A stretch of 64,000 nt of DNA from Streptomyces pluripotens (lineage in GTDB: Bacteria > Actinomycetota > Actinomycetes > Streptomycetales > Streptomycetaceae). The position numbers were made by a program, and so were the translations under genes. The DNA is taken from the NCBI RefSeq assembly GCF_000802245.2, contig NZ_CP021080.1, positions 4,154,001 to 4,218,000 of the forward strand, in the 5' to 3' direction. Numbering within the stretch: position 1 is the first letter of the stretch; each line of letters starts with the position of its first letter. This document shows, in pieces, positions 1 through 64,000 of this stretch. The notes below the pieces were generated by a model. The model ran no database searches, was not told the origin of the DNA, and saw only the letters and a program-made list of their open reading frames with translations.

Positions 1-248
1 GTGATCCCGGTGTTGGGCCGTCCGTCGGTGTCCGAGGCGCCGATCACGGCGACGGACTCGGGCCGGAAGAAGCGGGTGAGGTCCGGTACGTCCGCGTGCA
101 GTGGGCGCCCGCTGACGTCCAGGCCGGCCCCGTTTTCGAGATCGTCAGTCCGGCCGTGGACGGCGGGTCCGGACCGCTGTTCGCCGCAGGCGATGACCCG
201 GGCCCGGCGGGAGTCGGTGGTGAGGGTGCCGTGGGTTGATCCAAGCAT
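1..248 (-). CDS. NDP-forming acyl-CoA synthetase, N-terminal part (cut by window edge)
   Basis: Reading the minus strand from the ATG at 248 gives about 82 residues, open to the window edge. After roughly 50 poorly conserved residues comes LTRFFRPESVAVIGASD, the usual start of the CoA-binding Rossmann domain of ADP/GDP-forming acetyl-CoA synthetase and acyl-CoA synthetase proteins. These make acyl-CoA with nucleoside triphosphate through a phospho-histidine intermediate; the catalytic and ATP-grasp parts lie outside the window. Two copies of the CTGAC-N5-GTCAG motif lie 86-124 bp upstream, so the gene probably belongs to the catabolic regulon described here. The start could be further downstream. 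Confidence 0.7.
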   Translation of the reverse strand, partial: MLGSTHGTLTTDSRRARVIACGEQRSGPAVHGRTDDLENGAGLDVSGRPLHADVPDLTRFFRPESVAVIGASDTDGRPNTGI

Positions 249-283
249 CGTTCCGCCCGCTCCTTGAGACAGCCACATTGACA

Positions 284-326
284 GCCACGGACTGACAGCC
301 GGGACTGGTGGCCACGGACTGACAGC
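284..326. repeat. 16-bp direct repeat upstream of acyl-CoA synthetase
   Basis: gccacggactgacagc occurs at 284-299 and again at 311-326, separated by 11 bp. It contains the half-site CTGAC of the regulon motif but no second half. It lies between the two full motifs and the ATG at 248, in the probable leader. Confidence 0.6.
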
Positions 327-333
327 AACAAAA

Positions 334-348
334 CTGACGCTATGTCAG
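334..348. promoter_or_regulatory. Regulon operator 1 (CTGAC-N5-GTCAG)
   Basis: ctgacgctatgtcag, upstream of the acyl-CoA synthetase at 248. One of 11 copies in the window; operator function is inferred from symmetry and position. Confidence 0.75.
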
Positions 349-357
349 GTTACTGAA

Positions 358-372
358 CTGACGCGCTGTCAG
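358..372. promoter_or_regulatory. Regulon operator 2
   Basis: ctgacgcgctgtcag, 24 bp centre-to-centre from operator 1 and in the same upstream region of the acyl-CoA synthetase. Confidence 0.75.
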
Positions 373-402
373 GAACCGGTCGAACGGCAAAGTTGCACAA
401 GG

Positions 403-1581
403 CTACGACAGCCTCTTCGCCACCGCCTTGGCTATCTTCCGGGCGTCGAGGGCCATCTCCCGGAGCATTCCGCTGATCGGATTGGTGAACCCGGTGAAGT
501 ACAGGCCGGGTGCCTGTGCGGGGGTGTGGCCGCCGTGCACCACCGGTCTGCCGCGCTCGTCCAGCGCGCCGAGATGCCCGACCAACCCCTCCAACGCCCT
601 CACGTAGCCGGTGGCGGCGATCACCCCGTCCGGCGAGATGTGGCTACCGTCGGCCAGGACCACCTTCCCGTCCTCGAACGCCTCTACGGCGGCCACGATC
701 TCCACCTTCCCCTTGCGTACGGCGTCGATCAGGCCGACGTCCTGGACCGGGATGGCGCCCTGCCGCACCCTGCTGTACAGACCGGTGTCCGGACGGGGCA
801 GCCCGTGGGCGGACAGGTCCGGGGTGCTGAGCCGTGCCATCGGCCCGGCCAGTCGGTCCACGAGTTTCACCGGTAGCCGCCGGCCCAGCACGCCCGAGTA
901 CTGGGCCGCCCAGCCGAGGGTCGACCGGCGCAGGATGTGCGGAGCCGTGCGGACCGCCAGTCGTACCCGCTTCGCTCCGCCTTCCGTCAGGTCGACGGCG
1001 ATCTCGGCGCCGGTGTTGCCGCTGCCGACGACGAGCACGTCCTGGCCGGCGTACGGTGCGGCGTTGCGGTAGTCACTGGCGTGCCGGAACTCCCCGCCGT
1101 ACCCGTCCCGTCCGGGCCAGTCGGGCACGCGGGGGGTGTGGTTGTAGCCGGTGGCGACGACGACCGCGCTGCCGGTCAGCTCCCGGCCGCCGGAGGCGTG
1201 CAGCAGCCAGCCCGTACCGTCCTTGGTCCGCTCGACGCGATGGACCTCCACACCGGTGACGATCTCCAGTTCGTGGTGTTCGGCGTAGTTCTCCAGATAC
1301 CGCACCACGTTGTCCCGGGATACCCAGCGCCCGAACCGTCGGGGTATCGCGAGGCCCGGCAGGGCGGACAGCCGCCGGGTGGTGTGCAGGTGGAGCCGGT
1401 CGTAGTGGCGGCGCCAGGAGGCGCCCACGTGGTCGGCCTTCTCCAGGACCACGGCCCGTATGCCCCGGGCCCGCAGGGCGTATGCGGCGGCCAGGCCGCC
1501 CGGACCGGCGCCGATGACGTAGACCGGCCGGTCGGCGGGGGTTGCGGAGAGGTGCGCGGGGGTGGGACGGGAGACTGCCAT
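403..1581 (-). CDS. Flavin-containing monooxygenase / FAD-NAD(P)-binding oxidoreductase
   Basis: A 392-residue protein with an N-terminal FAD Rossmann motif (VIGAGPGG, Gly24-Gly29) and a second nucleotide-binding motif (VVGSGNTGAEIA) about half-way along, the arrangement of FMO/YUCCA-type and Baeyer-Villiger-like monooxygenases. A FRHASDY segment just before the second motif resembles the FMO signature region. It probably uses NADPH and O2 to oxygenate a small molecule; the substrate is unknown. The ATG at 1581 was chosen because residues upstream are not family-like; another ATG at 1599 in the same frame is equally possible, and neither has a strong ribosome binding site. It lies upstream of, and reads towards, the acyl-CoA synthetase. 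Confidence 0.85.
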   Translation of the reverse strand: MAVSRPTPAHLSATPADRPVYVIGAGPGGLAAAYALRARGIRAVVLEKADHVGASWRRHYDRLHLHTTRRLSALPGLAIPRRFGRWVSRDNVVRYLENYAEHHELEIVTGVEVHRVERTKDGTGWLLHASGGRELTGSAVVVATGYNHTPRVPDWPGRDGYGGEFRHASDYRNAAPYAGQDVLVVGSGNTGAEIAVDLTEGGAKRVRLAVRTAPHILRRSTLGWAAQYSGVLGRRLPVKLVDRLAGPMARLSTPDLSAHGLPRPDTGLYSRVRQGAIPVQDVGLIDAVRKGKVEIVAAVEAFEDGKVVLADGSHISPDGVIAATGYVRALEGLVGHLGALDERGRPVVHGGHTPAQAPGLYFTGFTNPISGMLREMALDARKIAKAVAKRLS

Positions 1582-1730
1582 GAGCGGGAGCGTAACCATC
1601 CATACGCTTGATGGGTCTCGGTCAAGACTGGAATTGGTTGCGGATTGATCACGACTGTGCGCGAAGCGCCCGGCTGCCCGGGCTCGGCGTGCGGCCCCGG
1701 CAGCCGTCCTGGGCGAGCGGTCCCCGGGTC

Positions 1731-3194
1731 TCAACTCCGGTAGCGGCGGACGGCGTACCAGGCCGATGCTGCGAGCGCGAGGGCGCCGGCCAGCCCGGCG
1801 CCCACGGTGAGGCCCCATCCGGGCCCGCCGCTGCGGCCGTCGGAGCCGGGTCCCTCGTCGGCTCGCGCACCGGGTACCTGCACCTTGATCGCCGCTGCGT
1901 TGTTCCCCTTGTCGGAGTCGCGTTCCGCATAGCCGCCCTTGAGGACGGCCCTCACGTAGCCGGTGCCCGTGGTCCTGCCGTCGATGCGGAACCTCAATAC
2001 CTGAGTGTCGGACGCACCGGGTCCCAGGTTCTTGGTCCCGCAGACGTACCGGTCTTCCCCCGGCTTCCGCGGACTGCAGTTCCAGCTCGGAAGCTCGTCG
2101 CCGTCCGGGTCCACGGACGGAACGTCCGGCGGGATCAGGGTGACGCCCTTGGGCGGGACGATCTCGTAGCGGAGGTAGCGCGAGTCGACGCGCCCCTGGC
2201 CCTGGTTGCGTAGTCCCACTTCCAGCGGGATGACGTCACCGGGCTGTCCCCGCAGCCCCCCGGCCACGGCCCGTATGTCGACGTGCCGGTCGGTGTCGAT
2301 GGGGATGGTGTGGTACTTGGGTGAGAAGCCCGTGGGGCCAGTCGGCGTCAAGCCGAGCTTGGGGCCCTTCCCGGGCACTTCGAACCGTCTGTTGGTCAGG
2401 GATGCGGGATCCTCGTCCTGTCCGGGCGCGAGGATGCGCATCTCCACCGTGCCCTTCGTCAGGTCCTTTCCGCCCTCCACGACGAACGGCGCGTCGAAGG
2501 CGTAGGCCTCGCCCGGCTCCACGGGGGTGTCGAAGACGCAGCGCGCGCTGGACTCACCGACCTCCTCGTAGCGGCAGTTGCTGTATCTGTGGTCGAGCTT
2601 CAGACGCGGACCACCCCCCATCCGCACCACGAATCCGCTCGCCGCCATGGGGCCGTGGTTGAGGACCCCGCCCCAGATCTTCACGGGCTTGCCGACCGGA
2701 GCGTCTGTGAAGGACAGCTTCCTTCCCCAGAACTCCGGCGTGCCTGCCGTCATCACCATCTCGGCCTCGGCCCGCTGCCCGTTCGGGCCGGTGGCGGAGA
2801 ACCGTACGGTGCCGTGCGCCCCCGCCCGGGCCCGCTTGTCGGCACCCAGGACGACCAGGTCGTAGAGTTCGGAGCGCTGGTGGGACGAGGTGAGGTGGCA
2901 GGTGAAGACGTACCCCGCTCCCTTCGTGCAACTCCTTTTGGCACGCATGCGCACCGTGCCCTGCACCTCGGAGGCGTCCATGGTCAGTGTGACGCCGCGC
3001 ACGGAGGATCCGCTCCCTGCGTCGACCGTCACCGACAGCCCGACGCTGGTCGGGTGGGACATCTGCGTGTAGTAGGTCGGTGGGGCCTCGATCGTCAGGC
3101 CTTTTCCGTCGGTCCGCGGCGCGCCGACCGCGCTCGGCGCCGACGTCCCCACCAGTACGGCGGCAGCCGCGACGCCTCGTGTCCATCGCTTCAT
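1731..3194 (-). CDS. Secreted, C-terminally anchored surface protein with adhesin-like repeat domains
   Basis: A 487-residue protein. MKRWTRGVAAAAVLVGTSA is a Sec signal peptide. The body has several stretches resembling CARDB/DUF11-type beta-sandwich modules (for example SVTVDAGSGSSVRGVTLTMD and PLEVGLRNQGQGRVDSR). It ends in a hydrophobic helix (about 20 residues rich in A, G and L) followed by the basic tail VRRYRS, so it is probably membrane-tethered outside the cell. No LPXTG sortase motif is visible. The ATG at 3194 starts the signal peptide; the frame stays open well upstream, but that sequence is not protein-like. No specific function can be assigned. Confidence 0.75.
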   Translation of the reverse strand: MKRWTRGVAAAAVLVGTSAPSAVGAPRTDGKGLTIEAPPTYYTQMSHPTSVGLSVTVDAGSGSSVRGVTLTMDASEVQGTVRMRAKRSCTKGAGYVFTCHLTSSHQRSELYDLVVLGADKRARAGAHGTVRFSATGPNGQRAEAEMVMTAGTPEFWGRKLSFTDAPVGKPVKIWGGVLNHGPMAASGFVVRMGGGPRLKLDHRYSNCRYEEVGESSARCVFDTPVEPGEAYAFDAPFVVEGGKDLTKGTVEMRILAPGQDEDPASLTNRRFEVPGKGPKLGLTPTGPTGFSPKYHTIPIDTDRHVDIRAVAGGLRGQPGDVIPLEVGLRNQGQGRVDSRYLRYEIVPPKGVTLIPPDVPSVDPDGDELPSWNCSPRKPGEDRYVCGTKNLGPGASDTQVLRFRIDGRTTGTGYVRAVLKGGYAERDSDKGNNAAAIKVQVPGARADEGPGSDGRSGGPGWGLTVGAGLAGALALAASAWYAVRRYRS

Positions 3195-3350
3195 CCCTCG
3201 ATCATGCTCACTACAGGACACGGAAGGATCACGTCGCCACCCCAGCGCCGCACCAGTGCGGTGCGCGCGGTCCGTTCGCGCAGCCGACGTGCCGGCCGGC
3301 GGAGGAGACCGTGAGCCGTGCTGCCCCGCGGGCTCTACAAGTGAGGTGAA

Positions 3351-3365
3351 CTGACGTACCGTCAG
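3351..3365. promoter_or_regulatory. Regulon operator 3
   Basis: ctgacgtaccgtcag ends only 3 nt before the ATG of the DoxX-like gene at 3369, so bound repressor would cover the transcription and translation start region. Confidence 0.8.
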
Positions 3366-3368
3366 TTC

Positions 3369-3818
3369 ATGGACTCGATATGGCTGGACGGTCCCGAGTG
3401 GCTGGCGGTGCTGCGTGTCGGGCTCGGCCTGTGGTGGTTGGAGAGCTGGCGGCACAAGGACAAGAAGGCGTGGTTCGGCGGGAGCGGCATCGCCTGGGCG
3501 GCGGACGTCGCGGCGAAACACCGGTGGGCCCCGGTCCGGGCGGGTTTCGATGCGGTGGTCGCACCGCGCCCGAAGCTCATGGCGTACGTCGTGGCCCACG
3601 CCGAACTGGCCCTCGGTCTTGGCCTGGTCCTCGGCTTCCTGACCCCGGTGGCCTTGCTCGGCGGCCTGCTCCTCAACGCGGTCTACTTCGTCCTCATGAT
3701 CCACGACTGGGCGGAGCAGGGGCAGAACTCGATGATGGCGCTGATCTCCCTGGCCGGCTTCTTCGGCATGGCGTGGCAGACCTGGTCGCTGGACGCGTGG
3801 TTGGGGTGGTTCCGATGA
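3369..3818 (+). CDS. DoxX-like small integral membrane protein
   Basis: A 149-residue hydrophobic protein with about four membrane segments, including ELALGLGLVLGFLTPVALLG and LISLAGFFGMAWQT. The pattern fits the DoxX/DUF4267-like membrane family, whose biochemical role is mostly unknown. The start is fixed by the ATG just after the regulon operator; no leader long enough for a ribosome binding site remains, so the transcript may be nearly leaderless. The stop overlaps the start of a 24-codon micro-ORF (ATGA), which itself overlaps the DUF35 gene, so the three reading frames are probably translationally coupled. Confidence 0.75.
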   Translation: MDSIWLDGPEWLAVLRVGLGLWWLESWRHKDKKAWFGGSGIAWAADVAAKHRWAPVRAGFDAVVAPRPKLMAYVVAHAELALGLGLVLGFLTPVALLGGLLLNAVYFVLMIHDWAEQGQNSMMALISLAGFFGMAWQTWSLDAWLGWFR

Positions 3819-3889
3819 GCGCGGTGGGAAGGGTGGCGAGCGCGGTGGGGTGGTGCGCGGTGGGGCGGTGCGCGGTGGGGTGGTCTTGA
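3815..3889 (+). CDS. Micro-ORF bridging DoxX and DUF35 genes
   Basis: A 24-residue reading frame (MSAVGRVAS..., rich in A, V, G, W and C) whose ATG overlaps the DoxX stop (ATGA) and whose TGA overlaps the DUF35 ATG (TGATG). It is built mostly from the 15-bp tandem repeat. It may be a coupling device that keeps ribosomes moving rather than a functional peptide; only the geometry supports it. Confidence 0.3.
   Translation: MSAVGRVASAVGWCAVGRCAVGWS
3840..3884. repeat. Three tandem copies of a 15-bp repeat
   Basis: gcgcggtggggtggt at 3840, 3855 (one T to C change) and 3870. The unit is a multiple of three, so copy-number change would keep the micro-ORF in frame. Confidence 0.9.
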
Positions 3890-4284
3890 TGGGGGCGGTC
3901 CGCTACGACGTCCCGGAGCCCGACGCCTTCACGCGGCCCTACTGGGAGGCGGCGGCGCAGGGTCGGCTGCTGATCCGCCGCTGCGGCCGATGCGGCCGGG
4001 CACACCACTACCCCCGGGAGTTCTGCCCCCACTGCTGGAGCGAGGACGTCGCCTGGGAGGAGACGAGCGGGCGGGCCACGCTCTACACCTGGTCCACGGT
4101 CCACCGCAACGACCTGCCTCCCTTCGGCGACCGCACTCCGTATACGGCGGCCGTGGTCGACCTCGCGGAGGGGCCGAGGATGATGACGGAGGTGGTGGAG
4201 TGCCCCGAGGGGGAGCTGACGGCCGCGATGCCGCTCAGGGTGACCTTCCGGGACGGAAGTCCGGTGTTCCGGCCGGACCCCTGA
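3889..4284 (+). CDS. DUF35 / Zn-ribbon OB-fold acyl-CoA-binding protein
   Basis: A 131-residue protein. The zinc ribbon appears as CGRCG then CPHC about 20 residues later, followed by an OB-fold segment (GRATLYTWSTVHR ... PYTAAVVDLAEGPRMMTEV). Such proteins partner thiolase-like SCPx enzymes; in cholesterol side-chain degradation ChsH2's DUF35 domain activates the aldolase Ltp2. The likely partner is the thiolase-like protein encoded convergently at 5077-6249, which has the same operator. ATG at 3889 overlaps the preceding micro-ORF stop. Co-transcribed with the DoxX-like gene. Confidence 0.85.
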   Translation: MGAVRYDVPEPDAFTRPYWEAAAQGRLLIRRCGRCGRAHHYPREFCPHCWSEDVAWEETSGRATLYTWSTVHRNDLPPFGDRTPYTAAVVDLAEGPRMMTEVVECPEGELTAAMPLRVTFRDGSPVFRPDP

Positions 4285-4342
4285 GCGCGATCACGACCGC
4301 GTGCCTCCTGAGCGGCGGCGCCCGGTCACGACCTGGACGAGT

Positions 4343-5011
4343 TCACGGCCACAGCAGCCGCCTGGTCCAGCCGGACTCGGTGCGCCGGTACTCCAGCCGT
4401 ACGTGCTGCCTCTCGGCCTCCCCCTGGAAGAACTCCACGGTGTCCGGACGCAGCCGGTACAGGGTCCAGGTCGGGGAGGGCTCAGCCGGGTTCTCCCGGG
4501 CCCGCTGCCAGGCCACCTCCGACGCCCGCCGTAGCTCTTCCAGCGAGTTCAGCTCGTCGCTCTGCCGGCCGGTCAGTGCCGCCGCCAGGGCTCCCGTCGA
4601 CCGCGCCTGTAGGTCCGCCTGGCTCTCCTGCGAAGGCGATGCCGTCACCGGCCCGCGCAGCCGCACCTGCCGCCCCAGCACCGGCCAGTAGAAGACCAGG
4701 GCCGCGTACGGCCGTGCGTCGAGGGCCCGCCCCTTTTGGCTGGTGGCGTGCGTGCCGAAGGACCAGCCCGCCGAGTCCGCTCCGTGCAGCATCACGATCC
4801 GTACGTCCGGGTTGCCCTCCTCGTCGGCCGTCGCCAGTGACATGGTGTGTGGCTCCGGCTGCCCCGCGGCAACCGCCTCGGCGAACCAGTGGGTGAACAG
4901 TGTCAGCGGTGCGGGGGGAGCCGTGTCCGGATCGAAGGGACGCAGCTGTGTCTTCTCGGGGTCCCATACCCGCAGCGACCGGAGCAGTTCGTGGAGATCC
5001 TGTTGTGCCAT
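4343..5011 (-). CDS. Pyridoxamine 5'-phosphate oxidase family FMN enzyme
   Basis: A 222-residue protein of the PdxH-like split-barrel flavin family. Visible features are MSLATADEEGNPDVRIVMLH (FMN-binding strand pair), the segment THATSQKGRALDARPYAALVFYW, and the C-terminal dimerisation region ending RRLLWP. PdxH converts pyridoxine/pyridoxamine phosphate to PLP with O2. Divergence in the C-terminal part (VEFFQGEAERQHVRLEYRR in place of the usual FWQGRxxRLHDR pattern) leaves room for another PNPOx-like activity. ATG at 5011. It lies between catabolic genes, but no regulon operator was seen in front of it. Confidence 0.8.
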   Translation of the reverse strand: MAQQDLHELLRSLRVWDPEKTQLRPFDPDTAPPAPLTLFTHWFAEAVAAGQPEPHTMSLATADEEGNPDVRIVMLHGADSAGWSFGTHATSQKGRALDARPYAALVFYWPVLGRQVRLRGPVTASPSQESQADLQARSTGALAAALTGRQSDELNSLEELRRASEVAWQRARENPAEPSPTWTLYRLRPDTVEFFQGEAERQHVRLEYRRTESGWTRRLLWP

Positions 5012-5076
5012 GGGGTGAGTATCACTTCTGGCGGTGGCGCGGTGGCGCGGGCGGTACGTGCCTGCCTGGCCGGGGC

Positions 5077-6249
5077 TCACTCCCGCCCCAGTACCACTGT
5101 CCCCGACGAGCAGAACCAGCCCCCGGTGCCGGACGCCACTCCCAGCCGGGGCAAGCTCCCGTCCCGCGCCCGCACTTGGCGGTCCTCCGCCTCGCCGCGC
5201 AGTTGCCGTACCGCCTCCACGAGCAGGAAGAGGCCGCGCATTCCCGGGTGTTGGGCCGACAGGCCGCCGCCGTCCGTGTTGACCGGCAGATCTCCGCCCC
5301 GCACCATCAGGCGTCCCTTCTCCACGAATGCCCCGCCCTCGCCCTTCGCGCAGAAGCCGAGGTCTTCCAGGGTCACCAGGGTCATGTAGGTGAAGGCGTC
5401 GTAGACCTCGGCGAAGTCGATCTCGGTCGGGCGGACACCGGCGCGCTCGAAGGCCAGGCGACCGCTCACCGCAGCCGGTGAGAGGGTGAAGTCCGGCCAC
5501 TCGGACATGGCCGCGTGGGAGACGTGCTCGCCGGTGCCCAGGAGCCATACGGGCGACGTACGGCAGTCCCGGACGTACTCCTCGGCTGCCAGGAGGACGG
5601 CCGCACCGCCGTCGGAGCGGATGCAGCAGTGCAGCTTGGTGAAGGGGTCGGCGATCATCGGGCCGGACAGGACGTCGTCGACCGTGACCGGGGCGCGGAA
5701 CATCGCCTCCGGGTTCAGGGCCGCGTTGGCCCGTGCCTGCACCGCGACCTGGGCCAGCTGTTCGACTGTCGTGCCGTGTTCGATCATGTGGCGGCGGGCC
5801 GCCATGGCGTACTTGGCGATGAGCGTGTGGCCGTAGGGGACCTCGAACTGGAGAGGGCCCCGAGCGCCGAAGGAGAGGTTTCCCGTTCTGCGACCGGCTT
5901 TGATGTCGGCCCTCGCCGTCGAGCCGTAGGCCAGCAGTACCGCGTTCGCGTGGCCCGCCGCGATCGCGTCCGCCGCGTGCGCCGCCATGACCTCCCAGGT
6001 CGCTCCGCCGACGGAGGTGGAGTCCACCCAGGTGGGGTGCAGGCCGAGGTACTCGGCGACTTCCACCGGCGCCAGTGTGCCCAGGCCTGCTGAGGCGAAG
6101 CCGTCCACCCGGGTGCGGTCCAGGCCGGCGTCCGCCAGTGCGCGGCGGGCGGCCTGGGCGTGCAGCGTGTACGCGGTGGCGTCGTCCACGCGGCCGCAGT
6201 CGGAGAGGGCCACGCCGACCACGGCGACTTTCCTGCTCCCTGACGTCAT
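5077..6249 (-). CDS. Thiolase-like (SCPx/Ltp) enzyme lacking the nucleophilic Cys
   Basis: A 390-residue protein of the lipid-transfer-protein thiolase family: N-terminal VAVVGVALSDCGR, central HCCIRSDGGAAVLLA, and C-terminal AEVYDAFTYM and GGGLSAQHPGMRG. Where classical thiolases have the catalytic Cys (about 17 residues before the helix-end Gly), this protein has SVGGATWE, so it is unlikely to be thiolytic. Ltp2-type proteins with DUF35 partners perform retro-aldol cleavage of branched 3-hydroxyacyl-CoAs, and I infer a similar role. The ATG at 6249 is 4 nt from regulon operator 4. The probable partner is the DUF35 protein at 3889. Confidence 0.85.
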   Translation of the reverse strand: MTSGSRKVAVVGVALSDCGRVDDATAYTLHAQAARRALADAGLDRTRVDGFASAGLGTLAPVEVAEYLGLHPTWVDSTSVGGATWEVMAAHAADAIAAGHANAVLLAYGSTARADIKAGRRTGNLSFGARGPLQFEVPYGHTLIAKYAMAARRHMIEHGTTVEQLAQVAVQARANAALNPEAMFRAPVTVDDVLSGPMIADPFTKLHCCIRSDGGAAVLLAAEEYVRDCRTSPVWLLGTGEHVSHAAMSEWPDFTLSPAAVSGRLAFERAGVRPTEIDFAEVYDAFTYMTLVTLEDLGFCAKGEGGAFVEKGRLMVRGGDLPVNTDGGGLSAQHPGMRGLFLLVEAVRQLRGEAEDRQVRARDGSLPRLGVASGTGGWFCSSGTVVLGRE

Positions 6250-6253
6250 AAAG

Positions 6254-6268
6254 CTGACGGTACATCAG
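6254..6268. promoter_or_regulatory. Regulon operator 4
   Basis: ctgacggtacatcag, immediately upstream of the thiolase-like gene on the minus strand (4 nt from its ATG). Confidence 0.75.
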
Positions 6269-6334
6269 TTTGCTGCTCGCGGGGGAGGTGTCGTGCTGTC
6301 GCGGCTATGGGCAACCCGGTGGTCAAGGCCTAAC

Positions 6335-6349
6335 ATGACGGACCGTCAG
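6335..6349. promoter_or_regulatory. Regulon operator 5
   Basis: atgacggaccgtcag (first base deviates from consensus; inner 13 bp palindromic), 20 bp upstream of the acyl-CoA dehydrogenase ATG. Operators 4 and 5 serve the two divergent units separately. Confidence 0.75.
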
Positions 6350-6369
6350 ATCCGCTGGAAGGATCAGCC

Positions 6370-7554
6370 ATGGACACGCGCCTCACCGCCGAACAGGACG
6401 AGATCCGCCGCACCCTGAGAGGGCTGCTGCGCAAGCGCTGCGGCTCCCCGGAACTGCGGACCGCCCTCGACAGCCCGGCCGGGTACGACCCCCTCCTGTG
6501 GACCGCTCTGGCCGACCGGCTCGGCCTGCCGGGGCTCGCCCTCCCCGAGCGGTACGGCGGCGTCGGCTGCACGATCACCGACCTGGCTCTCGCCTGCGAG
6601 GAGACGGGCCGTTGCCTCGCCCCGTCCCCGCTGCTGGCCACCTCCGTCCTCACCGCCCCGTTGGTCCTCGACCTGGGAACGCAGACGCAGCGCGCCGAGT
6701 TGCTGCCCCGCCTGGCCGCGGGAACCCTCACCGCCACCCTCGCCGTTTCCGGGCCGTCCCTCGCCACGGCTCTGGCCCTGACCAGCGCGAATGCCGGGTA
6801 CAGCGCGGGAGGCGGGCGGGCCGGTGGTGTGCAGGCCAGGCACCGTGCGGACGGCTGGCGGCTGTACGGGCAGGTCGACCAGGTGCTGGACGGGCACAGT
6901 GCGGGACTGCTGCTCGTCGCCGCGCACACCGGCGGGTTCGCGCGGTCCCGGACGCTGTTGTTCCTGGTGCAGGCAAACGCTGAGGGGCTGGTCCGGACCC
7001 GACAGACCGCCCTCGACGCCACCCGGCCACAGGGCCGGGTGCAACTGCGTGAGGTGCGCGCGGAGTTGCTTGGGGAGGAGCACACCGAGGTGCTGCCCGC
7101 GCTTGCCGCTCTCGGGGACCGTGTCGCCGCTGTGCTCGCCGCCGAGGCCGTCGGGGCGGCCGACCGGGTGTTGGAGCAGACCGTGGAGTACGTCGGGCGG
7201 CGCGAGCAGTTCGGGCGGCGCATCGGGTCCTTCCAGGCGGTGAAGCATCAGTTGGCGGACGTCTATGTGGCCGTCCAGGCGGCGCGGTCGGCCTCCTGTT
7301 ACGCGGCCTGGGCGACAGCGCAGGGGGAACGGGTGGGCGGGCTCGCGCTCGCGCAAGCCCTGGAGGCGCTACGGTGCGCTGCCGCCGAAGGTGTCCAGCT
7401 GCACGGCGGCATCGGGTTCACCTGGGAGCATGACGTCCAGCTGTACTTCAAACGGGCGGCCGGGGACGAATTGTTGTTCGGGCCGGTGCACCGGCTGCGG
7501 GACCGGGCCGCCGAGACGGCCGGGCTGTTCGGGGGCGGGGAGGTGGCGGTCTGA
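6370..7554 (+). CDS. Acyl-CoA dehydrogenase
   Basis: A 394-residue FAD flavoprotein of the acyl-CoA dehydrogenase family that would introduce the alpha-beta double bond into an acyl-CoA. Features in order: N-terminal helical domain (TAEQDEIRRTLRGLL), LGLPGLALPERYGGVG, a middle beta domain, and the C-terminal signature REQFGRRIGSFQAVKHQLAD with GVQLHGGIGFTWEHDVQLYFKRA. Sequence identity to a specific FadE/ChsE subgroup cannot be judged here. ATG follows operator 5 by 20 bp. The last codon overlaps the next gene (TGATG), so the Ddn-like protein is probably translated with it. Confidence 0.92.
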   Translation: MDTRLTAEQDEIRRTLRGLLRKRCGSPELRTALDSPAGYDPLLWTALADRLGLPGLALPERYGGVGCTITDLALACEETGRCLAPSPLLATSVLTAPLVLDLGTQTQRAELLPRLAAGTLTATLAVSGPSLATALALTSANAGYSAGGGRAGGVQARHRADGWRLYGQVDQVLDGHSAGLLLVAAHTGGFARSRTLLFLVQANAEGLVRTRQTALDATRPQGRVQLREVRAELLGEEHTEVLPALAALGDRVAAVLAAEAVGAADRVLEQTVEYVGRREQFGRRIGSFQAVKHQLADVYVAVQAARSASCYAAWATAQGERVGGLALAQALEALRCAAAEGVQLHGGIGFTWEHDVQLYFKRAAGDELLFGPVHRLRDRAAETAGLFGGGEVAV

Positions 7555-8054
7555 TGTCCGATGCCACCGTCCGGTTCTTCGTCCGGCTCGTCCACAAGGT
7601 GTCCTCCAGCCGGGTCTTCGCCAAGTCCGCCCCGCATGTCATCCCGGCCGTGGACCGGGGCGTGCACCGGCTCACCAGGGGCAGGGTGCTGCTTAGCGCC
7701 CGCCTGCTGCCCGGGGTGATCCTCACGTCCACCGGCGCCCGCAGCGGCCTGCCCCGCCGGGCTCCGCTGGCGTGCATGCCGGAGGACGACGGTGCGAGCT
7801 GGGTCCTCGTCGGCTCCAACTTCGGGCGGACCGGTCATCCGGCCTGGAGCCACAATCTGCTCGCCTACCCGGAAGCCTTCATCAGTTGGAAGGGCGAGGA
7901 GATCCCCGTTACGGCCCAGCTGCTGACGGGGGAGGAGCGGGCCGCCGTCTGGGGGGCGCTGCTGGTGTTCTGGCCGCCGTACGCCACCTACCAGGCGCGG
8001 GTGGAGCGTGAGATCCGGCTGTTCCGGCTCATCGGACGCGACGATGAGGGCTAG
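7554..8054 (+). CDS. Ddn-type deazaflavin (F420)-dependent nitroreductase-family protein
   Basis: A 166-residue protein of the split-barrel DUF385/Ddn family, shown by VILTSTGARSGLPRRAPLACM, WVLVGSNFGRTGHPAWSHNLLA and YPEAFISWKGEEIPV. The TxGxxSG-x-R...SN-x-G...P-W-x-xNL pattern is typical. Members use F420H2 to reduce quinones, enoyl groups or nitro compounds at the membrane or in the cytosol. ATG at 7554 overlaps the acyl-CoA dehydrogenase stop, so it belongs to the operator-5 unit. An F420-dependent reduction in the same pathway is inferred. Confidence 0.88.
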   Translation: MSDATVRFFVRLVHKVSSSRVFAKSAPHVIPAVDRGVHRLTRGRVLLSARLLPGVILTSTGARSGLPRRAPLACMPEDDGASWVLVGSNFGRTGHPAWSHNLLAYPEAFISWKGEEIPVTAQLLTGEERAAVWGALLVFWPPYATYQARVEREIRLFRLIGRDDEG

Positions 8055-8097
8055 GAGGTCGCGCGGACAGGTGTGGGTTCACGACTCGGCCCTTGCC

Positions 8098-8727
8098 TTA
8101 CGGGCTGGGGGGTTGCATCGCCGAGCGGGCGAGGCGAATGAGGCCGGCTCGGATCCGTTGCTCGCCGAGTTCCGGTAGGAGCGCGGCCACGTGTTCGGCG
8201 GCCAGCGCGGCGAGCAGGGCGTGAGCGGTGTGTTCGGGGTCGGGTGTGGTGCCCAGCAGGATCGCTGTGTGGCGGTGCCAGAACCGGTAGGCCCCGATCC
8301 GGTACCGGGCGCCGACTGCGGCGGTCTCCGAGGTGCGGATGAGAGCCAGGTTCTCCAGCAGGTAGTCGACATAGGCGTCGACGAACGCGGTGAGCCGCTC
8401 CTCGGCGGCGGCTCCAGGGCCAAGCGGTGGCGGTCCATACAGGATCGCCTCTTGCAGTACGCGTTCTCGGGTGTCAAGGAGTGCGCCGGCCAGCCCGGAC
8501 TTATCGCCGAAGCGGCGGTACAGAGTGCCCTTGCCGACACCGGCGGCCTCGGCCACCTGGTCCATGGAGACCGCTTCCACCCCGCGCTCGGCGAACAGCC
8601 GCGCGGCTGCGTCCAGTACGGCGGCACGGTTGCGTGCCGAGCGTGCTTGTTCCTTTGGCGGCGGGGTCCGCAGGAGTTCCAGCAGCATTGCAGAATCGGA
8701 CTGCGGTCCGTTATTGTCGTGAGCCAC
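8098..8727 (-). CDS. TetR-family repressor, divergent from rhodanese
   Basis: A 209-residue regulator. The N-terminal TetR helix-turn-helix is clear: RNRAAVLDAAARLFAERG, then SMDQVAEAAGVGKGTLYRRF. The C-terminal ligand-binding domain is variable and its ligand unknown. The GTG at 8727 was chosen over an internal ATG 39 bp downstream because it allows a complete N-terminus and lies next to the palindrome cggactatagtccg; either is possible. It is divergent from the rhodanese gene, with two related palindromes in or near the shared promoter, so autoregulation and control of the rhodanese are likely. Confidence 0.9.
   Translation of the reverse strand: MAHDNNGPQSDSAMLLELLRTPPPKEQARSARNRAAVLDAAARLFAERGVEAVSMDQVAEAAGVGKGTLYRRFGDKSGLAGALLDTRERVLQEAILYGPPPLGPGAAAEERLTAFVDAYVDYLLENLALIRTSETAAVGARYRIGAYRFWHRHTAILLGTTPDPEHTAHALLAALAAEHVAALLPELGEQRIRAGLIRLARSAMQPPSP
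8697..8710. promoter_or_regulatory. Second TetR palindrome CGGAC-N4-GTCCG
   Basis: cggactgcggtccg lies inside the first codons of the TetR gene (GTG start), 34 bp from the intergenic copy. It shares 5-bp arms with it. Confidence 0.55.
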
Positions 8728-8730
8728 AAG

Positions 8731-8744
8731 CGGACTATAGTCCG
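8731..8744. promoter_or_regulatory. TetR operator candidate in TetR/rhodanese promoter
   Basis: cggactatagtccg, a perfect 14-bp palindrome, sits between the divergent start codons at 8727 and 8764. It probably binds the adjacent TetR protein and overlaps both promoters. Confidence 0.7.
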
Positions 8745-8763
8745 ATTCTTGAAAGGCAGGGGC

Positions 8764-9090
8764 ATGACCGCACTCATCACACGAGACGAGCTGAAGGCAG
8801 CCATAGACGCGGGCAGCGTTACCGTCGTCGACGCTCTGGGTGGCGAGTACTACGCCAAGCAGCACCTTCCTGGCGCACTCGAACTGGTCCTGGCCGACGT
8901 GGAGGCCCAGGCGTCCGCCCTACTCCCCGACCGCGACGCAGCGGTCGTCACTTACTGCTCCAACCCGGCGTGCCCCAACAGTGGACAGGTCGCCAGCCGG
9001 CTCACCGCTCTCGGATACACCAACGTCCGCAAGTACCGTGAGGGCATCCAAGACTGGGTGGAGGCGGGCCTTCCCACCGAGTCCGCCTGA
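8764..9090 (+). CDS. Single-domain rhodanese-like sulfurtransferase
   Basis: A 108-residue rhodanese domain: VTVVDALGGEYYAKQHLPGA (the usual cdc25/rhodanese N-terminal motif) and the active-site loop YCSNPACPNSGQVASRL, with a catalytic Cys candidate in YCSNPAC. It probably transfers sulfane sulfur from thiosulfate or persulfides. ATG at 8764 follows a purine-rich stretch (gaaaggcaggggc). It is divergent from a TetR regulator with a palindrome between them, suggesting induction by a reactive sulfur or other small molecule; the inducer is not evident. A terminator-like hairpin follows. Confidence 0.9.
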   Translation: MTALITRDELKAAIDAGSVTVVDALGGEYYAKQHLPGALELVLADVEAQASALLPDRDAAVVTYCSNPACPNSGQVASRLTALGYTNVRKYREGIQDWVEAGLPTESA

Positions 9091-9101
9091 CCCCACCCCG
9101 G

Positions 9102-9132
9102 GGGAGGGCAGCCCGAAAAGCCCTGCTCTCCC
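9102..9132 (+). terminator. Stem-loop after rhodanese gene
   Basis: gggagggcag and ctgctctccc form a 10-bp stem with one mismatch around an 11-nt loop, 11 bp past the stop codon. No T-run follows, as is common in Streptomyces. Confidence 0.6.
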
Positions 9133-9269
9133 TCGGAGCGGTCACGCATCCATGCACCATGCCGCGTCGACAGGCCATCGAGCACCCCAGTGAGGCACAC
9201 ACGGCGTGGACGGCATGGGCCGAGTCCGACGCAGCCTGTCAACGGCCTCAATAAGAGGCTGATATTCCT

Positions 9270-10130
9270 TGATCACTTGGAAGGTTCGTGCCCGTACTGC
9301 CGGCATGACTGACCCAACCACTGTGGGACCAATTCGCCGCCGTCCTTCCGGAGTGGCCGCGCTACCACCCGGACCATCCCCTGTGCTGCCACCGCCCGCG
9401 CATCAAAGACCGGATCGTGTTCGACAAGCTGCTGCAGCTCCTGCGGTTCGGCCGCTCCTACCAGGCGATCGCCGACACGACCTGCTCGGCCACCACGATC
9501 CGCAACCGCCGCGACGAGTGGATCCGGCTCGGCGTCTTCACCCGGCTCAAGCAAATCGCGCTGGAGTCCTACGACCGGATCGTCGGCCTCGTCTTGGACC
9601 AGATCGCCATCGACGGCGCTATCACCAAAGCCCCCGGCGGCGGCGAGGTGGCCGGGCGTTCCCCGGCCGACCGCGGCAAGCAGGGCCTGAAACGTTCCGG
9701 CATGACGGATGGTTACGGCATTCCGCTGGGCCGCGTCCTGGCCGGAGTCAACCGCCACGACTCCCCGCTGCTCGCCCCAACCCTGGACCGCCTGGACGAC
9801 CTCGGACCGTTACCCGACGACATCACCGTCCACCTGGACGCCGGCTACGACTCCGACACCACCCGCACCCTGCTCAGCGAACGCGGCCTGCACAGCCAGA
9901 TCGCGCACAAAGGCGCGAAAGCGCCGATCCAGGCGAGCCAGAGGTGGCACGTGGAGCGCACCCACTCCTGGCAGAACGCCTTCCACCGCCTCGCCCGCTG
10001 CTACGAGCGCCGAGCCACCGTCATCAACGCCTTCTTCGATCTTGCCGACGCGATCATCATCGTGCGCAGCCTCATCCGACAGGCATGAACGACTCACCGT
10101 TGGAACGAACGCCCGCACCGCCGTCCATGA
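9270..10130 (+). mobile_element. IS5-like insertion sequence, ends not defined
   Basis: Delimited only by the transposase gene and the lack of other coding sequence between the rhodanese terminator and the LysE gene. Bases around 9280-9300 and 10095-10120 resemble each other as direct rather than inverted sequences (ttggaa...cccg), so true ends and a target duplication could not be assigned. Confidence 0.5.
9309..10088 (+). CDS. IS5-family transposase, canonical start codon missing
   Basis: The frame codes for a complete-looking IS5-type DDE transposase: LWDQFAAVLPEWPRYHP, helix-turn-helix FGRSYQAIADTTCSATTI, first Asp in DQIAIDGAITKAP, second in VHLDAGYDSDTTR, and Glu in RWHVERTHSWQNAFHRL. 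It opens directly after a TGA, and its first codon is CTG where relatives would normally have GTG. The first standard start is GTG at 9417, which would remove about 36 conserved residues. No terminal inverted repeats could be matched on the two sides. It is probably a decaying element; activity is doubtful. Confidence 0.7.
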   Translation: MTQPLWDQFAAVLPEWPRYHPDHPLCCHRPRIKDRIVFDKLLQLLRFGRSYQAIADTTCSATTIRNRRDEWIRLGVFTRLKQIALESYDRIVGLVLDQIAIDGAITKAPGGGEVAGRSPADRGKQGLKRSGMTDGYGIPLGRVLAGVNRHDSPLLAPTLDRLDDLGPLPDDITVHLDAGYDSDTTRTLLSERGLHSQIAHKGAKAPIQASQRWHVERTHSWQNAFHRLARCYERRATVINAFFDLADAIIIVRSLIRQA

Positions 10131-10153
10131 GCACACACCTATCTGCGCGATCT

Positions 10154-10777
10154 CTAAAGCATCGCCAGTCGCTCCACCAGCAGGAACGCGCCGATTCCCA
10201 GCATCGCTGCGCCCGAGGTCCGGGACACCGCGCGGGCTGCCGCCGGGCGCGCCGCGAGCAGGGCGCGGGCGAGGGTGCCGACGGTGAGGTAGACGGCCGC
10301 GCAGCACCCCATGTGGAGCAGGCCGAGGGCCGCCGTCTGCGCCGGGACGGGCAGGTGGGTGCCCCGGAGGGTGAGGAACTGGGGGAGCAGGGAGAGGTAC
10401 AGGAGCAGGCCCTTGGGGTTCAGACCGCTGATCACGGCTCCTCGTGAGAAGAGCCCGCGGCCGGCTGGGGGCGCGGGCTCCGCGGTCGGTCCGGGTACGG
10501 CCGGGCGGCGCAGCACGCTCCACCCCAGCCACAGCAGGTACCCGGCACCCGCCACCGTCAGTACCGTCAGCAGCCGGGGTGAGCCCGCCACCAGGACCGC
10601 CAGGCCTGCCGTCGCCAGGGCCGTGTGCAGGGCGTAGCCGGAGACCAGGCCCGCCACCGCACGCGTCACGGGGCTGCCGCGCAGGGCTGCCGTGATGACG
10701 TACGCCCAGTCAGCGCCCGGTACGCACACCAGCAGCAGGTCCAGGGCGAGGAAGGAGAGGAGCAGTCCGGAGTCCAT
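10154..10777 (-). CDS. LysE/RhtB-family amino-acid exporter
   Basis: A 207-residue membrane protein with about six hydrophobic segments. The N-terminal LLLVCVPGADWAYVITAALRG matches the LysE/RhtB signature (PGP-like motif; here PGA), and the middle NPKGLLLYLSLLPQFL is the other family hallmark. It would export amino acids or derivatives by proton exchange. ATG at 10777. It is divergent from an Lrp/AsnC regulator with an inverted repeat in between, the usual arrangement for amino-acid-responsive export. Confidence 0.9.
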   Translation of the reverse strand: MDSGLLLSFLALDLLLVCVPGADWAYVITAALRGSPVTRAVAGLVSGYALHTALATAGLAVLVAGSPRLLTVLTVAGAGYLLWLGWSVLRRPAVPGPTAEPAPPAGRGLFSRGAVISGLNPKGLLLYLSLLPQFLTLRGTHLPVPAQTAALGLLHMGCCAAVYLTVGTLARALLAARPAAARAVSRTSGAAMLGIGAFLLVERLAML

Positions 10778-10820
10778 GCTGGGGACATTAGGCGCGGATG
10801 GCTCGAAAGTGTTTCTGAAG

Positions 10821-10849
10821 TTTGCCCATGAACGGGGAATCTGGGCAAA
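10821..10849. promoter_or_regulatory. Inverted repeat in LysE/Lrp divergent promoter
   Basis: tttgccca at 10821-10828 and tgggcaaa at 10842-10849 form a perfect 8-bp inverted repeat with 13-bp spacing, 11 bp upstream of the Lrp-type gene. It is a candidate site for that regulator. Confidence 0.6.
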
Positions 10850-10859
10850 TATCTTCTCC

Positions 10860-11312
10860 ATGGACGACGTGGACCGGAAAATCCTTGCCGAGCTGCAGCA
10901 GGACGGGCGACTGACCGTGACCGAGCTGGCCGCTCGGGTGCGCCTCAGTGTCTCCCCGTGCCACCGGCGGCTGCGCGAGCTGGAAAGGTCTGGAGCCATC
11001 CAGGGGTACCGGGCGGTGGTGGACGCGGCGGCGCTCGGGCTGAACTTCGAGGCGTTGGTCTTCGTGTCCATGCGGCAGGAGGACCGGGACACGGTCGCCG
11101 AGTTCGAGCGTGCGATCGGTCAGCTGGAGCACGTGTTGGACGCCCAGCGGCTGTTCGGCGAGCCCGACTACCTGCTGCGGGTCGCCACCGCCGACCTCGC
11201 CGCTTTCCAGCGGCTGTACGACGAGCGGCTCGCCACCCTGCCCGGGGTGCAGCGGCTGACGTCGACACTGGTGATGAAGCACGTGGTCCAGGACCGGCCG
11301 CTGCCCGCATGA
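10860..11312 (+). CDS. Lrp/AsnC-family transcriptional regulator
   Basis: A 150-residue regulator. N-terminal winged HTH: DDVDRKILAELQQDGRLTVTELAARVRLSVSPCHRRLRELE, followed by the RAM/AsnC ligand-binding domain (FVSMRQEDRDTVAEFERAI and LFGEPDYLLRVATADL). It would sense an amino acid and control the divergent LysE exporter. ATG at 10860 begins the HTH exactly where the family starts. Confidence 0.93.
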   Translation: MDDVDRKILAELQQDGRLTVTELAARVRLSVSPCHRRLRELERSGAIQGYRAVVDAAALGLNFEALVFVSMRQEDRDTVAEFERAIGQLEHVLDAQRLFGEPDYLLRVATADLAAFQRLYDERLATLPGVQRLTSTLVMKHVVQDRPLPA

Positions 11313-11388
11313 CACGGCAGGCGGCGGCTCACCGCCGGTGAACCACCGCCTGCCAGACAGGACTTCGGACCCGAAAGGCCGTCGATCA

Positions 11389-11436
11389 GGTCACCGGCTA
11401 CGTCACCGGCCACTACACCGGCTATGTCGTCGGCTA
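11389..11436. repeat. Four tandem 12-bp repeats after TetR gene
   Basis: Units ggtcaccggcta, cgtcaccggcca, ctacaccggcta and tgtcgtcggcta follow one another directly. They end at the TetR stop codon, so the stop lies in the last unit. They might be a decayed repetitive C-terminal extension or a 3' regulatory element. Confidence 0.75.
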
Positions 11437-12081
11437 CTTCAGCGGTTTCTTGCCAGTCACACCCAGGTGTACCAACAGCGCCAGATTCGGCTTGAGTTCG
11501 GCCTGTTTCACACCCCAGGAGGAAAAGCCCTTCTGGTGTCCGGCGACCGCCGCGAGCATCGCGACCAGGGACCCGGCCACCGCCGCCGGGTTCACGTCCT
11601 TGTCGACCCGGCCCTTGGACTGTAGTTCTGCGATGGAGTCGGCGAGGGAGTTGTTCACCGAGTTCAGGATCTTCATCCTGATCTTGTAGAACCGTTTGTC
11701 CCCTTCGGCCGCGCCAAGGTCGACCACGCGTAGGATCGCGTCGTTCCTGCGCCAGAAGTCCAGGAACCCGTTCACCAATTCCTGCGCCGTCTGCCACCCG
11801 GACTTCCCGGTCCAGGTGCGTCCTTCGAGGAGTTCGGCCAATCCGGCGCCCTCGGCAGCCATTTGTTCGGCGATCTCCAGGACGGCGCCCTCGACGTCCG
11901 GGAAGTACTGGTAGAAGGTCGCGGGTGAAGTGCCCGCCTTCCGGGCGACATCGATGACCTTGACGTCCCGGTAAGGGGAGGAGCTGAGCATCTCGCTGAG
12001 GCAGTCGAGCAGCTTCTGCCGGGTCGCCTGCCCACGCCGGCCGGCCACGCGGCCGTCGACGGTACGCACTTGTCCTGTCAT
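11434..12081 (-). CDS. TetR-family regulator divergent from kbpA
   Basis: A 215-residue TetR protein: GQATRQKLLDCLSEMLSSS then RDVKVIDVARKAGTSPATFYQYFPD is the DNA-binding domain, followed by a helical effector domain with hydrophobic GSLVAMLAAVAGHQ. By position next to kbpA-afsK it corresponds to S. coelicolor SCO4421 as I remember the map. ATG at 12081. The 120 bp between it and kbpA contain no copy of the CTGAC-N5-GTCAG motif, so it is not an obvious candidate for the catabolic regulator, although that cannot be excluded. Confidence 0.9.
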   Translation of the reverse strand: MTGQVRTVDGRVAGRRGQATRQKLLDCLSEMLSSSPYRDVKVIDVARKAGTSPATFYQYFPDVEGAVLEIAEQMAAEGAGLAELLEGRTWTGKSGWQTAQELVNGFLDFWRRNDAILRVVDLGAAEGDKRFYKIRMKILNSVNNSLADSIAELQSKGRVDKDVNPAAVAGSLVAMLAAVAGHQKGFSSWGVKQAELKPNLALLVHLGVTGKKPLK

Positions 12082-12203
12082 GCCGTCAGCTTACCGAGGG
12101 GGGATCGGAGCGCGATTCGGCCGACTGCAAATGGGGTGCACGGGCGCTCTGAGGGTGGTGTGCCTGGTCTGCGGGGTGCGCGTGACCCGGTTACTTTGGC
12201 GAC

Positions 12204-12947
12204 ATGGCCGAAAACAGGGCATCCCTGAAGGAAGAGGCGTACGGGGAGGGCGTCCCCTGCTGGGTGGACGCGCAGCTTTCCGACGTCGAGGCGGGCAAGC
12301 GGTTCTACGGTGAGCTCTTCGGGTGGACCTTCTCCGAGCCGGGCCAGGCCTACGGTTCCTCGGTGTGGGCCAGGCTGGACGGGGACCGGGTCGCCGCACT
12401 CTCCCCCAAGGTGGACGGCCGGATGCCCACCGTCTGGACGGTGTACTTCGCCACCCCGGACGCCGGGGCGTTGGGCAGGCGGATCGCCGGGGCCGGCGGA
12501 CAGCTGGTGGTGGCCCCCTTCCCGGTGGGTGACCTGGGGACGGCCGGGCTCGCCGCCGACCCCGACGGCGCGGTGTTCGGCCTGTGGCAGGCAGGCACCC
12601 ACCCCGGCTTCGGCCGTCGTCACGCCCCCGGCACCTTCGTCTGGGCCGAGCTGTACACCCGGGACGTCGCCGCAGCCAACACCTTCTACGGCGGTCTCTT
12701 CCACGAAGCCCTGTTCGGCGCCGACGCCGAACCCGATTTCGGTCGTGCGGACGTCGGCGAGGTCTTCCCGGCTGAGATGCCCTCGCACTTCCTCACCCAC
12801 TTCCGGGCCGAGGACCTGGACGACATCCTGGGGGCCGTGCAGCGGCTGGGCGGGCGGGTGCAGGTGCCACCCTTTGAGACGTCGTACGGGCGAGTGGCCG
12901 TCGTCACCGACAATCAGGGGGCGTCGTTCGCACTGCTGCAGCGTTGA
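12204..12947 (+). CDS. kbpA: KbpA, AfsK-binding VOC-fold protein
   Basis: A 247-residue protein made of two tandem vicinal-oxygen-chelate (glyoxalase-like) modules: CWVDAQLSDVEAGKRFYGELFGW (about residues 18-130) and FVWAELYTRDVAAANTFYGGLF (about 140-247). Size and position directly upstream of afsK on the same strand match KbpA of S. coelicolor, which binds unphosphorylated AfsK and restrains its autophosphorylation. Identification rests on locus and domain, not on a computed alignment. ATG at 12204. A strong stem-loop separates it from afsK, so the two may be transcribed separately. Confidence 0.85.
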   Translation: MAENRASLKEEAYGEGVPCWVDAQLSDVEAGKRFYGELFGWTFSEPGQAYGSSVWARLDGDRVAALSPKVDGRMPTVWTVYFATPDAGALGRRIAGAGGQLVVAPFPVGDLGTAGLAADPDGAVFGLWQAGTHPGFGRRHAPGTFVWAELYTRDVAAANTFYGGLFHEALFGADAEPDFGRADVGEVFPAEMPSHFLTHFRAEDLDDILGAVQRLGGRVQVPPFETSYGRVAVVTDNQGASFALLQR

Positions 12948-12969
12948 TGCATCCACTTTTGGCGTGAGA

Positions 12970-13026
12970 CACCCCGATTTTCCCCCGGGTTCGCAACTGG
13001 CGGCCCGGCCAGGAAGAATCGGGGTG
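12970..13026 (+). terminator. Large stem-loop between kbpA and afsK
   Basis: caccccgatt (12970-12979) pairs perfectly with aatcggggtg (13017-13026); the stem continues imperfectly through ttcc/ggaag. The 37-nt loop contains a second G/C hairpin. It probably terminates kbpA transcription or attenuates read-through into afsK. Confidence 0.6.
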
Positions 13027-13117
13027 CGTGCCGCCGTGGCGGTGGGGTGGTGAGACGCTGCTTTTCGGCCGCGCACATACGTGGGTGGCGTGGCTCGTAC
13101 GGGGAGGTGGCAGGCAA

Positions 13118-15490
13118 GTGGTGGATCAGCTGACGCAGCACGATCCGCGGCGGATCGGGCCGTTCGAGGTGCTGGGCCGGCTGGGGGCCGGCGGCATGGG
13201 GCTGGTCTATCTCGCGCGCTCGGCGTCCGGCCGGCGCGTGGCGATCAAGACGGTGCGTACTGAGCTGGCCGAGGACCAGCTGTTCCGGGTCCGCTTCACC
13301 CGTGAGGTGGAGGCGGCCCGCGCGGTCTCCGGGTTCTACACGGCAGCCGTGGTGGACGCCGACCCGCGGGCCGCCGTGCCCTGGCTCGCGACCGCCTACG
13401 TCCCCGCACCCTCCCTTGAGGAGATAGTGAACGACTGCGGACCGCTCCCGGCCCAGGCTGTGCGCTGGCTCGCGGCGGGCGTCGCCGAGGCCCTGCAATC
13501 CATCCACGGCGCCGGACTGGTTCACCGCGACCTCAAGCCCTCCAACGTACTCGTGGTCGAGGACGGCCCCCGGGTGATCGACTTCGGTATCGCCTCCGGT
13601 GTGTCGAACACTCGTTTGACGATGACGAACGTCGCCGTCGGGACTCCCGCCTACATGTCTCCCGAGCAGGCCAAGGACTCCCGCAGCGTCACCGGCGCCA
13701 GCGATGTCTTCTCCCTGGGATCCACCCTGGTCTTCGCGGCCACCGGTCACCCGCCCTTCCACGGGGCCAACCCGGTCGAGACCGTCTTCATGCTGCTCCG
13801 CGAGGGTCCGGACCTCACCGGCTTGCCCGACGAGCTGCGTCCGCTCATCGAGGCGTGCATGCAGATGGAGGCCCCCGCCCGCCCCACCCCGGCCGACCTC
13901 CAGACCCAGCTCGCCCCGCACCTCTTCGGTTCCGGCACCGACGACAGCGGCACCGCCTCCGCCTGGCTGCCGGAGAAGGCGTTCGTCCTCATCGAGTCCC
14001 GCCGCGGCGGGCGTCCCGCCCTCAAGCCTGCCCCCACCGCGTCCGGTCCGCGCCCTGGTGGCCGCGCGCCTGTGCCCCCGCCACCCTCCTACGACCCCCC
14101 GGTCCGTGCCCCCGCACCCGTGGGCGCCGCTGACGCCGGCCCGGTCCGGCTGGCCGGCGCCCGGGTACCCATCGGCCCCGGCCCCCGGGTCGCCGACGCC
14201 CGTGCCGCCGCCGTCAAGGCACCCCCTCCGGAGGCCGGTCTGGTCGCCAGCTGGTCCCGGGCGCGCACCGGAGTGGCCGGTGTCGACCCCGCGGTGCCGT
14301 CGTCCCCCAAGGCCTCGGCTTCGCCCGAACCGGGTGGATCCTCGTCCGCGGAGGCGGCGAACGGTTGGCGGCCCTGGCGCTTCCGCATGTCCAACGACGT
14401 CTGGGGCACCCCCCACGTCGACGGCGACCTCGTCTACGTCACCTCATTCGAGGTGCACGCGCTGGACGTGGCCACCGGCCGTCGCCGCTTCAAGACCCGG
14501 GACGTCGCCTGGTCCATGGCGGTGGCCGACGGCCGTGTCCACGCCTCCGACGGCCCCACCCTGTTCGCCCTGGACGCCCGGGAGGGCACCGACCTGTGGC
14601 GGGTGTCCACGGACGCCTGGGTGTACTCCCTCCAGGCCGGCCACGGCACGGTCGTCACCGGAACCCGCGGCGGCGGCGTCCAGGCCTGGGAGGCCACGGG
14701 CGGGCAGAAGCTGTGGGAGATCACCGGCTGCCAGACCGACTTCGAGGCCCCGGAGGCCGGCCCCCTCGTCCACGACGGCACGGTCTATGTCTGGCAGGAC
14801 GCCCGGCTGCGCGCGCTGGAGGCCCGCACCGGTGAGGAGCGCTGGTCGTACCCCATCGGCGACGCGACTTCCTGTGGCGGCGTGCCCATCCGCCTCAGTC
14901 CGGCCTCCGACGGCCAGGTCTACGTCTCCGCCGGCACCCGCGTCATCGCCATCGAGGCGGCGAGCGGCATGGTCCGCTGGCACTTCGAAGCCCCAGCGGT
15001 CTTTCTCAGCCCCCCGGCCTTCGCCTCCGGCCCGGCCGTCACCGGCGGCGGTGTCTACCTGGCCGACTACCTCGGCACGGTCTACGCCCTCGACGCCGCC
15101 GACGGCCGGGACCGCTGGCGCATCGCGACCGAGTCCCGTTCTTCCGTCGAGCCGGTTCTGGTGGCTGCCGGACACGTCCATGTCGGCAGCGGCAAGGGCC
15201 TCTACACCCTGGACGCGGTCACCGGCACCCCCAAGTGGCGTTTCCAGGCGGGCGGCGACGTCGTGGGGTCGCCGTCGGTGGCTGAGGGCCGTATCCACTT
15301 CGGCTCCACCGATCATCTGCTGTACACCCTGAAGGCTGATGACGGACGACTGCGTTGGAAGCTCGCCACCGGCGGTGAGATCACCGGTTCCCCGGTGGTC
15401 GAGGACGGCGTGGTGTACGCGTGCAGCAAGGACCGCTGTGTGTACGCGCTGGACGCGGAGAAGGGCACGGGGACGGCACGTACCACGTGA
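13118..15490 (+). CDS. afsK: AfsK serine/threonine protein kinase with PQQ-like repeats
   Basis: A 790-residue membrane-associated Hanks-type kinase. Kinase domain, residues 1-275: glycine loop GAGGMG (23-28), Lys44, HRDLKPSN (136-143), DFG (155-157). Thr168 in the activation loop sits at the residue reported as the AfsK autophosphorylation site in S. coelicolor. A Pro/Ala linker leads to a C-terminal beta-propeller of PQQ-type repeats ([21 protein letters not shown] and similar). AfsK phosphorylates AfsR, which then activates afsS. GTG at 13118 follows ggggagg and gives the known N-terminus [20 protein letters not shown]. Confidence 0.96.
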
Positions 15491-15771
15491 CGGCCGTCGC
15501 ACCGGTTGCACGGAAGGGCTTCGGACGGCGGCCGTCCCACGGCTGACGCTACCCCCGGTGCCGAGTGCCCGCCACGTGGTGGACGCGGACGGTCACGACT
15601 GTGGTGTGTCCATGGATGACGGGTCGCGGGGCGATTTCCCGATGGCCACCGTGCTCACCGACGGCGCGTCCGGGGGAAGCGCATCGCCGGTTGCGGACTG
15701 CCGTCCTGGCCTGCCCACCGGATGGACGAACGGGAAGAGGGGCTTTTGGTGGCGGACCGGCCGGCCGGCGG

Positions 15772-16548
15772 TCACCGGATGCGGAACTCCCCGCCATGCC
15801 GCCTCGCGAACAGCTCCGCCTGTTGCCCCGGGGGCAGGTTGCCCAGCGCGATCAGGTGCGGCGCCTGTGCGAACGCCTGCGCACGCGCCGCCTCCTTGGC
15901 CGCCCACAACGCCCGCACGGTCCCCTGCACTCCCTCCGGCGGGTAGCTGGCGATCACTGCGGCGCACCGCACGGCAGCATCCAACGCCAGTCCTTTCTCG
16001 GTGATTTCGGAGACCAGCCCGATGGTGTGCGCCCGTCGGGCCGAGATCCGCTCGGCCGTCCCCATGAGCATCATCCGTGCCGCCTCCCCGTAGGGCATCC
16101 GGTGTGCCATCAGCATGGACTCGTACGCGCTCACCATGCCGTACGTCGTGTGCGGGTCGAAGAAGGAAGCGGTGGTATCGGCGACGATGAACTCGCTCTC
16201 GCCCAGCAGGTAGAACGCGCCGCCGCAGGCCATCCCTTGCACCGCGACCACCACCGGCTTCCACAGGTCGTTCGCCTTCGGCCCCATGCCCAGCAGCGGA
16301 TCGTCCTGCATGTACGGCGACGAGGGCTGGGGCACGACGGCGTCCCGGTCGATCCCGGTGCAGAACGCCCGCTCCCCGGCTCCGGTGAGCACGACGGCAC
16401 GCACCGAGTCCTCGAACCGCAACCTGCGCCATACCCCGGTGAGTTCGCGAACCATCTCCAGATCGACGGCGTTGAGCCGCTCGGGCCGGTTCAGGGTGAC
16501 GACGGCCACCCCGGTGTCCGCGCCGACGTCGAGGCGGACGGTGTTCAC
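15772..16548 (-). CDS. Enoyl-CoA hydratase/isomerase-family protein
   Basis: A 258-residue crotonase-fold protein: VAVVTLNRPERLNAVDLEMV, the oxyanion-hole segments RAFCTGIDRD and VQGMACGGAFYLLGESEFIVAD. It would hydrate an enoyl-CoA. The second catalytic acid region (SFFDPHTTYGMV) departs from the usual E-x-x-x-G pattern, so a hydrolase-type or specialised hydratase role is possible. GTG at 16548 overlaps the DUF35 stop (GTGA), so it is the third gene of a thiolase-DUF35-hydratase operon controlled by operators 6/7. Confidence 0.88.
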   Translation of the reverse strand: MNTVRLDVGADTGVAVVTLNRPERLNAVDLEMVRELTGVWRRLRFEDSVRAVVLTGAGERAFCTGIDRDAVVPQPSSPYMQDDPLLGMGPKANDLWKPVVVAVQGMACGGAFYLLGESEFIVADTTASFFDPHTTYGMVSAYESMLMAHRMPYGEAARMMLMGTAERISARRAHTIGLVSEITEKGLALDAAVRCAAVIASYPPEGVQGTVRALWAAKEAARAQAFAQAPHLIALGNLPPGQQAELFARRHGGEFRIR

Positions 16549-16952
16549 ACCAGTACCCACTGCGGAAGCCCTCCGGAGAAGACCACCTGGACCCGGGTGC
16601 CGATCCGGATGCGCCCCGGGTCGAGGGAGCCGAGCGGGGCTCCGGGAGCGGTGACCAGATTCCCGACCAGCCGGATCCGCGGCGCGTCCTCCAATTCCAC
16701 GACCACCACGTTGTACGGCGCCTGTTGGGCGTAGTCGGGTAGCAGCGGCGGATGCGCCACGATGTACGACCACACCCGGCCCCGCCCTGACACCCTCCGC
16801 CACTCGCTCGCGAAGGACTGGCAGCGCGGGCAGCAGGGCCGGGGCGGGAACCGGGACTCGCCGCAGTCGCCGCAGGCCTGCACGCGCAGTTCGCCGCGGG
16901 CCGCGTACTCCCAGAAGGGCGCGCCGTCGGTGTCGGTGACAGGGGCCAGCAT
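16545..16952 (-). CDS. DUF35 OB-fold protein, partner of the adjacent thiolase-like enzyme
   Basis: A 135-residue protein with a zinc ribbon (CGDCGESRF ... CCPRC) and OB-fold strands (GRGRVWSYIVAHPP, PYNVVVVELEDAPRIRLVGNLV). It begins 7 bp after the thiolase-like gene and its stop overlaps the hydratase GTG. Gene-pair logic indicates a complex with the thiolase-like protein, as for Ltp2-ChsH2. The ATG at 16952 is the family start. Confidence 0.9.
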   Translation of the reverse strand: MLAPVTDTDGAPFWEYAARGELRVQACGDCGESRFPPRPCCPRCQSFASEWRRVSGRGRVWSYIVAHPPLLPDYAQQAPYNVVVVELEDAPRIRLVGNLVTAPGAPLGSLDPGRIRIGTRVQVVFSGGLPQWVLV

Positions 16953-16959
16953 GTCGGTC

Positions 16960-18114
16960 TCAACTCCTCAGCAGCAGAGCGGAGGTGGGTACACCCTCGC
17001 CGGCGGTGACCAGACAGGTGGCGGCCCCCGGAACCTGCGCGGTACTGGTCCCGCGTAGCTGCTTCACCCCTTCGTTGACGAGGTTGAAGCCGTGCACGTA
17101 GGCCTCGGAGAGCCCGCCTCCACCGGTGTTGATGGGCAACCGTCCCCCGATCTCCAGGGCACCGCCCTCGGTGAACGCGCCCCCCTCTCCCCGCCCGCAG
17201 AAGCCGTAGCCCTCCAGGGACAGGGGGATCAGGGCCGTGAACGCGTCGTAGATCTGCGCCACGTCGACGTCGTCCGGCGTGAAGTCGGCGTGTTTCCACA
17301 GGTGTCGGGCCGCGGTCCAGGCGGGGCCGGTGAGCGGGTCGTCGTTCCAGTAGTTGACCATGCCGTGGTGCTGGGCGGGCAGCCCCTGGGCCGCGGAGTG
17401 CACGTACACGGGCCTTGCGGCGCAGTCCCGCGCACGCTCCTTGCCGACGACCACACAGGCCAATGCTCCGTCCGTCTCCAGGCAGTTGTCGAAGAGGCAC
17501 AGCGGTTCACTGATCCACCGGGAGGTCATGTACAGAGCGCGGGTCAGGGGCCGTTCGTACATGACGGCCGCCGGATTCTGATTGGCCCGGTTACGGCAGG
17601 CGAGGGCGACGTGGAACAAGTGGTCCCGGGTGGCGCCGTACTCGTGCATGTACCGGCGCGTCAGCATGGCGATCTCGTCCGCGGGCCGTAGCAGCCCGAA
17701 GGGGCGGGTCCACTGGGCCGGAGTGGGCAGCTGAACCGCCGTGCTGGTCCACGGTCGCAGCCCGCTGCCCCTCTTCCGGGATCGCCACGCCACCCCCACC
17801 GTGGCCTGCCCGGTGGCGATGGCGGCGGCGAGGTGGGCGATCGTGGCGCAGGAACCGCCGCCCCCGTACCCCACTTTGCTGAAGAAGGTCAGGTCGCCGA
17901 ACCCGACCGCCTTCGCCAGCTCCACCTCGTCGGTCTCCTCCATGGTGTAGGAGGCCAGGGCGTCGACTTCACCGGGTGCGATCCCGGCGTCGTCGAGCGC
18001 GGCGAGCACGGCCCGGCAGGCGAGCGTCTTCTCGTCCTCCGGAAGGTGCTTGGCGAAGGCGGTCTGGCCTATCCCGACGATGGCCGTGGCGTCCTTCAGT
18101 CCGGGTCCTGCCAT
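16960..18114 (-). CDS. Thiolase-like (Ltp2-type) lipid-transfer enzyme
   Basis: A 384-residue SCPx-thiolase-like protein: DATAIVGIGQTAFAKHL, LCLFDNCLETDGALACVV, VAQIYDAFTALIPLSLEGYGFCGRGEGGAF and INTGGGGLSEAYVHGFN. The nucleophile position holds Gly (in YGGGGSCATIAH the Cys is displaced by about four residues), and the classical GHP loop is replaced by EAYVHG. These traits fit the aldolase-like branch rather than true thiolases. It heads an operon with DUF35 and hydratase genes. ATG at 18114; operators 6 and 7 lie 25-66 bp upstream. Confidence 0.88.
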   Translation of the reverse strand: MAGPGLKDATAIVGIGQTAFAKHLPEDEKTLACRAVLAALDDAGIAPGEVDALASYTMEETDEVELAKAVGFGDLTFFSKVGYGGGGSCATIAHLAAAIATGQATVGVAWRSRKRGSGLRPWTSTAVQLPTPAQWTRPFGLLRPADEIAMLTRRYMHEYGATRDHLFHVALACRNRANQNPAAVMYERPLTRALYMTSRWISEPLCLFDNCLETDGALACVVVGKERARDCAARPVYVHSAAQGLPAQHHGMVNYWNDDPLTGPAWTAARHLWKHADFTPDDVDVAQIYDAFTALIPLSLEGYGFCGRGEGGAFTEGGALEIGGRLPINTGGGGLSEAYVHGFNLVNEGVKQLRGTSTAQVPGAATCLVTAGEGVPTSALLLRS

Positions 18115-18138
18115 GGTGTAGCCGCCCCCTCACATGTG

Positions 18139-18153
18139 CTGACAGTGTGTCAG
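18139..18153. promoter_or_regulatory. Regulon operator 6
   Basis: ctgacagtgtgtcag, nearer the thiolase-DUF35-hydratase unit (minus strand). Confidence 0.75.
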
Positions 18154-18165
18154 CCTAGCGCTAAT

Positions 18166-18180
18166 CTGACGGACAGTCAG
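18166..18180. promoter_or_regulatory. Regulon operator 7
   Basis: ctgacggacagtcag, nearer the divergent acyl-CoA ligase; its centre is 27 bp from that of operator 6. Confidence 0.78.
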
Positions 18181-18204
18181 GTATGTGACCCGGGGAGGGT
18201 GGCC

Positions 18205-19797
18205 GTGGGCGAGTGGAACACCATTGCGGAACTGGTGCGGTCGGCGGCCGAGCGGTACGCGGACACCGAGGCCGTGGTCGAAGGCCGCAAGAGGATCAGG
18301 TACGCCGCACTGGGCGCCCGCGTCGAGCGCGCGGCGGCGGCATATCTGGCCGCCGGGGTGCGGGTGGGTGACCGGGTGGCGATCTGGGCCCCCAATTCCC
18401 TCGACTGGATCGTCGCGGCCCTCGGTGCGGTCTGCGCGGGTGCGGTGCTGGTGCCGCTGAACACCCGCTTCAAGGGGGCGGAGGCGGCCGACGTGCTGCG
18501 GCGCAGCGGGGCCCGGCTGCTCTTCGTGACGGGTACGTTCCTGGGCACGTCGTACGTGGCCTCGCTGCGGCGCGCGGCGGGCTCTTCCGGCGGTTCCGGC
18601 CGGCCGCTGCCCAGCCTGCCGGAGCTTGAGCAGGCGGTGGTCCTCTCCGACGACGCACCCGCCGGCTTTCGGACGTGGAAGGACTTCCTGGCGGACGGGG
18701 AGAGCGTGGGAGAGTCCGACGTCCTCCGCCGAGGGGAGAAGTTGGACGGCCGGTGCCTGTCCGACATCATCTTCACCTCAGGCACCACGGGCCGCCCCAA
18801 GGGAGCGATGATCACCCACGAGCAGACGCTCACGGCGTACGAAATCTGGGCGGACCTCGCGGGCCTGCGCGCCACGGACCGCTACCTGATCGTCAATCCC
18901 TTCTTCCACACCTTCGGCTACAAGGCCGGCGTGATCGCCTGCCTGATGCGCGGGGCGACGATGATCCCGCAGCCCGTGTTCAACGCGGACACGGCGCTGG
19001 CCAACATCGCGGCGGAGCGGGTCTCCGTCCTGCCCGGCCCACCGGCCCTCCACCAGGCGCTCCTGGACCACCCGGCCCGCGACGCCCACGACCTCTCGGC
19101 GCTGAGGCTCGTGGTCACCGGCGCGGCCGTGGTCCCGCTCCGCCTGGTGGAACGCCTGCGCGAGGAGCTCGGCATCGACACGGTCCTCACCGCCTACGGC
19201 CTCTCGGAGGCGAGCGGCATCGTCACCATGTGCCGGCGCGGCGACGATCCGTCGGTCATCGCTGCCACATCCGGCCGGGCGATCCCCGGTACGGAGGTGA
19301 AGGTGGCCGGTGCCGGAGGGGCTCCGGCACCGGCCGGCACACCCGGGGAGGTACTGGTCCGGGGCTTCAACGTCATGCGCGGCTACTACGCGGACGAGAC
19401 GGCGACCCGAGAGGTCATGACCGGGGACGGCTGGCTGCGCACGGGTGACGTGGGCGTCCTGGACCGGTCCGGCAACCTGCGGATCACGGACCGCATCAAG
19501 GACATGTTCATCGTCGGCGGCTTCAACGCCTACCCGGCGGAGATAGAGCGACTGCTCGGCGTCCACCCGGACGTGGCGGACGTGGCGGTGGTCGGCGTAC
19601 CGGACGCCCGTCTGGGGGAGGTCGGCAAGGCCTTCGTCGTACGCAGGCCGGGTTCGGTCCTGACCGCCGACGACCTGATCGCCTGGTCCCGTCGTGAGAT
19701 GGCCAACTACAAGGTGCCGCGGGAGGTGGAGTTCGTGCCCGGCCTTCCGCGCAACGCGAGCGGGAAGGTGGTGAAGGGGCCGCTGCGGAGCCGGTGA
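18205..19797 (+). CDS. AMP-forming acyl-CoA ligase (FadD-like)
   Basis: A 530-residue ANL-superfamily ligase activating a carboxylic acid to its CoA thioester via an acyl-adenylate. Core motifs: FTSGTTGRPKGAMITH (ATP loop), TAYGLSEASGIVT, GDGWLRTGDVG, RIKDMFIVGGFNAYPAEIE, and the C-terminal PRNASGKVVK with the catalytic Lys. It resembles FadD3-like ligases in length and motifs, but the substrate cannot be read from sequence. GTG at 18205 has ggggagg 6 bp upstream; GTG at 18199 would overlap it. It is divergent from the thiolase operon, with operators 6/7 between. Confidence 0.93.
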   Translation: MGEWNTIAELVRSAAERYADTEAVVEGRKRIRYAALGARVERAAAAYLAAGVRVGDRVAIWAPNSLDWIVAALGAVCAGAVLVPLNTRFKGAEAADVLRRSGARLLFVTGTFLGTSYVASLRRAAGSSGGSGRPLPSLPELEQAVVLSDDAPAGFRTWKDFLADGESVGESDVLRRGEKLDGRCLSDIIFTSGTTGRPKGAMITHEQTLTAYEIWADLAGLRATDRYLIVNPFFHTFGYKAGVIACLMRGATMIPQPVFNADTALANIAAERVSVLPGPPALHQALLDHPARDAHDLSALRLVVTGAAVVPLRLVERLREELGIDTVLTAYGLSEASGIVTMCRRGDDPSVIAATSGRAIPGTEVKVAGAGGAPAPAGTPGEVLVRGFNVMRGYYADETATREVMTGDGWLRTGDVGVLDRSGNLRITDRIKDMFIVGGFNAYPAEIERLLGVHPDVADVAVVGVPDARLGEVGKAFVVRRPGSVLTADDLIAWSRREMANYKVPREVEFVPGLPRNASGKVVKGPLRSR

Positions 19798-19878
19798 GGG
19801 CTTGCGGCCACGGACCCCGGCCGCGACGGCTCCCCCTTTGCACCGCCGCGGCCGATTCCCGTCGGATGAAGAACCGGG

Positions 19879-20046
19879 TCAGGCCCTCTCGTCCGTGGCG
19901 TGCGTGTTGTCCGGGGTCACGAAGCCGGTGTCCTCGCCCACCGCCAGAGTGATCGGCTTCAGCGGCTCGCTGGTGGCGTGCGTGTTCAGCGTGGTCACCT
20001 CGGTGGGCGAAGACCCCGCCTCGGTCGTCTTCTTGGCGTCGCTCAT
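19879..20046 (-). CDS. afsS: AfsS (AfsR2), small activator of antibiotic production
   Basis: A 55-residue acidic protein. Near-repeats EVTTLNTHAT and FVTPDNTHAT flank SEPLKPITLAVGED, the repeat architecture of AfsS/AfsR2. It lies just downstream of afsR on the same strand, as in S. coelicolor, and is transcribed when phosphorylated AfsR binds its promoter; it then raises antibiotic production by an incompletely understood, sigma-factor-like or stress-linked mechanism. ATG at 20046, with gagagcaac ... purines upstream. Slightly shorter than the 63-residue S. coelicolor protein. Confidence 0.9.
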   Translation of the reverse strand: MSDAKKTTEAGSSPTEVTTLNTHATSEPLKPITLAVGEDTGFVTPDNTHATDERA

Positions 20047-20157
20047 GTTGCTCTCCTGAAACTACGTGTCGTGGTGGGCCAAAAGGCCCGCCCGGCAGCT
20101 CCCCCGAGGGCCGCCGGACGGTGCTCCCAGGCCGGTTCACCCTAAGGTGCACCCAGG

Positions 20158-20200
20158 TGAGGTCCCGTCTGTCCCCCGACGCGACGGAACGACCTCACTG
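20158..20200 (-). other. Imperfect hairpin in afsS 5' leader
   Basis: gtgaggtc and gacctcac enclose a second arm pair ccgtc/gacgg. The structure lies between the AfsR box and the afsS ATG and could form in the leader RNA. Confidence 0.45.
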
Positions 20201-20211
20201 AGGGTGCCCCC

Positions 20212-20233
20212 CGCCGATAAACGAACGATGAAC
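20212..20233 (-). promoter_or_regulatory. AfsR/PhoP box of afsS promoter
   Basis: On the minus strand, gttcatcgttc (20233-20223) is followed directly by gtttatcggcg (20222-20212): two 11-nt direct-repeat units of the PHO-box/AfsR-box type. In S. coelicolor both AfsR and PhoP bind such a site overlapping the afsS -35 region. It is 166 bp upstream of the afsS ATG and 15 bp past the afsR stop. Confidence 0.8.
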
Positions 20234-20248
20234 GTGCAGGGTCCGACC

Positions 20249-23200
20249 TCACGCCACCGAGAGGGGCCCCAGCAGCGCACGTACCTCGTCGGCTTCCGGG
20301 GCGTTCAGCGCCTCGAAGATGGTGAGGGCTTCCTGCCAACAGACCTGTGCCCGCCCGCTCTGTCCGATGCCGAGCAACGCCCGACCGAGCGCGGTGAGGA
20401 CATTGCCGCGCCGCCACTCGCCGCCGATGCCGCGGAGCAGGGCCAGCGCCGACTCCGCTTTGGTCGCCGCCTGCGCCAGACGCCGGACGGCGAGGTCGAC
20501 CTCGGCGAGCCGGAAGAGGGTCATCCCCTCCCACAGCCGTTGTCGACTGTCACGGAACACCCCCAGGGCCTCTTGGAGGCGCTCCGCGGCCAACGCGTGC
20601 TGTCCGCTCTGGGTGAGCGCGAGCCCCAGTGCGTAACGGCCGTTGGCCCCCTTGAGAGCGTGCCCCATGTCGTCGTACATGTACGTGCCCTGCTGGGCGA
20701 GGGTGACCGCACTCTCCGTGCGGCCCATGGCCAGGCGTATCCGCGAGAGGTTGCACAGGGCGCTGGCTTCGCCGGGGCGGTCTCCGGCGGAACGGAAACT
20801 GTCGATGGCCCGGGTCAGGTGGCGCTCACCGGCCGTGTGCCGGCTCTGGTAGAGGGCGATGACCCCGAGCATGTTGGACGCCCAGCACTGGGGGAGCGGA
20901 TCGTCCGCGGTCTCCGCCAGCCGTACGGCCTCGGCGGCCTCCTGGTCCGCCAGTTCGAAACGGCCCGACATGTGGTGGCCGTTGGCGAGGGTGACCAGGG
21001 CGCGGGCCTCCGCGCGCTGATCGCCGTGGGCCTGTGCGGCGGCACGGACGGCTGCTCCGGTGGCTTCGTACTCCTTGGAGTTGGCTCCCGACTCGGCGAG
21101 GTCGATGACCGCCCACAACAGGTCCACGGCCCGTCTGAGTCGGTCGGGTCGCGTCGACTGGCGCACGCAGGACAGGAGGCAGACCGCTTCGGTGTAGAGC
21201 CAGTCCCTAGCCCCGTGCCGGTCATCGAAGACCAGCCCCGGGTACTCGGTCGGTTCCAGGTGATCGACCAGCCGGTCTCCGGGCCGCTCGATCGCGTAGA
21301 CCCCCGCCGCCGTGGCCAGGTAGAAGTCCAGCAGTCGCGATGTCGCCGCCTCCCGCTCACTCGGCGGCTGCTCGTCCCGCTCCGCACAGGCACGTGCGTA
21401 GAGCCGCACCAGATCGTGGAGCCGGTACCGTCCAGGTGCCGCCGATTCCAGGAGCGAGGTGTCCACCAGGGACTCCAGCAGGTCCTCCGTGTCCTCCACG
21501 GGGAGGTCCAGGGCTGCTGCCGCGGCAGCGAGGGAGATGTCCGGGCCGTCGGCCAGCCCGAGCAGCCGGAACGCCCGGGCCTGGGCCGGCTCCAGCTGGC
21601 CGTAGCCCAGTTCGAAGGTCGCCTTGACCGCCAGGTCGCCCGCTTGGAGTTCGTCCAGCCGGCGGCGTTCGTCCGCCAGCTTCGCCGCCAGTACCGACAC
21701 CGTCCAGGTGCGGCGGGCCGCCAGCCGGGAGGCGGCGATGCGGATGGCCAGCGGGAGGAAGCCGCAGGCCGCCACCACGTCCAGCGCTGCCTTCCGTTCC
21801 GCCGCCACCCGCTCCTCGCCCACGATCTTCGTGAACAGCGTCAGGGCCTCGTCCGGGGACATGACGTCGAGGTCGACGAGATGGGCCCCGGCCAGGTCGA
21901 CCATCCGGACCCGGGAGGTGACCAGCGCCGCACAACCTTCCGTGCCGGGCAGCAGCGGTCGTACCTGCGCCGCGTCCTTGGCATTGTCCAGCAGCACTAG
22001 TACTCGGCGGCCGTCCAGTGCCGACCGGTACAGGGCCGCCCGCTCCTGGAGCGAGTCCGGGAGGGCCGAGTCCGCCGTGCCCAAGGCGCGCAGGAAGGAG
22101 CCGAGCACCGTCTCCGGTTCCGCCGGGCGTGGACCCGTGCCCTGGAGGTCCACGTACAGCTGGCCGTCGGGGAACGCGGAGCGGGCCCGGTGGGCCACAT
22201 GGACCGCCAGCGTCGTCTTGCCCACACCGCCGATACCGGCCAGCGCCGACACCGCCATCACCCGGCCTTCCGCCTCCGACGCCGCGGACAGCACCTCGCT
22301 CAGCTCGCTCACGAAGGCGTTGCGGCCGGTGAAGTCGGGGACCGAGGCGGGCAGCTGAGCGGGGCGGAGCCGGACCACGGCCGGCTCCACCACCGGGGCG
22401 GACGGCTCCGCCAGCGCGGGGTCGGCCCGGAGGATGCGCTGCTGGAGTTCGCGGAGCCCCGGGCGCGGGTCCACGCCCAGCTCCTCCGCCAGCAGCCGCC
22501 GGGTGTCCGCGTACACCGCCAACGCTTCCGCCTGGCGGCCACTGCGGTACAGCGCCAGCATCAGCAACTCGCGCAGGCGCTCGCGCAGTGGATGCGCCGC
22601 CGTCAGCGCCGTCAGTTCCGAGACGGCCTCCGCGTGGCACCCCTGCTCCAGGTCCATGTCCAGGCGGGACTCCAGGAGCCCCAGGCGCCATTCCTCCAGG
22701 CGTACCCGCTGGGTCTGGGCGTACGGGCCGGGAACGCCGGCGAGCGGCTCGCCGTCCCACAGCCCCAGCGCCCGGTTCAGCAGTTCCCGGGCCCGGCCCA
22801 GGTCACCTGTGCTCCGTGCCTTCTCCGCTGCCGCGGCGAGGTCCTGGGCCGTCGCCAGGTCCAGGGCGCCGTCGCCCGGTACCCGTACGGCGTAGCCGCC
22901 GGACTCGCTGACCAGGACCCCGGGGTCCAGCACCTTGCGGAGCCGGGAGGCGTAGGTGCGCAGTGCTGCCAGTGCCTGGCTGGGTGGCTCGGCGCCCCAG
23001 AGGGCGTCGATGAGTTCCGCCGCCGTGGCCGTACGGCCCTCGCGCAGCAGCAGGGCGGCCAGCAGGGCGCGCTGTTGTGGGGAGCCCATGTTGAGCGCCT
23101 CCTCGCCGTGCCAGGCCCGCACCGGACCGAGCACGCCGAAGCGCAGCCCCTGTGGCTCCGCGACGGTGCCGGCTTCGGCTTCGGTGCCGGCTTCGGCGGC

Positions 23201-23257
23201 GGCCGTGGCCCCGGAGTCGGGACGTCGCTGCTCAGGCACGCGCGGCCCACCATCCAT
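20249..23257 (-). CDS. afsR: AfsR, SARP-NB-ARC-TPR global regulator
   Basis: A 1002-residue regulator (about 993 in S. coelicolor). Order of domains: OmpR-type winged helix (LRFGVLGPVRAWHGEEALNM ... LIDALWGAEPP, residues 37-130), bacterial transcriptional activation domain (about 130-285), NB-ARC ATPase with Walker A GIGGVGKTT near residue 345 and LVLLDNAKDAAQVRPLL, then C-terminal TPR repeats. AfsK and other kinases phosphorylate it; it activates afsS. ATG at 23257, minus strand; afsS follows. The 23258-23420 promoter region is shared with the divergent amidohydrolase gene and its operator 8. Confidence 0.96.
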   Translation of the reverse strand: MDGGPRVPEQRRPDSGATAAAEAGTEAEAGTVAEPQGLRFGVLGPVRAWHGEEALNMGSPQQRALLAALLLREGRTATAAELIDALWGAEPPSQALAALRTYASRLRKVLDPGVLVSESGGYAVRVPGDGALDLATAQDLAAAAEKARSTGDLGRARELLNRALGLWDGEPLAGVPGPYAQTQRVRLEEWRLGLLESRLDMDLEQGCHAEAVSELTALTAAHPLRERLRELLMLALYRSGRQAEALAVYADTRRLLAEELGVDPRPGLRELQQRILRADPALAEPSAPVVEPAVVRLRPAQLPASVPDFTGRNAFVSELSEVLSAASEAEGRVMAVSALAGIGGVGKTTLAVHVAHRARSAFPDGQLYVDLQGTGPRPAEPETVLGSFLRALGTADSALPDSLQERAALYRSALDGRRVLVLLDNAKDAAQVRPLLPGTEGCAALVTSRVRMVDLAGAHLVDLDVMSPDEALTLFTKIVGEERVAAERKAALDVVAACGFLPLAIRIAASRLAARRTWTVSVLAAKLADERRRLDELQAGDLAVKATFELGYGQLEPAQARAFRLLGLADGPDISLAAAAAALDLPVEDTEDLLESLVDTSLLESAAPGRYRLHDLVRLYARACAERDEQPPSEREAATSRLLDFYLATAAGVYAIERPGDRLVDHLEPTEYPGLVFDDRHGARDWLYTEAVCLLSCVRQSTRPDRLRRAVDLLWAVIDLAESGANSKEYEATGAAVRAAAQAHGDQRAEARALVTLANGHHMSGRFELADQEAAEAVRLAETADDPLPQCWASNMLGVIALYQSRHTAGERHLTRAIDSFRSAGDRPGEASALCNLSRIRLAMGRTESAVTLAQQGTYMYDDMGHALKGANGRYALGLALTQSGQHALAAERLQEALGVFRDSRQRLWEGMTLFRLAEVDLAVRRLAQAATKAESALALLRGIGGEWRRGNVLTALGRALLGIGQSGRAQVCWQEALTIFEALNAPEADEVRALLGPLSVA

Positions 23258-23420
23258 GCGTTCGCCCCTTCGGTATCACGAACAACTCCGCCAGTCTGCC
23301 TTGTCCGAGGCGGTTGCGTCAGCCGCGGGAGACGCCGATCACAAGGCGGCGACGCCCGGTTCGCGTGGCCGGTACCCGGTCTTCGCATCCGAGGGCTCGG
23401 CAATGCGCCCGGCACGATAG

Positions 23421-23435
23421 CTGACGGTCCGTCAG
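23421..23435. promoter_or_regulatory. Regulon operator 8
   Basis: ctgacggtccgtcag, 21 bp before the amidohydrolase ATG, with the inner arms extended (perfect except for the central base). It lies in the afsR/amidohydrolase divergent region. Confidence 0.8.
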
Positions 23436-23456
23436 ATCGGCGCTACCGTGGAGGGC

Positions 23457-24689
23457 ATGGAGACCACACAGTTCCCGCCGATCATCTCCGTCGACGACCA
23501 CACCGTGGAGCCCGCCGCCGTCTGGCAGGACCGGTTGCCGAAGAAGTACCGGGACGTCGGGCCCCGGATCGTGCGGGCACCGCTGAAGGAGATGACCTTC
23601 CTCGGCGGGCGTTTCAAACCCGTGATGGGTGAACCTGGCGGCACCGACGGGCCCGTCGGTGACTGGTGGGTGTACGAGGACCTGCACCGGCCCCTCACCC
23701 GCCTCGACACCGCCGTCGGGTACAGCAGGGACGACATCAAGCTGGAGGTCATCACCTACGAGCAGATGCGGGCCGGGTCGTACGACGTCCCGGCCCGCCT
23801 CGCCGACATGGACGTCAACCACGTCCAGTCGGCCCTCTGCTTCCCCACCTTCCCCCGCTTCTGCGGCCAGACCTTCACCGAGGCCCGGGACCGGGACCTC
23901 GCCCTGTTGTGCGTGCGCGCCTACAACGACTGGATGGTGGAGCAGTGGTGCGGCCCCGAGGCGCACGGGCGGCTGATACCGCTCACCCTCATCCCGCTCT
24001 GGGACGCCTCGCTCGCCGCCCAGGAGGTTCGGCGGAACGCCGCCCGAGGGGTGCGGGCCGTCGCCTTCTCCGAGATACCGCCGTACCTCGGGCTGCCCTC
24101 GGTGCACACCGACGACTGGGACCCGTTCCTCGCGGCGTGCGACGAGACCGGCACGGTCGTCGCCATGCACATCGGCTCCAGCAGTCGGATGCCCTCGACC
24201 TCCGCCGACGCCCCGCCCGCCGTCGGCTCCACCATCACCTTCGCCAACTGCTGCTTCTCGATGGTGGACTGGCTGATGAGCGGAAAGTTCGACCGCTTCC
24301 CGAACCTGAAGGTGATGTACGCCGAGGGGCAGATCGGCTGGATTCCGTACATCATCGAGCGCGCCGACGTCGTGTGGCGGGAGAACCGGGGCTGGGGCGG
24401 GGTCGCCGACAAGGTGCGCCGGCCGCCGTCCGAACTGTTCACCGAGCACGTCTACGGCTGCTTCTTCGACGACGCCTTCGGGCTGCGCAACCTGGACGCC
24501 ATCGGGGTCGGGAACGTCCTGTACGAGACGGACTACCCGCACTCGGACTCCACCTGGCCCGAGTCCCGCAAGGTCGGCGAGGCCCAGATGGGGCATCTGC
24601 CGGCCGACGTCGTCGAGCGGATCGTCCGCGGCAACGCCATCGAACTGCTGGGGCTGTCGGCCAACGGGCTCTGGCGGGGGGCGCGGTGA
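23457..24689 (+). CDS. Amidohydrolase-2 family metal-dependent hydrolase
   Basis: A 410-residue TIM-barrel protein. ISVDDHTVEP near the N-terminus stands where many relatives have a D-x-H-x-H/E metal motif. Later come PRLADMDVNHVQSALCFPTF, VAMHIGSSS, and NVLYETDYPHSDSTWPES, with the conserved Asp/His. Relatives act as decarboxylases or hydrolases in aromatic and steroid-like catabolism. ATG at 23457 has ggaggg directly upstream (an in-frame GTG at 23448 is possible). The stop overlaps the next gene (GTGA); it heads the amidohydrolase-LLM-SDR unit. Confidence 0.88.
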   Translation: METTQFPPIISVDDHTVEPAAVWQDRLPKKYRDVGPRIVRAPLKEMTFLGGRFKPVMGEPGGTDGPVGDWWVYEDLHRPLTRLDTAVGYSRDDIKLEVITYEQMRAGSYDVPARLADMDVNHVQSALCFPTFPRFCGQTFTEARDRDLALLCVRAYNDWMVEQWCGPEAHGRLIPLTLIPLWDASLAAQEVRRNAARGVRAVAFSEIPPYLGLPSVHTDDWDPFLAACDETGTVVAMHIGSSSRMPSTSADAPPAVGSTITFANCCFSMVDWLMSGKFDRFPNLKVMYAEGQIGWIPYIIERADVVWRENRGWGGVADKVRRPPSELFTEHVYGCFFDDAFGLRNLDAIGVGNVLYETDYPHSDSTWPESRKVGEAQMGHLPADVVERIVRGNAIELLGLSANGLWRGAR

Positions 24690-25609
24690 GCCTCGCCTGG
24701 GGCATCCAGCTGCCCGTCCAGTCCCAGAGCACGCTGTACGCGGAGGCCTGGGAGGCTGGCGGTGGTCCGGCGGATCTGGTGGAGATCGCGCGGGCCGTCG
24801 ACCGGGCCGGGGCCGAGTACCTGGCCTGCTGCGACCACGTGGCCATTCCGCGCCGCCTCGCCGGGGCCATGAGCACGGTCTGGTACGACCCCGTGGCCAC
24901 CCTCGCCCACCTGGCCGCCGTGACCGAGCGCGTCCGGCTGCTGGTCCACGTGGCCGTCGTGGGGCTGCGGCACCCGTTGCCCGCCGCCAAGCAGTACGCC
25001 ACTCTCGATCGCCTCTCCGGCGGGCGGCTGGTTCTGGGGGTGGGGGCCGGGCACGTGCGGGAGGAGTTCGAGGTCCTGGACGTGGACTTCGGGAGGCGAG
25101 GAGCCGTCCTCGACGAGAGCATCGACGCCCTGCGCGCCGCCCTCGGGCCGGAGGAGTTCCCCGAGCACCACGGCAAGCTGTACGACTTCGCGGGCCTGGG
25201 GCAGCGGCCCCGGCCCGTGCAGTCCCGCCTGCCCGTGTGGGTCGGCGGCTCCTCGCCCGCTGCCGTGCGCCGGGCCGCCCTCAAGGGCGACGGCTGGCTG
25301 CCGCAGGGCGACGCCCGCGAGCGGATGCCCGCACAGATCGCGCGGATACGGCGGCTCAGGCAGGAGCGCGGGGCCGCGGGGCCCTTCACCGTCGGCGCCA
25401 TCGCCGAGCCGCTCTACGTCGGCCGGGCCGGCTGGGATGTGGGCCGGCGGACCCTCACCGGGGCACCCGAGGCGCTGGCCGAGTCGCTGCGGGAGTACCG
25501 GTCGATGGGCGTGGACCAGGTACAGGTGCGGTTCCGCAGCCGCAGCCGGGCCGAACTCATCGAGCAGGTCGACGTGTTCGGGGCGGAGGTCGCGCCCCTG
25601 CTGGACTGA
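24686..25609 (+). CDS. LLM-class F420-type oxidoreductase (first of three)
   Basis: A 307-residue luciferase-like monooxygenase-fold protein: LVEIARAVDRAGAEYLACCDHVAIP, ERVRLLVHVAVVGLRHPL, and GGRLVLGVGAGHVREEFEVL, the standard set for F420-dependent members. It would perform an F420- or flavin-dependent redox step on a pathway intermediate. GTG at 24686 overlaps the amidohydrolase stop by 4 bp. A short gap with a gaggag ribosome binding site leads to the SDR. Confidence 0.88.
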   Translation: MSLAWGIQLPVQSQSTLYAEAWEAGGGPADLVEIARAVDRAGAEYLACCDHVAIPRRLAGAMSTVWYDPVATLAHLAAVTERVRLLVHVAVVGLRHPLPAAKQYATLDRLSGGRLVLGVGAGHVREEFEVLDVDFGRRGAVLDESIDALRAALGPEEFPEHHGKLYDFAGLGQRPRPVQSRLPVWVGGSSPAAVRRAALKGDGWLPQGDARERMPAQIARIRRLRQERGAAGPFTVGAIAEPLYVGRAGWDVGRRTLTGAPEALAESLREYRSMGVDQVQVRFRSRSRAELIEQVDVFGAEVAPLLD

Positions 25610-25638
25610 CGGACGGGTCCGAGGACCGAGGAGGAGCC

Positions 25639-26409
25639 ATGGGCAAGCTGGACGGGCGGGTCGTCATCGTCACCGGGGCGGCGCGCGGACAGGGCGAACA
25701 GGAGGCGCGGCTGTTCCGGGCGGAAGGCGCGCAGGTGATCGTGGCGGACGTGCTGGACGACCAGGGCGAGGCGCTGGCCAAGGAGATAGGGGCTGCCTAC
25801 GTCCACCTCGACGTCGGCACGGAGGAGGGGTGGCGGCAGGCCGTCGCGGCCACCAAGCGGGCGTACGGGCGCATCGACGGGCTGGTCAACAATGCGGGCA
25901 TCCTGCGCTTCAACGCCCTCGTGGACACTCCACTGGACGAGTTCATGCAGGTGGTACAGGTCAACCAGGTGGGCTGCTTCCTGGGGATGAAGGCCGTGGC
26001 ACCGGAGATGACCGACGGCGGCACGATCGTGAACACCGCCTCCTACACGGCGCTGACCGGCATGGCGGCCGTGGGCACGTACGCCGCCACCAAGCACGCC
26101 ATCCTCGGGCTGACCCGGGTCGCCGCGCTGGAGCTGGCCGGCCGGCGGATACGGGTCAACGCCATCTGCCCGGGCGCCATCGACACCCCGATGTCCAATC
26201 CGGCCCGGCTGGATCCGGACGCCGATCCGGAGGAGACCGGTCGGGCCCTGGACGACCTGTACCGCAGGCTCGTCCCGCTTGGGCGGGTCGGGCGACCGGA
26301 GGAGGTGGCGCAGCTCGCCCTCTTCCTCACCTCGGGCGACTCCTCGTACATCACCGGGCAGCCGTTCGTGATCGACGGGGGCTGGCTGGCCGGAGTCAGC
26401 ATTATCTGA
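25639..26409 (+). CDS. Short-chain dehydrogenase/reductase
   Basis: A 256-residue classical SDR: cofactor motif TGAARGQG, NNAG, catalytic Ser in NTASYTALTG, YAATK with Tyr and Lys, and C-terminal PFVIDGGWLAG. The acidic VADV after the second strand suggests NAD preference. It would oxidise a secondary alcohol such as a 3-hydroxyacyl-CoA or ring hydroxyl. ATG at 25639 has gaggag 4-9 bp upstream. Its TGA lies within operator 9. Confidence 0.93.
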   Translation: MGKLDGRVVIVTGAARGQGEQEARLFRAEGAQVIVADVLDDQGEALAKEIGAAYVHLDVGTEEGWRQAVAATKRAYGRIDGLVNNAGILRFNALVDTPLDEFMQVVQVNQVGCFLGMKAVAPEMTDGGTIVNTASYTALTGMAAVGTYAATKHAILGLTRVAALELAGRRIRVNAICPGAIDTPMSNPARLDPDADPEETGRALDDLYRRLVPLGRVGRPEEVAQLALFLTSGDSSYITGQPFVIDGGWLAGVSII

Positions 26410-26420
26410 CGCACCATCAG
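26406..26420. promoter_or_regulatory. Regulon operator 9
   Basis: ctgacgcaccatcag overlaps the stop codon of the SDR and precedes the next LLM gene. Confidence 0.75.
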
Positions 26421-26468
26421 CTATTGACCCCCGCGGCGGCCGGTGCGACAGTCGGCCAGCAAACGCAT

Positions 26469-26483
26469 CTGACGATACGTCAG
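26469..26483. promoter_or_regulatory. Regulon operator 10
   Basis: ctgacgatacgtcag lies 63 bp (about six helical turns) downstream of operator 9, centre to centre, and 25 bp before the TTG start of the LLM gene. Confidence 0.8.
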
Positions 26484-26508
26484 CACAATCTCGGGACGGT
26501 GAACCGCC

Positions 26509-27627
26509 TTGGAATTCGGGCTCTTTGTACAGGGATACGTGGGCAAGCGCGCCGAGACCGACCCGCTCGCCGAGCACAAGGCACTGATGGAGGAGACCGA
26601 GTACGTCATCCAGGCGGACAAGTCGGGCTTCAAGTACGCCTGGGCCTCCGAGCACCACTTCCTGGAACAGTACTCACACCTGTCCGCCAACGACGTCTTC
26701 CTCGGGTACCTGGCGCACGCGACCGAGCGGATCCACCTGGGCTCCGGGATCTTCAATCCGCTCGCCCAGGTCAACCACCCGGTGAAGGTCGCCGAGAAGG
26801 TCGCCATGCTCGACCACCTCACCGAGGGCCGCTTCGAGTTCGGTAGCGGGCGGGGTGCGGGCTCGCACGAGATCCTCGGCTTCCTGCCCGGCATCACCGA
26901 CATGAACCACACCAAGGAGATCTGGGAGGAGACGATCGCCGAGTTCCCCCGGATGTGGCTCCAGGACGAGTACCCCGGATTCCAGGGCAAGCACTGGCAG
27001 CTGCCACCGCGCAAGATTCTGCCGAAGCCGTACGGGAAGTCCCACCCGGCGATGTGGTACGCCGCCGGATCACCGCCTTCCTACGCCATGGCTGCCAGGA
27101 AGGGCCTGGGCGTGCTCGGCTTCAGCATCCAGAAGGTCTCGGACATGGAGTGGGTGCTGGAGCAGTACAAGACGGCGATCGTGGACGCGGAGCCGGTGGG
27201 GGACTTCGTCAACGACAACGTGATGGTGACGACCACGGCCATCTGCGCACCCACGCACGAGGAGGCGATCCGGACCGCGGTCGCGGGCGGGTTGCACTAT
27301 CTGCCGTCGCTGGTCTTCCGGTACCACGACACGTTCCCCCGCCCGGAGGGTTTCCCGGTGTGGCCGGAGACGCTGCCGGAGTACACGCCCGAGTTCGTGG
27401 AACTGCTCATCGAGGAGGAACTGCTGATCTGTGGCGACCCGGACGAGGTGCTGCGCCAGTGCAAGCGGTGGGAGCAGGCGGGCGCCGATCAGCTGAGCTT
27501 CGGGCTGCCGGTGGGGGTGCCGAAGGAGGAAACACTGCGGACGATCCGGCTCATCGGGGAGCACGTCATCCCGAAGATCGACACGGATCCCGTGCACCGG
27601 ACGTCCAGGTTCCGGGCGGCCGTGTGA
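26509..27627 (+). CDS. LLM-class F420-type oxidoreductase (second), TTG start
   Basis: A 372-residue luciferase-like protein. EFGLFVQGYVGK, YAWASEHHFLEQYSHLSAND, RIHLGSGIFNPLAQVNHPVKVAEKVAMLDHLTEGRFEFGSGRG are typical of bacterial LLM enzymes of the alkanal-monooxygenase branch. The start is a TTG at 26509; no better ATG/GTG is in frame nearby, so low translation is expected. It is preceded by operators 9 and 10. An amidohydrolase and an aldehyde dehydrogenase follow on the same strand. Confidence 0.9.
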   Translation: MEFGLFVQGYVGKRAETDPLAEHKALMEETEYVIQADKSGFKYAWASEHHFLEQYSHLSANDVFLGYLAHATERIHLGSGIFNPLAQVNHPVKVAEKVAMLDHLTEGRFEFGSGRGAGSHEILGFLPGITDMNHTKEIWEETIAEFPRMWLQDEYPGFQGKHWQLPPRKILPKPYGKSHPAMWYAAGSPPSYAMAARKGLGVLGFSIQKVSDMEWVLEQYKTAIVDAEPVGDFVNDNVMVTTTAICAPTHEEAIRTAVAGGLHYLPSLVFRYHDTFPRPEGFPVWPETLPEYTPEFVELLIEEELLICGDPDEVLRQCKRWEQAGADQLSFGLPVGVPKEETLRTIRLIGEHVIPKIDTDPVHRTSRFRAAV

Positions 27628-27723
27628 GCGCCGCGGTGCAGCACGGCGCGCCCGCCGCCGACCGCACGGTCACCCGCGGCCCTTCACGGCCTGTCCCGCA
27701 CCGCAGTTGAGGGAGGGAGCCCC

Positions 27724-29454
27724 ATGCTCGATCACGTCATCAAGGGTGCCACCGTCGTGGACGGCACGGGCGCCCCCGCACGCACCGCCGATGTCGGCAT
27801 CCAGGACGGACACATCGCCGTCGTCGGCAGGGTCGCCCAGGAAGCCCACAGCACCGAGGACGCACACGGCCTCGTCCTCGCACCCGGCTTCGTCGACCCC
27901 CACACCCACTACGACGCCCAGCTCTTCTGGGACCCGTACGCCACCCCGTCGCTCAACCACGGGGTGACGAGCGTCGTCGCCGGCAACTGCGGGTTCACCC
28001 TCGCGCCCTTGAACCCCGACCGTCCCTCGGATGCCGACTACACCCGGCGCATGATGTCCAAGGTCGAGGGCATGTCCCTGGTCGCACTGGAGCAGGGGAC
28101 ACCGTGGAGCTGGCGCTCCTTCGGGGAGTACCTGGACGCCCTCGACGGCCGGATCGCCGTCAACGCGGGCTTCATGGTGGGGCACTGTGCCCTGCGCCGG
28201 TACGTGATGGGGGCGCAGGCCGTCGGTGGGCAACCGGGCGAGGAACAGCTCGGCGCCATGCTCCGGCTGCTGCACGAGGCCATGGACGCCGGCGCCTGGG
28301 GGCTGTCCACCACCCAGTCCGGCACTCACACCGACGGGGACGGGCGGCCGGTCGCCTCCAGACACGCCCGACCAGGGGAGTTGCTGGCCCTGTCGCGGGC
28401 CGTCGGCGAGCACGAGGGCACCCAGATCGAGGCGATCGTCGCCGGGTGCCTGGACCAGTTCAGTGATGCCGAGATCGACCTGCTGGCGGAGCTCAGCGCA
28501 GTGGCCGGGCGGCCCCTGAACTGGAACGTCCTCACCATCGACGCGGCCGTCCCCGAGCGCGTGCCCCGCCAGCTGAGCGCGAGCGAGCGGGCCCGGAAGG
28601 CGGGCGGCCGGGTGGTGGCCCTCACCATGCCGATCCTCACCCCGATGAACATGTCCCTGGGCACCTTCTGCGCCCTGAACCTCATACCGGGCTGGGGTCC
28701 GGTCCTGGGGCTGCCCGTTCCCGAGCGCATCGCCAGGCTCCGCGATCCACAGGTCAGGAAGGAGATGCTGCGGCGGGCCGGGTCGAAGGAGGCGGGTGTC
28801 TTCCGGCGGCTCGCGAACTTCGGCCGCTACGTCATCGGCGACACCTACAGCGAGGCCAACCGAGGGCTCACCGGCCGGGTCGTGCGGGACATCGCGGCCG
28901 AGCGGGACCAGGACCCCTTCACCTGCCTGGTGGAGATCTGCGCCAACGACGACCTCCGTACTGTCCTGTGGCCGATGCCCAGCGACAACGACCCGGCGTC
29001 CTGGGCACTGCGGGCCGAGACCTGGCAGCACGAGGACGTCCTGCTCGGCGGCTCGGACGCGGGTGCCCACCTGGACCGGATGTGCGGTGCGCCGTACACC
29101 ACCCGGTTCCTGGGGGACTGCCTGCGCGGCCGGAAACTGGTCGGTCTGGAGCGGGCGGTGCAGATGCTGACCGACGATCCGGCCCGGCTCTTCGGGTTGC
29201 GCCGGCGGGGACGGGTGGCGGAGGGCTGGCACGCCGACCTGGTCCTCTTCGACCCGGAGCGGATCGACGCCGGTCCGGCCCGCCTGGTGCACGACCTGCC
29301 GGGTGACAGTCCCCGCCTGGACTCCCGGGCGATCGGGGTGCGGGCCGTGTGGGTCAACGGTGTCGAGGCGATCCGGGACGACGTGGTGAGCGGAGCTGTA
29401 CCGGGAAGGGTGCTGCGGTCCGGGCGCGACACCGAGACGGTGGGGACGCGATGA
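27724..29454 (+). CDS. N-acyl-D-amino-acid deacylase-like amidohydrolase
   Basis: A 576-residue amidohydrolase-3 family protein. N-terminal beta sandwich (MLDHVIKGATVVDGTG), metal motif PGFVDPHTHYDAQLFWD, GVTSVVAGNCGFTLAP, FMVGHCALRRYVMG, and GSDAGAHLDRMCGAPY with the late metal Asp. Relatives remove acyl groups from D-amino acids or open cyclic amides and imides; steroid-like pathways also use such hydrolases. ATG at 27724 has the strong site gagggagggag. It overlaps the aldehyde dehydrogenase (ATGA). No operator of its own was seen; it is 96 bp after the LLM gene and may be co-transcribed. Confidence 0.88.
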   Translation: MLDHVIKGATVVDGTGAPARTADVGIQDGHIAVVGRVAQEAHSTEDAHGLVLAPGFVDPHTHYDAQLFWDPYATPSLNHGVTSVVAGNCGFTLAPLNPDRPSDADYTRRMMSKVEGMSLVALEQGTPWSWRSFGEYLDALDGRIAVNAGFMVGHCALRRYVMGAQAVGGQPGEEQLGAMLRLLHEAMDAGAWGLSTTQSGTHTDGDGRPVASRHARPGELLALSRAVGEHEGTQIEAIVAGCLDQFSDAEIDLLAELSAVAGRPLNWNVLTIDAAVPERVPRQLSASERARKAGGRVVALTMPILTPMNMSLGTFCALNLIPGWGPVLGLPVPERIARLRDPQVRKEMLRRAGSKEAGVFRRLANFGRYVIGDTYSEANRGLTGRVVRDIAAERDQDPFTCLVEICANDDLRTVLWPMPSDNDPASWALRAETWQHEDVLLGGSDAGAHLDRMCGAPYTTRFLGDCLRGRKLVGLERAVQMLTDDPARLFGLRRRGRVAEGWHADLVLFDPERIDAGPARLVHDLPGDSPRLDSRAIGVRAVWVNGVEAIRDDVVSGAVPGRVLRSGRDTETVGTR

Positions 29455-30902
29455 CGGACCGGCAACCGCTGTTCATCGGCGGGGAGTGGGTGGAGCCGGA
29501 CGGCGGGCACTACCCGGTGACCGACCCGGCCACCGAGGAGACCGCCGGCTGGGCACCCGAGGCCTCCGTCGCGCAGGCGCGGGCGGCCTGCGCGACGGCC
29601 CGGGAGGCGTTCGCCCTCTGGTCGCGGACCAGGCCGGAGGAGCGGGCCGCCGTGCTGGGACGGGCGGCGGAGCTCATTCGCGGACGGCTGGACCCGTACG
29701 CCGACCTAGCCCGTGCCGAGACCGGGGCGACGACCCGGACGGCCCGCGCGATGCAGGTCGGGGTGGCCGCCGCCCGCTTCCGCCGGTACGCGGGCGTCGA
29801 GCCCGCCGAGTGGGCCGTCGTACCGCAGGTCAACGCGGCTGGGCCGATGGGCGGGGCCGGTGTCACGGGTGCACTGGCGGTACGGCAGCCCGTCGGGGTC
29901 GTCAGCTGCATCACTTCCTACAACAATCCGTGGGCCAATCCGGCCGGCAAGGTCGCCCCGGCCCTGGCGATGGGCAACACGGTCGTCGTCAAGCCCGCAC
30001 CGCAGGACCCGTTGTCCGTGTACCGGATGGCACAGGCACTTGAGGCGGCCGGAGTACCGCCGGGCGTGGTGAACGTCGTCTCGGGGCGTGCGGTGGCCGT
30101 GGGCGAGGCCGTGGTCGCGTCGGACGATGTCGACATGGTGAGTTTCACCGGATCCACCGCCGTGGGACGAGGCATCGCCGAGGCGTGCGGCCGGGACATG
30201 AAGCGTCAGCTGATGGAACTGGGCGGCAAAGGTGCCGCGATCGTCTTCGACGACGCTGACCTCGGCTCGGCCGTCGCCGGTATCGGCACCACCTTCTCGT
30301 TCTACAGCGGCCAGATCTGCACGGCCCCCACCCGGGTTTTGGCCCAGCGGGCGGTGTACGGCCGCTTGGTCGAACGGCTGGCCGCCTATGCCGACCGGTT
30401 GAAGGTGGGCGATCCCCGGGAGCCGGACACCGTCGTCGGGCCGGTGATCTCGGACGAGCACCGGGCGCGGGTCGAGGCGTACGTCGAACTCGGGCGGAAG
30501 GAGGGGGCCGTGCTCGCGGCGGGAGGTGAACGGCCCCGGCTGGAACGTGGTTTCTACGTCTCCCCCACCCTCCTCGCCGACTGCACCAACGATATGCGGG
30601 TGGCCCGTGAGGAGATCTTCGGGCCGGTCGTGGTGGTCATTCCCTTCGGCGACGAGGACGAAGCGGTGGCCCTGGCCAACGATTCCGAATACGGCCTCAT
30701 CGACTACGTCTGGTCCGGTGACACGGCAAGGGCCTTCCGGGTCGCGCGGCGGCTGCGTGCGGGAGGAGTCGGCATCAACACGGTGAGCCGCAACATGGAG
30801 GCGCCGTTCGGTGGCTTCAAGCGCAGCGGCGTCGGCCGGGACGTGGGCGTGTACGCCCTGCACGCCTACAGCGAGGTGCAGGCGATCGTGTGGCCCGGGT
30901 GA
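29451..30902 (+). CDS. NAD(P)-dependent aldehyde dehydrogenase
   Basis: A 483-residue ALDH: N-terminal LFIGGEWVEPDGGHYPVTDPATEE, cofactor segment SFTGSTAVGRGI, catalytic Glu in MELGGKGAAIVF, catalytic Cys in GQICTAPTRV, and EEIFGPVVVVIPF. It would oxidise an aldehyde, perhaps one released by retro-aldol cleavage, to the acid. ATG at 29451 overlaps the preceding stop, so it is translationally coupled. It converges on the Ddn-like gene at 30927. Confidence 0.94.
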   Translation: MTDRQPLFIGGEWVEPDGGHYPVTDPATEETAGWAPEASVAQARAACATAREAFALWSRTRPEERAAVLGRAAELIRGRLDPYADLARAETGATTRTARAMQVGVAAARFRRYAGVEPAEWAVVPQVNAAGPMGGAGVTGALAVRQPVGVVSCITSYNNPWANPAGKVAPALAMGNTVVVKPAPQDPLSVYRMAQALEAAGVPPGVVNVVSGRAVAVGEAVVASDDVDMVSFTGSTAVGRGIAEACGRDMKRQLMELGGKGAAIVFDDADLGSAVAGIGTTFSFYSGQICTAPTRVLAQRAVYGRLVERLAAYADRLKVGDPREPDTVVGPVISDEHRARVEAYVELGRKEGAVLAAGGERPRLERGFYVSPTLLADCTNDMRVAREEIFGPVVVVIPFGDEDEAVALANDSEYGLIDYVWSGDTARAFRVARRLRAGGVGINTVSRNMEAPFGGFKRSGVGRDVGVYALHAYSEVQAIVWPG

Positions 30903-30926
30903 CGGGCAGGCCTCATGCGCCGACCG

Positions 30927-31322
30927 TCACTCCGCCAGGTCGATCCGGACCGTCAGCAGATCCGTGCCGAACGCCCGTACCGCCGCGCTGTTGAAGCGGG
31001 GGAGCGTGCGCAGGCGGGAGACGGCGTCGTCGTCGGGGAGGAGGTGGGCGGTGCCGCGATGCCAGCGGCCCGCGATGCGGACGCGGACCTGCGGATCGGC
31101 CTGGATGTTGCGCACGTACTGCGACGTGAAACCGAACTCCGAGACGATCCAGAAGGAGTCTCCGGCCCGGCGCCCGCCCACCGGGGTCAGCCGGGGCCGG
31201 CCGGACTTGCGGCCCGTGGTCTCCAGCAGGGTCTGGAAGGGAAGGCGCCGGTTCAGCGGGTTGGCGAGGTGACGCTGAAAGCGGGTCACCATGCGGTGCT
31301 TGCGGTCTGCGCCACCTGACAT
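30927..31322 (-). CDS. Ddn-type deazaflavin-dependent nitroreductase-family protein (second)
   Basis: A 131-residue protein of the Ddn/DUF385 family: LETTGRKSGRPRLTPVGGRR, FWIVSEFGFTSQYVRNIQADPQVRVRI and WHRGTAHLLPDDD. F420H2-dependent reduction is the known activity of the family. It is followed closely by the end of the PHP-domain gene (31398), 75 bp upstream of its ATG, so the two minus-strand genes may be one unit. No regulon operator was seen. Confidence 0.88.
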   Translation of the reverse strand: MSGGADRKHRMVTRFQRHLANPLNRRLPFQTLLETTGRKSGRPRLTPVGGRRAGDSFWIVSEFGFTSQYVRNIQADPQVRVRIAGRWHRGTAHLLPDDDAVSRLRTLPRFNSAAVRAFGTDLLTVRIDLAE

Positions 31323-31397
31323 CCGTGCTTCCTCTCCTGGTTCTCCGCCCTCGCGGCGGAGCCGTGTCCCGGTTCCGCCGGTATGGGGTGGGCTCGA

Positions 31398-32828
31398 TCA
31401 AGTAGACCCGAGGAAGAGGGGGTTGGTAAAGGCTGCCATCGCCCCCGCCGCTGTCCCCAGCGCCGTCGTGTGTCGCAACTCGGCGCGCACATGGGCCGCG
31501 TGGGCCGGAGTGGTGTGCCACTCGACGGTTCCCTTCCCCGACACCGGTAGTGGATCGCTCGTGAACAGCGTGCCCTGGTCGGTCACCAGGCGGACCTGGC
31601 AGCGCGGAGCGCCGATGACCTCCAGACGGAGGATCACCGGGGTGTCGGCGGCCAGCGCCAGCCGCTCGCCGATACCCGCCTGTTCGCCGCTCCGGGCGGT
31701 GGCGGTGAGGGCCAGGGAGAGGTTCTTCGACTCGGTCACGTACGACCGGCCCGCACGCAGGCCCGCCAGGATCGCCTCCCGGGTCAGATCGTCGGCCAGG
31801 ACGACCGTCTGGGGATGCCCGATCACGTCCGGTGCGCGATGGGCGTCGCTGTTGCCCATCGCCGGCAGCCAGGCCCGGCCGCCGCGCCCCGCAGCGGCGG
31901 CGAGCCGGCCGTCCCAGGCGGTCAGGGCCACTTCGTCGTCGGGCGTCCAGGGCCCGTTCCACACCTCGATCGCGTCCGCTTCCCCGAACCCGAACCTCCA
32001 GGCGCAGCCGATGCAGTCGGCATACGGGTGGGCCGGGACGACCAGGCCGCCGGCACGGCGGATCTCCCGGGCGAAGCGGCTCCAGTGATGGTCCCGGGCC
32101 CGGTAGCGCCAGTCGATGAAGGTGCCGGGCTCGGTGCCGACGGCCAGCACGTGGCCGTTCCTGGTGGTGACCTCCTCGCCGAGCAGGACCAGCAGGTCGT
32201 CGCCCGCCGCGTCGGCCCAGTGGGCGTGCGCGGCGTTGGTGTTGTGGTCGGAGCTGCCCAGGAAGTCCAGCCCGGCCGCACGGGCCAGGTCCGCGATCCC
32301 GGCCGGGGTGCGGCGGCCGTCCGAGTGCCAGGAGTGCAGGTGGCAGTCGCCCCGGTACCAGGCGCGGCCCCGTCCCCGGCCGCGGGCAGGCGGGTAGACC
32401 GGACGGGGGGTCCGGACCGGCTCACCGGCCGTCAGCGTGACGGTCAGTTCGTACGGCAGCCCCTGTGGCGCCACCGTGTACGGGCCGAGCGCGATGTGCC
32501 AGGTGCCGGGGTTCAGGGGGCCGGGGAGATAGCCGGGTGTCGCCTCGTCCGCGCGGACGAAGAACTCCGTGCGGGCGCCGCCCGACCAGCCCCTGAAGCC
32601 CCGGCCGCCGAGCTCGGTGCCGTGCTCGTCGAAGAGGCCGATGTCCAGGGCGTTGCCGGGAACGCCTGGCGGGACGGAGGGCCTGTCGTAGCGGTAGGAG
32701 ACCTTCAGCTCGGCGGTGCCAGGTGGAACCTCGACGGGAACGTACACGTAGTCCCCGCAGCCGGGTGGCAGGATGCCGCGCATCGTCGTCACGTCTTCCA
32801 CCGTAGGGCTGACGGCCGCGTCCGTCAC
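31398..32828 (-). CDS. CehA/McbA-type PHP-domain metallohydrolase
   Basis: A protein of up to 476 residues with an N-terminal beta-sandwich (about 1-130; DYVYVPVEVPPGTAELKVSY) and a PHP-type metal-binding domain. Metal motifs: YRGDCHLHSWHSDGRRTP, SSDHNTNAAH, VVPAHPYADC, MGNSDAHRAP. CehA relatives hydrolyse carbamate and ester bonds. The C-terminus adds an immunoglobulin-like strand set. The start is uncertain: GTG at 32828 gives the longest form, while GTG 32801, GTG 32792 and ATG 32783 (MRGILPPGCG) are all plausible because no clear ribosome binding site marks one. Confidence 0.85.
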   Translation of the reverse strand: MTDAAVSPTVEDVTTMRGILPPGCGDYVYVPVEVPPGTAELKVSYRYDRPSVPPGVPGNALDIGLFDEHGTELGGRGFRGWSGGARTEFFVRADEATPGYLPGPLNPGTWHIALGPYTVAPQGLPYELTVTLTAGEPVRTPRPVYPPARGRGRGRAWYRGDCHLHSWHSDGRRTPAGIADLARAAGLDFLGSSDHNTNAAHAHWADAAGDDLLVLLGEEVTTRNGHVLAVGTEPGTFIDWRYRARDHHWSRFAREIRRAGGLVVPAHPYADCIGCAWRFGFGEADAIEVWNGPWTPDDEVALTAWDGRLAAAAGRGGRAWLPAMGNSDAHRAPDVIGHPQTVVLADDLTREAILAGLRAGRSYVTESKNLSLALTATARSGEQAGIGERLALAADTPVILRLEVIGAPRCQVRLVTDQGTLFTSDPLPVSGKGTVEWHTTPAHAAHVRAELRHTTALGTAAGAMAAFTNPLFLGST

Positions 32829-32893
32829 CGGCGCGTGGTGGGTGCCGACCGGTCGGTATCGACAAGGGGGTCGGGTCCCGGTAAAGAGGGGTC

Positions 32894-33739
32894 ATGCGTA
32901 TCGCCGTCACCGTCTTCCTGACCGACGAGACCATCACGCCCGTCCGGCTCGCCCGCGAACTGGAACAGCGCGGCTTCGCCGGGCTGTACCTGCCCGAGCA
33001 CACCCACATCCCCGTCGAGCGCACCTCTCCGTACCCGGCCGGCGGCGAACTGCCGCGCGAGTACGGCCGCACCTTCGACCCGTTCGTCGCGCTCGCCCAG
33101 GCGGCGGCCGTCACCGAGCGGCTCGGCCTCGCCACCGGTATCACCCTGGTCGCCCAGCACGACCCCATCGCCCTCGCCAAGCAGATCGCCACCCTCGATC
33201 ACCTCTCGGGTGGACGCTTCACCCTCGGTGTTGGCTTCGGCTGGAACGTCGAGGAGGCCGCCGACCACGGTGTGCGGTGGCGTACCCGGCGGGAGCTGGT
33301 CCGGGACCGCATGGGGCTCATGCAGGCGCTGTGGTCGCTGGAACCGACGGGCTTCGAGGGTGAGTTCGGTTCCGTCCGGGCCAGTGTCGCGTACCCCAAG
33401 CCGGTCCGGAGGCCGCGCGGGCCGGTCGCCGGCCCCCGCACGCTCGTCGGTGGTGCCGCAGGACCTGGACTGTTCGCGCACATCGCCGGATACGCCGACG
33501 GCTGGCTGCCGATCGGCGGACGGGGGCTGTCCGAGTCCCTGCCGGTCCTGCGCTCGGTGTGGGCCGACGCGGGCCGTGACCCCGCAGCCCTCCAGGTCGT
33601 GCCGTACGCGGTCCACCCCACCCCGGGCAAGCTGGCCCACTACGCCGAACTGGGCATCGAGGAGGTCGTGGTGCAGCTGCCGCCCGCCGGGGAGCCGAAG
33701 GTGCTGCGGGCGCTGGACGGGTACGGGAGCTTTCTCTAG
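32894..33739 (+). CDS. LLM-class F420-type oxidoreductase (third)
   Basis: A 281-residue luciferase-like protein: MRIAVTVFLTDETITPVRLARELEQRGFAGLYLPEH, ERLGLATGITLVAQHDPIALAKQIATLDHLSGGRFTLGVGFGWN and GYADGWLPIGGRG, the TIGR03619-like F420-dependent pattern. ATG at 32894 with aaagagggg upstream. No regulon operator was found, so its link to the catabolic genes is only by neighbourhood; it sits 164 bp before fbiC. Confidence 0.9.
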   Translation: MRIAVTVFLTDETITPVRLARELEQRGFAGLYLPEHTHIPVERTSPYPAGGELPREYGRTFDPFVALAQAAAVTERLGLATGITLVAQHDPIALAKQIATLDHLSGGRFTLGVGFGWNVEEAADHGVRWRTRRELVRDRMGLMQALWSLEPTGFEGEFGSVRASVAYPKPVRRPRGPVAGPRTLVGGAAGPGLFAHIAGYADGWLPIGGRGLSESLPVLRSVWADAGRDPAALQVVPYAVHPTPGKLAHYAELGIEEVVVQLPPAGEPKVLRALDGYGSFL

Positions 33740-33903
33740 GCCTCCTACGGGCCTCCCGCCCCCGCGTTCCGCTATTTCGCCCCGCGCCCTTGCTCCGCCC
33801 TTGTTCCCGCACCGTTTCGCCCGCTCCCCGTCCCGTCGTCGCCCGCCTTCGCGGGTGCTGACGGGACCCGTGGGGTTGGCGAGGGCGAACGTATGCTCAA
33901 GAG

Positions 33904-36489
33904 ATGACGACTTCCGCGACCTCCGGAACCGGCCCCACCGAGAACTCCATGCGTCGCGCCCTCAAACGCGCCCGGGACGGCGTCGCCCTCGACGTCGCCG
34001 AGGCTGCGGTGCTGCTGCAGGCCCGCGGCGAGGCCTTGACCGATCTCGCCGAGTCGGCCGCCCGGGTACGGGACGCGGGACTCGCGGCAGCGGGCAGGCC
34101 CGGCGTCATCACGTACTCGAAGAGCGTGTTCATCCCCCTCACCCGGCTGTGCCGGGACACGTGCCACTACTGCACCTTCGTCACCGTCCCCGGCAAGCTG
34201 CGCCGGGCCGGGCACGGGATGTTCATGTCCCCCGACGAGGTCCTGGACATCGCTCGCAAGGGCGCAGCCCTCGGTTGCAAGGAAGCCCTGATCACCCTCG
34301 GCGACAAGCCCGAGGCCCGCTGGCCCGAGGCGCGCGAGTGGCTCGACGCCCACGGTTATGACGACACCATCGCCTACGTCCGCGCCATTTCCGTCCGCAT
34401 CCTGGAGGAGACGGGCCTGCTGCCCCACCTCAATCCGGGCGTGATGACGTGGACGGACTTCCAGCGGCTGAAGCCCGTCGCACCGTCCATGGGCATGATG
34501 CTGGAGACGACGGCGACCCGGCTGTGGTCCGAGCCCGGCGGTCCGCACCACGGTTCCCCGGACAAGGAACCGGCCGTACGCCTGCGGGTCCTCCAGGACG
34601 CAGGCCGCTCCTCCGTCCCCTTCACCTCCGGCATCCTGATCGGCATCGGGGAAACGTACGAGGAGCGAGCGGAGTCCCTCTTCGCCCTGCGTAAGGTGTC
34701 CCGCGCCTACCACGGCATCCAGGAACTGATCATCCAGAACTTCCGTGCCAAGCCGGACACGGCGATGCGCGGCATGCCGGACGCCGAACTGGAGGACCTG
34801 CTGGCCACGGTGGCCGTGGCCCGGCACATCATGGGGCCGAGTGCCTGCCTGCAGGCCCCGCCGAACCTCGTCGACTCCGAGTACGAGCGGCTGATCGGCG
34901 CCGGAATCGACGACTGGGGCGGGGTCTCGCCCCTGACCATCGACCACGTCAACCCCGAACGCCCGTGGCCGCAGATCGAGGAACTGGCCCAAAGATCACG
35001 GGCGGCGGGCTTCGAACTGCGCGAACGCCTCTGCGTGTACCCCGAGTTCGTTCGCCGGGGCGAGCCCTGGCTGGACCCGCGGCTGCGTCCGCACGTCCGC
35101 GCGCTGGCGGACGCAGAGACCGGACTGGCGCTGGCCGGCGTCCTGCCCGAAGGGCTGCCCTGGCAGGAGCCGGAGGAGGTCTTCGTGCCGGCCGGCCGCA
35201 CGGATCTGCACCGCACCATCGACACCGAGGGCCGTACCACCGACCGGCGTGACGACTTCGACGAGGTGTACGGCGACTGGGAGGTCCTGCGCGAGGCGGC
35301 TGCCCCCGGCATGGCACCGGAGCGCATCGACACGGACGTACGGCAGGCACTGCGGACAGCGGTCGACGATCCGGCGAAGCTGTCGGACTCCGAGGCCCTG
35401 GCCCTCCTCCACGCGGACGGCCCGGCGCTGGACGCGCTGTGCCGGGTGGCGGACGACGTCCGCAGGTCGGCGGTCGGTGACGACGTCACCTACATCGTCA
35501 CCCGCAACATCAACTTCACCAACGTCTGCTACACGGGGTGCCGTTTCTGTGCCTTCGCGCAGCGTCGTACGGACGCGGACGCCTACACGCTCTCCCTGGA
35601 GCAGGTGGCGGACCGCGCCCAACAGGCCTGGGACGTGGGCGCGGTGGAGGTGTGCATGCAGGGCGGCATCCACCCGGACCTGCCGGGCACGGCGTATTTC
35701 GACATCGTGAGGGCGGTCAAGGAGCGCGTCCCCGGCATGCACGTCCACGCCTTCTCGCCGATGGAGGTGGTGAACGGAGCCACCAGAACGGGGATGTCCG
35801 TCCGGGAATGGCTGACGGCCGCCAAGGAGGCCGGACTGGACTCCCTCCCCGGCACCGCCGCGGAGATCCTGGACGACGAGGTCCGCTGGGTGCTGACCAA
35901 GGGCAAGCTGCCCACGGCCACCTGGACCGAGGTGATCACGACCGCCCACGAGCTGGGCATCCGCTCGTCCTCGACGATGATGTACGGACATGTGGACCAG
36001 CCCCGCCACTGGCTGGGCCATCTGCGCACCCTGGCCGGAATCCAGCGGGAGACGGGCGGCTTCACGGAATTCGTGACGCTCCCCTTCATCCACACGAACG
36101 CGCCGGTGTACCTGGCGGGGATCGCCCGGCCGGGCCCGTCCACACGGGACAACCGGGCGGTCACCGCGATGGCGAGGCTGCTGCTGCACCCTTGGATCCC
36201 CAACATCCAGACGAGTTGGGTCAAGCTGGGTGCGGAGGGGGCAGCGGAGATGCTGCGCTCCGGCGCCAACGACCTGGGCGGGACACTGATGGAGGAGACG
36301 ATTTCCCGCATGGCGGGCTCCTCCTATGGCTCGTACAAGTCCATCCGCGACCTGGTGGCGGTGGCGGAGGCGGCCGGCCGTCCGGCGAAGCCGCGCACCA
36401 CCCTCTACGGCGAGGTCCCCGGGGAACGGAGACGGGTGGCCGAGGCGTCCGACGGGCACCTGCCGGATCTGCTCCCGGTCCTGGACTGA
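33904..36489 (+). CDS. fbiC: FbiC, bifunctional FO synthase (CofG-CofH fusion)
   Basis: An 861-residue fusion of two radical SAM enzymes that make FO (7,8-didemethyl-8-hydroxy-5-deazariboflavin), the F420 chromophore, from tyrosine and 5-amino-6-ribitylaminouracil. The CofG half carries the cluster motif C83-x3-C87-x2-C90 (LCRDTCHYC); the CofH half carries C542-x3-C546-x2-C549 (CYTGCRFC). The length matches actinobacterial FbiC. ATG at 33904. It is next to three LLM and two Ddn-type proteins, which are predicted F420 users. Confidence 0.97.
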
Positions 36490-36548
36490 GTACGATGATC
36501 CGACCCCCGAGCCAAGACGGGGCCCCGTAGCGGAGGAGATGCGTACCC

Positions 36549-37112
36549 GTGGCTGCCCGACTGCCCACCTGGGCCTGGGTCACCGGTCTGACAGCGGGAG
36601 CGACCGCGGTCGTTGTCGCCCTCGCCATACAGGCGGACCACGGGCCGCGTCCCACGGCCGCGACGGCCAAACCCAAGACCTCCGCGTCGCCGCGCGTCCA
36701 TGCCTCCGCCGCGCCCGCACCGTCCGCCCCGCCCGCCCTGCCGGACGGGTCCGGCACGGGCCGCCGGATCGTCTACTCGGTCGGCGAGAAGCGGGTGTGG
36801 ATGGTCGACGCCACCGGCAAGGCGACCCGCACCTTCGCGGTGTGGCCGGGCACGGTGAGCCCGCTGCCCGGCCGTTACTCGATCACTCTGCGCACCCAGT
36901 CCCTCAAGGGCTCGGACGGCGTCGAGATCGAGCACGTCATGTACTTCACCAAGACGTCCGGCGTGAACATAGCGTTCTCCAACGCCCTCGACGGCTCTTC
37001 GCCGCCGCCCGCGAACGGTCAGAAGTTGGGTGGCGTCCGCCTCCACAAGGAGGACGGCGCCGCACTGTGGGCCTTCGGTGACCGGGGCACCAGGGTGGCC
37101 GTCGTCAAGTAG
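36549..37112 (+). CDS. Membrane-anchored extracytoplasmic protein of unknown function
   Basis: A 187-residue protein: short N-terminus, one membrane segment (WVTGLTAGATAVVVALAI, about residues 10-28), a Pro/Ala/Ser-rich linker, and a soluble domain containing GRRIVYSVGEKRVWMVDATGKATRTF and LPGRYSITLRTQSLKG. No catalytic motif was recognised (the HxxxC of L,D-transpeptidases is absent). GTG at 36549 has ggaggag about 10 bp upstream. It overlaps the convergent DUF2165 gene by 8 bp. Confidence 0.8.
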   Translation: MAARLPTWAWVTGLTAGATAVVVALAIQADHGPRPTAATAKPKTSASPRVHASAAPAPSAPPALPDGSGTGRRIVYSVGEKRVWMVDATGKATRTFAVWPGTVSPLPGRYSITLRTQSLKGSDGVEIEHVMYFTKTSGVNIAFSNALDGSSPPPANGQKLGGVRLHKEDGAALWAFGDRGTRVAVVK

Positions 37113-37641
37113 CGTTCCGCTGCCCGCCGCCCGGCAGCTGGGTGACGATCAGTGCCACCGAACTGAGCAGGAACACCCGGGTCGCGGCCTGCAGGCCGTT
37201 CCAGGCCTTCGACTGCCACATGGCGAACCACTCGCCGCCGATCGCGATGAAACCGGCCCCGAAGAGAAGCAGCAGCATCAGCAGGCCGTAGGTGGACCAG
37301 CGCCGGGCACGGTCGTGATCCCGGCGGGTCCAGAGCCAGGTGCCCCAGACGAGCACGAGCGCGGCCACCGTCTCCCACACGATGATCAGGACGTAGGCGG
37401 TGTCCTGAAGCGTGGTGCTGGTGATGGCCCGCCACATCAGATCGTCGTCCTTGAACGTGGTGTCCATCGCCAGTACGTGCCGCACGAACTGCTGGTTGGT
37501 CCCGAAGTCGGTGATGTTCCCGAGCGCGACCAGGGTGATGTAGAGGGCGAGTATGCCGGTGAGCACGCCGGCGGCGAGGCTGAGGCCGGTGTGCCGCATG
37601 GGGGTGGTGGGGGTGGTGTGGGCGGTGGGGGTGGTGGTCAT
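37105..37641 (-). CDS. DUF2165-family integral membrane protein
   Basis: A 178-residue protein with four membrane helices (GVLTGILALYITLVALGN; TAYVLIIVWETVAALVLVWG; YGLLMLLLLFGAGFIAI; VFLLSSVALIVTQL). The GN-x-TD-x-x-x-N-x-x-F-V-x-H-V-x-x-MD segment is characteristic of DUF2165 (YbaN-like/small predicted membrane) proteins of unknown role. ATG at 37641 follows gggagagaattc. The gene converges and overlaps at its 3' end. Confidence 0.85.
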   Translation of the reverse strand: MTTTPTAHTTPTTPMRHTGLSLAAGVLTGILALYITLVALGNITDFGTNQQFVRHVLAMDTTFKDDDLMWRAITSTTLQDTAYVLIIVWETVAALVLVWGTWLWTRRDHDRARRWSTYGLLMLLLLFGAGFIAIGGEWFAMWQSKAWNGLQAATRVFLLSSVALIVTQLPGGGQRNAT

Positions 37642-38030
37642 GGGTGAATTCTCTCCCGATGCAAGCCCAGCCATCGCGTGGCCATTGCGCCAGAATGAGA
37701 CGTGAAGTGGGCGCACCCGGATGGCGGTTGGGGAGCCGGCCGGGAGGTGTGCCAGGCGCCGCTCCGGCACCGGCCGCCGTCCGGCAGGACACCGCAGAGC
37801 CGACTCCTCCCGGACGGAGGTGAACTGCACACGGCAGCGGCGAGAGCGGCGGCGAGTGCCGTACGACCGGCCCACCACCGACGCCAACAGGGCCGATTCC
37901 GTACGGGGCCGAAGCGCTCATAGCTGTGCGGGAATGACCCCTCAGGGGCGAATTGCCCCCCTCAACGGACCGTTCCGTGTCGATTACAGTGCTTGCGTCG
38001 AACGGACGGACGGTGCCCTGAGGAGGACTG
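37642..38030. other. Intergenic region, no gene supported
   Basis: 389 bp between the divergent DUF2165 and ADP-ribosylglycohydrolase-like genes. The last 50 bp contain tacagt (a possible -10) and the ribosome binding site aggagga. No conserved small frame was recognised. Confidence 0.6.
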
Positions 38031-39143
38031 GTGGGTGCGACATCCGGCGCCGTCTGGGGCCGCGCCGAGCAACAGGACTTCCGCAGCAGGGTGCGCGGCA
38101 CCCTGCTCGGGGCCGCCGTGGGAGACGCGCTGGGCGGCCCGGCCGACCCGCTGTCCCTGGAGGAGATCCGGTCGGCCTACGGCCCCGAGGGCCTGCTCGA
38201 CCTGGCGTTCGGGCACGGGCGGCGCGGCACGGTCACCCATCACACCCAGCTCACCCTGTTCACCGTGGACGGACTGATCCGCGCCCAGGTCCGCCGCGAC
38301 ACCGGCGTCTGGCACCCGCCGACCGATCTGCACCGCGCGTATCTGCGCTGGGCGGCCACCCAGCGGGACTGGGGACCCGACGAGCGCCGCAAGGACGACG
38401 GATGGCTGGCCCGGGAGGAGTGGCTGTACGCCCGTCGTGACCCCACCCGGGCGCTGCTCGTCGGCTTCGGTGACGAGACCATGGGCACGCTGGAGGCTCC
38501 GAAGAACCCGGGGGAGATGGGACCGGAGGCCGTCGCCCGGTCCACGCCGTTCGGGCTGCTGGTCGGCTGGGAGCCGCAACTCGTCGCCCAACTGGCCGTC
38601 GAGTGCGCGGTCCAGACCCACGGGCACCCCATCGCCCAGCTGGCCGCGGGGGCGTACGCCGCGATCGTGCACGGCCTGGCCCGCGGGGACAGCCTGGACG
38701 GCGCGGTGCGGCGCGCCCTAGGCCTGCTCGCCGTCCGTCCCGGCCACCAGCCCGTCTCCGGCGCCCTCCAGCATGCCCTCGGTGCGGTGCGGCAGGGGAT
38801 GCCCGGCCCGGAGCGGGTGGAGGAACTGGCCGGGGACGGCACGGCGGACGGGCTGTTGGCAGCCTCCGTCTACTGCGCTCTGGTGGGGGAGGACATCCGG
38901 CACGGGCTGTGCCTGGCGGTGAACCAGAGCGGCCCTTCGGCCGCCGCCGGCACCCTCACCGGTGGCCTCCTGGGCGCGCTGCACGGCGAAACCGCCCTGC
39001 CGCCCGGCTGGCTAGCCGAGTTGGAGGGACGACCGACGATTCTCGAACTCGCCGACGACTTCGCGATGGAGATGACCCAGGGGCCCGCCCTGCACGGCCC
39101 CGCCGGCTCATCGCCGGGATGGCTGGCACGGTATCCGCGGTGA
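38031..39143 (+). CDS. ADP-ribosylglycohydrolase-fold protein with altered metal motifs
   Basis: A 370-residue DraG/ARH-family protein, recognised from GTLLGAAVGDALGGPAD near the N-terminus and repeated helical Ala/Gly/Leu segments. Active family members carry D-D-T-x-M/L and D-S-D-S/T-type magnesium ligands. Here the first reads THHTQLTLF and the second NQSGPSAAAGTLTGGLLGA, so the Asp ligands appear lost. It may bind ADP-ribosylated ligands without hydrolysis or use other residues. GTG at 38031 with gaggagga upstream. Confidence 0.85.
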   Translation: MGATSGAVWGRAEQQDFRSRVRGTLLGAAVGDALGGPADPLSLEEIRSAYGPEGLLDLAFGHGRRGTVTHHTQLTLFTVDGLIRAQVRRDTGVWHPPTDLHRAYLRWAATQRDWGPDERRKDDGWLAREEWLYARRDPTRALLVGFGDETMGTLEAPKNPGEMGPEAVARSTPFGLLVGWEPQLVAQLAVECAVQTHGHPIAQLAAGAYAAIVHGLARGDSLDGAVRRALGLLAVRPGHQPVSGALQHALGAVRQGMPGPERVEELAGDGTADGLLAASVYCALVGEDIRHGLCLAVNQSGPSAAAGTLTGGLLGALHGETALPPGWLAELEGRPTILELADDFAMEMTQGPALHGPAGSSPGWLARYPR

Positions 39144-39159
39144 GCGGTGCCTGTGCTGG

Positions 39160-39948
39160 TCAGCGCATCAGTTCCCCCGCGTTGACCAGCAGCGACTGGC
39201 CGGTGATGGCGCGTGCCCGGTCCGACGACAGGAACACCGCAGCGTCCGCCACATCCGCGTCGGTGGCCAGCTCCGGCAGCGCCATCCGCCCGGTCAGCCG
39301 TGCCAGCACCGCCGCCTCCGGCACCCCCTCGCTCTGCGCCGCGAACCGCACGTACGCCTGCACCGGCGGCCCCCACATCCAGCCCGGCAGCACACTGTTG
39401 ACCCGGATCCGGTACGGCCCCACCTCCCGCGCCAGCGCGTACATCGCGCTGGTGAGCGCCCCCTTCGAGGCGGCGTACGCGGCCTGCCGCACCTGCGAGG
39501 GCGCGGCGACGGCCGACTGCGTCCCGATGAACACCACCGCCCCGCCCCCGCCCGCCTTCAGCGCCGGCAGGCAGGCCCGCGTCATCCGCAGTGTCCCCAG
39601 CAGGTTCACGTCGATGACCGACCGCCAGACGGAGAAGTCCGCGTCTTCGACCCCGCCGAAGTAGGAGTCCCAGGCCGCCACCTGCACCACAGCGCCGACC
39701 GAGCCGAACCGCTCGCGTGCGAGCGCGGCCAGCTCCGTGCACTGCCCCTCGTCGGTGATGTCGGTCGCCCGGTACGCCGTGTGCGCGCCGTCCGGGTCGA
39801 TCCCGGCCGCACATTCGGCGAGGTACGCCTCGGTGCGCGCCCCGAGCACCGCGTTCCCGCCCTCCCGTACGACGGCCGCGGCCACCTGTCGGCCGAGCCC
39901 GGCCCCGACGCCCGAGACGACGACGGTCTTGCCGGTGAGCAGGGACAT
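39160..39948 (-). CDS. Short-chain dehydrogenase/reductase under the regulon operator
   Basis: A 262-residue SDR: SGVGAGLGRQVAAAV (TGxxxGxG-like), the Ser of FIGTQSAVAAP, YAASK, and C-terminal GQSLLVNAGELMR. The NNAG motif is altered (VVQVAAWDS). It would oxidise or reduce a hydroxyl/keto group of a pathway intermediate. ATG at 39948, 27 bp from operator 11. Divergent from the unknown dimeric-barrel-like gene. Confidence 0.9.
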   Translation of the reverse strand: MSLLTGKTVVVSGVGAGLGRQVAAAVVREGGNAVLGARTEAYLAECAAGIDPDGAHTAYRATDITDEGQCTELAALARERFGSVGAVVQVAAWDSYFGGVEDADFSVWRSVIDVNLLGTLRMTRACLPALKAGGGGAVVFIGTQSAVAAPSQVRQAAYAASKGALTSAMYALAREVGPYRIRVNSVLPGWMWGPPVQAYVRFAAQSEGVPEAAVLARLTGRMALPELATDADVADAAVFLSSDRARAITGQSLLVNAGELMR

Positions 39949-39975
39949 CGGTGCCTCCCGGGTCTGGCATTTTTC

Positions 39976-39990
39976 CTGACGGGGCGTCAG
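39976..39990. promoter_or_regulatory. Regulon operator 11
   Basis: ctgacggggcgtcag lies between the divergent SDR (start 39948) and the gene at 40027. It may control both. Confidence 0.8.
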
Positions 39991-40026
39991 AGTATGGGCG
40001 GGCGGGGCAGGACGGAAGGGGAACGG

Positions 40027-40875
40027 ATGAGCGAGGGCACCCGCAGCGAGCAGTACGCGGAACTGGCGGCCGTGGGCCCGTACGGTGTCCGCCCGGGCCA
40101 CGCGCTGATCACCATGGTCGAACCGCACCCCGGCCAGGAACACGCCTACAACCGCTGGTACGAGGACGACCACTTCATCGCCGGCGCGATGGCGATGCCC
40201 TGGATGTACGCCGGACGCCGCTGGGTCGCCACGCGGGACCTGCAGTTGCTGCGCTACCCGGAGGAGTCGGCCGTCGCCCGGCCCGTCACCACCGGCTGCT
40301 ACCTCTCCACTTACTGGATCACCGCCGGCCGCTACGACGACCACATGAAGTGGACGGTCGCCATCAACCGGCGCCTCAACCGGGACGCCCGCGTCCACCA
40401 CGCCCGCACCCACGTCTTCACGGCCTTCCAGGACCACGAGGCGACGGTCTACCGGGACGGCGCCGCCGGGCCCAGGGACTTCCACGCCCTCGACCATCCG
40501 TACGCCGGGCTGGTGCTGGAGGTGATCGACGCCGAGTCGCCGCAGCAGCGGAACGAGCTGGTGGAGTGGCTGCGCGCGCGTCACCTCCCCGGTCTCTTGC
40601 CGGGTTCCCCGTCGGCCCTGGTCACGGTGTTCCGGCCGACGCCGCTGCCGGGCGACCGGATGACCTATGTGAAGCAGGTCGAGGGCGTGGGCACCCGGCT
40701 GACCCTGCTGTGGTTCCTGGAGGCCGACCCGCGGGAGTGCTGGCAAGCGCACTTCACGGGGCTGGGAGAGCAGGTGGCGGAGTCGGGGCTGGGACGGGTG
40801 GAGCTGGTTGCACCGTTCATTCCCACGGTGCCGGGCACGGACAGGTACGTCACCGAACTGCGCGGCACCGATTAG
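40027..40875 (+). CDS. Unknown protein, probable dimeric alpha-beta barrel (EthD-like)
   Basis: A 282-residue protein. HALITMVEPHPGQEHAYNRWYEDDHF is like the N-terminus of EthD/antibiotic-biosynthesis-monooxygenase barrel proteins (two ferredoxin-like halves), and the C-terminal half (TRLTLLWFLEADPRECWQAHFTGLGEQV) may be a second module. No cofactor motif can be identified, so a structural, transport or cofactor-free oxygenase role is possible. ATG at 40027 follows gaacgg. It shares operator 11 with the divergent SDR, the main clue to its role. Confidence 0.75.
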   Translation: MSEGTRSEQYAELAAVGPYGVRPGHALITMVEPHPGQEHAYNRWYEDDHFIAGAMAMPWMYAGRRWVATRDLQLLRYPEESAVARPVTTGCYLSTYWITAGRYDDHMKWTVAINRRLNRDARVHHARTHVFTAFQDHEATVYRDGAAGPRDFHALDHPYAGLVLEVIDAESPQQRNELVEWLRARHLPGLLPGSPSALVTVFRPTPLPGDRMTYVKQVEGVGTRLTLLWFLEADPRECWQAHFTGLGEQVAESGLGRVELVAPFIPTVPGTDRYVTELRGTD

Positions 40876-40924
40876 AAGAAGACGTCCAGAAGAAGATGTC
40901 GGAAAGCGACCTCCTCGGGAAGGA

Positions 40925-42760
40925 CTATCCCTTCAACTCGTCGGGGCACGGTGTGCCGCGCGGCAGCTGATAGGGCGCGGCCAGCCGGTACGTCCCGGCC
41001 CGCGGTGCCAGCAGCACGGTCCACTTGTCCCCGTCCGCGTCCTCCGGCGTGGCCATCAGGCAGCCGTTGACGTTGTGGTACGTCTTCGGCACCCCGGACG
41101 GCTGCGGCGGCTTCAGGCTCTTGCCGTGCTCGTCGACGATGCTCAGCCACGGCGAGTACGGAATCCGGATCAGGACCCGCCCCGCCTCGCGCACCCGCAA
41201 GGTCATCTCGCCCTGCTCGGCGCGGTCCACCACGGCGTTGGGGCCGGCGAGCGGCAACGGATCGGTGACCTGGAACAGCTGCCAGTTGGCGTCGCCCCAG
41301 ATCTGCTTCAGGTAGGGCATTCCGCGCCGCAGCAGCTCGCGCTCGCGCTGGCCGCCGTCCCCGTCCGGGTTGTCCTTGGGCAGCACCACGAAGTGCACGG
41401 CCCACCGCCGGAGCCACTCGTGGTAGTTCGCCGAGTTGAGCGTGTCGTCGTAGAAGAGCGGATTGCGTTCCATGTCGGCCTGGCGGTTCCAGCCGCGCGC
41501 CAGGTTGACGTACGGGGCGAGCGCGGAGGCCTCGCGGTGCGAGCGGGCGGGGACCACCTCCACACGGCCCTTCTCCGCGCCGACCTTCTGCAACTGGTTG
41601 ACCAGCGGAGCCAATTCCCGCGCCCAGGAGGCGGCCGGGGTGGTGTGAACGACGTCGTCGACCGACTTGAAGCCGATCCAGCCGACGAAGCCGAGGAACG
41701 CCAGCACGGTCAGGTACCACCGGCGCGACCTGGGCACGGTGTACGGCAGCGCGGCGAGCAGCGTCGCGCCCGCGAACAGCATCGGCATCCGCGAGATGTT
41801 CGATCCGATCTGCGAGCTGATCAGCCACACCAGGACGACACCGGTGCTGTAGACGGCGGCCGTGAGCCGGACGGTCACCCATTGCCTCGGCACCAGGAAC
41901 AGGCACAGCAGGCCGTACAGCAGCGGCAGCACCACTGAGCCGATCGTCATCGGCTGGGTGCCGGAGAACGGGAAGAAGAACCAGGAAGCGGCGACCACCG
42001 CCGACGGGGCGATCCCCAGCGCCCAGGCGCCCGGCCGCCGCTTCTGCAGGAACAGGGCAACCGCGATCAGCCCCACGAACAGGCCCGAGACCGGCGAAGC
42101 CATGGTGGAGAGTCCGGCCAGCGGGGCGGCCACCGCCGCCTTGGCCCAGCGTTTGTGCCGCCACCGGTACGGCCAGCAGAACACGGCGGCGACCGCGCCG
42201 AGCGCGATCATCGTGCCGAGCCCGAAGGTGACCCGCCCGGACACCGCGTTGCAGAGCAGCGCGAAGACCCCGGCGAGGGCGGCCGGCAGCGGGTTACGCA
42301 CGGCCCGACTGCGGATCAGGATCAGCGTCAGCAGGCCCGCGGACACCGTCCCGGAGATCATCATCGTCGTGCGGACGCCGAGGACGGCCATCAGGTACGG
42401 CGACACCACGCTGTACGACACCGGGTGCATGCCGCCGTACCAGGCGAGGTTGTACGCCGAGTCAGGGTGCCGGCCGACGAACTCCGCCCAGGCGTCCTGC
42501 GCGGCAAGATCGCCACCACTGTTCGCGAACGTGAAGAACCAGATGACGTGCAGGACACCCGCCAGCGCGGTGACGCCGAGCGCGGGGTGCCGCAGGAACT
42601 GCCGCCGGAGGGCTTCGGTCACGGTGAGTAGGCGCGTGCGCCCGCGCCTGCCGTCCGTACGGTCCGTGCCGTCCGCGTCACTCGCGGACAGGCGTATTCG
42701 CGGGCCGGATACCGGGCCCGGATCGGCGTCGTCGGCGCGTGTCGGCTCCGCTGTGGCCAC
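40925..42760 (-). CDS. Multispanning membrane protein with large extracytoplasmic C-domain
   Basis: A 611-residue protein with about ten hydrophobic segments between residues 60 and 370, and a soluble C-terminal part with NANWQLFQVTDPLPLAG and MTLRVREAGRVLIRIPYSPWLSI. The topology (helix bundle then domain) resembles membrane glycosyltransferase-like or MFS-unrelated surface assembly proteins; no DxD-type catalytic motif is certain. GTG at 42760. It is 196 bp downstream of the D,D-carboxypeptidase on the same strand. Confidence 0.85.
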   Translation of the reverse strand: MATAEPTRADDADPGPVSGPRIRLSASDADGTDRTDGRRGRTRLLTVTEALRRQFLRHPALGVTALAGVLHVIWFFTFANSGGDLAAQDAWAEFVGRHPDSAYNLAWYGGMHPVSYSVVSPYLMAVLGVRTTMMISGTVSAGLLTLILIRSRAVRNPLPAALAGVFALLCNAVSGRVTFGLGTMIALGAVAAVFCWPYRWRHKRWAKAAVAAPLAGLSTMASPVSGLFVGLIAVALFLQKRRPGAWALGIAPSAVVAASWFFFPFSGTQPMTIGSVVLPLLYGLLCLFLVPRQWVTVRLTAAVYSTGVVLVWLISSQIGSNISRMPMLFAGATLLAALPYTVPRSRRWYLTVLAFLGFVGWIGFKSVDDVVHTTPAASWARELAPLVNQLQKVGAEKGRVEVVPARSHREASALAPYVNLARGWNRQADMERNPLFYDDTLNSANYHEWLRRWAVHFVVLPKDNPDGDGGQRERELLRRGMPYLKQIWGDANWQLFQVTDPLPLAGPNAVVDRAEQGEMTLRVREAGRVLIRIPYSPWLSIVDEHGKSLKPPQPSGVPKTYHNVNGCLMATPEDADGDKWTVLLAPRAGTYRLAAPYQLPRGTPCPDELKG

Positions 42761-42956
42761 CTGAAGGCGCTCCCCGTGTCCCGTCTTCCGTACTCGGCCG
42801 GGTTCCTCGGTGTTCCCGGCCGCTTTTCGTTCAGTTCGCCGCCCCGTAGCGTGACCGGCGACCTGCCCCGATTCGCGACGCTAGCACGCACCCCGCCGCC
42901 GAGCTCCCGGGTGGGGCTCGGTCGGTGGGGTGCGGGACGGGCCGACGGTGGTGCGG

Positions 42957-45227
42957 TCAGCCCAGACGGGTCAGCCTGGCCCCGAAACCGGGCTCGGCCA
43001 GATCGTTTTGCAGGGCCACCGGAACCGCCACCGCACCCGCCGAACCGTCACCCACGGTGAGCGTGCCGACCTTGGTTCCGGCCTTCGCGGTGTGGGGCAC
43101 AGTGCCGGAGGAGAGGGACAGCTTCACCTTCAGGCCGGACCAGCCCGCCGCCGTCACGTCTTGCGTCGCCACGACCGGGGTGCGACCGCCGAGACCGTCG
43201 TCCACGTAGCCGACGACGTCCCCCTTCTTCAGGATCGTCGCCGACTGCAGGGCACTCTGCCCGGACCTGATCAGCTTGTCCGCCGCGTCCAGGGCCCCGG
43301 TGAGGATGGAGTTGTCCGAGCTGCTCGCGCGCTGGCGGATCACCGCACCGACGATGGTCCGGGTCTCACCGCCGACCTTCTGGTTCGCCGCGAAGACCAG
43401 GTTGCCCAGGGCGGAGGTGGTGGTCCCCGTCTTGATGCCGACGACGTGGTTGTGGCCGACCAGACGGTTCCAGTTGGGGTGGTTGACGCCCTTGTAGTCG
43501 TTGTAGGACATCATCCTCGCGACCTGGCGGAAGACGGGCTGGGTCATCGCCTTCTTGGCCAGCTTCACCTGGTCCACGGCCGTGCTGACGGTGGAGTCCG
43601 TCAGCCCCGAGGGGTCGGTGTACGTGGTGTTCGTCATGCCGAGGCTCTTGGCGGTCGCGTTCATCTTCGCCACGAACGCCTTCTCCGAGCCGGCGTCCCA
43701 GCGGGCGAGCAGCCGGGCCACGTTGTTCGCGGAAGCGATGAGAACGCCCTCCAGCGCCTCGCGCTGGGAGATCGAGTCACCTGCAAAGACATCGACGGTG
43801 GATTCCTGGCCCGCCGTCGACTGCTCCTCCGCGGTCTTGTCGATCTTGATCTTGGGTCCTGCGGCGCCGCTCTTGAGCGGGTGGTCGCGCAGGATGATGT
43901 ACGCGGTCATCACCTTCGCCACGCTCGCGATCGGTACGGGCTTTTGCGTGCCCGAAGAGCCGAAGGTGCCGATGCCCTGCACGTCCAGGGCGGCCTGACC
44001 GCTGGCCGGCCAGGGGATGTCCACTTTGTCGCCGCCGAAGGTGTAGTTGTCCTTCGCGGTGAGGGTCAGGGTCGGCTGGGGGAGTGCGCGGAAGTTCTGT
44101 ACGACCGCGAAGATGATCGCCAGGAGCAGGACCAGCGGCGTCCAGATCTTCACCCTGCGCACCAGGGTGCGGACCGGGGTCTGCGGGGGCGGGGGTGTGT
44201 TCGTCAGCTCGGCCAGCAGGTCGAGCGGCGGCTTGGGCGGCAGGGGCTGCTGGGTGGTGCGCTCCGGGCCGACGTGGGGGACGGGGGTGGTGGCGTCGGC
44301 CCGCGGCTTCGTGGCCGGCCTCGGCATGTCGTTCTTCAGCGCGACGAACTTGCTGGTGTGCTCGGAATCGGGCGGAGCGGACTTGGAGGTGCCGCCGAGC
44401 TTGAGCATGGTGGTGGGCTGGTCGACGGTGGCCTGCGGTGCTGCGGCCGGGGTGGGGTCCGCCTCGGCTTCGCCTGTGCTGTCCGTGTCCCCAACCGCGC
44501 CGTCCGTCGGGGTCTCGCCAGCGGGTGCGGGAGACCCCTGCGGGGTGTCCTTGGAGGCGGCCGTCGGTTCGTCATCGACCACGGTGGCCGAGGCTCCGCC
44601 TTCGCGGCCCTCGTCCCCGGTCTCGGCGTCCGCGTCCGCGTCCGGGGTGGCCTGCGCCCCGTCTGTCGCCTCGGTCTCCGTGTCTGTGTCGGTCTCCGTG
44701 TCTGTGTCGGCCTTCGCGTCTGTGTCGGCCTCCGTCGTCTTGGCCGCGTCTGTCTCCGCGAGGGCGGGCGAGCCACTGGCCGCGTCCGCTGCTTCGTCCG
44801 CTTCGTCCGCGCTAGCCTCCGGATCGGTCTCCGTACGGGCCTCACCGTCCGGGGCTGGTCGCTCGGTCGCCCCGGGGTTGCCGGCGGGATGCGTGTCGGT
44901 GGTCGCGTCGGCCCCGCGCACCCATGCCGCGACCGCCTCGCGGAGGGCGGCGTCCTCCTTCGCGGGCGCCTCCTGGCGCTCCGACCGCGACGGGTTCTCC
45001 TCCGGGGACTCCGCCTCCGTCGTTTTCGGGGTGGTCGTCGGTTTCTTCAGCTTCCGTACCGAAAGGACCTTCGTCGTGGTGTCCGTGCCGCCACTGTCCG
45101 AGGAATCCTTTTCGCGGGCGACTGCGAGGCGCGGGTCACGAGCCTCGGGAACCGGACCCGTACTCCCCGGCGTCGGTTCTGCCGACGACTCGCGCTGCTT
45201 CGACCTGTCGGGGGACTCGCCCGCCAC
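42957..45227 (-). CDS. D-alanyl-D-alanine carboxypeptidase with long acidic N-terminal tail
   Basis: A 756-residue class-C-type DD-peptidase (S11 family). About 355 residues of low-complexity, Asp/Glu/Thr/Ala-rich sequence precede a membrane helix (PLVLLLAIIFAVVQ, about 360-376). The catalytic domain carries SVAK (Ser near 432), SANN (near 497) and KTG (near 598), the three signature boxes. It trims D-Ala from peptidoglycan stem peptides; its S. coelicolor counterpart (SCO4439, by position and type) affects spore wall maturation. GTG at 45227 has ggaggagg 6 bp upstream; earlier in-frame ATGs lack this. Confidence 0.9.
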   Translation of the reverse strand: MAGESPDRSKQRESSAEPTPGSTGPVPEARDPRLAVAREKDSSDSGGTDTTTKVLSVRKLKKPTTTPKTTEAESPEENPSRSERQEAPAKEDAALREAVAAWVRGADATTDTHPAGNPGATERPAPDGEARTETDPEASADEADEAADAASGSPALAETDAAKTTEADTDAKADTDTETDTDTETEATDGAQATPDADADAETGDEGREGGASATVVDDEPTAASKDTPQGSPAPAGETPTDGAVGDTDSTGEAEADPTPAAAPQATVDQPTTMLKLGGTSKSAPPDSEHTSKFVALKNDMPRPATKPRADATTPVPHVGPERTTQQPLPPKPPLDLLAELTNTPPPPQTPVRTLVRRVKIWTPLVLLLAIIFAVVQNFRALPQPTLTLTAKDNYTFGGDKVDIPWPASGQAALDVQGIGTFGSSGTQKPVPIASVAKVMTAYIILRDHPLKSGAAGPKIKIDKTAEEQSTAGQESTVDVFAGDSISQREALEGVLIASANNVARLLARWDAGSEKAFVAKMNATAKSLGMTNTTYTDPSGLTDSTVSTAVDQVKLAKKAMTQPVFRQVARMMSYNDYKGVNHPNWNRLVGHNHVVGIKTGTTTSALGNLVFAANQKVGGETRTIVGAVIRQRASSSDNSILTGALDAADKLIRSGQSALQSATILKKGDVVGYVDDGLGGRTPVVATQDVTAAGWSGLKVKLSLSSGTVPHTAKAGTKVGTLTVGDGSAGAVAVPVALQNDLAEPGFGARLTRLG

Positions 45228-45420
45228 CGATGCCTCCTCCATGCGCCACATGCCTGTGCCGCCCTGTCCCAACCATGTACCAGTGTCCTGTGTGAGGGCT
45301 TGGCCCCTGTGGAAGACGAGAACGACATACCTACCGGTTCCCTTACGAACCGGTCACGCACCCTCGACAGACCAATGTGAGAGGGGTCACCCTGTCATTC
45401 ATCCACGCGGGGAGGCATGG

Positions 45421-46167
45421 ATGGGCAGGAGCCGCAGAACACTTCCGGAGGAGCTTCTGCTGCTGGCACTGGACCCGGCCACGGGTACCACTGCACAGCC
45501 GCAGTCGCTCGACCTCGGTCTGGCCGGAGCGCAGCTAGTGGAGCTGGCGCTGGCCGGACGTATAGCCCCAGACGGGGATCGTATCGCCGTGGTGGTGCCA
45601 CGGCCGACAGGAGATCCGACTCTGGACTGCGCGTTGGAGTTGCTGCGAAGGCGCGGCGCTCCGGTGCGGGCAGTGCACTGGATCGGCGGACCGCGTCTCG
45701 GTCTCCGCCAGACCTATCTCTCGCATTTGGAGCGGTGCGGCATGGTTGCCGCAGTACCCGGCCAAATGTGTGGGGTGCTGCCCACGACGCGCTACCAGGC
45801 GACGGACACCGCCATCAGTCGGGAGATCCGAGCCCGGCTGGACTCGGCGATCCGCACCGGTGTGCCACCAGACCCGCGGACCGCGGCGCTCGCCTCGCTG
45901 GCGCATGCCGTCGGACTCGGCAAACACCTGTACCCGGGGAACGAGGGGCGGTCGTCCCGCTCCCGGCTGAGGGACCTGATCCGGCACGATCCGATGGGCG
46001 GGCTCGTTGCGCACGCCGTGATGGACGTGCAGAACGGTGCGGCTGCCCAGCCGCGCCGCGGTCCGACCGGCCGGCCGCCGGCGCCCGGCCGGGCCGCGGC
46101 GGAACCCGCACGCGGGGTTCCGATGCAGCCGCGCCGCGGGTCCATGGCGCGCGCCGCAGCCCACTGA
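45421..46167 (+). CDS. GPP34/GOLPH3-family phosphoprotein
   Basis: A 248-residue protein: LPEELLLLALDPATG, LDLGLAGAQLVELALAGRIA, and ALASLAHAVGLGKHLYP match the GOLPH3/Vps74 (GPP34) fold, whose eukaryotic members bind phosphoinositides; bacterial roles are not known. The C-terminal 45 residues are Pro/Arg-rich and contain two AQPRRG/MQPRRG repeats. ATG at 45421 with ggggagg upstream. Divergent from the D,D-carboxypeptidase. Confidence 0.88.
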   Translation: MGRSRRTLPEELLLLALDPATGTTAQPQSLDLGLAGAQLVELALAGRIAPDGDRIAVVVPRPTGDPTLDCALELLRRRGAPVRAVHWIGGPRLGLRQTYLSHLERCGMVAAVPGQMCGVLPTTRYQATDTAISREIRARLDSAIRTGVPPDPRTAALASLAHAVGLGKHLYPGNEGRSSRSRLRDLIRHDPMGGLVAHAVMDVQNGAAAQPRRGPTGRPPAPGRAAAEPARGVPMQPRRGSMARAAAH

Positions 46168-46218
46168 ACCGTTACCCCGGTCCCCACAGGCCCACGACCC
46201 GATCCGGGAGCCGCTGGT

Positions 46219-46263
46219 TCGAGCGGAGCGGTGAGACCCCTGCGGTCGCACCGCTCCGCTCGA
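46219..46263 (+). terminator. Terminator hairpin of GPP34 gene
   Basis: tcgagcggagcggtg pairs perfectly with caccgctccgctcga (15-bp stem, 15-nt loop), 51 bp past the stop. Confidence 0.85.
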
Positions 46264-46267
46264 CTGC

Positions 46268-46307
46268 GTTGCCGTAAGTTGCCGTGAGCTGCCGTGAGTC
46301 GCCGTTC
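46268..46307. repeat. Four imperfect 10-bp tandem repeats
   Basis: gttgccgtaa, gttgccgtga, gctgccgtga and gtcgccgttc follow one another just after the GPP34 terminator, about 160 bp upstream of the XRE-type gene. Possible regulator binding array or slippage product. Confidence 0.7.
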
Positions 46308-46466
46308 GGTTCGCCGTATCCCTGGTGGTCAGGGCGGTGCCTGAACTGACGTACGCACGCTGCATATCCGCCGTTTGCCAGCGGCGGAAAGCAGCTTGGT
46401 GGCAATCTGCTCAACAGCAGATACGGAAAGTCAAGTAACAGGCAGGCAGCCGGAGGTGCACGTCTC

Positions 46467-47324
46467 GTGGCGTCCAATGTCAATCCCACCGTCAGGCGAC
46501 GCCGGCTGGGCCAGGAGCTGCGCAGGCTCCGCGAGCTCAAGGGCATGACGGCCGAAGAGGTGGCGGAGCGGCTGCTCGTGTCGCAGTCGAAGATCAGCCG
46601 GCTGGAGAACGGCCGCAGGAGCATCAGCCAGCGCGATGTGCGCGACCTGTGCGGGGTGTACGAGGTCGAGGACCAGCGGATCGTGGATTCGCTCATGGAG
46701 ATGGCCCGGGACTCGCGGCAGCAGGGATGGTGGCACACCTTCGGGGACATCCCGTACAGCGTGTACATCGGGCTGGAGACCGACGCCGAGTCGCTGCGGG
46801 TGTACGAACCCCAGCTGGTGACGGGGCTGTTGCAGACTCGCGCCTACGCGGAGGCCCTGGTGCAGGGGGCGTTGCCGGAGACGTCGACGGCCGAGATCGA
46901 GAAGCGCGTACAGGTGCGCATGCGTCGACAGGAACGTATCACCGCCGAGAACAACCCGCTTCGGCTGTGGGTGGTGCTGGATGAGGCGGCGCTGCGCAGG
47001 GTCGTGGGCAGCAAGCTGGTGATGCGGGAGCAGCTGGACCATCTGATCGAGATGTCCCAGCTGCCGCACGTCACCGTGCAGGTGCTGCCGTTCGAGGTGG
47101 GCGCGCACCCCGGGCTCAACGGCCAGTACGCGATTCTGGAGTTCACCGATGCGGCCGACTCCAGCGTGGTCTACCTGGAGGGTGTCACCAGCGACCTGTA
47201 TCTGGAGAAGGCGCAGGACGTGCAGAAGTACGCCGTGATGTATGAGCATCTACGGGCGCAGTCCCTCAATGTGGAGCAATCCCGACAGTTCATTGCAAAG
47301 GTGGCCAAGGGGTATGCCGATTGA
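46467..47324 (+). CDS. scr1: Scr1-type XRE regulator with DUF5753
   Basis: A 285-residue regulator. N-terminal XRE helix-turn-helix (GQELRRLRELKGMTAEEVAERLLVSQSKISRLENGR, about 12-60), then the DUF5753 sensor domain (YEPQLVTGLLQTRAYAEAL, LRLWVVLDEAALRRVVGS, VQVLPFEVGAHPGLNGQYAILEF). With the DUF397 gene that follows it forms a pair resembling Scr1/Scr2 (SCO4441/SCO4442), a positive regulator of antibiotic production in S. coelicolor. GTG at 46467 follows ggagg by 10 bp. Confidence 0.93.
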   Translation: MASNVNPTVRRRRLGQELRRLRELKGMTAEEVAERLLVSQSKISRLENGRRSISQRDVRDLCGVYEVEDQRIVDSLMEMARDSRQQGWWHTFGDIPYSVYIGLETDAESLRVYEPQLVTGLLQTRAYAEALVQGALPETSTAEIEKRVQVRMRRQERITAENNPLRLWVVLDEAALRRVVGSKLVMREQLDHLIEMSQLPHVTVQVLPFEVGAHPGLNGQYAILEFTDAADSSVVYLEGVTSDLYLEKAQDVQKYAVMYEHLRAQSLNVEQSRQFIAKVAKGYAD

Positions 47325-47513
47325 GGCGGCGGCGCATGGGGCGAGGGATCATACACTGCCAACCGGCTGTGACGGAAGGCTCATCTGGAATATGCCATCC
47401 GGTTGAGTGAACGACTCCTCCCGCGGGAGCAGTTGCCCGGTAGCGTCGATCACGCCAATCAGAACGACAGGTTGGCGTGAACCGCACTACCGCAACTTGC
47501 AACAGGAGTGGAC

Positions 47514-47705
47514 ATGGCACTGATTCAGGGCGCTTCGGAGACGTGGATGAAGTCTTCCTATTCCGCGGGCAACGGCGCCTGCGTCGAGGTCAAGTCGCCC
47601 ACCGCCGCCGAACTCGCCGTCCGCGACTCCAAGGTCGCCGAGGGCCCGGTCCTGGCCTTCCCCGCCGACGCGTGGAACGCCTTCGTGACGTCGGTCAAGG
47701 CCTAA
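47514..47705 (+). CDS. scr2: Scr2-type DUF397 protein
   Basis: A 63-residue DUF397 protein: WMKSSYSAGNGACVEVK, AVRDSKVAEGPVLAFPADAWNAFV. The family pairs with XRE/DUF5753 proteins, usually as an antagonist or modulator. ATG at 47514 with aggag 6 bp upstream is preferred to GTG at 47508. The gap after scr1 is 189 bp, so it may have its own promoter. Confidence 0.93.
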   Translation: MALIQGASETWMKSSYSAGNGACVEVKSPTAAELAVRDSKVAEGPVLAFPADAWNAFVTSVKA

Positions 47706-47782
47706 GGGGCCCTCACTGACCCTCGTCCGTAGCCACGTCGGGCGACACCGTCCGGCCACAACAACTGCACAAGCACCACCAG

Positions 47783-47822
47783 GAGCCCTCTCGACCAGTC
47801 GCCGTCCTTGCCGAGAGGGCTC
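47783..47822. terminator. Bidirectional terminator between scr2 and MerR gene
   Basis: gagccctctcg and cgagagggctc form an 11-bp perfect stem with an 18-nt loop between convergent genes. Confidence 0.9.
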
Positions 47823-47845
47823 GGTCGTCTCCTTTCGACCTGGAG

Positions 47846-48694
47846 TCACTTCACCGGGAAGGCCACGTCACACACCGGGTCCCCGGCCCCCGCCGCGTCC
47901 CAGTCCGCGAAGTAGATCTCGCGGCAGGGACCGGCCGTCTCCAGCCCCCGCCCGGCCATCCACTGCCCCACCGCCTCGAAAGCCGCGAGGATCTGCGGAT
48001 GGGCCACCTGCGCCTTGGTGACCCGGGTATAGGCCAGCCGTGCCGCCGGCGCCACCCGTACGGTCGTCTCCCAGACCCGTCCCTGTCGCTCGGCCCATGT
48101 ACGCGCTGCTGCCTCGTCAGCCACCGGAACGCAGCACTCGGCCGGACCGTCGCTCTCCATCGACACCTCGGAGTGATAGATGACGAACGGCGCGCCCACG
48201 ACGCCTCCGCACTCCCGTGCGGCCGTCTCCAGCCGCCCCATCGACGCACCGATCCACGTCGGCAATTCGTCCGCGAGGGTGTGCCGCGACTCGGTGATCA
48301 CCACCTGGGCCGGTACGTCCACGGTTTCGATCGCGAATTTTCCGTACATCTCGGAGCTCCTCCCCGACAGCCGTCCACGGAGGTACTCGGCGAGGGCACG
48401 CTGCCCGGCCACCCGGGCTTCCACATCCGCCCAGTAGGCGGCGAGCAGGTCGGCGGCCTCGGTACCGTCGGCCCCGACCACGTCGGCGATCCGGGCGAGC
48501 GGCATGTCCAACTGCCGCAACAGGGCAACCAGGCGGGCGGGTTCGGCCTGGTCGGCGCGGTAGTACCGGTAGCCGCTCGTTTCGTCCACCACCGCCGGTG
48601 CCAGCAGGCCGAGCCGGTCGTACAGCCGCAGGGCCTTCGCCGACAGCCGGGCGCGCGCAGCGAACGCGCCGATGGTGAGCAGTTCTTCGTGCAC
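47846..48694 (-). CDS. MerR-family regulator with GyrI-like effector domain
   Basis: A 282-residue regulator: N-terminal MerR helix-turn-helix (LTIGAFAARARLSAKALRLYDRLGLLAPA, ETSGYRYYRADQ), a coiled-coil linker, and a C-terminal effector-binding GyrI/SOUL-like domain (FVIYHSEVSMESDGPAECCVPV). This is the BmrR/multidrug-sensor type. The GTG at 48694 begins the conserved MHEELLTIGAFA. It lies 86 bp upstream of glutathione peroxidase on the same strand. Confidence 0.9.
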   Translation of the reverse strand: MHEELLTIGAFAARARLSAKALRLYDRLGLLAPAVVDETSGYRYYRADQAEPARLVALLRQLDMPLARIADVVGADGTEAADLLAAYWADVEARVAGQRALAEYLRGRLSGRSSEMYGKFAIETVDVPAQVVITESRHTLADELPTWIGASMGRLETAARECGGVVGAPFVIYHSEVSMESDGPAECCVPVADEAAARTWAERQGRVWETTVRVAPAARLAYTRVTKAQVAHPQILAAFEAVGQWMAGRGLETAGPCREIYFADWDAAGAGDPVCDVAFPVK

Positions 48695-48780
48695 GGTGCC
48701 ATCCTCCGTCGCCGGGCGGTCCGTTTTCCGCCCGGCGAGGAGACGTTCGCCCCTGCCCCAGGGGCAAGGTCAACCGGCGG

Positions 48781-49287
48781 TCAGCCGAGCTGACCCTCGA
48801 TGGCGGCCACGAGCTCGGTCGACTCCGGCTCGGTCTGCGGGGAGAAGCGCGCGACGACCTGGCCGTCCCGCCCGATCAGGAACTTCTCGAAGTTCCAGCG
48901 GATGTCCCCGGCGTGCCCCTCGGCGTCCGCGAAGCCGACGAGCCGCTCGTAGAGTGGGTGCCGGCCCTCGCCGTTCACCTCCACCTTCTCGGTCAGCGGG
49001 AAGGTCACCCCGTACGTCGCCGAGCAGAACTCCGCGATCTCCTCGGAGGTGCCGGGTTCCTGCCCGAGGAACTGGTTGCAGGGTACGCCCAGCACGGTGA
49101 AGCCCCGGTCGGCGTACTGCTCCTGAAGCTTCTCCAGCCCCGAGTACTGCGGGGTGAGGCCGCATCGGGAGGCCACGTTCACGATGAGCACGGCCTTGCC
49201 GTCGTATTGCGGCAGGTTCGCGGAGCCGCCGCGCAGAGCCCCTACCTCGACGTGCAGTGGTGAGCCGTTGTGGTCGGTAGTCGTCAT
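48781..49287 (-). CDS. Glutathione peroxidase-family thiol peroxidase
   Basis: A 168-residue GPx-fold peroxidase. Catalytic Cys42 in VNVASRCGLTPQY, the Gln of CNQFLGQEPG, and Trp in IRWNFEKFLIG form the catalytic set. Actinobacterial members usually use thioredoxin or mycothiol systems to reduce peroxides. ATG at 49287. The S. coelicolor equivalent at this position is SCO4444 by recollection. Confidence 0.95.
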   Translation of the reverse strand: MTTTDHNGSPLHVEVGALRGGSANLPQYDGKAVLIVNVASRCGLTPQYSGLEKLQEQYADRGFTVLGVPCNQFLGQEPGTSEEIAEFCSATYGVTFPLTEKVEVNGEGRHPLYERLVGFADAEGHAGDIRWNFEKFLIGRDGQVVARFSPQTEPESTELVAAIEGQLG

Positions 49288-49464
49288 GCCCCGGATGCTA
49301 GTGCCGCCGGGTTACCGGCGGAGCTCGGGGCCGGTACCGGCCGGCCGGGCGGCGAGTGGCCGGAGCCGTCGTCGGCTCGTCGAGGCGGAGCAGAGGCGTC
49401 CCCCGAACAGCGGCCCGGGGGCCAGACCGTTGTCCGGGGCGTGCTGCGGCGTGCCTTCGGGAGT

Positions 49465-50187
49465 TCAGAAGGCCAGGGCGTCCGCCACGGTGGGGAGCCA
49501 GACCGAGATTCGTGGGGCGTGGACATGGGTCCTCTTGAGACGGATGTCGAGGCTGTCCCCGCTGTCCAACTCCACCGTCAGGGACGAGACGTCGCTGCCG
49601 CGGCCAGGGGCGTCCTGCTGGTCGAGGGCGACGGACTCGTAGTTCGCTTCGCCGGGGCGCAGGATGTTCGGGCCCCCGCCCAGCCCGCCCGGGGTGGTTG
49701 CCTTGATCCGGCCGTCGAACGTCACCAAGCCGATGATGCCGAGGTCGCAGGGGACACCGCTGGTGTTCTTGGCGGTGATCAGCAGGTGGTTCAGCGGACG
49801 GTGAACCGGCGCCGCGGTGACCGTCAGCTGACCCGAGCGGCACAGGGCAGGGTGCGTGCTGCGGCTGGTCGTGTGGGTGCCCGAAGGCTTCCTCGCCGCC
49901 GAGGCGGCCCCGGCTCCGGCTCCGGCCCCGGCCGTTCGCCACCGCTTGCTGCCGGTGATCGCCTTGCTCCTATCGGCTGCCTTGCCGGGGTGGCTGGTGG
50001 GTACGGACTGCCCACCAGCCGACCCTGAGGCAGAGGCGGAGGCAGAGGGGGGCGTGGCGGGGGCAGAGGGCGTGGTGGCGGGGACAGGCGCGGTGGCGGC
50101 GGACGAGGAGCCGGGGCCGCAGGCGACCATGCCGAGGGCACCGAGGGCGAAGGCGGCCGTGGAGATCAGGACGCGCTTGGCGGACAT
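49465..50187 (-). CDS. DUF4232-containing lipoprotein
   Basis: A 240-residue protein with a signal peptide and a lipobox-like sequence LGALGMVAC (Cys23; the residue three before it is Met, unusual), a Pro/Ala/Ser linker, and a C-terminal DUF4232 domain (LCRSGQLTVTAAP, HLLITAKNTSGVPCDLGIIGLVTF). Anchored to the outer face of the membrane; the domain's function is unknown. ATG at 50187. Divergent from the HTH-transmembrane protein, with a 19-bp palindrome between. Confidence 0.88.
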   Translation of the reverse strand: MSAKRVLISTAAFALGALGMVACGPGSSSAATAPVPATTPSAPATPPSASASASGSAGGQSVPTSHPGKAADRSKAITGSKRWRTAGAGAGAGAASAARKPSGTHTTSRSTHPALCRSGQLTVTAAPVHRPLNHLLITAKNTSGVPCDLGIIGLVTFDGRIKATTPGGLGGGPNILRPGEANYESVALDQQDAPGRGSDVSSLTVELDSGDSLDIRLKRTHVHAPRISVWLPTVADALAF

Positions 50188-50299
50188 GGGTGTGCTTCTC
50201 CCGTTCGGTCGATCGGTCAAGGGCCCCGTCCGGTGGAGGGGCCGATGACCAAACTCTGGACGGGGATTCGTCCCCGTAGCCGTGATCGGTGGGCAGTTG

Positions 50300-50318
50300 G
50301 GAACCGTGGAACGGTTCC
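50300..50318. promoter_or_regulatory. 19-bp palindrome in lipoprotein/HTH divergent region
   Basis: ggaaccgtggaacggttcc: 8-bp arms and a 3-nt centre, 76 bp upstream of the HTH-gene ATG and 113 bp from the lipoprotein start. Candidate autoregulatory site. Confidence 0.6.
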
Positions 50319-50393
50319 ATGCCCTCTGAACTGGGGGAACAACGACGCCTGGAACGCTGTTCGGGGACGCTGACCGAGGGCTTGGGGGCTGGA

Positions 50394-51908
50394 ATGGTGG
50401 ATCAGGACGTGGTGCGGGAGCTCGGGGAGCTGCTCCTCGCGCTGAAGGAGCGCTCGGGGCGCAGCTACGGCGCACTCAGCAAGCGGCTCCACGTCGGTAC
50501 GTCCACGTTGCACCGCTACTGCAACGGCACCACCGTGCCCAACGACTACGCCCCGCTGGAGCGTTTCGCCCGGGTCTGCGGTGCCACCCGGGAGGAACTC
50601 GTCGAGTTGCACCGGCGGTGGATCCTGGCGGATGCCGCACGGCGGCGGGCCCAGGCGCCTGCCGCCGTGCCACCCGCAGCAGCCGTGCCAGCCCCTGCCA
50701 CTGTCGAGCATGGGCCGGGAACAGCGCCCCGAGCGGTCGAGGCCATGCCGGTACCCAGGCTCGAATCCGAGCCCCAGCCCGATCCCAACTCCCAGGCCCA
50801 GCCCGAGCCCAACTCCCAGCCTCAGCCCAACCCCAACCCCAACCCCAACCCCAACCCCAACCCACCCCCCGCCCTCCGGCTCCGCCCCGACTCTGCCTCG
50901 CAGCCTGGGAGGCTCGGGTCGGAGCCCGCGCGGCCCGGGGCCGGTCCCGGTTCCGCCCGGGGGCGCGGCACCCGTACTGGCCGGCAGCGGAACATCCTCC
51001 TCGCCGTGGCAGGAGCCGCCGGGGCGACGACGGCAGCCGTGGTTGCCGCCGTCGCGTGGGTCGTGCCGCCCCGCACGCAGGGCCCCACCGGGCGCACGAG
51101 CAGCGGGACCGTCGAGCCGCGGCCGGTCGTGATCGGGCCGGCCGACACGACGGAAGGCACCCGCACCGTGGCGCCTTCCGGTAAGACTCCTTCCCCCAGC
51201 GGCTCTCCGGCGTCCCGGAACGGCAGCGCACCGCCGTCGGCCAGGGCGTCCTCCGGCCACGGCGAGGCGCGGGCCGGTACCTCCGCCGCGCCACCGTTCC
51301 ACGTGAACGTCCTGGCCAACAACTGGGACGAACGCTGCGACCAGTGGTTCTTCCTCCGACGTCCGCCGGCGAGCGTGCCGCCGCCGCCCGCGGGCCAGGC
51401 CACCCAGGGCTGGGCTGCGGCGCTGGGCGCCACACCAGCGGGACACCTGCGTCTCCAGGTCACCGTGCAGGGCACCAGCGGCCGGCCCGTTGTACTGCAC
51501 GCCCTCTACGTCCAGGTCGCCGGTGTGCGCAAGGCGCCGGTGGGCAACGCCTACACCATGGGCGAGGGCTGCGGTGGTGGCCTGACTCCGGCGTCGTTCG
51601 CCGTGGACCTCGATGCGCAGGTGCCGACCGCCAAGGCGGTGCCGGGCCACGAGGGCGACATTCGAACCCGGGTGGTCGACTTCCCGTACGAGGTCTCCGT
51701 CGACGACCCAGAGGTGCTGAACGTGGACGCGTACACCGGGACCCGGGACGTCAGTTGGTACCTCGAACTGAGCTGGAGCAGTGGCGATCGACAGGGCACC
51801 GCCCGGATCGACGACAACGGCACACCTTTCCGCACCATCGGTATGCACGGCGACAAGAAGTACTGGTACAACGGCGCCAGCATCGATGGCTGGGTGCCCT
51901 ACTCCTGA
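50394..51908 (+). CDS. Membrane-tethered HTH protein with extracytoplasmic domain
   Basis: A 504-residue protein with an XRE-like helix-turn-helix at residues 5-60 (LGELLLALKERSGRSYGALSKRL, GTSTLHRYCNGTTVP), a Pro/Gln/Asn-rich linker including NPNPNPNPNPN, one membrane helix (ILLAVAGAAGATTAAVVAAV, about 201-224), a Thr/Ser/Pro linker and an outer domain (about 340-504) containing CDQWFF and SWYLELSWSSGDRQGTARID. It could sense an extracellular signal and act directly on DNA. ATG at 50394 follows gggggctgg; an earlier in-frame ATG at 50319 is less likely because it lacks a site. Confidence 0.85.
   Translation: MVDQDVVRELGELLLALKERSGRSYGALSKRLHVGTSTLHRYCNGTTVPNDYAPLERFARVCGATREELVELHRRWILADAARRRAQAPAAVPPAAAVPAPATVEHGPGTAPRAVEAMPVPRLESEPQPDPNSQAQPEPNSQPQPNPNPNPNPNPNPPPALRLRPDSASQPGRLGSEPARPGAGPGSARGRGTRTGRQRNILLAVAGAAGATTAAVVAAVAWVVPPRTQGPTGRTSSGTVEPRPVVIGPADTTEGTRTVAPSGKTPSPSGSPASRNGSAPPSARASSGHGEARAGTSAAPPFHVNVLANNWDERCDQWFFLRRPPASVPPPPAGQATQGWAAALGATPAGHLRLQVTVQGTSGRPVVLHALYVQVAGVRKAPVGNAYTMGEGCGGGLTPASFAVDLDAQVPTAKAVPGHEGDIRTRVVDFPYEVSVDDPEVLNVDAYTGTRDVSWYLELSWSSGDRQGTARIDDNGTPFRTIGMHGDKKYWYNGASIDGWVPYS
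50829..50858 (+). repeat. (AACCCC)5 hexamer repeat inside HTH gene
   Basis: Five perfect AACCCC units coding for the NPNPNPNPNP linker. A multiple of three, so linker length could vary by slippage without frameshift. Confidence 0.95.
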
Positions 51909-52107
51909 TGGTGGGAGGGCACGTGCCGAGGGCTGCGCGCGAGCGGCCCTGAATTCGGTTCGCATCCCCATGAGGCCGGCCGGTCACGTGGGACGGCCGA
52001 GTTGCTCCACCGGCGCCCGGACATCCGAACGGGTACAGGTCCGGCAGGCGCGGCGCCCTGCGTCCACCCTGCGGTGCACCGGTCCGAGGGCGAGAGCCGT
52101 GCGCCGG

Positions 52108-53481
52108 TCAGCACGGAAGGTCGAGGGTGACGACGGCGCCGCCCCCGGAGTTCTCGGCGCGCGCAGTACCTCCGTGAGCGGTGGCCACTGCCTGCACGAA
52201 GGCGAGCCCGAGGCCGGATCCCTCGCTCGTGCGGCTCGCTTCCGCGCGGGCGAAGCGGTCGAACGCCTGGGGAAGGAACTCCGGCGGGAAGCCCGTACCC
52301 TCGTCGGCGACGCACAGCCGCAGTCTGCCCTCGTGGACGGCGGCGGTGAGGCGGACGGTCCCGGCGCCGTGCCGGAGGGCGTTGTGGACGAGGTTGCCGA
52401 TGGCGGGCACCAACCAGCGTGCGTCGACGTCGGCGCTGGCGTCCGGCGTGTCGGTGGTCAGTCCACGCCCGTCCTCTTCGGCGCTGCGCAGGTGCGGGGC
52501 GACGGCGGCGCCGACGAGGGCGGCGAGTGGTACGGGTGCCCGGGTGAGGTGGTCGGTGCTGCCGAGTTCCTCCAGGTCCAACAGGGCGTTGGAGAGGGCG
52601 ATCAGACGCTGGACCTCGGCGTCCACGGAGCGCAGGGTGTCGGTGAGTTCCCGGGCCGAGCGGGGGCGGTGCAAGGCGACGTCGACCTCGGCCCGCAGCA
52701 GGGACAGCGGGGTGCGCAGCTCGTGGCTCGCGTCCGCGATGAACTGGTGCTCGCGTTCGGCGGACGCTTCCAGACGGTCGAGCATGCGGTTGAGGGTGTG
52801 CCCGAGGCGGGTGATCTCGTCGTCGCGATCGGCAGGCACGTCCAGACGCAAGTTCTGCGCGCCGTCGGCGAGGGTGGCGGCTGCGGCGCGGTAGCGCTCG
52901 ACGGGACGCAACGCGGCACGGGCGGTGCGGTAGCCGACGTACGAGGCGGCGATCAGGGTCAGTCCGGAGGCGAAGGCGAGTTGGGCGAGGAGCTCGCGCA
53001 GCGCCTCGTCGCGATGTCCGCGCCGGACTGCGGCGACGACGACGCGTGCTGCTCCGTCGACCGTGACGTGCTTGGCCTGGAGACGCAGCGTGTCCGGAGT
53101 GATCGGCAGTAGCGAGCCGACATCACGTCGTACCGCGTGACCGCGTACGGCCGAGCTGAGTTCGTCGGGTGTGAGCAGGGCGCGATGGCTCTCGGAGTCA
53201 GTGGCGGCAAGGACCCGGCCTCGGTCGTCGAGGACCTGGTAGAGGCTGCCGCTGGGGCCCGACGGCATCGCGGTGCCGGCGCGGAGAGCCCGGTCGAGGC
53301 TGTGCTGGTAGGCGGCCAGGTCATCGTGGAGCTGTCGGTCGAGGGCGGTCTGGACCCGCCAGTAGACCAGCCCGGCTGCTCCGGTCAGGACCAGGGACAT
53401 GGTCAGGGCGACGGCCAGCACGAGACGGGTGACCACAGGGAGCCGCCGGAACCCGGATCCCGCCCGGCCCAGCAGGGTCAC
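52108..53481 (-). CDS. Two-component sensor histidine kinase
   Basis: A 457-residue EnvZ-type kinase: membrane helix 18-40, a periplasmic-side sensor (about 41-165), second helix 166-186, HAMP (RPVERYRAAAATLADG), H-box DASHELRTPL with His253, and ATPase motifs (NALRHGAGTVRL, DEGTGFPPEF, GSGLGLAFVQ). It would phosphorylate the adjacent response regulator. GTG at 53481 overlaps the regulator stop (GTGA), so the two are co-translated. It is divergent from the DUF4956-VTC-PAP2 operon. Confidence 0.96.
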   Translation of the reverse strand: MTLLGRAGSGFRRLPVVTRLVLAVALTMSLVLTGAAGLVYWRVQTALDRQLHDDLAAYQHSLDRALRAGTAMPSGPSGSLYQVLDDRGRVLAATDSESHRALLTPDELSSAVRGHAVRRDVGSLLPITPDTLRLQAKHVTVDGAARVVVAAVRRGHRDEALRELLAQLAFASGLTLIAASYVGYRTARAALRPVERYRAAAATLADGAQNLRLDVPADRDDEITRLGHTLNRMLDRLEASAEREHQFIADASHELRTPLSLLRAEVDVALHRPRSARELTDTLRSVDAEVQRLIALSNALLDLEELGSTDHLTRAPVPLAALVGAAVAPHLRSAEEDGRGLTTDTPDASADVDARWLVPAIGNLVHNALRHGAGTVRLTAAVHEGRLRLCVADEGTGFPPEFLPQAFDRFARAEASRTSEGSGLGLAFVQAVATAHGGTARAENSGGGAVVTLDLPC

Positions 53482-54149
53482 GAGGAGGTCTCCAGGCGGT
53501 AGCCCCGCCCGCGCAGGGTCGTGATCGTCGTACGACCGAAGGCACGGTCGACCTTGGCACGCACCTTGGAGACGTGCACATCGATGGCGTTGCTGCGCAG
53601 GTCGGTCTCGCCGTCCCAGACCTCGTCGAGCAGGTGCAGTCGGGTCACGACCTGGCCGGCGTTCTCCATCAGCACCCGCAGCACGGCGAATTCCCGCCGG
53701 GACAGGTCGAGCTCCGTGTCACCCCGCCAGGCACGCTGTTGTCCGGGGTCGAGGACGAGGTCGCTCACCCGGAGCCGGCCGGAGCAGTCGGGACGGCGGC
53801 GGGAGATCGCACGCAGCCGGGCCAGCAACTCCTCCATGGCGAACGGCTTGACCAGGTAGTCGTCGGCGCCGGCGTCCAGCCCGGCCACCCGTTCGCTGAT
53901 CGCCCCGCGTGCGGTGAGCAGGATCACGGGGACATCGACGCCCGCGTTGCGCAACGTTCGGCAGACCTCGACCCCGTCCATGCCCGGCAGCATCACGTCC
54001 AGGACGATCCCGTCCAGGCGGGGATCGCGGGCGGCGGCCAGGCCGGAGATGCCGTCGTAGCGGCCCTGCGCGGTGTGTCCGGACTCGGTGAGGTAGCGGA
54101 CGACGAGGTCGGTGAGGCGGGTTTCGTCGTCGACGACCAGGTAGTGCAT
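53478..54149 (-). CDS. OmpR-family response regulator
   Basis: A 223-residue regulator. Receiver domain with Asp51 in GIVLDVMLPGMDG, conserved Lys in YLVKPFA, then a C-terminal winged helix (LDLSRREFAVLRVLMENAG, SNAIDVHVSKVRAKV, TLRGRGYRLET). ATG at 54149. It probably controls its own promoter and the divergent polyphosphate-type operon. Confidence 0.96.
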   Translation of the reverse strand: MHYLVVDDETRLTDLVVRYLTESGHTAQGRYDGISGLAAARDPRLDGIVLDVMLPGMDGVEVCRTLRNAGVDVPVILLTARGAISERVAGLDAGADDYLVKPFAMEELLARLRAISRRRPDCSGRLRVSDLVLDPGQQRAWRGDTELDLSRREFAVLRVLMENAGQVVTRLHLLDEVWDGETDLRSNAIDVHVSKVRAKVDRAFGRTTITTLRGRGYRLETSS

Positions 54150-54202
54150 GCCGGTCAGGCTAACCGCCCGTGCCTCGTGCCCCGGGCGCCCGGAAGAAAG
54201 GC

Positions 54203-54219
54203 TTCATGGTCTGTTCATG
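54203..54219. promoter_or_regulatory. OmpR-type direct repeat in divergent promoter
   Basis: ttcatg occurs at 54203 and again at 54214, 11 bp apart: a PHO-box-like arrangement typical for OmpR/PhoP family binding. It lies between the two-component operon and the DUF4956 gene. Confidence 0.55.
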
Positions 54220-54305
54220 TGACCTACCTACCGTCCTTCACGTCGCGGTGCTCCGCGGACCGCGACTGGTCCGCCGTCCGAGGTGCCGGGACGGAAGGGA
54301 CAGTC

Positions 54306-54959
54306 ATGGACGCATGGGTGCTCGCCGCCAAGGGCATCACCGAGCACATCGGCCCCATCGACCTCACCACGCGCGGCGGACTCGATGTCGTCGCCCTGAT
54401 GGTCCTGGTCGGGTGGCTCTACCGGCGCCGCCCCAGCGCACCGGCGATGCCGCTGGTCCTGGTCGCGCTCAACCTGGGCCTGTTCGCGGCGATGAGCGCG
54501 ATCAGCGCGGGCAAGTTCCCGGCGGGGGTCGGATTCGGCCTGTTCGGCATCCTCTCCCTGGTCCGGCTCCGCAGCGCCGCCTTCACCCTGCGCGACGTCG
54601 CCTACACGTTCGTGACGCTGGTCATAGCCCTGTGCACCGGACTTCCGCAACGTGACAGCTGGCTTGTCATCGCACTCGACGCGGCGGTCCTGGTGGCTGT
54701 TTTGCTGGTCGACGACCCCCGCGCCTACCAGCCGCCGACCCGCACGGTGAAACTGACCCTGGACCGCATCTACGACGACCCGTCCGTGATCGCCCAGGAC
54801 GTCGCGTTGCGCTTCGGCCAGGCGCCGTTGTCGGTGGCGGTCGACGAGGTCGACTACGTCCGTGAAACCACCCGGGTCTCCGCCCGCTATCCCGTCGTAC
54901 CGGCCGAGGGGGGCACCGCCCAGGACACCGAGCCGCGCGAGCAGGTGACGGCCGCGTGA
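54306..54959 (+). CDS. DUF4956 membrane protein
   Basis: A 217-residue protein with four membrane helices and a cytosolic C-terminal domain with KLTLDRIYDDPSVIAQDVALRFGQAPLSVAVDEVDYV. DUF4956 proteins often lie beside VTC-domain proteins. The segment GVGFGLFGILSLVRLRSAAFTLRDVAYTF is a family hallmark. ATG at 54306. Overlaps the VTC gene (GTGA). Confidence 0.93.
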   Translation: MDAWVLAAKGITEHIGPIDLTTRGGLDVVALMVLVGWLYRRRPSAPAMPLVLVALNLGLFAAMSAISAGKFPAGVGFGLFGILSLVRLRSAAFTLRDVAYTFVTLVIALCTGLPQRDSWLVIALDAAVLVAVLLVDDPRAYQPPTRTVKLTLDRIYDDPSVIAQDVALRFGQAPLSVAVDEVDYVRETTRVSARYPVVPAEGGTAQDTEPREQVTAA

Positions 54960-55774
54960 CGCCCGCCTTGCTCCTCGCGGCCGACCTCGGGCTGTCCGCA
55001 CTGCGTGGCGCCAGCCTCGCCGAGGTCGACGCGGCCGCCGCACTCCAGCACCGCACCGACCGCAAGTACCTGCTCCCCCTCGACCGTGCCCGGCTCCTCG
55101 TGGACCAGCTCGCCGGCAGCCACCACGTCCTCGACCTGGCCGGCCGACGTACGACGAGCTACCTCAGCACCTACTTCGACACCGGGCAGTTGGGCGCCTG
55201 GCGGGCCCACATCCAGCGGCGCCGCCGTCGCTGGAAGGTCCGTACCCGCCTGTACGCGGAGGACGGACTGTGCCGGGTGGAAGTGAAGACGAAGGACGGC
55301 CGCGGCGCCACCGTCAAACACGCACTTAAAGCCCCCACCCGCGCCTACGGCCGACTGGACGACTCCGCCGCCGAGTTCGTCGACGGAGTGCTGCGGCGGG
55401 CGGATGTCCCCGTCGCCCCCGCGGCGCTGTCCGCCGCAGCGGAGATCCGCTATGTCCGTGCGGCCCTCGCCGACCTGGACCACGGCACGCGCGTCACCCT
55501 CGACGGCGTCCTCACCTGCCATCACGGGGACCGCACCGCAGCCCTCGACCCGGGGCACGTCCTCGTCGAAACCAAGGGCGGCGCCCGGCCTGCCCCAGCC
55601 GACCGCCTCCTGCTGCGCCTGGGCGCCCGGCCTGTCTCCCTGAGCAAGTACATCGTCGGCCAGTCGCTGCTCAGGCCCGGCCTGCCCGACAACGACGTGC
55701 GCCGCCTCGCCCGCACGTACTTCACCGCCGTGGCCCGTCCCGCACCGCTCCTCGAAAGGATCCCTGCCGCATGA
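54956..55774 (+). CDS. VTC-domain protein (possible polyphosphate polymerase)
   Basis: A 272-residue VTC domain, related to yeast Vtc4, in a triphosphate-tunnel fold. Visible elements: HRTDRKYLLP, STYFDTGQLGAW, RRRRRWKVRTRLYAEDG, CRVEVKTKDG, HVLVETKGG and SLSKYIVGQSLLRPG, with basic and acidic tunnel-type residues. A role in polyphosphate or nucleotide-linked polymer synthesis is inferred; bacterial VTC proteins are mostly uncharacterised. GTG start overlaps DUF4956; stop overlaps the PAP2 gene (ATGA). Confidence 0.93.
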   Translation: MTPALLLAADLGLSALRGASLAEVDAAAALQHRTDRKYLLPLDRARLLVDQLAGSHHVLDLAGRRTTSYLSTYFDTGQLGAWRAHIQRRRRRWKVRTRLYAEDGLCRVEVKTKDGRGATVKHALKAPTRAYGRLDDSAAEFVDGVLRRADVPVAPAALSAAAEIRYVRAALADLDHGTRVTLDGVLTCHHGDRTAALDPGHVLVETKGGARPAPADRLLLRLGARPVSLSKYIVGQSLLRPGLPDNDVRRLARTYFTAVARPAPLLERIPAA

Positions 55775-56625
55775 AGGCCCTGAGCCGTGTCACATGGCAG
55801 TACGCAGCCATTGCCCTGCTCGCCGTGACCGCTGCCGCTTTCGGCCTGCTGCGGCCGCAACTGGGGGCCACGGCTTCCTCGTCGAACAAGAAACTCTCGG
55901 CGACCGACCGGGTCAAGAAGAACCCGCCACCGTCCCTGTTCACGGACGCCGAGATCACCCCCATCGGCAAGCAGGCCGACGCCCAGCGCAAGAAGGCCGA
56001 CACCCTCTTCGCCCAGTGGGAGAAGGCGCACGGCACCACCCGCGACGACAAGGCGTTCGCCACCTGGGCCGCCCTTCAGGTCCCCGCACCGCCCACGGCG
56101 AAGGAACGCACCGCGGAGCTCCGGCAGGTCCAGCAACTGGCCAGGGCCCGGACGGCCGCCGGGAGGAAGGCGGCCACCTGGCTGGAGCTCAACGGCAAGA
56201 AGGACATCTGGAAGCTCTACCTCCACGACCAGCGCGAACTCACCCCCGCCCCGCGGGGCAAGGCGGAGAAGGCCGAACTCACGTCGGCCCTGAAGCTGGC
56301 CAAGGCCATCAGCGACCAGGTCGCCGCCCGCGACAGGCAGCCGGCGCCCTTCGTCATGGACCCGACCCTGCGCCCCGAGAAGCACATCAAGCCCGGTGCC
56401 AAAGGCCCGTACTCCTACCCTTCCAGCCACGCCAGCCGGTCCGCCGCCGCCGTCACCTTCCTCGGCGCCCTCTCCCCGCGCCGGGCCGGGGACTACCGGT
56501 GGATGCAGGCCGAAGTCCTCTACTCCCGGCTCTACATGGCTGGCCACGTCACCGGCGACCTCACCGCCGGAACCCTGCTCGGCGACCTGATCGGTGACTA
56601 CGAGCTCGCGATCAGCGGACACTGA
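55771..56625 (+). CDS. PAP2-family phosphatase
   Basis: A 284-residue exported protein: N-terminal membrane/signal segment (WQYAAIALLAVTAAAFGLL), an alpha-helical stalk, and class A acid phosphatase signature PYSYPSSHASRSAAAV plus SRLYMAGHVTGDLTAG, matching the PSGH and SRxxxxxHxxxD motifs. It acts outside the cytoplasmic membrane on phosphate esters or anhydrides. Third gene of the overlapping DUF4956-VTC-PAP2 operon. Confidence 0.93.
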   Translation: MKALSRVTWQYAAIALLAVTAAAFGLLRPQLGATASSSNKKLSATDRVKKNPPPSLFTDAEITPIGKQADAQRKKADTLFAQWEKAHGTTRDDKAFATWAALQVPAPPTAKERTAELRQVQQLARARTAAGRKAATWLELNGKKDIWKLYLHDQRELTPAPRGKAEKAELTSALKLAKAISDQVAARDRQPAPFVMDPTLRPEKHIKPGAKGPYSYPSSHASRSAAAVTFLGALSPRRAGDYRWMQAEVLYSRLYMAGHVTGDLTAGTLLGDLIGDYELAISGH

Positions 56626-57399
56626 GACGTGCCGCCCACCGCGGCTGGGCGGCCCCGGTGGGTGGCGCCGCGCTCACCGGGGCGCCGGCTCGGACGATGC
56701 CGAACCGCCCGGGTGGTCAGGGAAGCGGCAGTGGAGATCGCTTCAGTCGCCCGCGAACCACAGGTGACTGCCCGGGGTGGCCCCGCACTGGTCGAGCATC
56801 GTCGCGAGGTCGCCCCACGCGACGAGCTGACGCTCGTTCCCGCATCGCTGCCCCAGACGCTGGATCTCCTGGAGAGCCACTGCGCACTCCTGCTCGTTCA
56901 TCAACGTGTCCCCGTACGCATCGATGGCGGTGAGCGGGCCGGAAGCTCAAAGGCGCCGGCGCGAGTTGAGCGCATCGGCCAAGGTGCCGCCGTGCCCATA
57001 GGAGCTCTGCAGGGGCGGTGCGCGGGACTTGCGCCAGTTGCGGGCAGCCCGCGCCGAGTGCAGTTCCAGATCGACACCCATGCTCCATGATGCACGGGTC
57101 GAGCCCTGGTGCAGCCGGCTGCGACCGGCGGCCCGGTGCATCGTTGGGCGCTTCCACGCTGCTGGGACGGGGCCGGGCCGGCACGGGGCATCGGTGTCGG
57201 CTGACCGGCTCGTGGTCCCGTCGGCGACGCTGGTTCTCGGCGTGAGAATCCGGCGGAGCCCGGCCACCGCCGAACCCGCCTCGCCTCGTGACCCTCCGCC
57301 GTTCCCACCCGATCCGGTGCGGTCGCGGTGCGGCGGCCGAGGTTCCGCGGAACGCCACCGCCCCCTGGACTGATGCGGAGATCATGCGAGAGTGGGTCC
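56626..57399. other. 774-bp region without an intact gene
   Basis: Holds the stop-interrupted minus-strand frame at 56743-57081. The rest (57082-57399) shows no convincing frame. Confidence 0.55.
56743..57081 (-). pseudogene. Small hypothetical gene interrupted by an in-frame TGA
   Basis: From the ATG at 57081 the frame starts MGVDLELHSARAARNWRKSR, meets TGA at 56949-56947, then continues in the same frame with PLTAIDAYGDTLMNEQEC and ends VAWGDLATMLDQCGATPG... at TGA 56743. The second half resembles a common Streptomyces small-protein pattern (IDxYGDTxxN). The 5' part could be unrelated, with a start at ATG 56901 instead. I infer loss of function by a nonsense change. Confidence 0.5.
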
Positions 57400-58791
57400 A
57401 TGACGGCATCACAAGCCCGGGCCGCGGCGGTCGACGAGGTCGAGGGACTCGCGGTGGACGGGCTGAGATGGCTGACCGGGGCGGCGCGGGAGACCCCCGG
57501 AGCGGGCCTCGCCTGGACGACCAGGCCTTCGGACAACGAGCTCAACCCGACGCTCTACAGCGGCACGGCCGGGAACGTCCCCGTGCTTCTGGAGGCGTGG
57601 CGGCACTTCGGCGATGACTCCTACGCCGACGCCGCCCTGCGAGCGGCGCGCAGCCTCGCGGACTGCGTCGACGACATCGCCGACGATTCCCTCTACTTCG
57701 GCCGTACCGGCATGGCGCTCGTCCTGCGGGCCCTCCACGAAGAGCTCGGCGACACGGCCGCCGGCGCAGCCGCCGACCGCGCGTTGGAGGTCGTGAGGTC
57801 ACGCTTCGACGGCACCCGCTGGGGCGAACTGTTCGAGCTGATGGGCGGCAACGCAGGGATCGGTCTGGGGGCACTCCTCGCCGGTGACACCGAACTGGCC
57901 GTCCTCGCTACCGAACCGTATGTGTGGACGGCGGAACATACTCCGTCGGGCGTCCAGTGGGCCTTTCGCACGGGTGTCGACTCCCGCCTGCACCACGTCT
58001 CGCACGGCACGCTCGGCATCGTCCTGGCACTTGCCCGGGTCGGCGGGGACACCGGTCGTGCGGACCTGGTCGAACTGGCGCTGGCCGGTGCCGCGGAGAT
58101 CGTGGCACGTGACGAAGCAGGACCGGAGGGCTTCCTGGTGCCGCACTCCACCCCGCAGTACCGCCCCGACGTGATCGAGCCCATCAGCTACGGCTGGTGC
58201 CACGGCCCGGCCGGCGACGCCCAGGCCTTCCGGCTGTTGCGGGACATCACCGCCGACCCCGCCTGGTCCGCCCTCGCCGACCGCTGCTGGCACACGGTCA
58301 CCCACTCCGGACTGCCCCAGCGGCTGCGCCCCGGGTTCTGGGACAACAACGGCCGCTGCTGCGGAACCGCCGGCGTCCTCGCCCTGGCCTGTGACCGGAT
58401 CGCCGAACAACAGGACTCTTGCGACTTCGCCCACGTCCTCGTCGCGGACCTTACCGCCCGTGCGATCCGGGACGGTGACGGTGCTCGCTGGTCCAACTGC
58501 GAGTACCGGGCCACCCCGAGCGACCTCGAACCGTGCACCGGCTGGGCGATGGGCAACGCGGGCATCGTCCGTGAACTCCTGCGCTTCGTACGGCTGAGCC
58601 GCGGGGAGGCCCCCCGGTACGCCTTCACCTGGCCGGACCAGCCCCCGGTGCCCGCCCAGACCGCGATCAGCCGCGGTGGTACGACGCGGTGTCGTGATGG
58701 ATCGGGCGTGCGCCTTCCGGCGACCGGCAGTGGTGTGGAGAACCGGGCATCCCCGTCTGTGGACGAGCCGGGGGCGGTTCCCTCCCGGTGA
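57400..58791 (+). CDS. LanC-like lanthionine-synthetase-fold protein
   Basis: A 463-residue alpha/alpha-toroid protein. SHGTLGIVLALARVGG, SYGWCHGPAGD (Cys267-His268) and GRCCGTAGVLALA (Cys320-Cys321) mark the zinc site. Lantibiotic cyclases use Cys, Cys, His; here the third ligand position is Cys, as in the CCG group of LanM-type cyclases. No LanB/LanM dehydratase, precursor peptide or transporter is near, so it is an orphan LanC-like protein and its substrate may not be a lantibiotic. The last 40 residues are low-complexity. ATG at 57400 follows gagagtgggtcc. Confidence 0.9.
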   Translation: MTASQARAAAVDEVEGLAVDGLRWLTGAARETPGAGLAWTTRPSDNELNPTLYSGTAGNVPVLLEAWRHFGDDSYADAALRAARSLADCVDDIADDSLYFGRTGMALVLRALHEELGDTAAGAAADRALEVVRSRFDGTRWGELFELMGGNAGIGLGALLAGDTELAVLATEPYVWTAEHTPSGVQWAFRTGVDSRLHHVSHGTLGIVLALARVGGDTGRADLVELALAGAAEIVARDEAGPEGFLVPHSTPQYRPDVIEPISYGWCHGPAGDAQAFRLLRDITADPAWSALADRCWHTVTHSGLPQRLRPGFWDNNGRCCGTAGVLALACDRIAEQQDSCDFAHVLVADLTARAIRDGDGARWSNCEYRATPSDLEPCTGWAMGNAGIVRELLRFVRLSRGEAPRYAFTWPDQPPVPAQTAISRGGTTRCRDGSGVRLPATGSGVENRASPSVDEPGAVPSR

Positions 58792-59480
58792 TCCGACCGC
58801 ACGGCCGACTCCGCATGTGTCCGGTGCGAGCTGGACCATCTGGCTCGAAGACGACCGCGCACCTGGCCAGCCGTCCAGCGTACTCACGCGCAATCCACAC
58901 CATCAGTCCCGTTCTCCGGTCTTCTCATTCCGCTCTTCCGACGCCGGACTCCGTGGCCCACCTGCGGTCCACGGCCGCTTGAGCGCCGTCTGCGACGGTG
59001 ACGAATTCCCGGTGCCTCCCAGACGGAACTCTTCGTGATCACACTCATCGACTGGTTCGAAGTCGCCGGCTCCGCCGACTGGTTCGAGCGTGGCGTCGAC
59101 CGACCGCACCACTCGGCCCGAGTCCGGCCACAGCGGGGTGGTCGGCGCTACGGCGGTGGCCCCGCAACGGGTGCCGTCCCGGGCACGGAGCAAGGGGGTG
59201 CGCCCGACCGTTCGTGGCCCAGGTGGCAGCCCTGCGCTCGCCGGCCTGACCGTCGACCATCCGCCGGGCTCCGTCCTTCGGCAACGCGTCCTGCTGCACG
59301 GCGCGACCGCCGGACCACGACTCGGAACGGCCTGCTCTCCGGCCTTGGACGACCGGGCACGTGCGTCCGGCAGTGCGCTCGAACTCCTGCTCCACGACCC
59401 GCCGCGCTGTGGTGGTGGCGACGGGCCCGTTGAGGGCGCGCCGTAAGCTGCGTCGGGTTTCTGATTCACAGGAGGCGTGA
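58792..59480. other. 689-bp region with no supported gene
   Basis: Frames on both strands are open but show no domain. A short plus-strand frame at 59035 begins VITLIDWFEVAGSADWF, faintly like an antibiotic-monooxygenase start, with DWFE repeated; its remainder is not protein-like. Confidence 0.5.
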
Positions 59481-60926
59481 GTGGGGCGGGACATGGTCCT
59501 CGGCGGCCGGTACGAGCTGGTCGAGAAACTCGGCCAAGGCGGCATGGGAACGGTCCATCGCGGGGTGGACCAGCGGCTGCGCCGCACTGTCGCGGTGAAG
59601 CTGCTCTCCTCGGCGCTGGCTCATGATCCGCAATCCCGAGCCCGTTTCCGGCGCGAGGCGCACGCGGCTGCCGCGCTGAACCATCCAGCGGTGGCCACCA
59701 TCCACGACGTCGGCGAGGAGTCGCACCCGGATGGCCCGTGGCCCTACCTGGTCATGGAGTACGTGCAGGGTGCCACTCTCGCCGAGGCCCTGCGAGACGG
59801 CCCACTGCCTGTCGCCGACGCCGTCAACGTGGCGTGCGCGGTGCTGGACGCGCTGCAGCACAGCCACGAGTGCGGGATCGTACACAGGGACATCAAGCCC
59901 TCGAACATCATGCTCACCGGGTCCGACACCGTGAAGGTCCTCGACTTCGGTATCGCCAAGGCCTTCACCGAGACCGCCACCCGCATCACCGGAAGCGGTG
60001 CGGCGATCGGCACCCCCGCCTACCTTTCCCCTGAGCAGATCAACGGGACGGAGATCGACCATCGGGCCGATCTGTACGCGATGGGGTGCCTGCTGCACGA
60101 ACTGCTCACCGGTACGCCCCCGTTCCGTGGCGAATCGTCCTTCGCCATCATGCACCAGCACCTGTTCGCCGCACCCGAGCCGGTCTCCCGGCTGAGGCCG
60201 CAGGTACCCGTGGCGGTGGAGGCGGTGATCCTGCGTGCCCTTGGCAAGGACCCCGAGGAACGCTTCGCCGATGCCGGGGAGATGCGCGCAGCCCTCGCCG
60301 ACGTCCTGATACAGACCTCCATGCCGACGGTTCAAGCCACCACACCCGGGTCCCCGGTGACGCGTTCCGGCGGCCGAACTGCGCTCCGGGACACCTTCCG
60401 TGTTTCCCTGCGTCCCTCCACCGACAGCGCTCTGGCTCTGCTCGGCTGCCTGCTTTCGCTGTTGTGCGCACGTGGCCGACTGGTGGACACCGCTCATTTC
60501 GGCTGGGTTGCCATGGCAGCCGGCGTGTTGGGCCTGGTGGCGCTGCCGTGGTCCACACGACTGTCCTGTGTGGTGGGCTGGGGGCCCGTGGCCGAGGCCG
60601 TGGCGGTCAACTCTGAACTGAGACGCGCCTATGTCGGGTGGGCCTACTCCTACCTCGCCGTCGCCGTTCTGCTCGCAGTGGCCGCCGTCTGCTGCCTCGT
60701 CAGCGCTGCACGCAGCAAGAAGCGCGCCGCCGGTTCACTGGTCGCCTTCTGGTTCAGTGCCACCGCATCGATCTGGTACTTCCTCGACGACCTGCACAAG
60801 CTCTCCGTCTTCTACCTGCTGCTGTCACTGGTGGCCATGGCCACCGTGTCGTGGGAGTCCGTCGAACTGGTTCGCCGTCAGGCTCTGGACGGACGGGCAG
60901 CCCGGACGCCCCATCCACCAGCGTGA
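59481..60926 (+). CDS. Hanks-type serine/threonine protein kinase with C-terminal membrane helices
   Basis: A 481-residue kinase: GQGGMG (18-23), Lys40, HRDIKPSN (135-142), DFG (155-157), GTPAYLSPEQ, then a linker rich in Thr/Pro and four membrane helices near the C-terminus (LALLGCLLSLLC, WVAMAAGVLGLVAL, YLAVAVLLAVAAVCCLV, FYLLLSLVAMATV). GTG at 59481 follows aggaggc. Membrane signalling is implied; the substrate is unknown. Confidence 0.93.
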   Translation: MGRDMVLGGRYELVEKLGQGGMGTVHRGVDQRLRRTVAVKLLSSALAHDPQSRARFRREAHAAAALNHPAVATIHDVGEESHPDGPWPYLVMEYVQGATLAEALRDGPLPVADAVNVACAVLDALQHSHECGIVHRDIKPSNIMLTGSDTVKVLDFGIAKAFTETATRITGSGAAIGTPAYLSPEQINGTEIDHRADLYAMGCLLHELLTGTPPFRGESSFAIMHQHLFAAPEPVSRLRPQVPVAVEAVILRALGKDPEERFADAGEMRAALADVLIQTSMPTVQATTPGSPVTRSGGRTALRDTFRVSLRPSTDSALALLGCLLSLLCARGRLVDTAHFGWVAMAAGVLGLVALPWSTRLSCVVGWGPVAEAVAVNSELRRAYVGWAYSYLAVAVLLAVAAVCCLVSAARSKKRAAGSLVAFWFSATASIWYFLDDLHKLSVFYLLLSLVAMATVSWESVELVRRQALDGRAARTPHPPA

Positions 60927-61245
60927 CGGCGGCCGGCCACCGGCTCACGACCACGTTGACCCGCTGGGCGGCGTGTGGCCAGACCCGGCCGAGGCCGATC
61001 TCCACCGGGAAGGGGCCGTCCCGGTAGGTCGTCGTCGCGGGGGCGTGAACGCAGGTGCTCACGAGGGGAACGCCTCTCGTGGCCTGCTCGATCCGCCAGC
61101 AGAAGCCCGTACCCGCCCCGGGGCGCTGATCGACCTCCACGATCCGGTGGGTGCCGTGTTCCTCGTGCAGACGGGTGAAGCGTTCGGCCGTCGGTGCCGA
61201 GGTGTTCCGGGGCAGCGCGCGCCAGCGTGCCTCGACGACGGTCAC
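60754..61245 (-). CDS. Hypothetical ORF overlapping kinase 3' end
   Basis: A frame of up to 163 residues from GTG 61245. Its first 100 codons show strong G/C third-position bias (RIVEVDQRPGAGTGFCWRIE, GRVWPHAAQRVNVVVSRWP), but the last 57 codons are antisense to the kinase gene. No family was recognised. It may be a truncated or recently extended gene. Confidence 0.35.
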   Translation of the reverse strand: MTVVEARWRALPRNTSAPTAERFTRLHEEHGTHRIVEVDQRPGAGTGFCWRIEQATRGVPLVSTCVHAPATTTYRDGPFPVEIGLGRVWPHAAQRVNVVVSRWPAAVTLVDGASGLPVRPEPDGEPVRRTPTTRWPWPPVTAAGRRRRACAGRRGSTRSMRWH

Positions 61246-61370
61246 CAGCCCACGAACTCATCGCTCGCCCGATGCCAGGACGGCTGGTCCTGCTGGACCT
61301 CCTGATACGGAACGCTAGAGGGGACGTTTGGGACCCGCGGTGCCGCGAGTCCGCGTGACAGAGTGGAACG

Positions 61371-62045
61371 ATGCGGACCGAAACGCTCGGCAGTGCTTTT
61401 CTGGCCCTTCCCGTCGACACGGGACCGTATCCGGGTGTCGTCGTCATCCACGAGGCGTCCGGCCTGAACGACCACATCCGGGACATCTGCCGGAGGTTCG
61501 CCGCCGAGGGGTACGCCGCGCTCGGGGTCGACCTGTTCGAGGGACGCAACCGGGCCCTGTGCATGGCGCGGATGTTCGTGGGCGCGATGACCGGGAATCT
61601 CGACCACTACGGTGTTCCGGCTCTCAAGGCCGCGCTCGGACTCCTGGCCGATCATCCCGAGGTCGATGCCGCCCGGATCGGCGCCATCGGCTTTTGCCTG
61701 GGCGGTTCCCTCGTCTTGACGTGGGCATGTACCGATGATCGGCTGGCCGCCATCGCACCGTTCTACGGTGCCGCGCCCAAGCCGCGCGAGGCGATCCGCC
61801 GACTGTGCCCAGTCGTTGGATCATGGCCGGGAAAGGACTTCACCACCAAGGCCGCCGGAGTACTGGAAACCGAGCTGACGGCGGCTGGCACTCCGCACGA
61901 CCTGAAGGTGTATCCGGAAGCCAAACACTCCTTCTTCAACGACCAGTGGCGCAACTACCATGCCGACGCGGCGGCGGACGCGTGGCAACGTGTCCTGGCA
62001 TTCTTCGCCGAGCACGTCACGCGTGGTGGAACAGAGCCGGGCTGA
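61371..62045 (+). CDS. Dienelactone hydrolase-family protein
   Basis: A 224-residue alpha/beta hydrolase: PGVVVIHEASGLNDHIRDIC, nucleophile Cys109 in IGFCLGGSL, and YPEAKHSFFND with the catalytic His. The triad is Cys-Asp-His, as in dienelactone hydrolases. ATG at 61371. Substrate unknown. Confidence 0.93.
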   Translation: MRTETLGSAFLALPVDTGPYPGVVVIHEASGLNDHIRDICRRFAAEGYAALGVDLFEGRNRALCMARMFVGAMTGNLDHYGVPALKAALGLLADHPEVDAARIGAIGFCLGGSLVLTWACTDDRLAAIAPFYGAAPKPREAIRRLCPVVGSWPGKDFTTKAAGVLETELTAAGTPHDLKVYPEAKHSFFNDQWRNYHADAAADAWQRVLAFFAEHVTRGGTEPG

Positions 62046-62093
62046 GCCAGGCCATGTACGGGCCGGCCGCGTGAAGACAGACCCAACGGAGTC

Positions 62094-63623
62094 CTAGGAG
62101 CCGTTGCGTGTGCAGCCGCCCTTCGCCTCGGGCGCCGGGGGGTAGCACTGGAGGGTGAAGTCGGCGGGGCTGGTGCTCAGGTAGCGGCCGATGCAGGCGT
62201 TCGCGGTGGTGCGTCCACGCTCGGCGCAGAAGGTGAGCGCCGCGCGGCCGTCGGCGAAGGGGCCCGGTGCATAGATCACCCAGTAGCCGGGGCGTAGGGA
62301 GGCGTAATCGTCGCTGCGCAGGTAGAGCGCTTCGGGCACGGAGGTACGGATGCGGTGGAGGTGCTGGTCGCGGGCAGCGGTGCCCGAGGAGACGGGTTCG
62401 GAGGACAGCTGTGCGATCCAACGGCCGCTATCTGCCGGGGCCGAGGACTGCTGCGACCCGCTCGGTGTGGGGGAGGAAGACGGGCTCGGTGTCGGTGTCG
62501 GTGTCGGGTCTGGGTTGTGCCCCGGAAGGGGGGTCGCCGGCCGCGTGTGGGGGGCCGGTGTGAGCGACGTGGGCGTGGGCCTGGCCGTGGGCGTGGCGCC
62601 GGCCGGCCCGGCGGTCGGTTTGTTGTCCTCATGTGCGTGAAAGGTCACCACCAACGCGGTCGCCGTGGTGACGGCCAGGACAGCGGTTGCTGCGAGGAAC
62701 ACCGTGGTACGGCTGCGAGTTGGCCGCCCAGGCTTGGGTACGTCCTGTTGTGTGGGGGGCGCCTGGAGCACCGGGGTCGGCATGCGTGCCGCCGTCATCG
62801 TCGGCTGGGCCCAGCACGGTGCGGTGCCGGCCTCGACCTCTGCGAGCATCGCGTCCAACTGCCCGGCGTCGGGGCGGGCCGCTGGGTCCCGCACGAGGAG
62901 GGACTGCAGGACGGGAGCCAGAGGCCCGGAGCGTACGGGCGGGGGGACCGGCTCGTCGAGGACCGCGGCCAGGGTGGCGAGCGTAGTCGCGCGGCGCAGC
63001 GGGCTTGCGCCCTCCGTGCACACGTACAGGACCAGCCCGAGGGACCACAGGTCGGAGGCCGGGTCGTCGTCCCGGCCGCGGATGCGTTCCGGAGCCATGT
63101 ACTCCGGGGTGCCGATGAGTTCACCGGACGCGGTCAGCGCCGTCGCGCCCTGGAGGGCGGCGATGCCGAAGTCGGTCAGGGCGGCGGTGCCGTTGGGGCG
63201 GATGAGGATGTTCGCGGGTTTGACGTCCCGGTGCTGGATGCCGGCGGCGTGCGCGGCGCGCAGGGCGGAGAGCAGCTGGCGGCCGATGCGGGCCGTCTCT
63301 GCGGGGCTCAGCGGACCCGCGGCGATGCGCTGCTGGAGCGAGGTGCCGGGCACGAGTTCCATCACGATCCACGGGTGCGGCTCCGCCTCGATGACTTCGT
63401 ACACCGTCACCACGTGCGGGTCGCTGAGCCGGGCCAGCGCCCTGGCCTCTCGCATGACGCGTTCCCGTACGGTGTGCGAGGCGTCCGTGTCCTGACGCAC
63501 CGCCTTGAGGGCTACCTCACGGTGCAGCACCGTGTCCCTGGCCCGCCACACGGTACCCATTCCCCCGCTGCCGAGCCGTTCGATCAGCTCAAAGCGCCCG
63601 TCGACCCTGTCCCCCGGTGTCAT
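62094..63623 (-). CDS. Hanks-type serine/threonine protein kinase, one membrane helix
   Basis: A 509-residue kinase: GSGGMG (18-23), Lys40, HRDVKPAN (131-138), DFG (151-153), GTPEYMAPERI, a Pro-rich linker, one membrane helix (TVFLAATAVLAVTTATALVV, about 310-330) and a Pro/Thr/Ser-rich stalk leading to an outer domain of about 110 residues with three Cys. It resembles PknB-type receptors without PASTA repeats. ATG at 63623. Confidence 0.94.
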   Translation of the reverse strand: MTPGDRVDGRFELIERLGSGGMGTVWRARDTVLHREVALKAVRQDTDASHTVRERVMREARALARLSDPHVVTVYEVIEAEPHPWIVMELVPGTSLQQRIAAGPLSPAETARIGRQLLSALRAAHAAGIQHRDVKPANILIRPNGTAALTDFGIAALQGATALTASGELIGTPEYMAPERIRGRDDDPASDLWSLGLVLYVCTEGASPLRRATTLATLAAVLDEPVPPPVRSGPLAPVLQSLLVRDPAARPDAGQLDAMLAEVEAGTAPCWAQPTMTAARMPTPVLQAPPTQQDVPKPGRPTRSRTTVFLAATAVLAVTTATALVVTFHAHEDNKPTAGPAGATPTARPTPTSLTPAPHTRPATPLPGHNPDPTPTPTPSPSSSPTPSGSQQSSAPADSGRWIAQLSSEPVSSGTAARDQHLHRIRTSVPEALYLRSDDYASLRPGYWVIYAPGPFADGRAALTFCAERGRTTANACIGRYLSTSPADFTLQCYPPAPEAKGGCTRNGS

Positions 63624-64000
63624 GCGGGTCAGACTAGGACAACCGGTGACACTCCGGAGGCCAGTTCAGGAGGAAGCTGGCTTCGGGCGGACATGGCGCA
63701 GGCACGTGAGACCGTCGGCATGCCCGGGGGCTTCGTGTTGTTGAGTCGGCCCGGGGCGCGGTGCCGGGACTGATCCCGGTCCGTTTCCCCGGACCGCTCG
63801 CCGAACCCGCCGTACCGATCTCTCGGTAACGGGCTCTCCACGGAGTCTGCCGTCAGGCAGTGGCGGGCCAGGGCTTGGGATCTTGTTGCCCCGGTAGGTG
63901 TAGCGGGAGACCGTCACAGGCCGGTCCCCGGCCGCCCTCCGCCCAGCTGCCGGACCGGGAACGCGGCGGGCGGCGCCGGATGGCGACCGTCACCGCCGTC
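63624..64000. other. 377-bp right edge without a supported gene
   Basis: No frame is convincing. A minus-strand frame from 63917 begins MTVSRYTYRGNKIPSPG, but becomes Arg/Pro/Gly-rich. Contains a hairpin at 63777-63796. Confidence 0.5.
63777..63796. terminator. Hairpin near right edge
   Basis: cggtccg and cggaccg form a 7-bp perfect stem around tttccc. Direction unknown. Confidence 0.5.

Follow-up and report, generated by a model that had tools for sequence, protein, structure and literature searches.

A conserved palindrome upstream of acyl-CoA-type catabolic genes in Streptomyces and its probable repressor, a TetR-family protein encoded beside afsK

Introduction

In Streptomyces coelicolor, the TetR-family gene SCO4421 lies close to afsK; in the available portions of the paper describing it, its expression is lower in a whiA mutant, it is active in spore chains, its deletion gives no phenotype, and its function in sporulation is called unclear (PMC3878966). 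Those same portions give no regulon, operator or target for this gene (PMC3878966). In Streptomyces avermitilis, the TetR-type protein SAV576, as presented in the accessible text, represses its own gene and has a palindrome of 15 bp (PMC3742746).

The DNA analysed here (the window) is a 64,000-nucleotide stretch of Streptomyces pluripotens. It contains a counterpart of SCO4421, recognized by its place near afsK and its family membership, which forms the gene order TetR, kbpA-like gene, afsK:

11434..12081, minus strand: TetR-family regulator, the proposed repressor (Pfam TetR_N and TetR_C_38)
12204..12947, plus strand: kbpA-like gene, glyoxalase fold (Pfam; named from its position upstream of afsK alone)
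13118..15490, plus strand: afsK, Ser/Thr kinase with a PQQ-repeat domain (Pfam, and its place beside the afsR region)
20249..23089, minus strand: afsR, near full-length match to the solved AfsR chains 8k60 and 8jke

With a probability of roughly 0.8, the palindromes described below are operators of this one TetR-family repressor, the product of 11434–12081, which would control an acyl-CoA-type catabolic regulon.

A palindrome in catabolic promoters

A first-pass annotation of the window had pointed out 11 copies of a 15-mer with CTGAC and GTCAG arms, and all of them were found where it placed them. Eight copies are exact (334, 358, 3351, 18139, 18166, 23421, 26469 and 39976) and three carry one mismatch, with the ATCAG arm at 6254 and 26406 and a changed first base at 6335, just as the annotation had it. 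The candidate operators, with strand given where assigned, are the following:

334..348: CTGACGCTATGTCAG, 5' of a minus-strand gene for a 745-aa protein (called start 248)
358..372: CTGACGCGCTGTCAG, 24 bp from the 334 copy
3351..3365: CTGACGTACCGTCAG, 5' of the DoxX-like gene 3369–3818
6254..6268: one mismatch, divergent thiolase/acyl-CoA dehydrogenase promoter
6335..6349: one mismatch, same divergent promoter as 6254
18139..18153: CTGACAGTGTGTCAG, divergent thiolase/CoA ligase promoter
18166..18180: CTGACGGACAGTCAG, 27 bp from the 18139 copy, top score in the window (32.4)
23421..23435: 5' of the amidohydrolase gene 23448, also 5' of afsR (start 23089 or 23257)
26406..26420: one mismatch, 5' of the LLM oxidoreductase gene 26509
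26469..26483: CTGACGATACGTCAG, same promoter as 26406
39976..39990: divergent promoter, SDR 39160–39948/40027–40875
12075..12089, minus strand: twelfth copy, CTGACGGCATGACAG, covering the TetR start codon and adjoining a -10-like TAAGCT (score 15.7)

Arm frequencies would predict 0.067 exact palindromes where eight are present, and each of the 15 other arm spacings tested (0–4 and 6–15) yields at most one copy in the window. When up to two mismatches are allowed, the pattern shows no enrichment in the window (34 observed, shuffle mean 45). The excess extends to the whole genome, with 37 exact copies vs 8 for the reversed control, 359 vs 194 at up to one mismatch, and 12 vs 0 for CTGACGNNNCGTCAG, so that the motif is not equally common in control sequence.

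The annotation had also suggested a scan with a position matrix. The matrix used here was derived from 57 exact sites in six Streptomyces clusters, including the window cluster; neither the three one-mismatch copies nor the 12075 site nor any genome of the family designated f14 contributed to the training set. The scan recovers all 11 sites (scores 20.8–32.4) and adds the twelfth at 12075–12089, the next best place in the window scoring 4.8. The operator consensus is approximately AnCTGACGnnnCGTCAGnT. A search of the literature found no paper that describes the motif or the regulon.

The placement of the 11 copies in promoter regions holds as well: by the gene calls, all are intergenic and each lies 5' of a start codon, with 11–126 bp from the centre to the nearest downstream start; the 26406 copy overlaps the final bases of an SDR gene (called end 26409). 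Across the window cluster, all 16 matrix matches are upstream of called genes, at operator-to-start distances of 11–147 bp. The sites are also conserved. In five motif-rich relatives, which themselves contributed sites to the matrix, 15 operator-bearing genes retain a site in 59/59 cases, vs 0/39 for nine other genes. Even deviating copies are preserved together with the deviating base, that at 6335 in six and that at 6254 in four of the seven named-species loci.

The predicted target genes

The genes next to the candidate operators belong to a few recurrent kinds:

5077..6222, minus strand: thiolase-like (Pfam PF22691 on 5077–6249; lipid-transfer-protein families among the matches; no NCBIfam match over its cut-off)
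6370..7554, plus strand: acyl-CoA dehydrogenase (Pfam)
16960..18114, minus strand: thiolase-like (Pfam), followed by 16545–16952 and an enoyl-CoA hydratase gene, 15772–16560 (Pfam)
18205..19797, plus strand: AMP-binding acyl-CoA ligase (Pfam, on the longer frame 17833–19797)
23448..24689, plus strand: Amidohydro_2 protein, with homologues behind operators in two f14 genomes (64.5 and 64.9% identity)
26509..27627, plus strand: luciferase-like (LLM) oxidoreductase (alternative called start 26539)
39160..39948, minus strand: short-chain dehydrogenase (NCBIfam NF005909, over cut-off)
40027..40875, plus strand: no NCBIfam match, and no Pfam match on the longer frame 39781–40875; an f18 homologue adjoins an operator

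Acyl-CoA dehydrogenases, CoA ligases, thiolases, LLM oxidoreductases and amidohydrolases recur behind the motif both in the window and elsewhere, which supports the annotation's linking of the motif to catabolic genes. Among the nine best sites of the same genome outside the window, only five have targets of the acyl-CoA or oxidoreductase kind. The stretches examined in two f14 genomes contain 35 matrix sites, every one of them upstream of a called gene and no more than 350 bp away (26 in divergent and 8 in tandem gaps, 1 unassigned), and the operator neighbours include homologues of window-cluster genes at 58–65% identity. The operator centre lies 16–31 bp before the start in 31 of the 43 f14 gene-site pairs within 14–60 bp; in these 31 pairs, TAnnnT begins at +9 in eight and at +16 in six.

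The TetR gene and its self-operator

The product of 11434–12081 combines an N-terminal TetR helix-turn-helix (PF00440, 26.8 bits against a cut-off of 24) with a C-terminal TetR domain (TetR_C_38, E 1.3e-71), and its AlphaFold2 model is helical, with a modest mean pLDDT of 65 and residues 1–51 below 50. The start is the ATG at 12081, the initial MTGQV being invariant across 20 aligned sequences.

The self-operator covers the TetR start at the identical position in all 137 best-matching Streptomyces loci (85–100% identical; 123 distinct promoters). Twelve further Streptomyces loci, picked because they have few sites or because their TetR is divergent, show it in 11 cases. Its right arm is imperfect and overlaps conserved codons: codons 2–4 read ACA GGA CAA in 123/123 promoters, although their shares among synonymous codons in this genome are only 4.5%, 9.9% and 9.7%. 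Outside Streptomyces, 16 of the 18 orthologue loci examined (out of 24 such carriers) have a self-operator within 300 bp upstream (11/13 without f13), against a background of 42 of 279 genes with an upstream matrix site at the same loci. The two without a self-site are G081 and G090; the four f18 self-sites are weak (12.4–14.7) and lie 234–270 bp from the aligned start, and a score of 13.6 is also reached at one of two loci of distant paralogues. G037 has ten motif copies and a self-site with arms one base further apart. The decapeptide TSPATFYQYF, presumably the recognition helix, is shared without change by 15 of these 18 orthologues.

Regulator and motif also occur together in a survey of 394 genomes of the class. 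Each of the 61 same-genus genomes has one match to the TetR. Outside the genus, with f13 and five matches at 32–34% excluded, at least four copies of CTGACGNNNCGTCAG are found in 13 of 19 carriers vs 4 of 325 non-carriers; when the five are counted as carriers, the fraction becomes 13/24. These counts include related genomes, which makes p values on them too small, and carriers may be missed because only the best seven candidates per genome were scored. In f14, seven carriers hold 6–14 copies, and five non-carriers 0, 0, 0, 1 and 10. The TetR is retained with only 0–3 copies in 6 of 40 same-genus genomes and, outside the genus, in 6 of the 19 carriers.

The first-pass annotation held that one TetR-type protein represses the whole set and that it is not obviously either of the two TetR genes in the window. 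The copies indeed behave as operators of one regulon would, with a TetR-type protein as the likely binder, but the second statement is probably wrong, given the self-operator of 11434–12081 and its co-occurrence with the motif. The other TetR of the window, 8098–8865, was rejected, with no operator nearby and no retention in relatives; its matches in ten other Streptomyces do not exceed 48% identity, and the two f14 genomes tested yielded none.

A model of regulation and its alternatives

By its operator copy, the TetR is probably autoregulated. A dimer would bind approximately AnCTGACGnnnCGTCAGnT in every promoter, at the -10 region or just 5' of it, and block RNA polymerase until released by a ligand, which may be a CoA-thioester intermediate of the regulated pathway; through the copy over its own start codon, the repressor would limit its own synthesis. 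The sequence itself shows the sites, where they stand in promoters, how they are conserved, the self-operator and the joint occurrence of regulator and motif; DNA binding, repression, ligand and pathway chemistry are inferred, the regulated set presumably being a multi-operon acyl-CoA-type catabolic pathway. Repression, in particular, is suggested by operator position. Some TetR-type proteins act as activators, and the variable operator-to-start distance in the window cluster would agree with activation from the same sites; this seems quite improbable, considering that many f14 operators are placed to overlap the -10 region or spacer and that the self-operator overlaps both the -10-like TAAGCT and the start codon.

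That a regulator gene lies behind an operator is no proof of self-binding, and another regulator might bind the sites, with the 11434 TetR merely one of its targets. When the upstream 520 bp were inspected for 58 of the 83 TetR_N genes of the genome, as the annotation had proposed for all TetR genes, a matrix match of at least 12 was found in two, 11434–12081 and, elsewhere in the genome, 1390066. The latter is preceded, 117 bp from its TetR_N match, by CTGACGGGCCGTCAC, a site with one mismatch (score 16.0), and a further TetR, in the locus L022, is in an operon behind a site scoring 25.5. However, about 0.2 chance matches are expected in the 30 kb of upstream DNA inspected (random-sequence rate 0.47 per 64 kb). 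At E 1e-20, the L022 TetR gave no match in G022 and G044, which have 20 and 31 extended copies, or in the f14 genomes G073 and G167 (14 copies each), and its site is retained in only 3 of 10 loci, this genome included. The 1390066 TetR has no match within the relative clusters and orthologue loci compared, which are parts of genomes. Any such regulator would need joint inheritance with the 11434 TetR across families, and is considered unlikely.

Two further readings carry very little weight. One takes the palindromes for hairpins in RNA, for terminators or for a dispersed repeat, on account of f13, with 109–218 copies per genome, mostly outside promoters: of 57 copies sampled in G072, 25 fall inside called genes, and of the 32 intergenic ones, 20 separate convergent genes, stop codons often lying within the palindrome itself. 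The upstream position of all window-cluster (16/16) and f14 (35/35) matches and the retention of deviating copies make this very improbable for the sites discussed here. Still less credible is a steroid regulon under a KstR- or KstR2-type repressor, the pathway hinted at by the annotation's comparison with KstR. Thiolases with lipid-transfer-type matches, ChsH2-type proteins and acyl-CoA dehydrogenases, which presumably resemble steroid side-chain enzymes, are present, but KshA_C (the KshA 9-alpha-hydroxylase) is matched in only three of eight genomes tested, with none in this genome (G000) or in four of the seven others, so that a steroid pathway is unsupported here; moreover, the palindrome is unlike the motifs printed for KstR/KstR2.

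A possible connection with afsK and afsR

Repression by the 11434 TetR would act inside a locus of antibiotic control. The kbpA-like gene is divergent from the TetR gene and shares with it the operator-bearing gap, the self-operator lying 122 bp before it and upstream of afsK; in this genome, as in three of five relatives, another operator lies in the gap that precedes afsR. In this strain and the motif-rich relatives, afsK and afsR are embedded in the catabolic cluster, and in Streptomyces without catabolic genes at the afsK region, the TetR and its operator still adjoin afsK. It is conceivable, if rather doubtful, that the TetR couples the acyl-CoA catabolic state to antibiotic and developmental control, an intermediate shifting the levels of KbpA, AfsK or AfsR along with its own pathway. 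Such coupling would explain why TetR and operator are retained where the catabolic genes are lacking, and the position of afsK and afsR within the cluster may help explain the link between nutrient use and antibiotic control.

Comparison with known systems

For a little-studied TetR beside the well-studied afsK/afsR locus, there are thus a probable operator, a list of targets and a role open to testing, and at least one other actinobacterial family has this regulator together with the operator and targets of similar kinds. A sequence search of the Protein Data Bank found no close homologue (best E 5.5e-07); EthR and other solved TetR chains match the TetR weakly, EthR over about the first 115 residues. 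One SAV576 site overlaps its own start codon, as the 12075 copy does here; the SAV576 palindrome is CCRTACRVYGTATGS, and the targets named in the accessible text are its own gene and SAV575–SAV574 (PMC3742746). In overall design, there is a likeness to the KstR/KstR2 regulons of mycobacteria and rhodococci, in which a TetR-type repressor acts through a palindromic operator on a large catabolic regulon. Their operators, in the form printed in the portions available (TnnAACnnGTTnnA and AnCAAGnnCTTGnT), differ from AnCTGACGnnnCGTCAGnT, as the first-pass annotation had remarked, and, unlike KstR and KstR2, the TetR described here sits beside afsK.

Palindromes in the window and in the genome

The palindrome CTGAC-N5-GTCAG, eleven copies of which the first-pass annotation had assigned to one regulon, occurs in the window as described there, with eight exact copies (0.067 are expected from the arm frequencies) and three that carry one mismatch; arm spacings other than 5 are each represented by at most one copy. 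Genome-wide enrichment, which the same annotation proposed to check, is borne out by the 37 exact copies in the 7.35 Mb genome versus 8 of the reversed pattern, with 10 of the 37 lying in 4,137,671-4,193,990, a stretch that starts 16 kb ahead of the window (4,154,001-4,218,000). Allowing up to one mismatch gives genome-wide counts of 359 versus 194; with up to two, there is no excess of the palindrome in the window, and this relaxed pattern was discarded as evidence.

A matrix of 25 positions, trained on 57 exact sites from six Streptomyces clusters, gives scores of 20.8-32.4 to the eleven sites and 15.7 to one further site, with the rest of the window at 4.8 or below. Among 30 first-order random sequences, the mean is 0.47 matches scoring at least 12 per 64 kb, with a top score of 20.5; the reversed window yields none at this threshold. 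The 20 kb preceding the window contain four matrix sites, two exact and two inexact.

One-mismatch predicted operators just upstream of the window (locus L020)
3698-3712, before a ligase/amidohydrolase pair
9364-9378, between a cyclase gene and an SDR gene

The matrix extends into outer A/T positions (81 of the 114 symmetrised counts have A at the second base 5' of CTGAC), and the flanks are stronger in the actinobacterial family f14, where T directly 5' of CTGAC and A directly 3' of GTCAG are each found in 39 of 43 cases, so that the predicted operator consensus is about AnCTGACGnnnCGTCAGnT. The sequence CTGACTCCCAGTCAG with similar flanks is found at three places in the same genome (L007 1501, L016 3016 and L019 2991), and these copies probably represent a repeat, not an operator. 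In the literature searched, mostly papers available without subscription, no publication contained the palindrome, and a single one named SCO4421.

A TetR gene with a predicted operator of its own

The further site, missed by the first-pass annotation, lies over the start codon of a TetR gene (domains TetR_N and TetR_C_38).

Predicted self-operator
12075-12089, over ATG 12081 of the TetR gene 11434-12081 (minus strand): CTGACGGCATGACAG

The right arm of this site is imperfect. The hexamer TAAGCT, which resembles a -10 element and lies 7-12 nt 5' of the ATG, is made complete by the first two bases of the site, and a leaderless transcript is therefore likely. The site occupies the same position in all 137 best-matching Streptomyces loci, and TAAGCT, the ATG and the codons ACA, GGA and CAA show no variation across 123 distinct promoters; these three codons are rare here, and the invariance of rare codons points to a constraint that would act on DNA or RNA, beyond the protein alone. 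The AlphaFold2 model of this TetR is poor at the DNA-binding end and supports no claim here.

Co-occurrence outside Streptomyces

The window TetR has a single match in each of 61 genomes of the same genus; because all of these carry it, its presence within Streptomyces is uninformative and was set aside as evidence. The 80 named loci listed for this TetR all belong to Streptomyces, from which the organism was judged to be a member of that genus. In a class-wide search of 394 genomes, with the best seven candidates per genome scored, 69 had a match, 40 of these in the genus. At least four copies of CTGACGNNNCGTCAG are present in 13 of the 19 carriers outside Streptomyces versus 4 of the 325 non-carriers, a count that excludes family f13 and five matches of 32-34% identity; with these five added as carriers, the fraction is 13/24. 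Two of the four copy-rich non-carriers belong to families that also hold carriers, and one of these genomes (G208) is 68% complete. Within f14, seven carriers have 6-14 copies, and five non-carriers have 0, 0, 0, 1 and 10.

A matrix match lies within 300 bp upstream of the TetR gene in 16 of the 18 orthologue loci outside Streptomyces (18 of 24 carriers) or, without f13, in 11 of 13, against a background of 42 of the 279 genes of these loci. In family f18, the self-sites score low (12.4-14.7) and lie 234-270 bp away from the aligned TetR start, with longer open frames in this family. Two orthologue loci (G081 and G090) have no matrix match within 300 bp upstream of TetR; in G090, the TetR frame (L224 9376-9987) contains one in-frame TGA, either a sequencing error or decay, a similar catabolic block adjoins, and an amidohydrolase gene near TetR has a matrix site. 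The segment TSPATFYQYF, which we take to be the recognition helix, is identical in 15 of the 18 orthologues outside Streptomyces and has one residue changed in the other three.

Alternative readings and the favoured one

The palindrome is most common in f13 (109-218 copies of CTGACGNNNCGTCAG per genome in a family including G072, G094, G111, G127 and G143), where TetR is present in 5 of 5 genomes. This family at first appeared to be the strongest support and was dropped because the sampled sites are mostly convergent or intragenic: with genes called by a codon-trained caller, 25 of the 57 copies sampled in G072 (L236-L290) lie within genes and 20 between convergent genes, where they often provide the stop codons of both, the stop being the palindrome's TGA. 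The f13 palindrome thus looks like a 3'-end hairpin rather than an operator and, for this reason, was kept out of the co-occurrence count; such a hairpin may be shared by the whole family, its likeness to the operator being due to coincidence or descent.

Among other TetR genes, the second one in the window (8098-8865) was rejected, being without a nearby operator and poorly kept in relatives: its matches in ten other Streptomyces do not exceed 48%, and two f14 genomes lack a match, while a 74% identical relative is present in one f18 genome (G256). The segment 8098-10088, which comprises this gene, a rhodanese-domain frame and a DDE transposase gene, has no counterparts in five relative clusters and looks like an insertion. 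Also rejected was a TetR gene at locus L022, an operon member together with a VOC-like gene behind a high-scoring site (around 2963): the motif-rich genomes G022, G044, G073 and G167 lack a match to it, and of the ten loci read, this genome's included, three retain the site, the other two being those of the closest relatives. The L022 operon adjoins genes that read as succinate dehydrogenase. The first-pass proposal to list TetR genes with the palindrome in their own promoter was taken up for 58 of the genome's 83 TetR_N genes: with 520 bp upstream of each scored, two score at least 12, the window TetR (15.7) and the gene at 1390066 (16.0), followed by 6.5.

Site upstream of the 1390066 TetR gene
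L384 ~797-811 = contig positions 1389943-1389957, 117 bp before the TetR_N match, one mismatch: CTGACGGGCCGTCAC

Less probably, the palindromes might be bound by the 1390066 protein instead of the window TetR. About 0.2 chance matches scoring at least 12 are expected in all DNA surveyed (arithmetic from the random-sequence rate of 0.47 per 64 kb). The 1390066 protein has no match among the relative clusters and orthologue loci, which are parts of genomes. Because of its similar upstream site, our estimate that the palindromes are operators of one TetR-family repressor, the product of 11434-12081, was lowered to about 80%. The one-regulon idea of the first-pass annotation is right in outline, and its doubt that a local TetR gene is responsible is most likely wrong.

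Predicted targets

Each of the 16 matrix sites of the window cluster lies between genes, 11-147 bp before a called start; the predicted targets include genes for an acyl-CoA dehydrogenase, thiolase-like proteins, AMP-binding ligases, amidohydrolases, an LLM oxidoreductase, SDRs, a cyclase, a flavin reductase, a DoxX-like protein and others. Across five motif-rich relatives, which also supplied matrix training sites, 15 operator-bearing genes keep the site in 59 of 59 cases, afsR (site kept in 3/5) being excluded; these cases are not independent because four of the five for the -16259 amidohydrolase are a paralogue of 56-57% identity, one for the -16346 ligase has 55% identity, and divergent genes have sites in common. 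Nine other genes have a site in 0 of 39 cases, excluding kbpA and the cyclase gene, which were first entered as controls and share operator-bearing gaps (2/2 each).

Outside the cluster, 9 of the 27 exact sites examined score at least 21, and five of these nine precede acyl-CoA or oxidoreductase genes.

Targets of these five sites
ChsH2-type zinc ribbon followed by an apparent thiolase
ChsH2/MaoC pair
ligase with hydratase
LLM protein
ferredoxin-reductase-like protein

Of the other four sites, one stands before a radical SAM/B12 gene, one before an operon of a VOC-like gene and a TetR gene (identified by eye), and two have no convincing target. Scores of 6-19 are found for the 18 sites left; two precede LLM (L011) and MaoC-type (L010) genes, and the other 16 show no clear target theme.

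The same predicted regulon can be traced in f14. In stretches of G167 and G073 chosen around exact sites and TetR, 35 matrix sites divide into 26 divergent, 8 tandem and 1 unassigned, none lying between convergent genes or within genes; the operator centre is 16-31 bp before the start codon in 31 of the 43 gene-site pairs within 14-60 bp. The 58 neighbour proteins, for which there is no control tally, include 11 acyl-CoA dehydrogenases, 6 SDRs, 5 LLM proteins, 4 enoyl-CoA hydratases and 4 ChsH2-type proteins. Homologues (58-65% identical) of the window-cluster amidohydrolase, two acyl-CoA dehydrogenases, SDR, aldehyde dehydrogenase and LLM protein are found behind f14 operators, and some homologues of f14 operator-borne genes are operon members, not first genes, in the window cluster.

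Genomic setting and relation to known regulons

13118-15490, kinase with PQQ repeats, AfsK by domains and place
20249-23089, BTAD regulator, AfsR

The glyoxalase-like gene before afsK occupies the kbpA position of S. coelicolor (PMC6988585). According to PMC3878966, SCO4421, the TetR gene near afsK, is up-regulated during sporulation and less expressed when whiA is mutated; a deletion mutant showed no phenotype. In the stretch 13118-23089, a thiolase-ligase-hydratase block separates afsK from afsR, both well known for antibiotic control, in this genome and its relatives; the block was not found in those Streptomyces loci examined that have few copies of the motif. In 12 Streptomyces loci, from ten genomes chosen for few copies and two for a divergent TetR, none of the operator-bearing catabolic genes of the window cluster was detected within 19-20 kb (3 kb for G050); the predicted TetR operator is kept in 11 of the 12, and in G037 its arms are one base further apart.

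Steroid degradation, tested through KshA_C, finds no support in this genome. Judged from sequence, the system would be an acyl-CoA catabolic regulon under TetR control, similar in manner to those of KstR and KstR2 but different in operator and setting.
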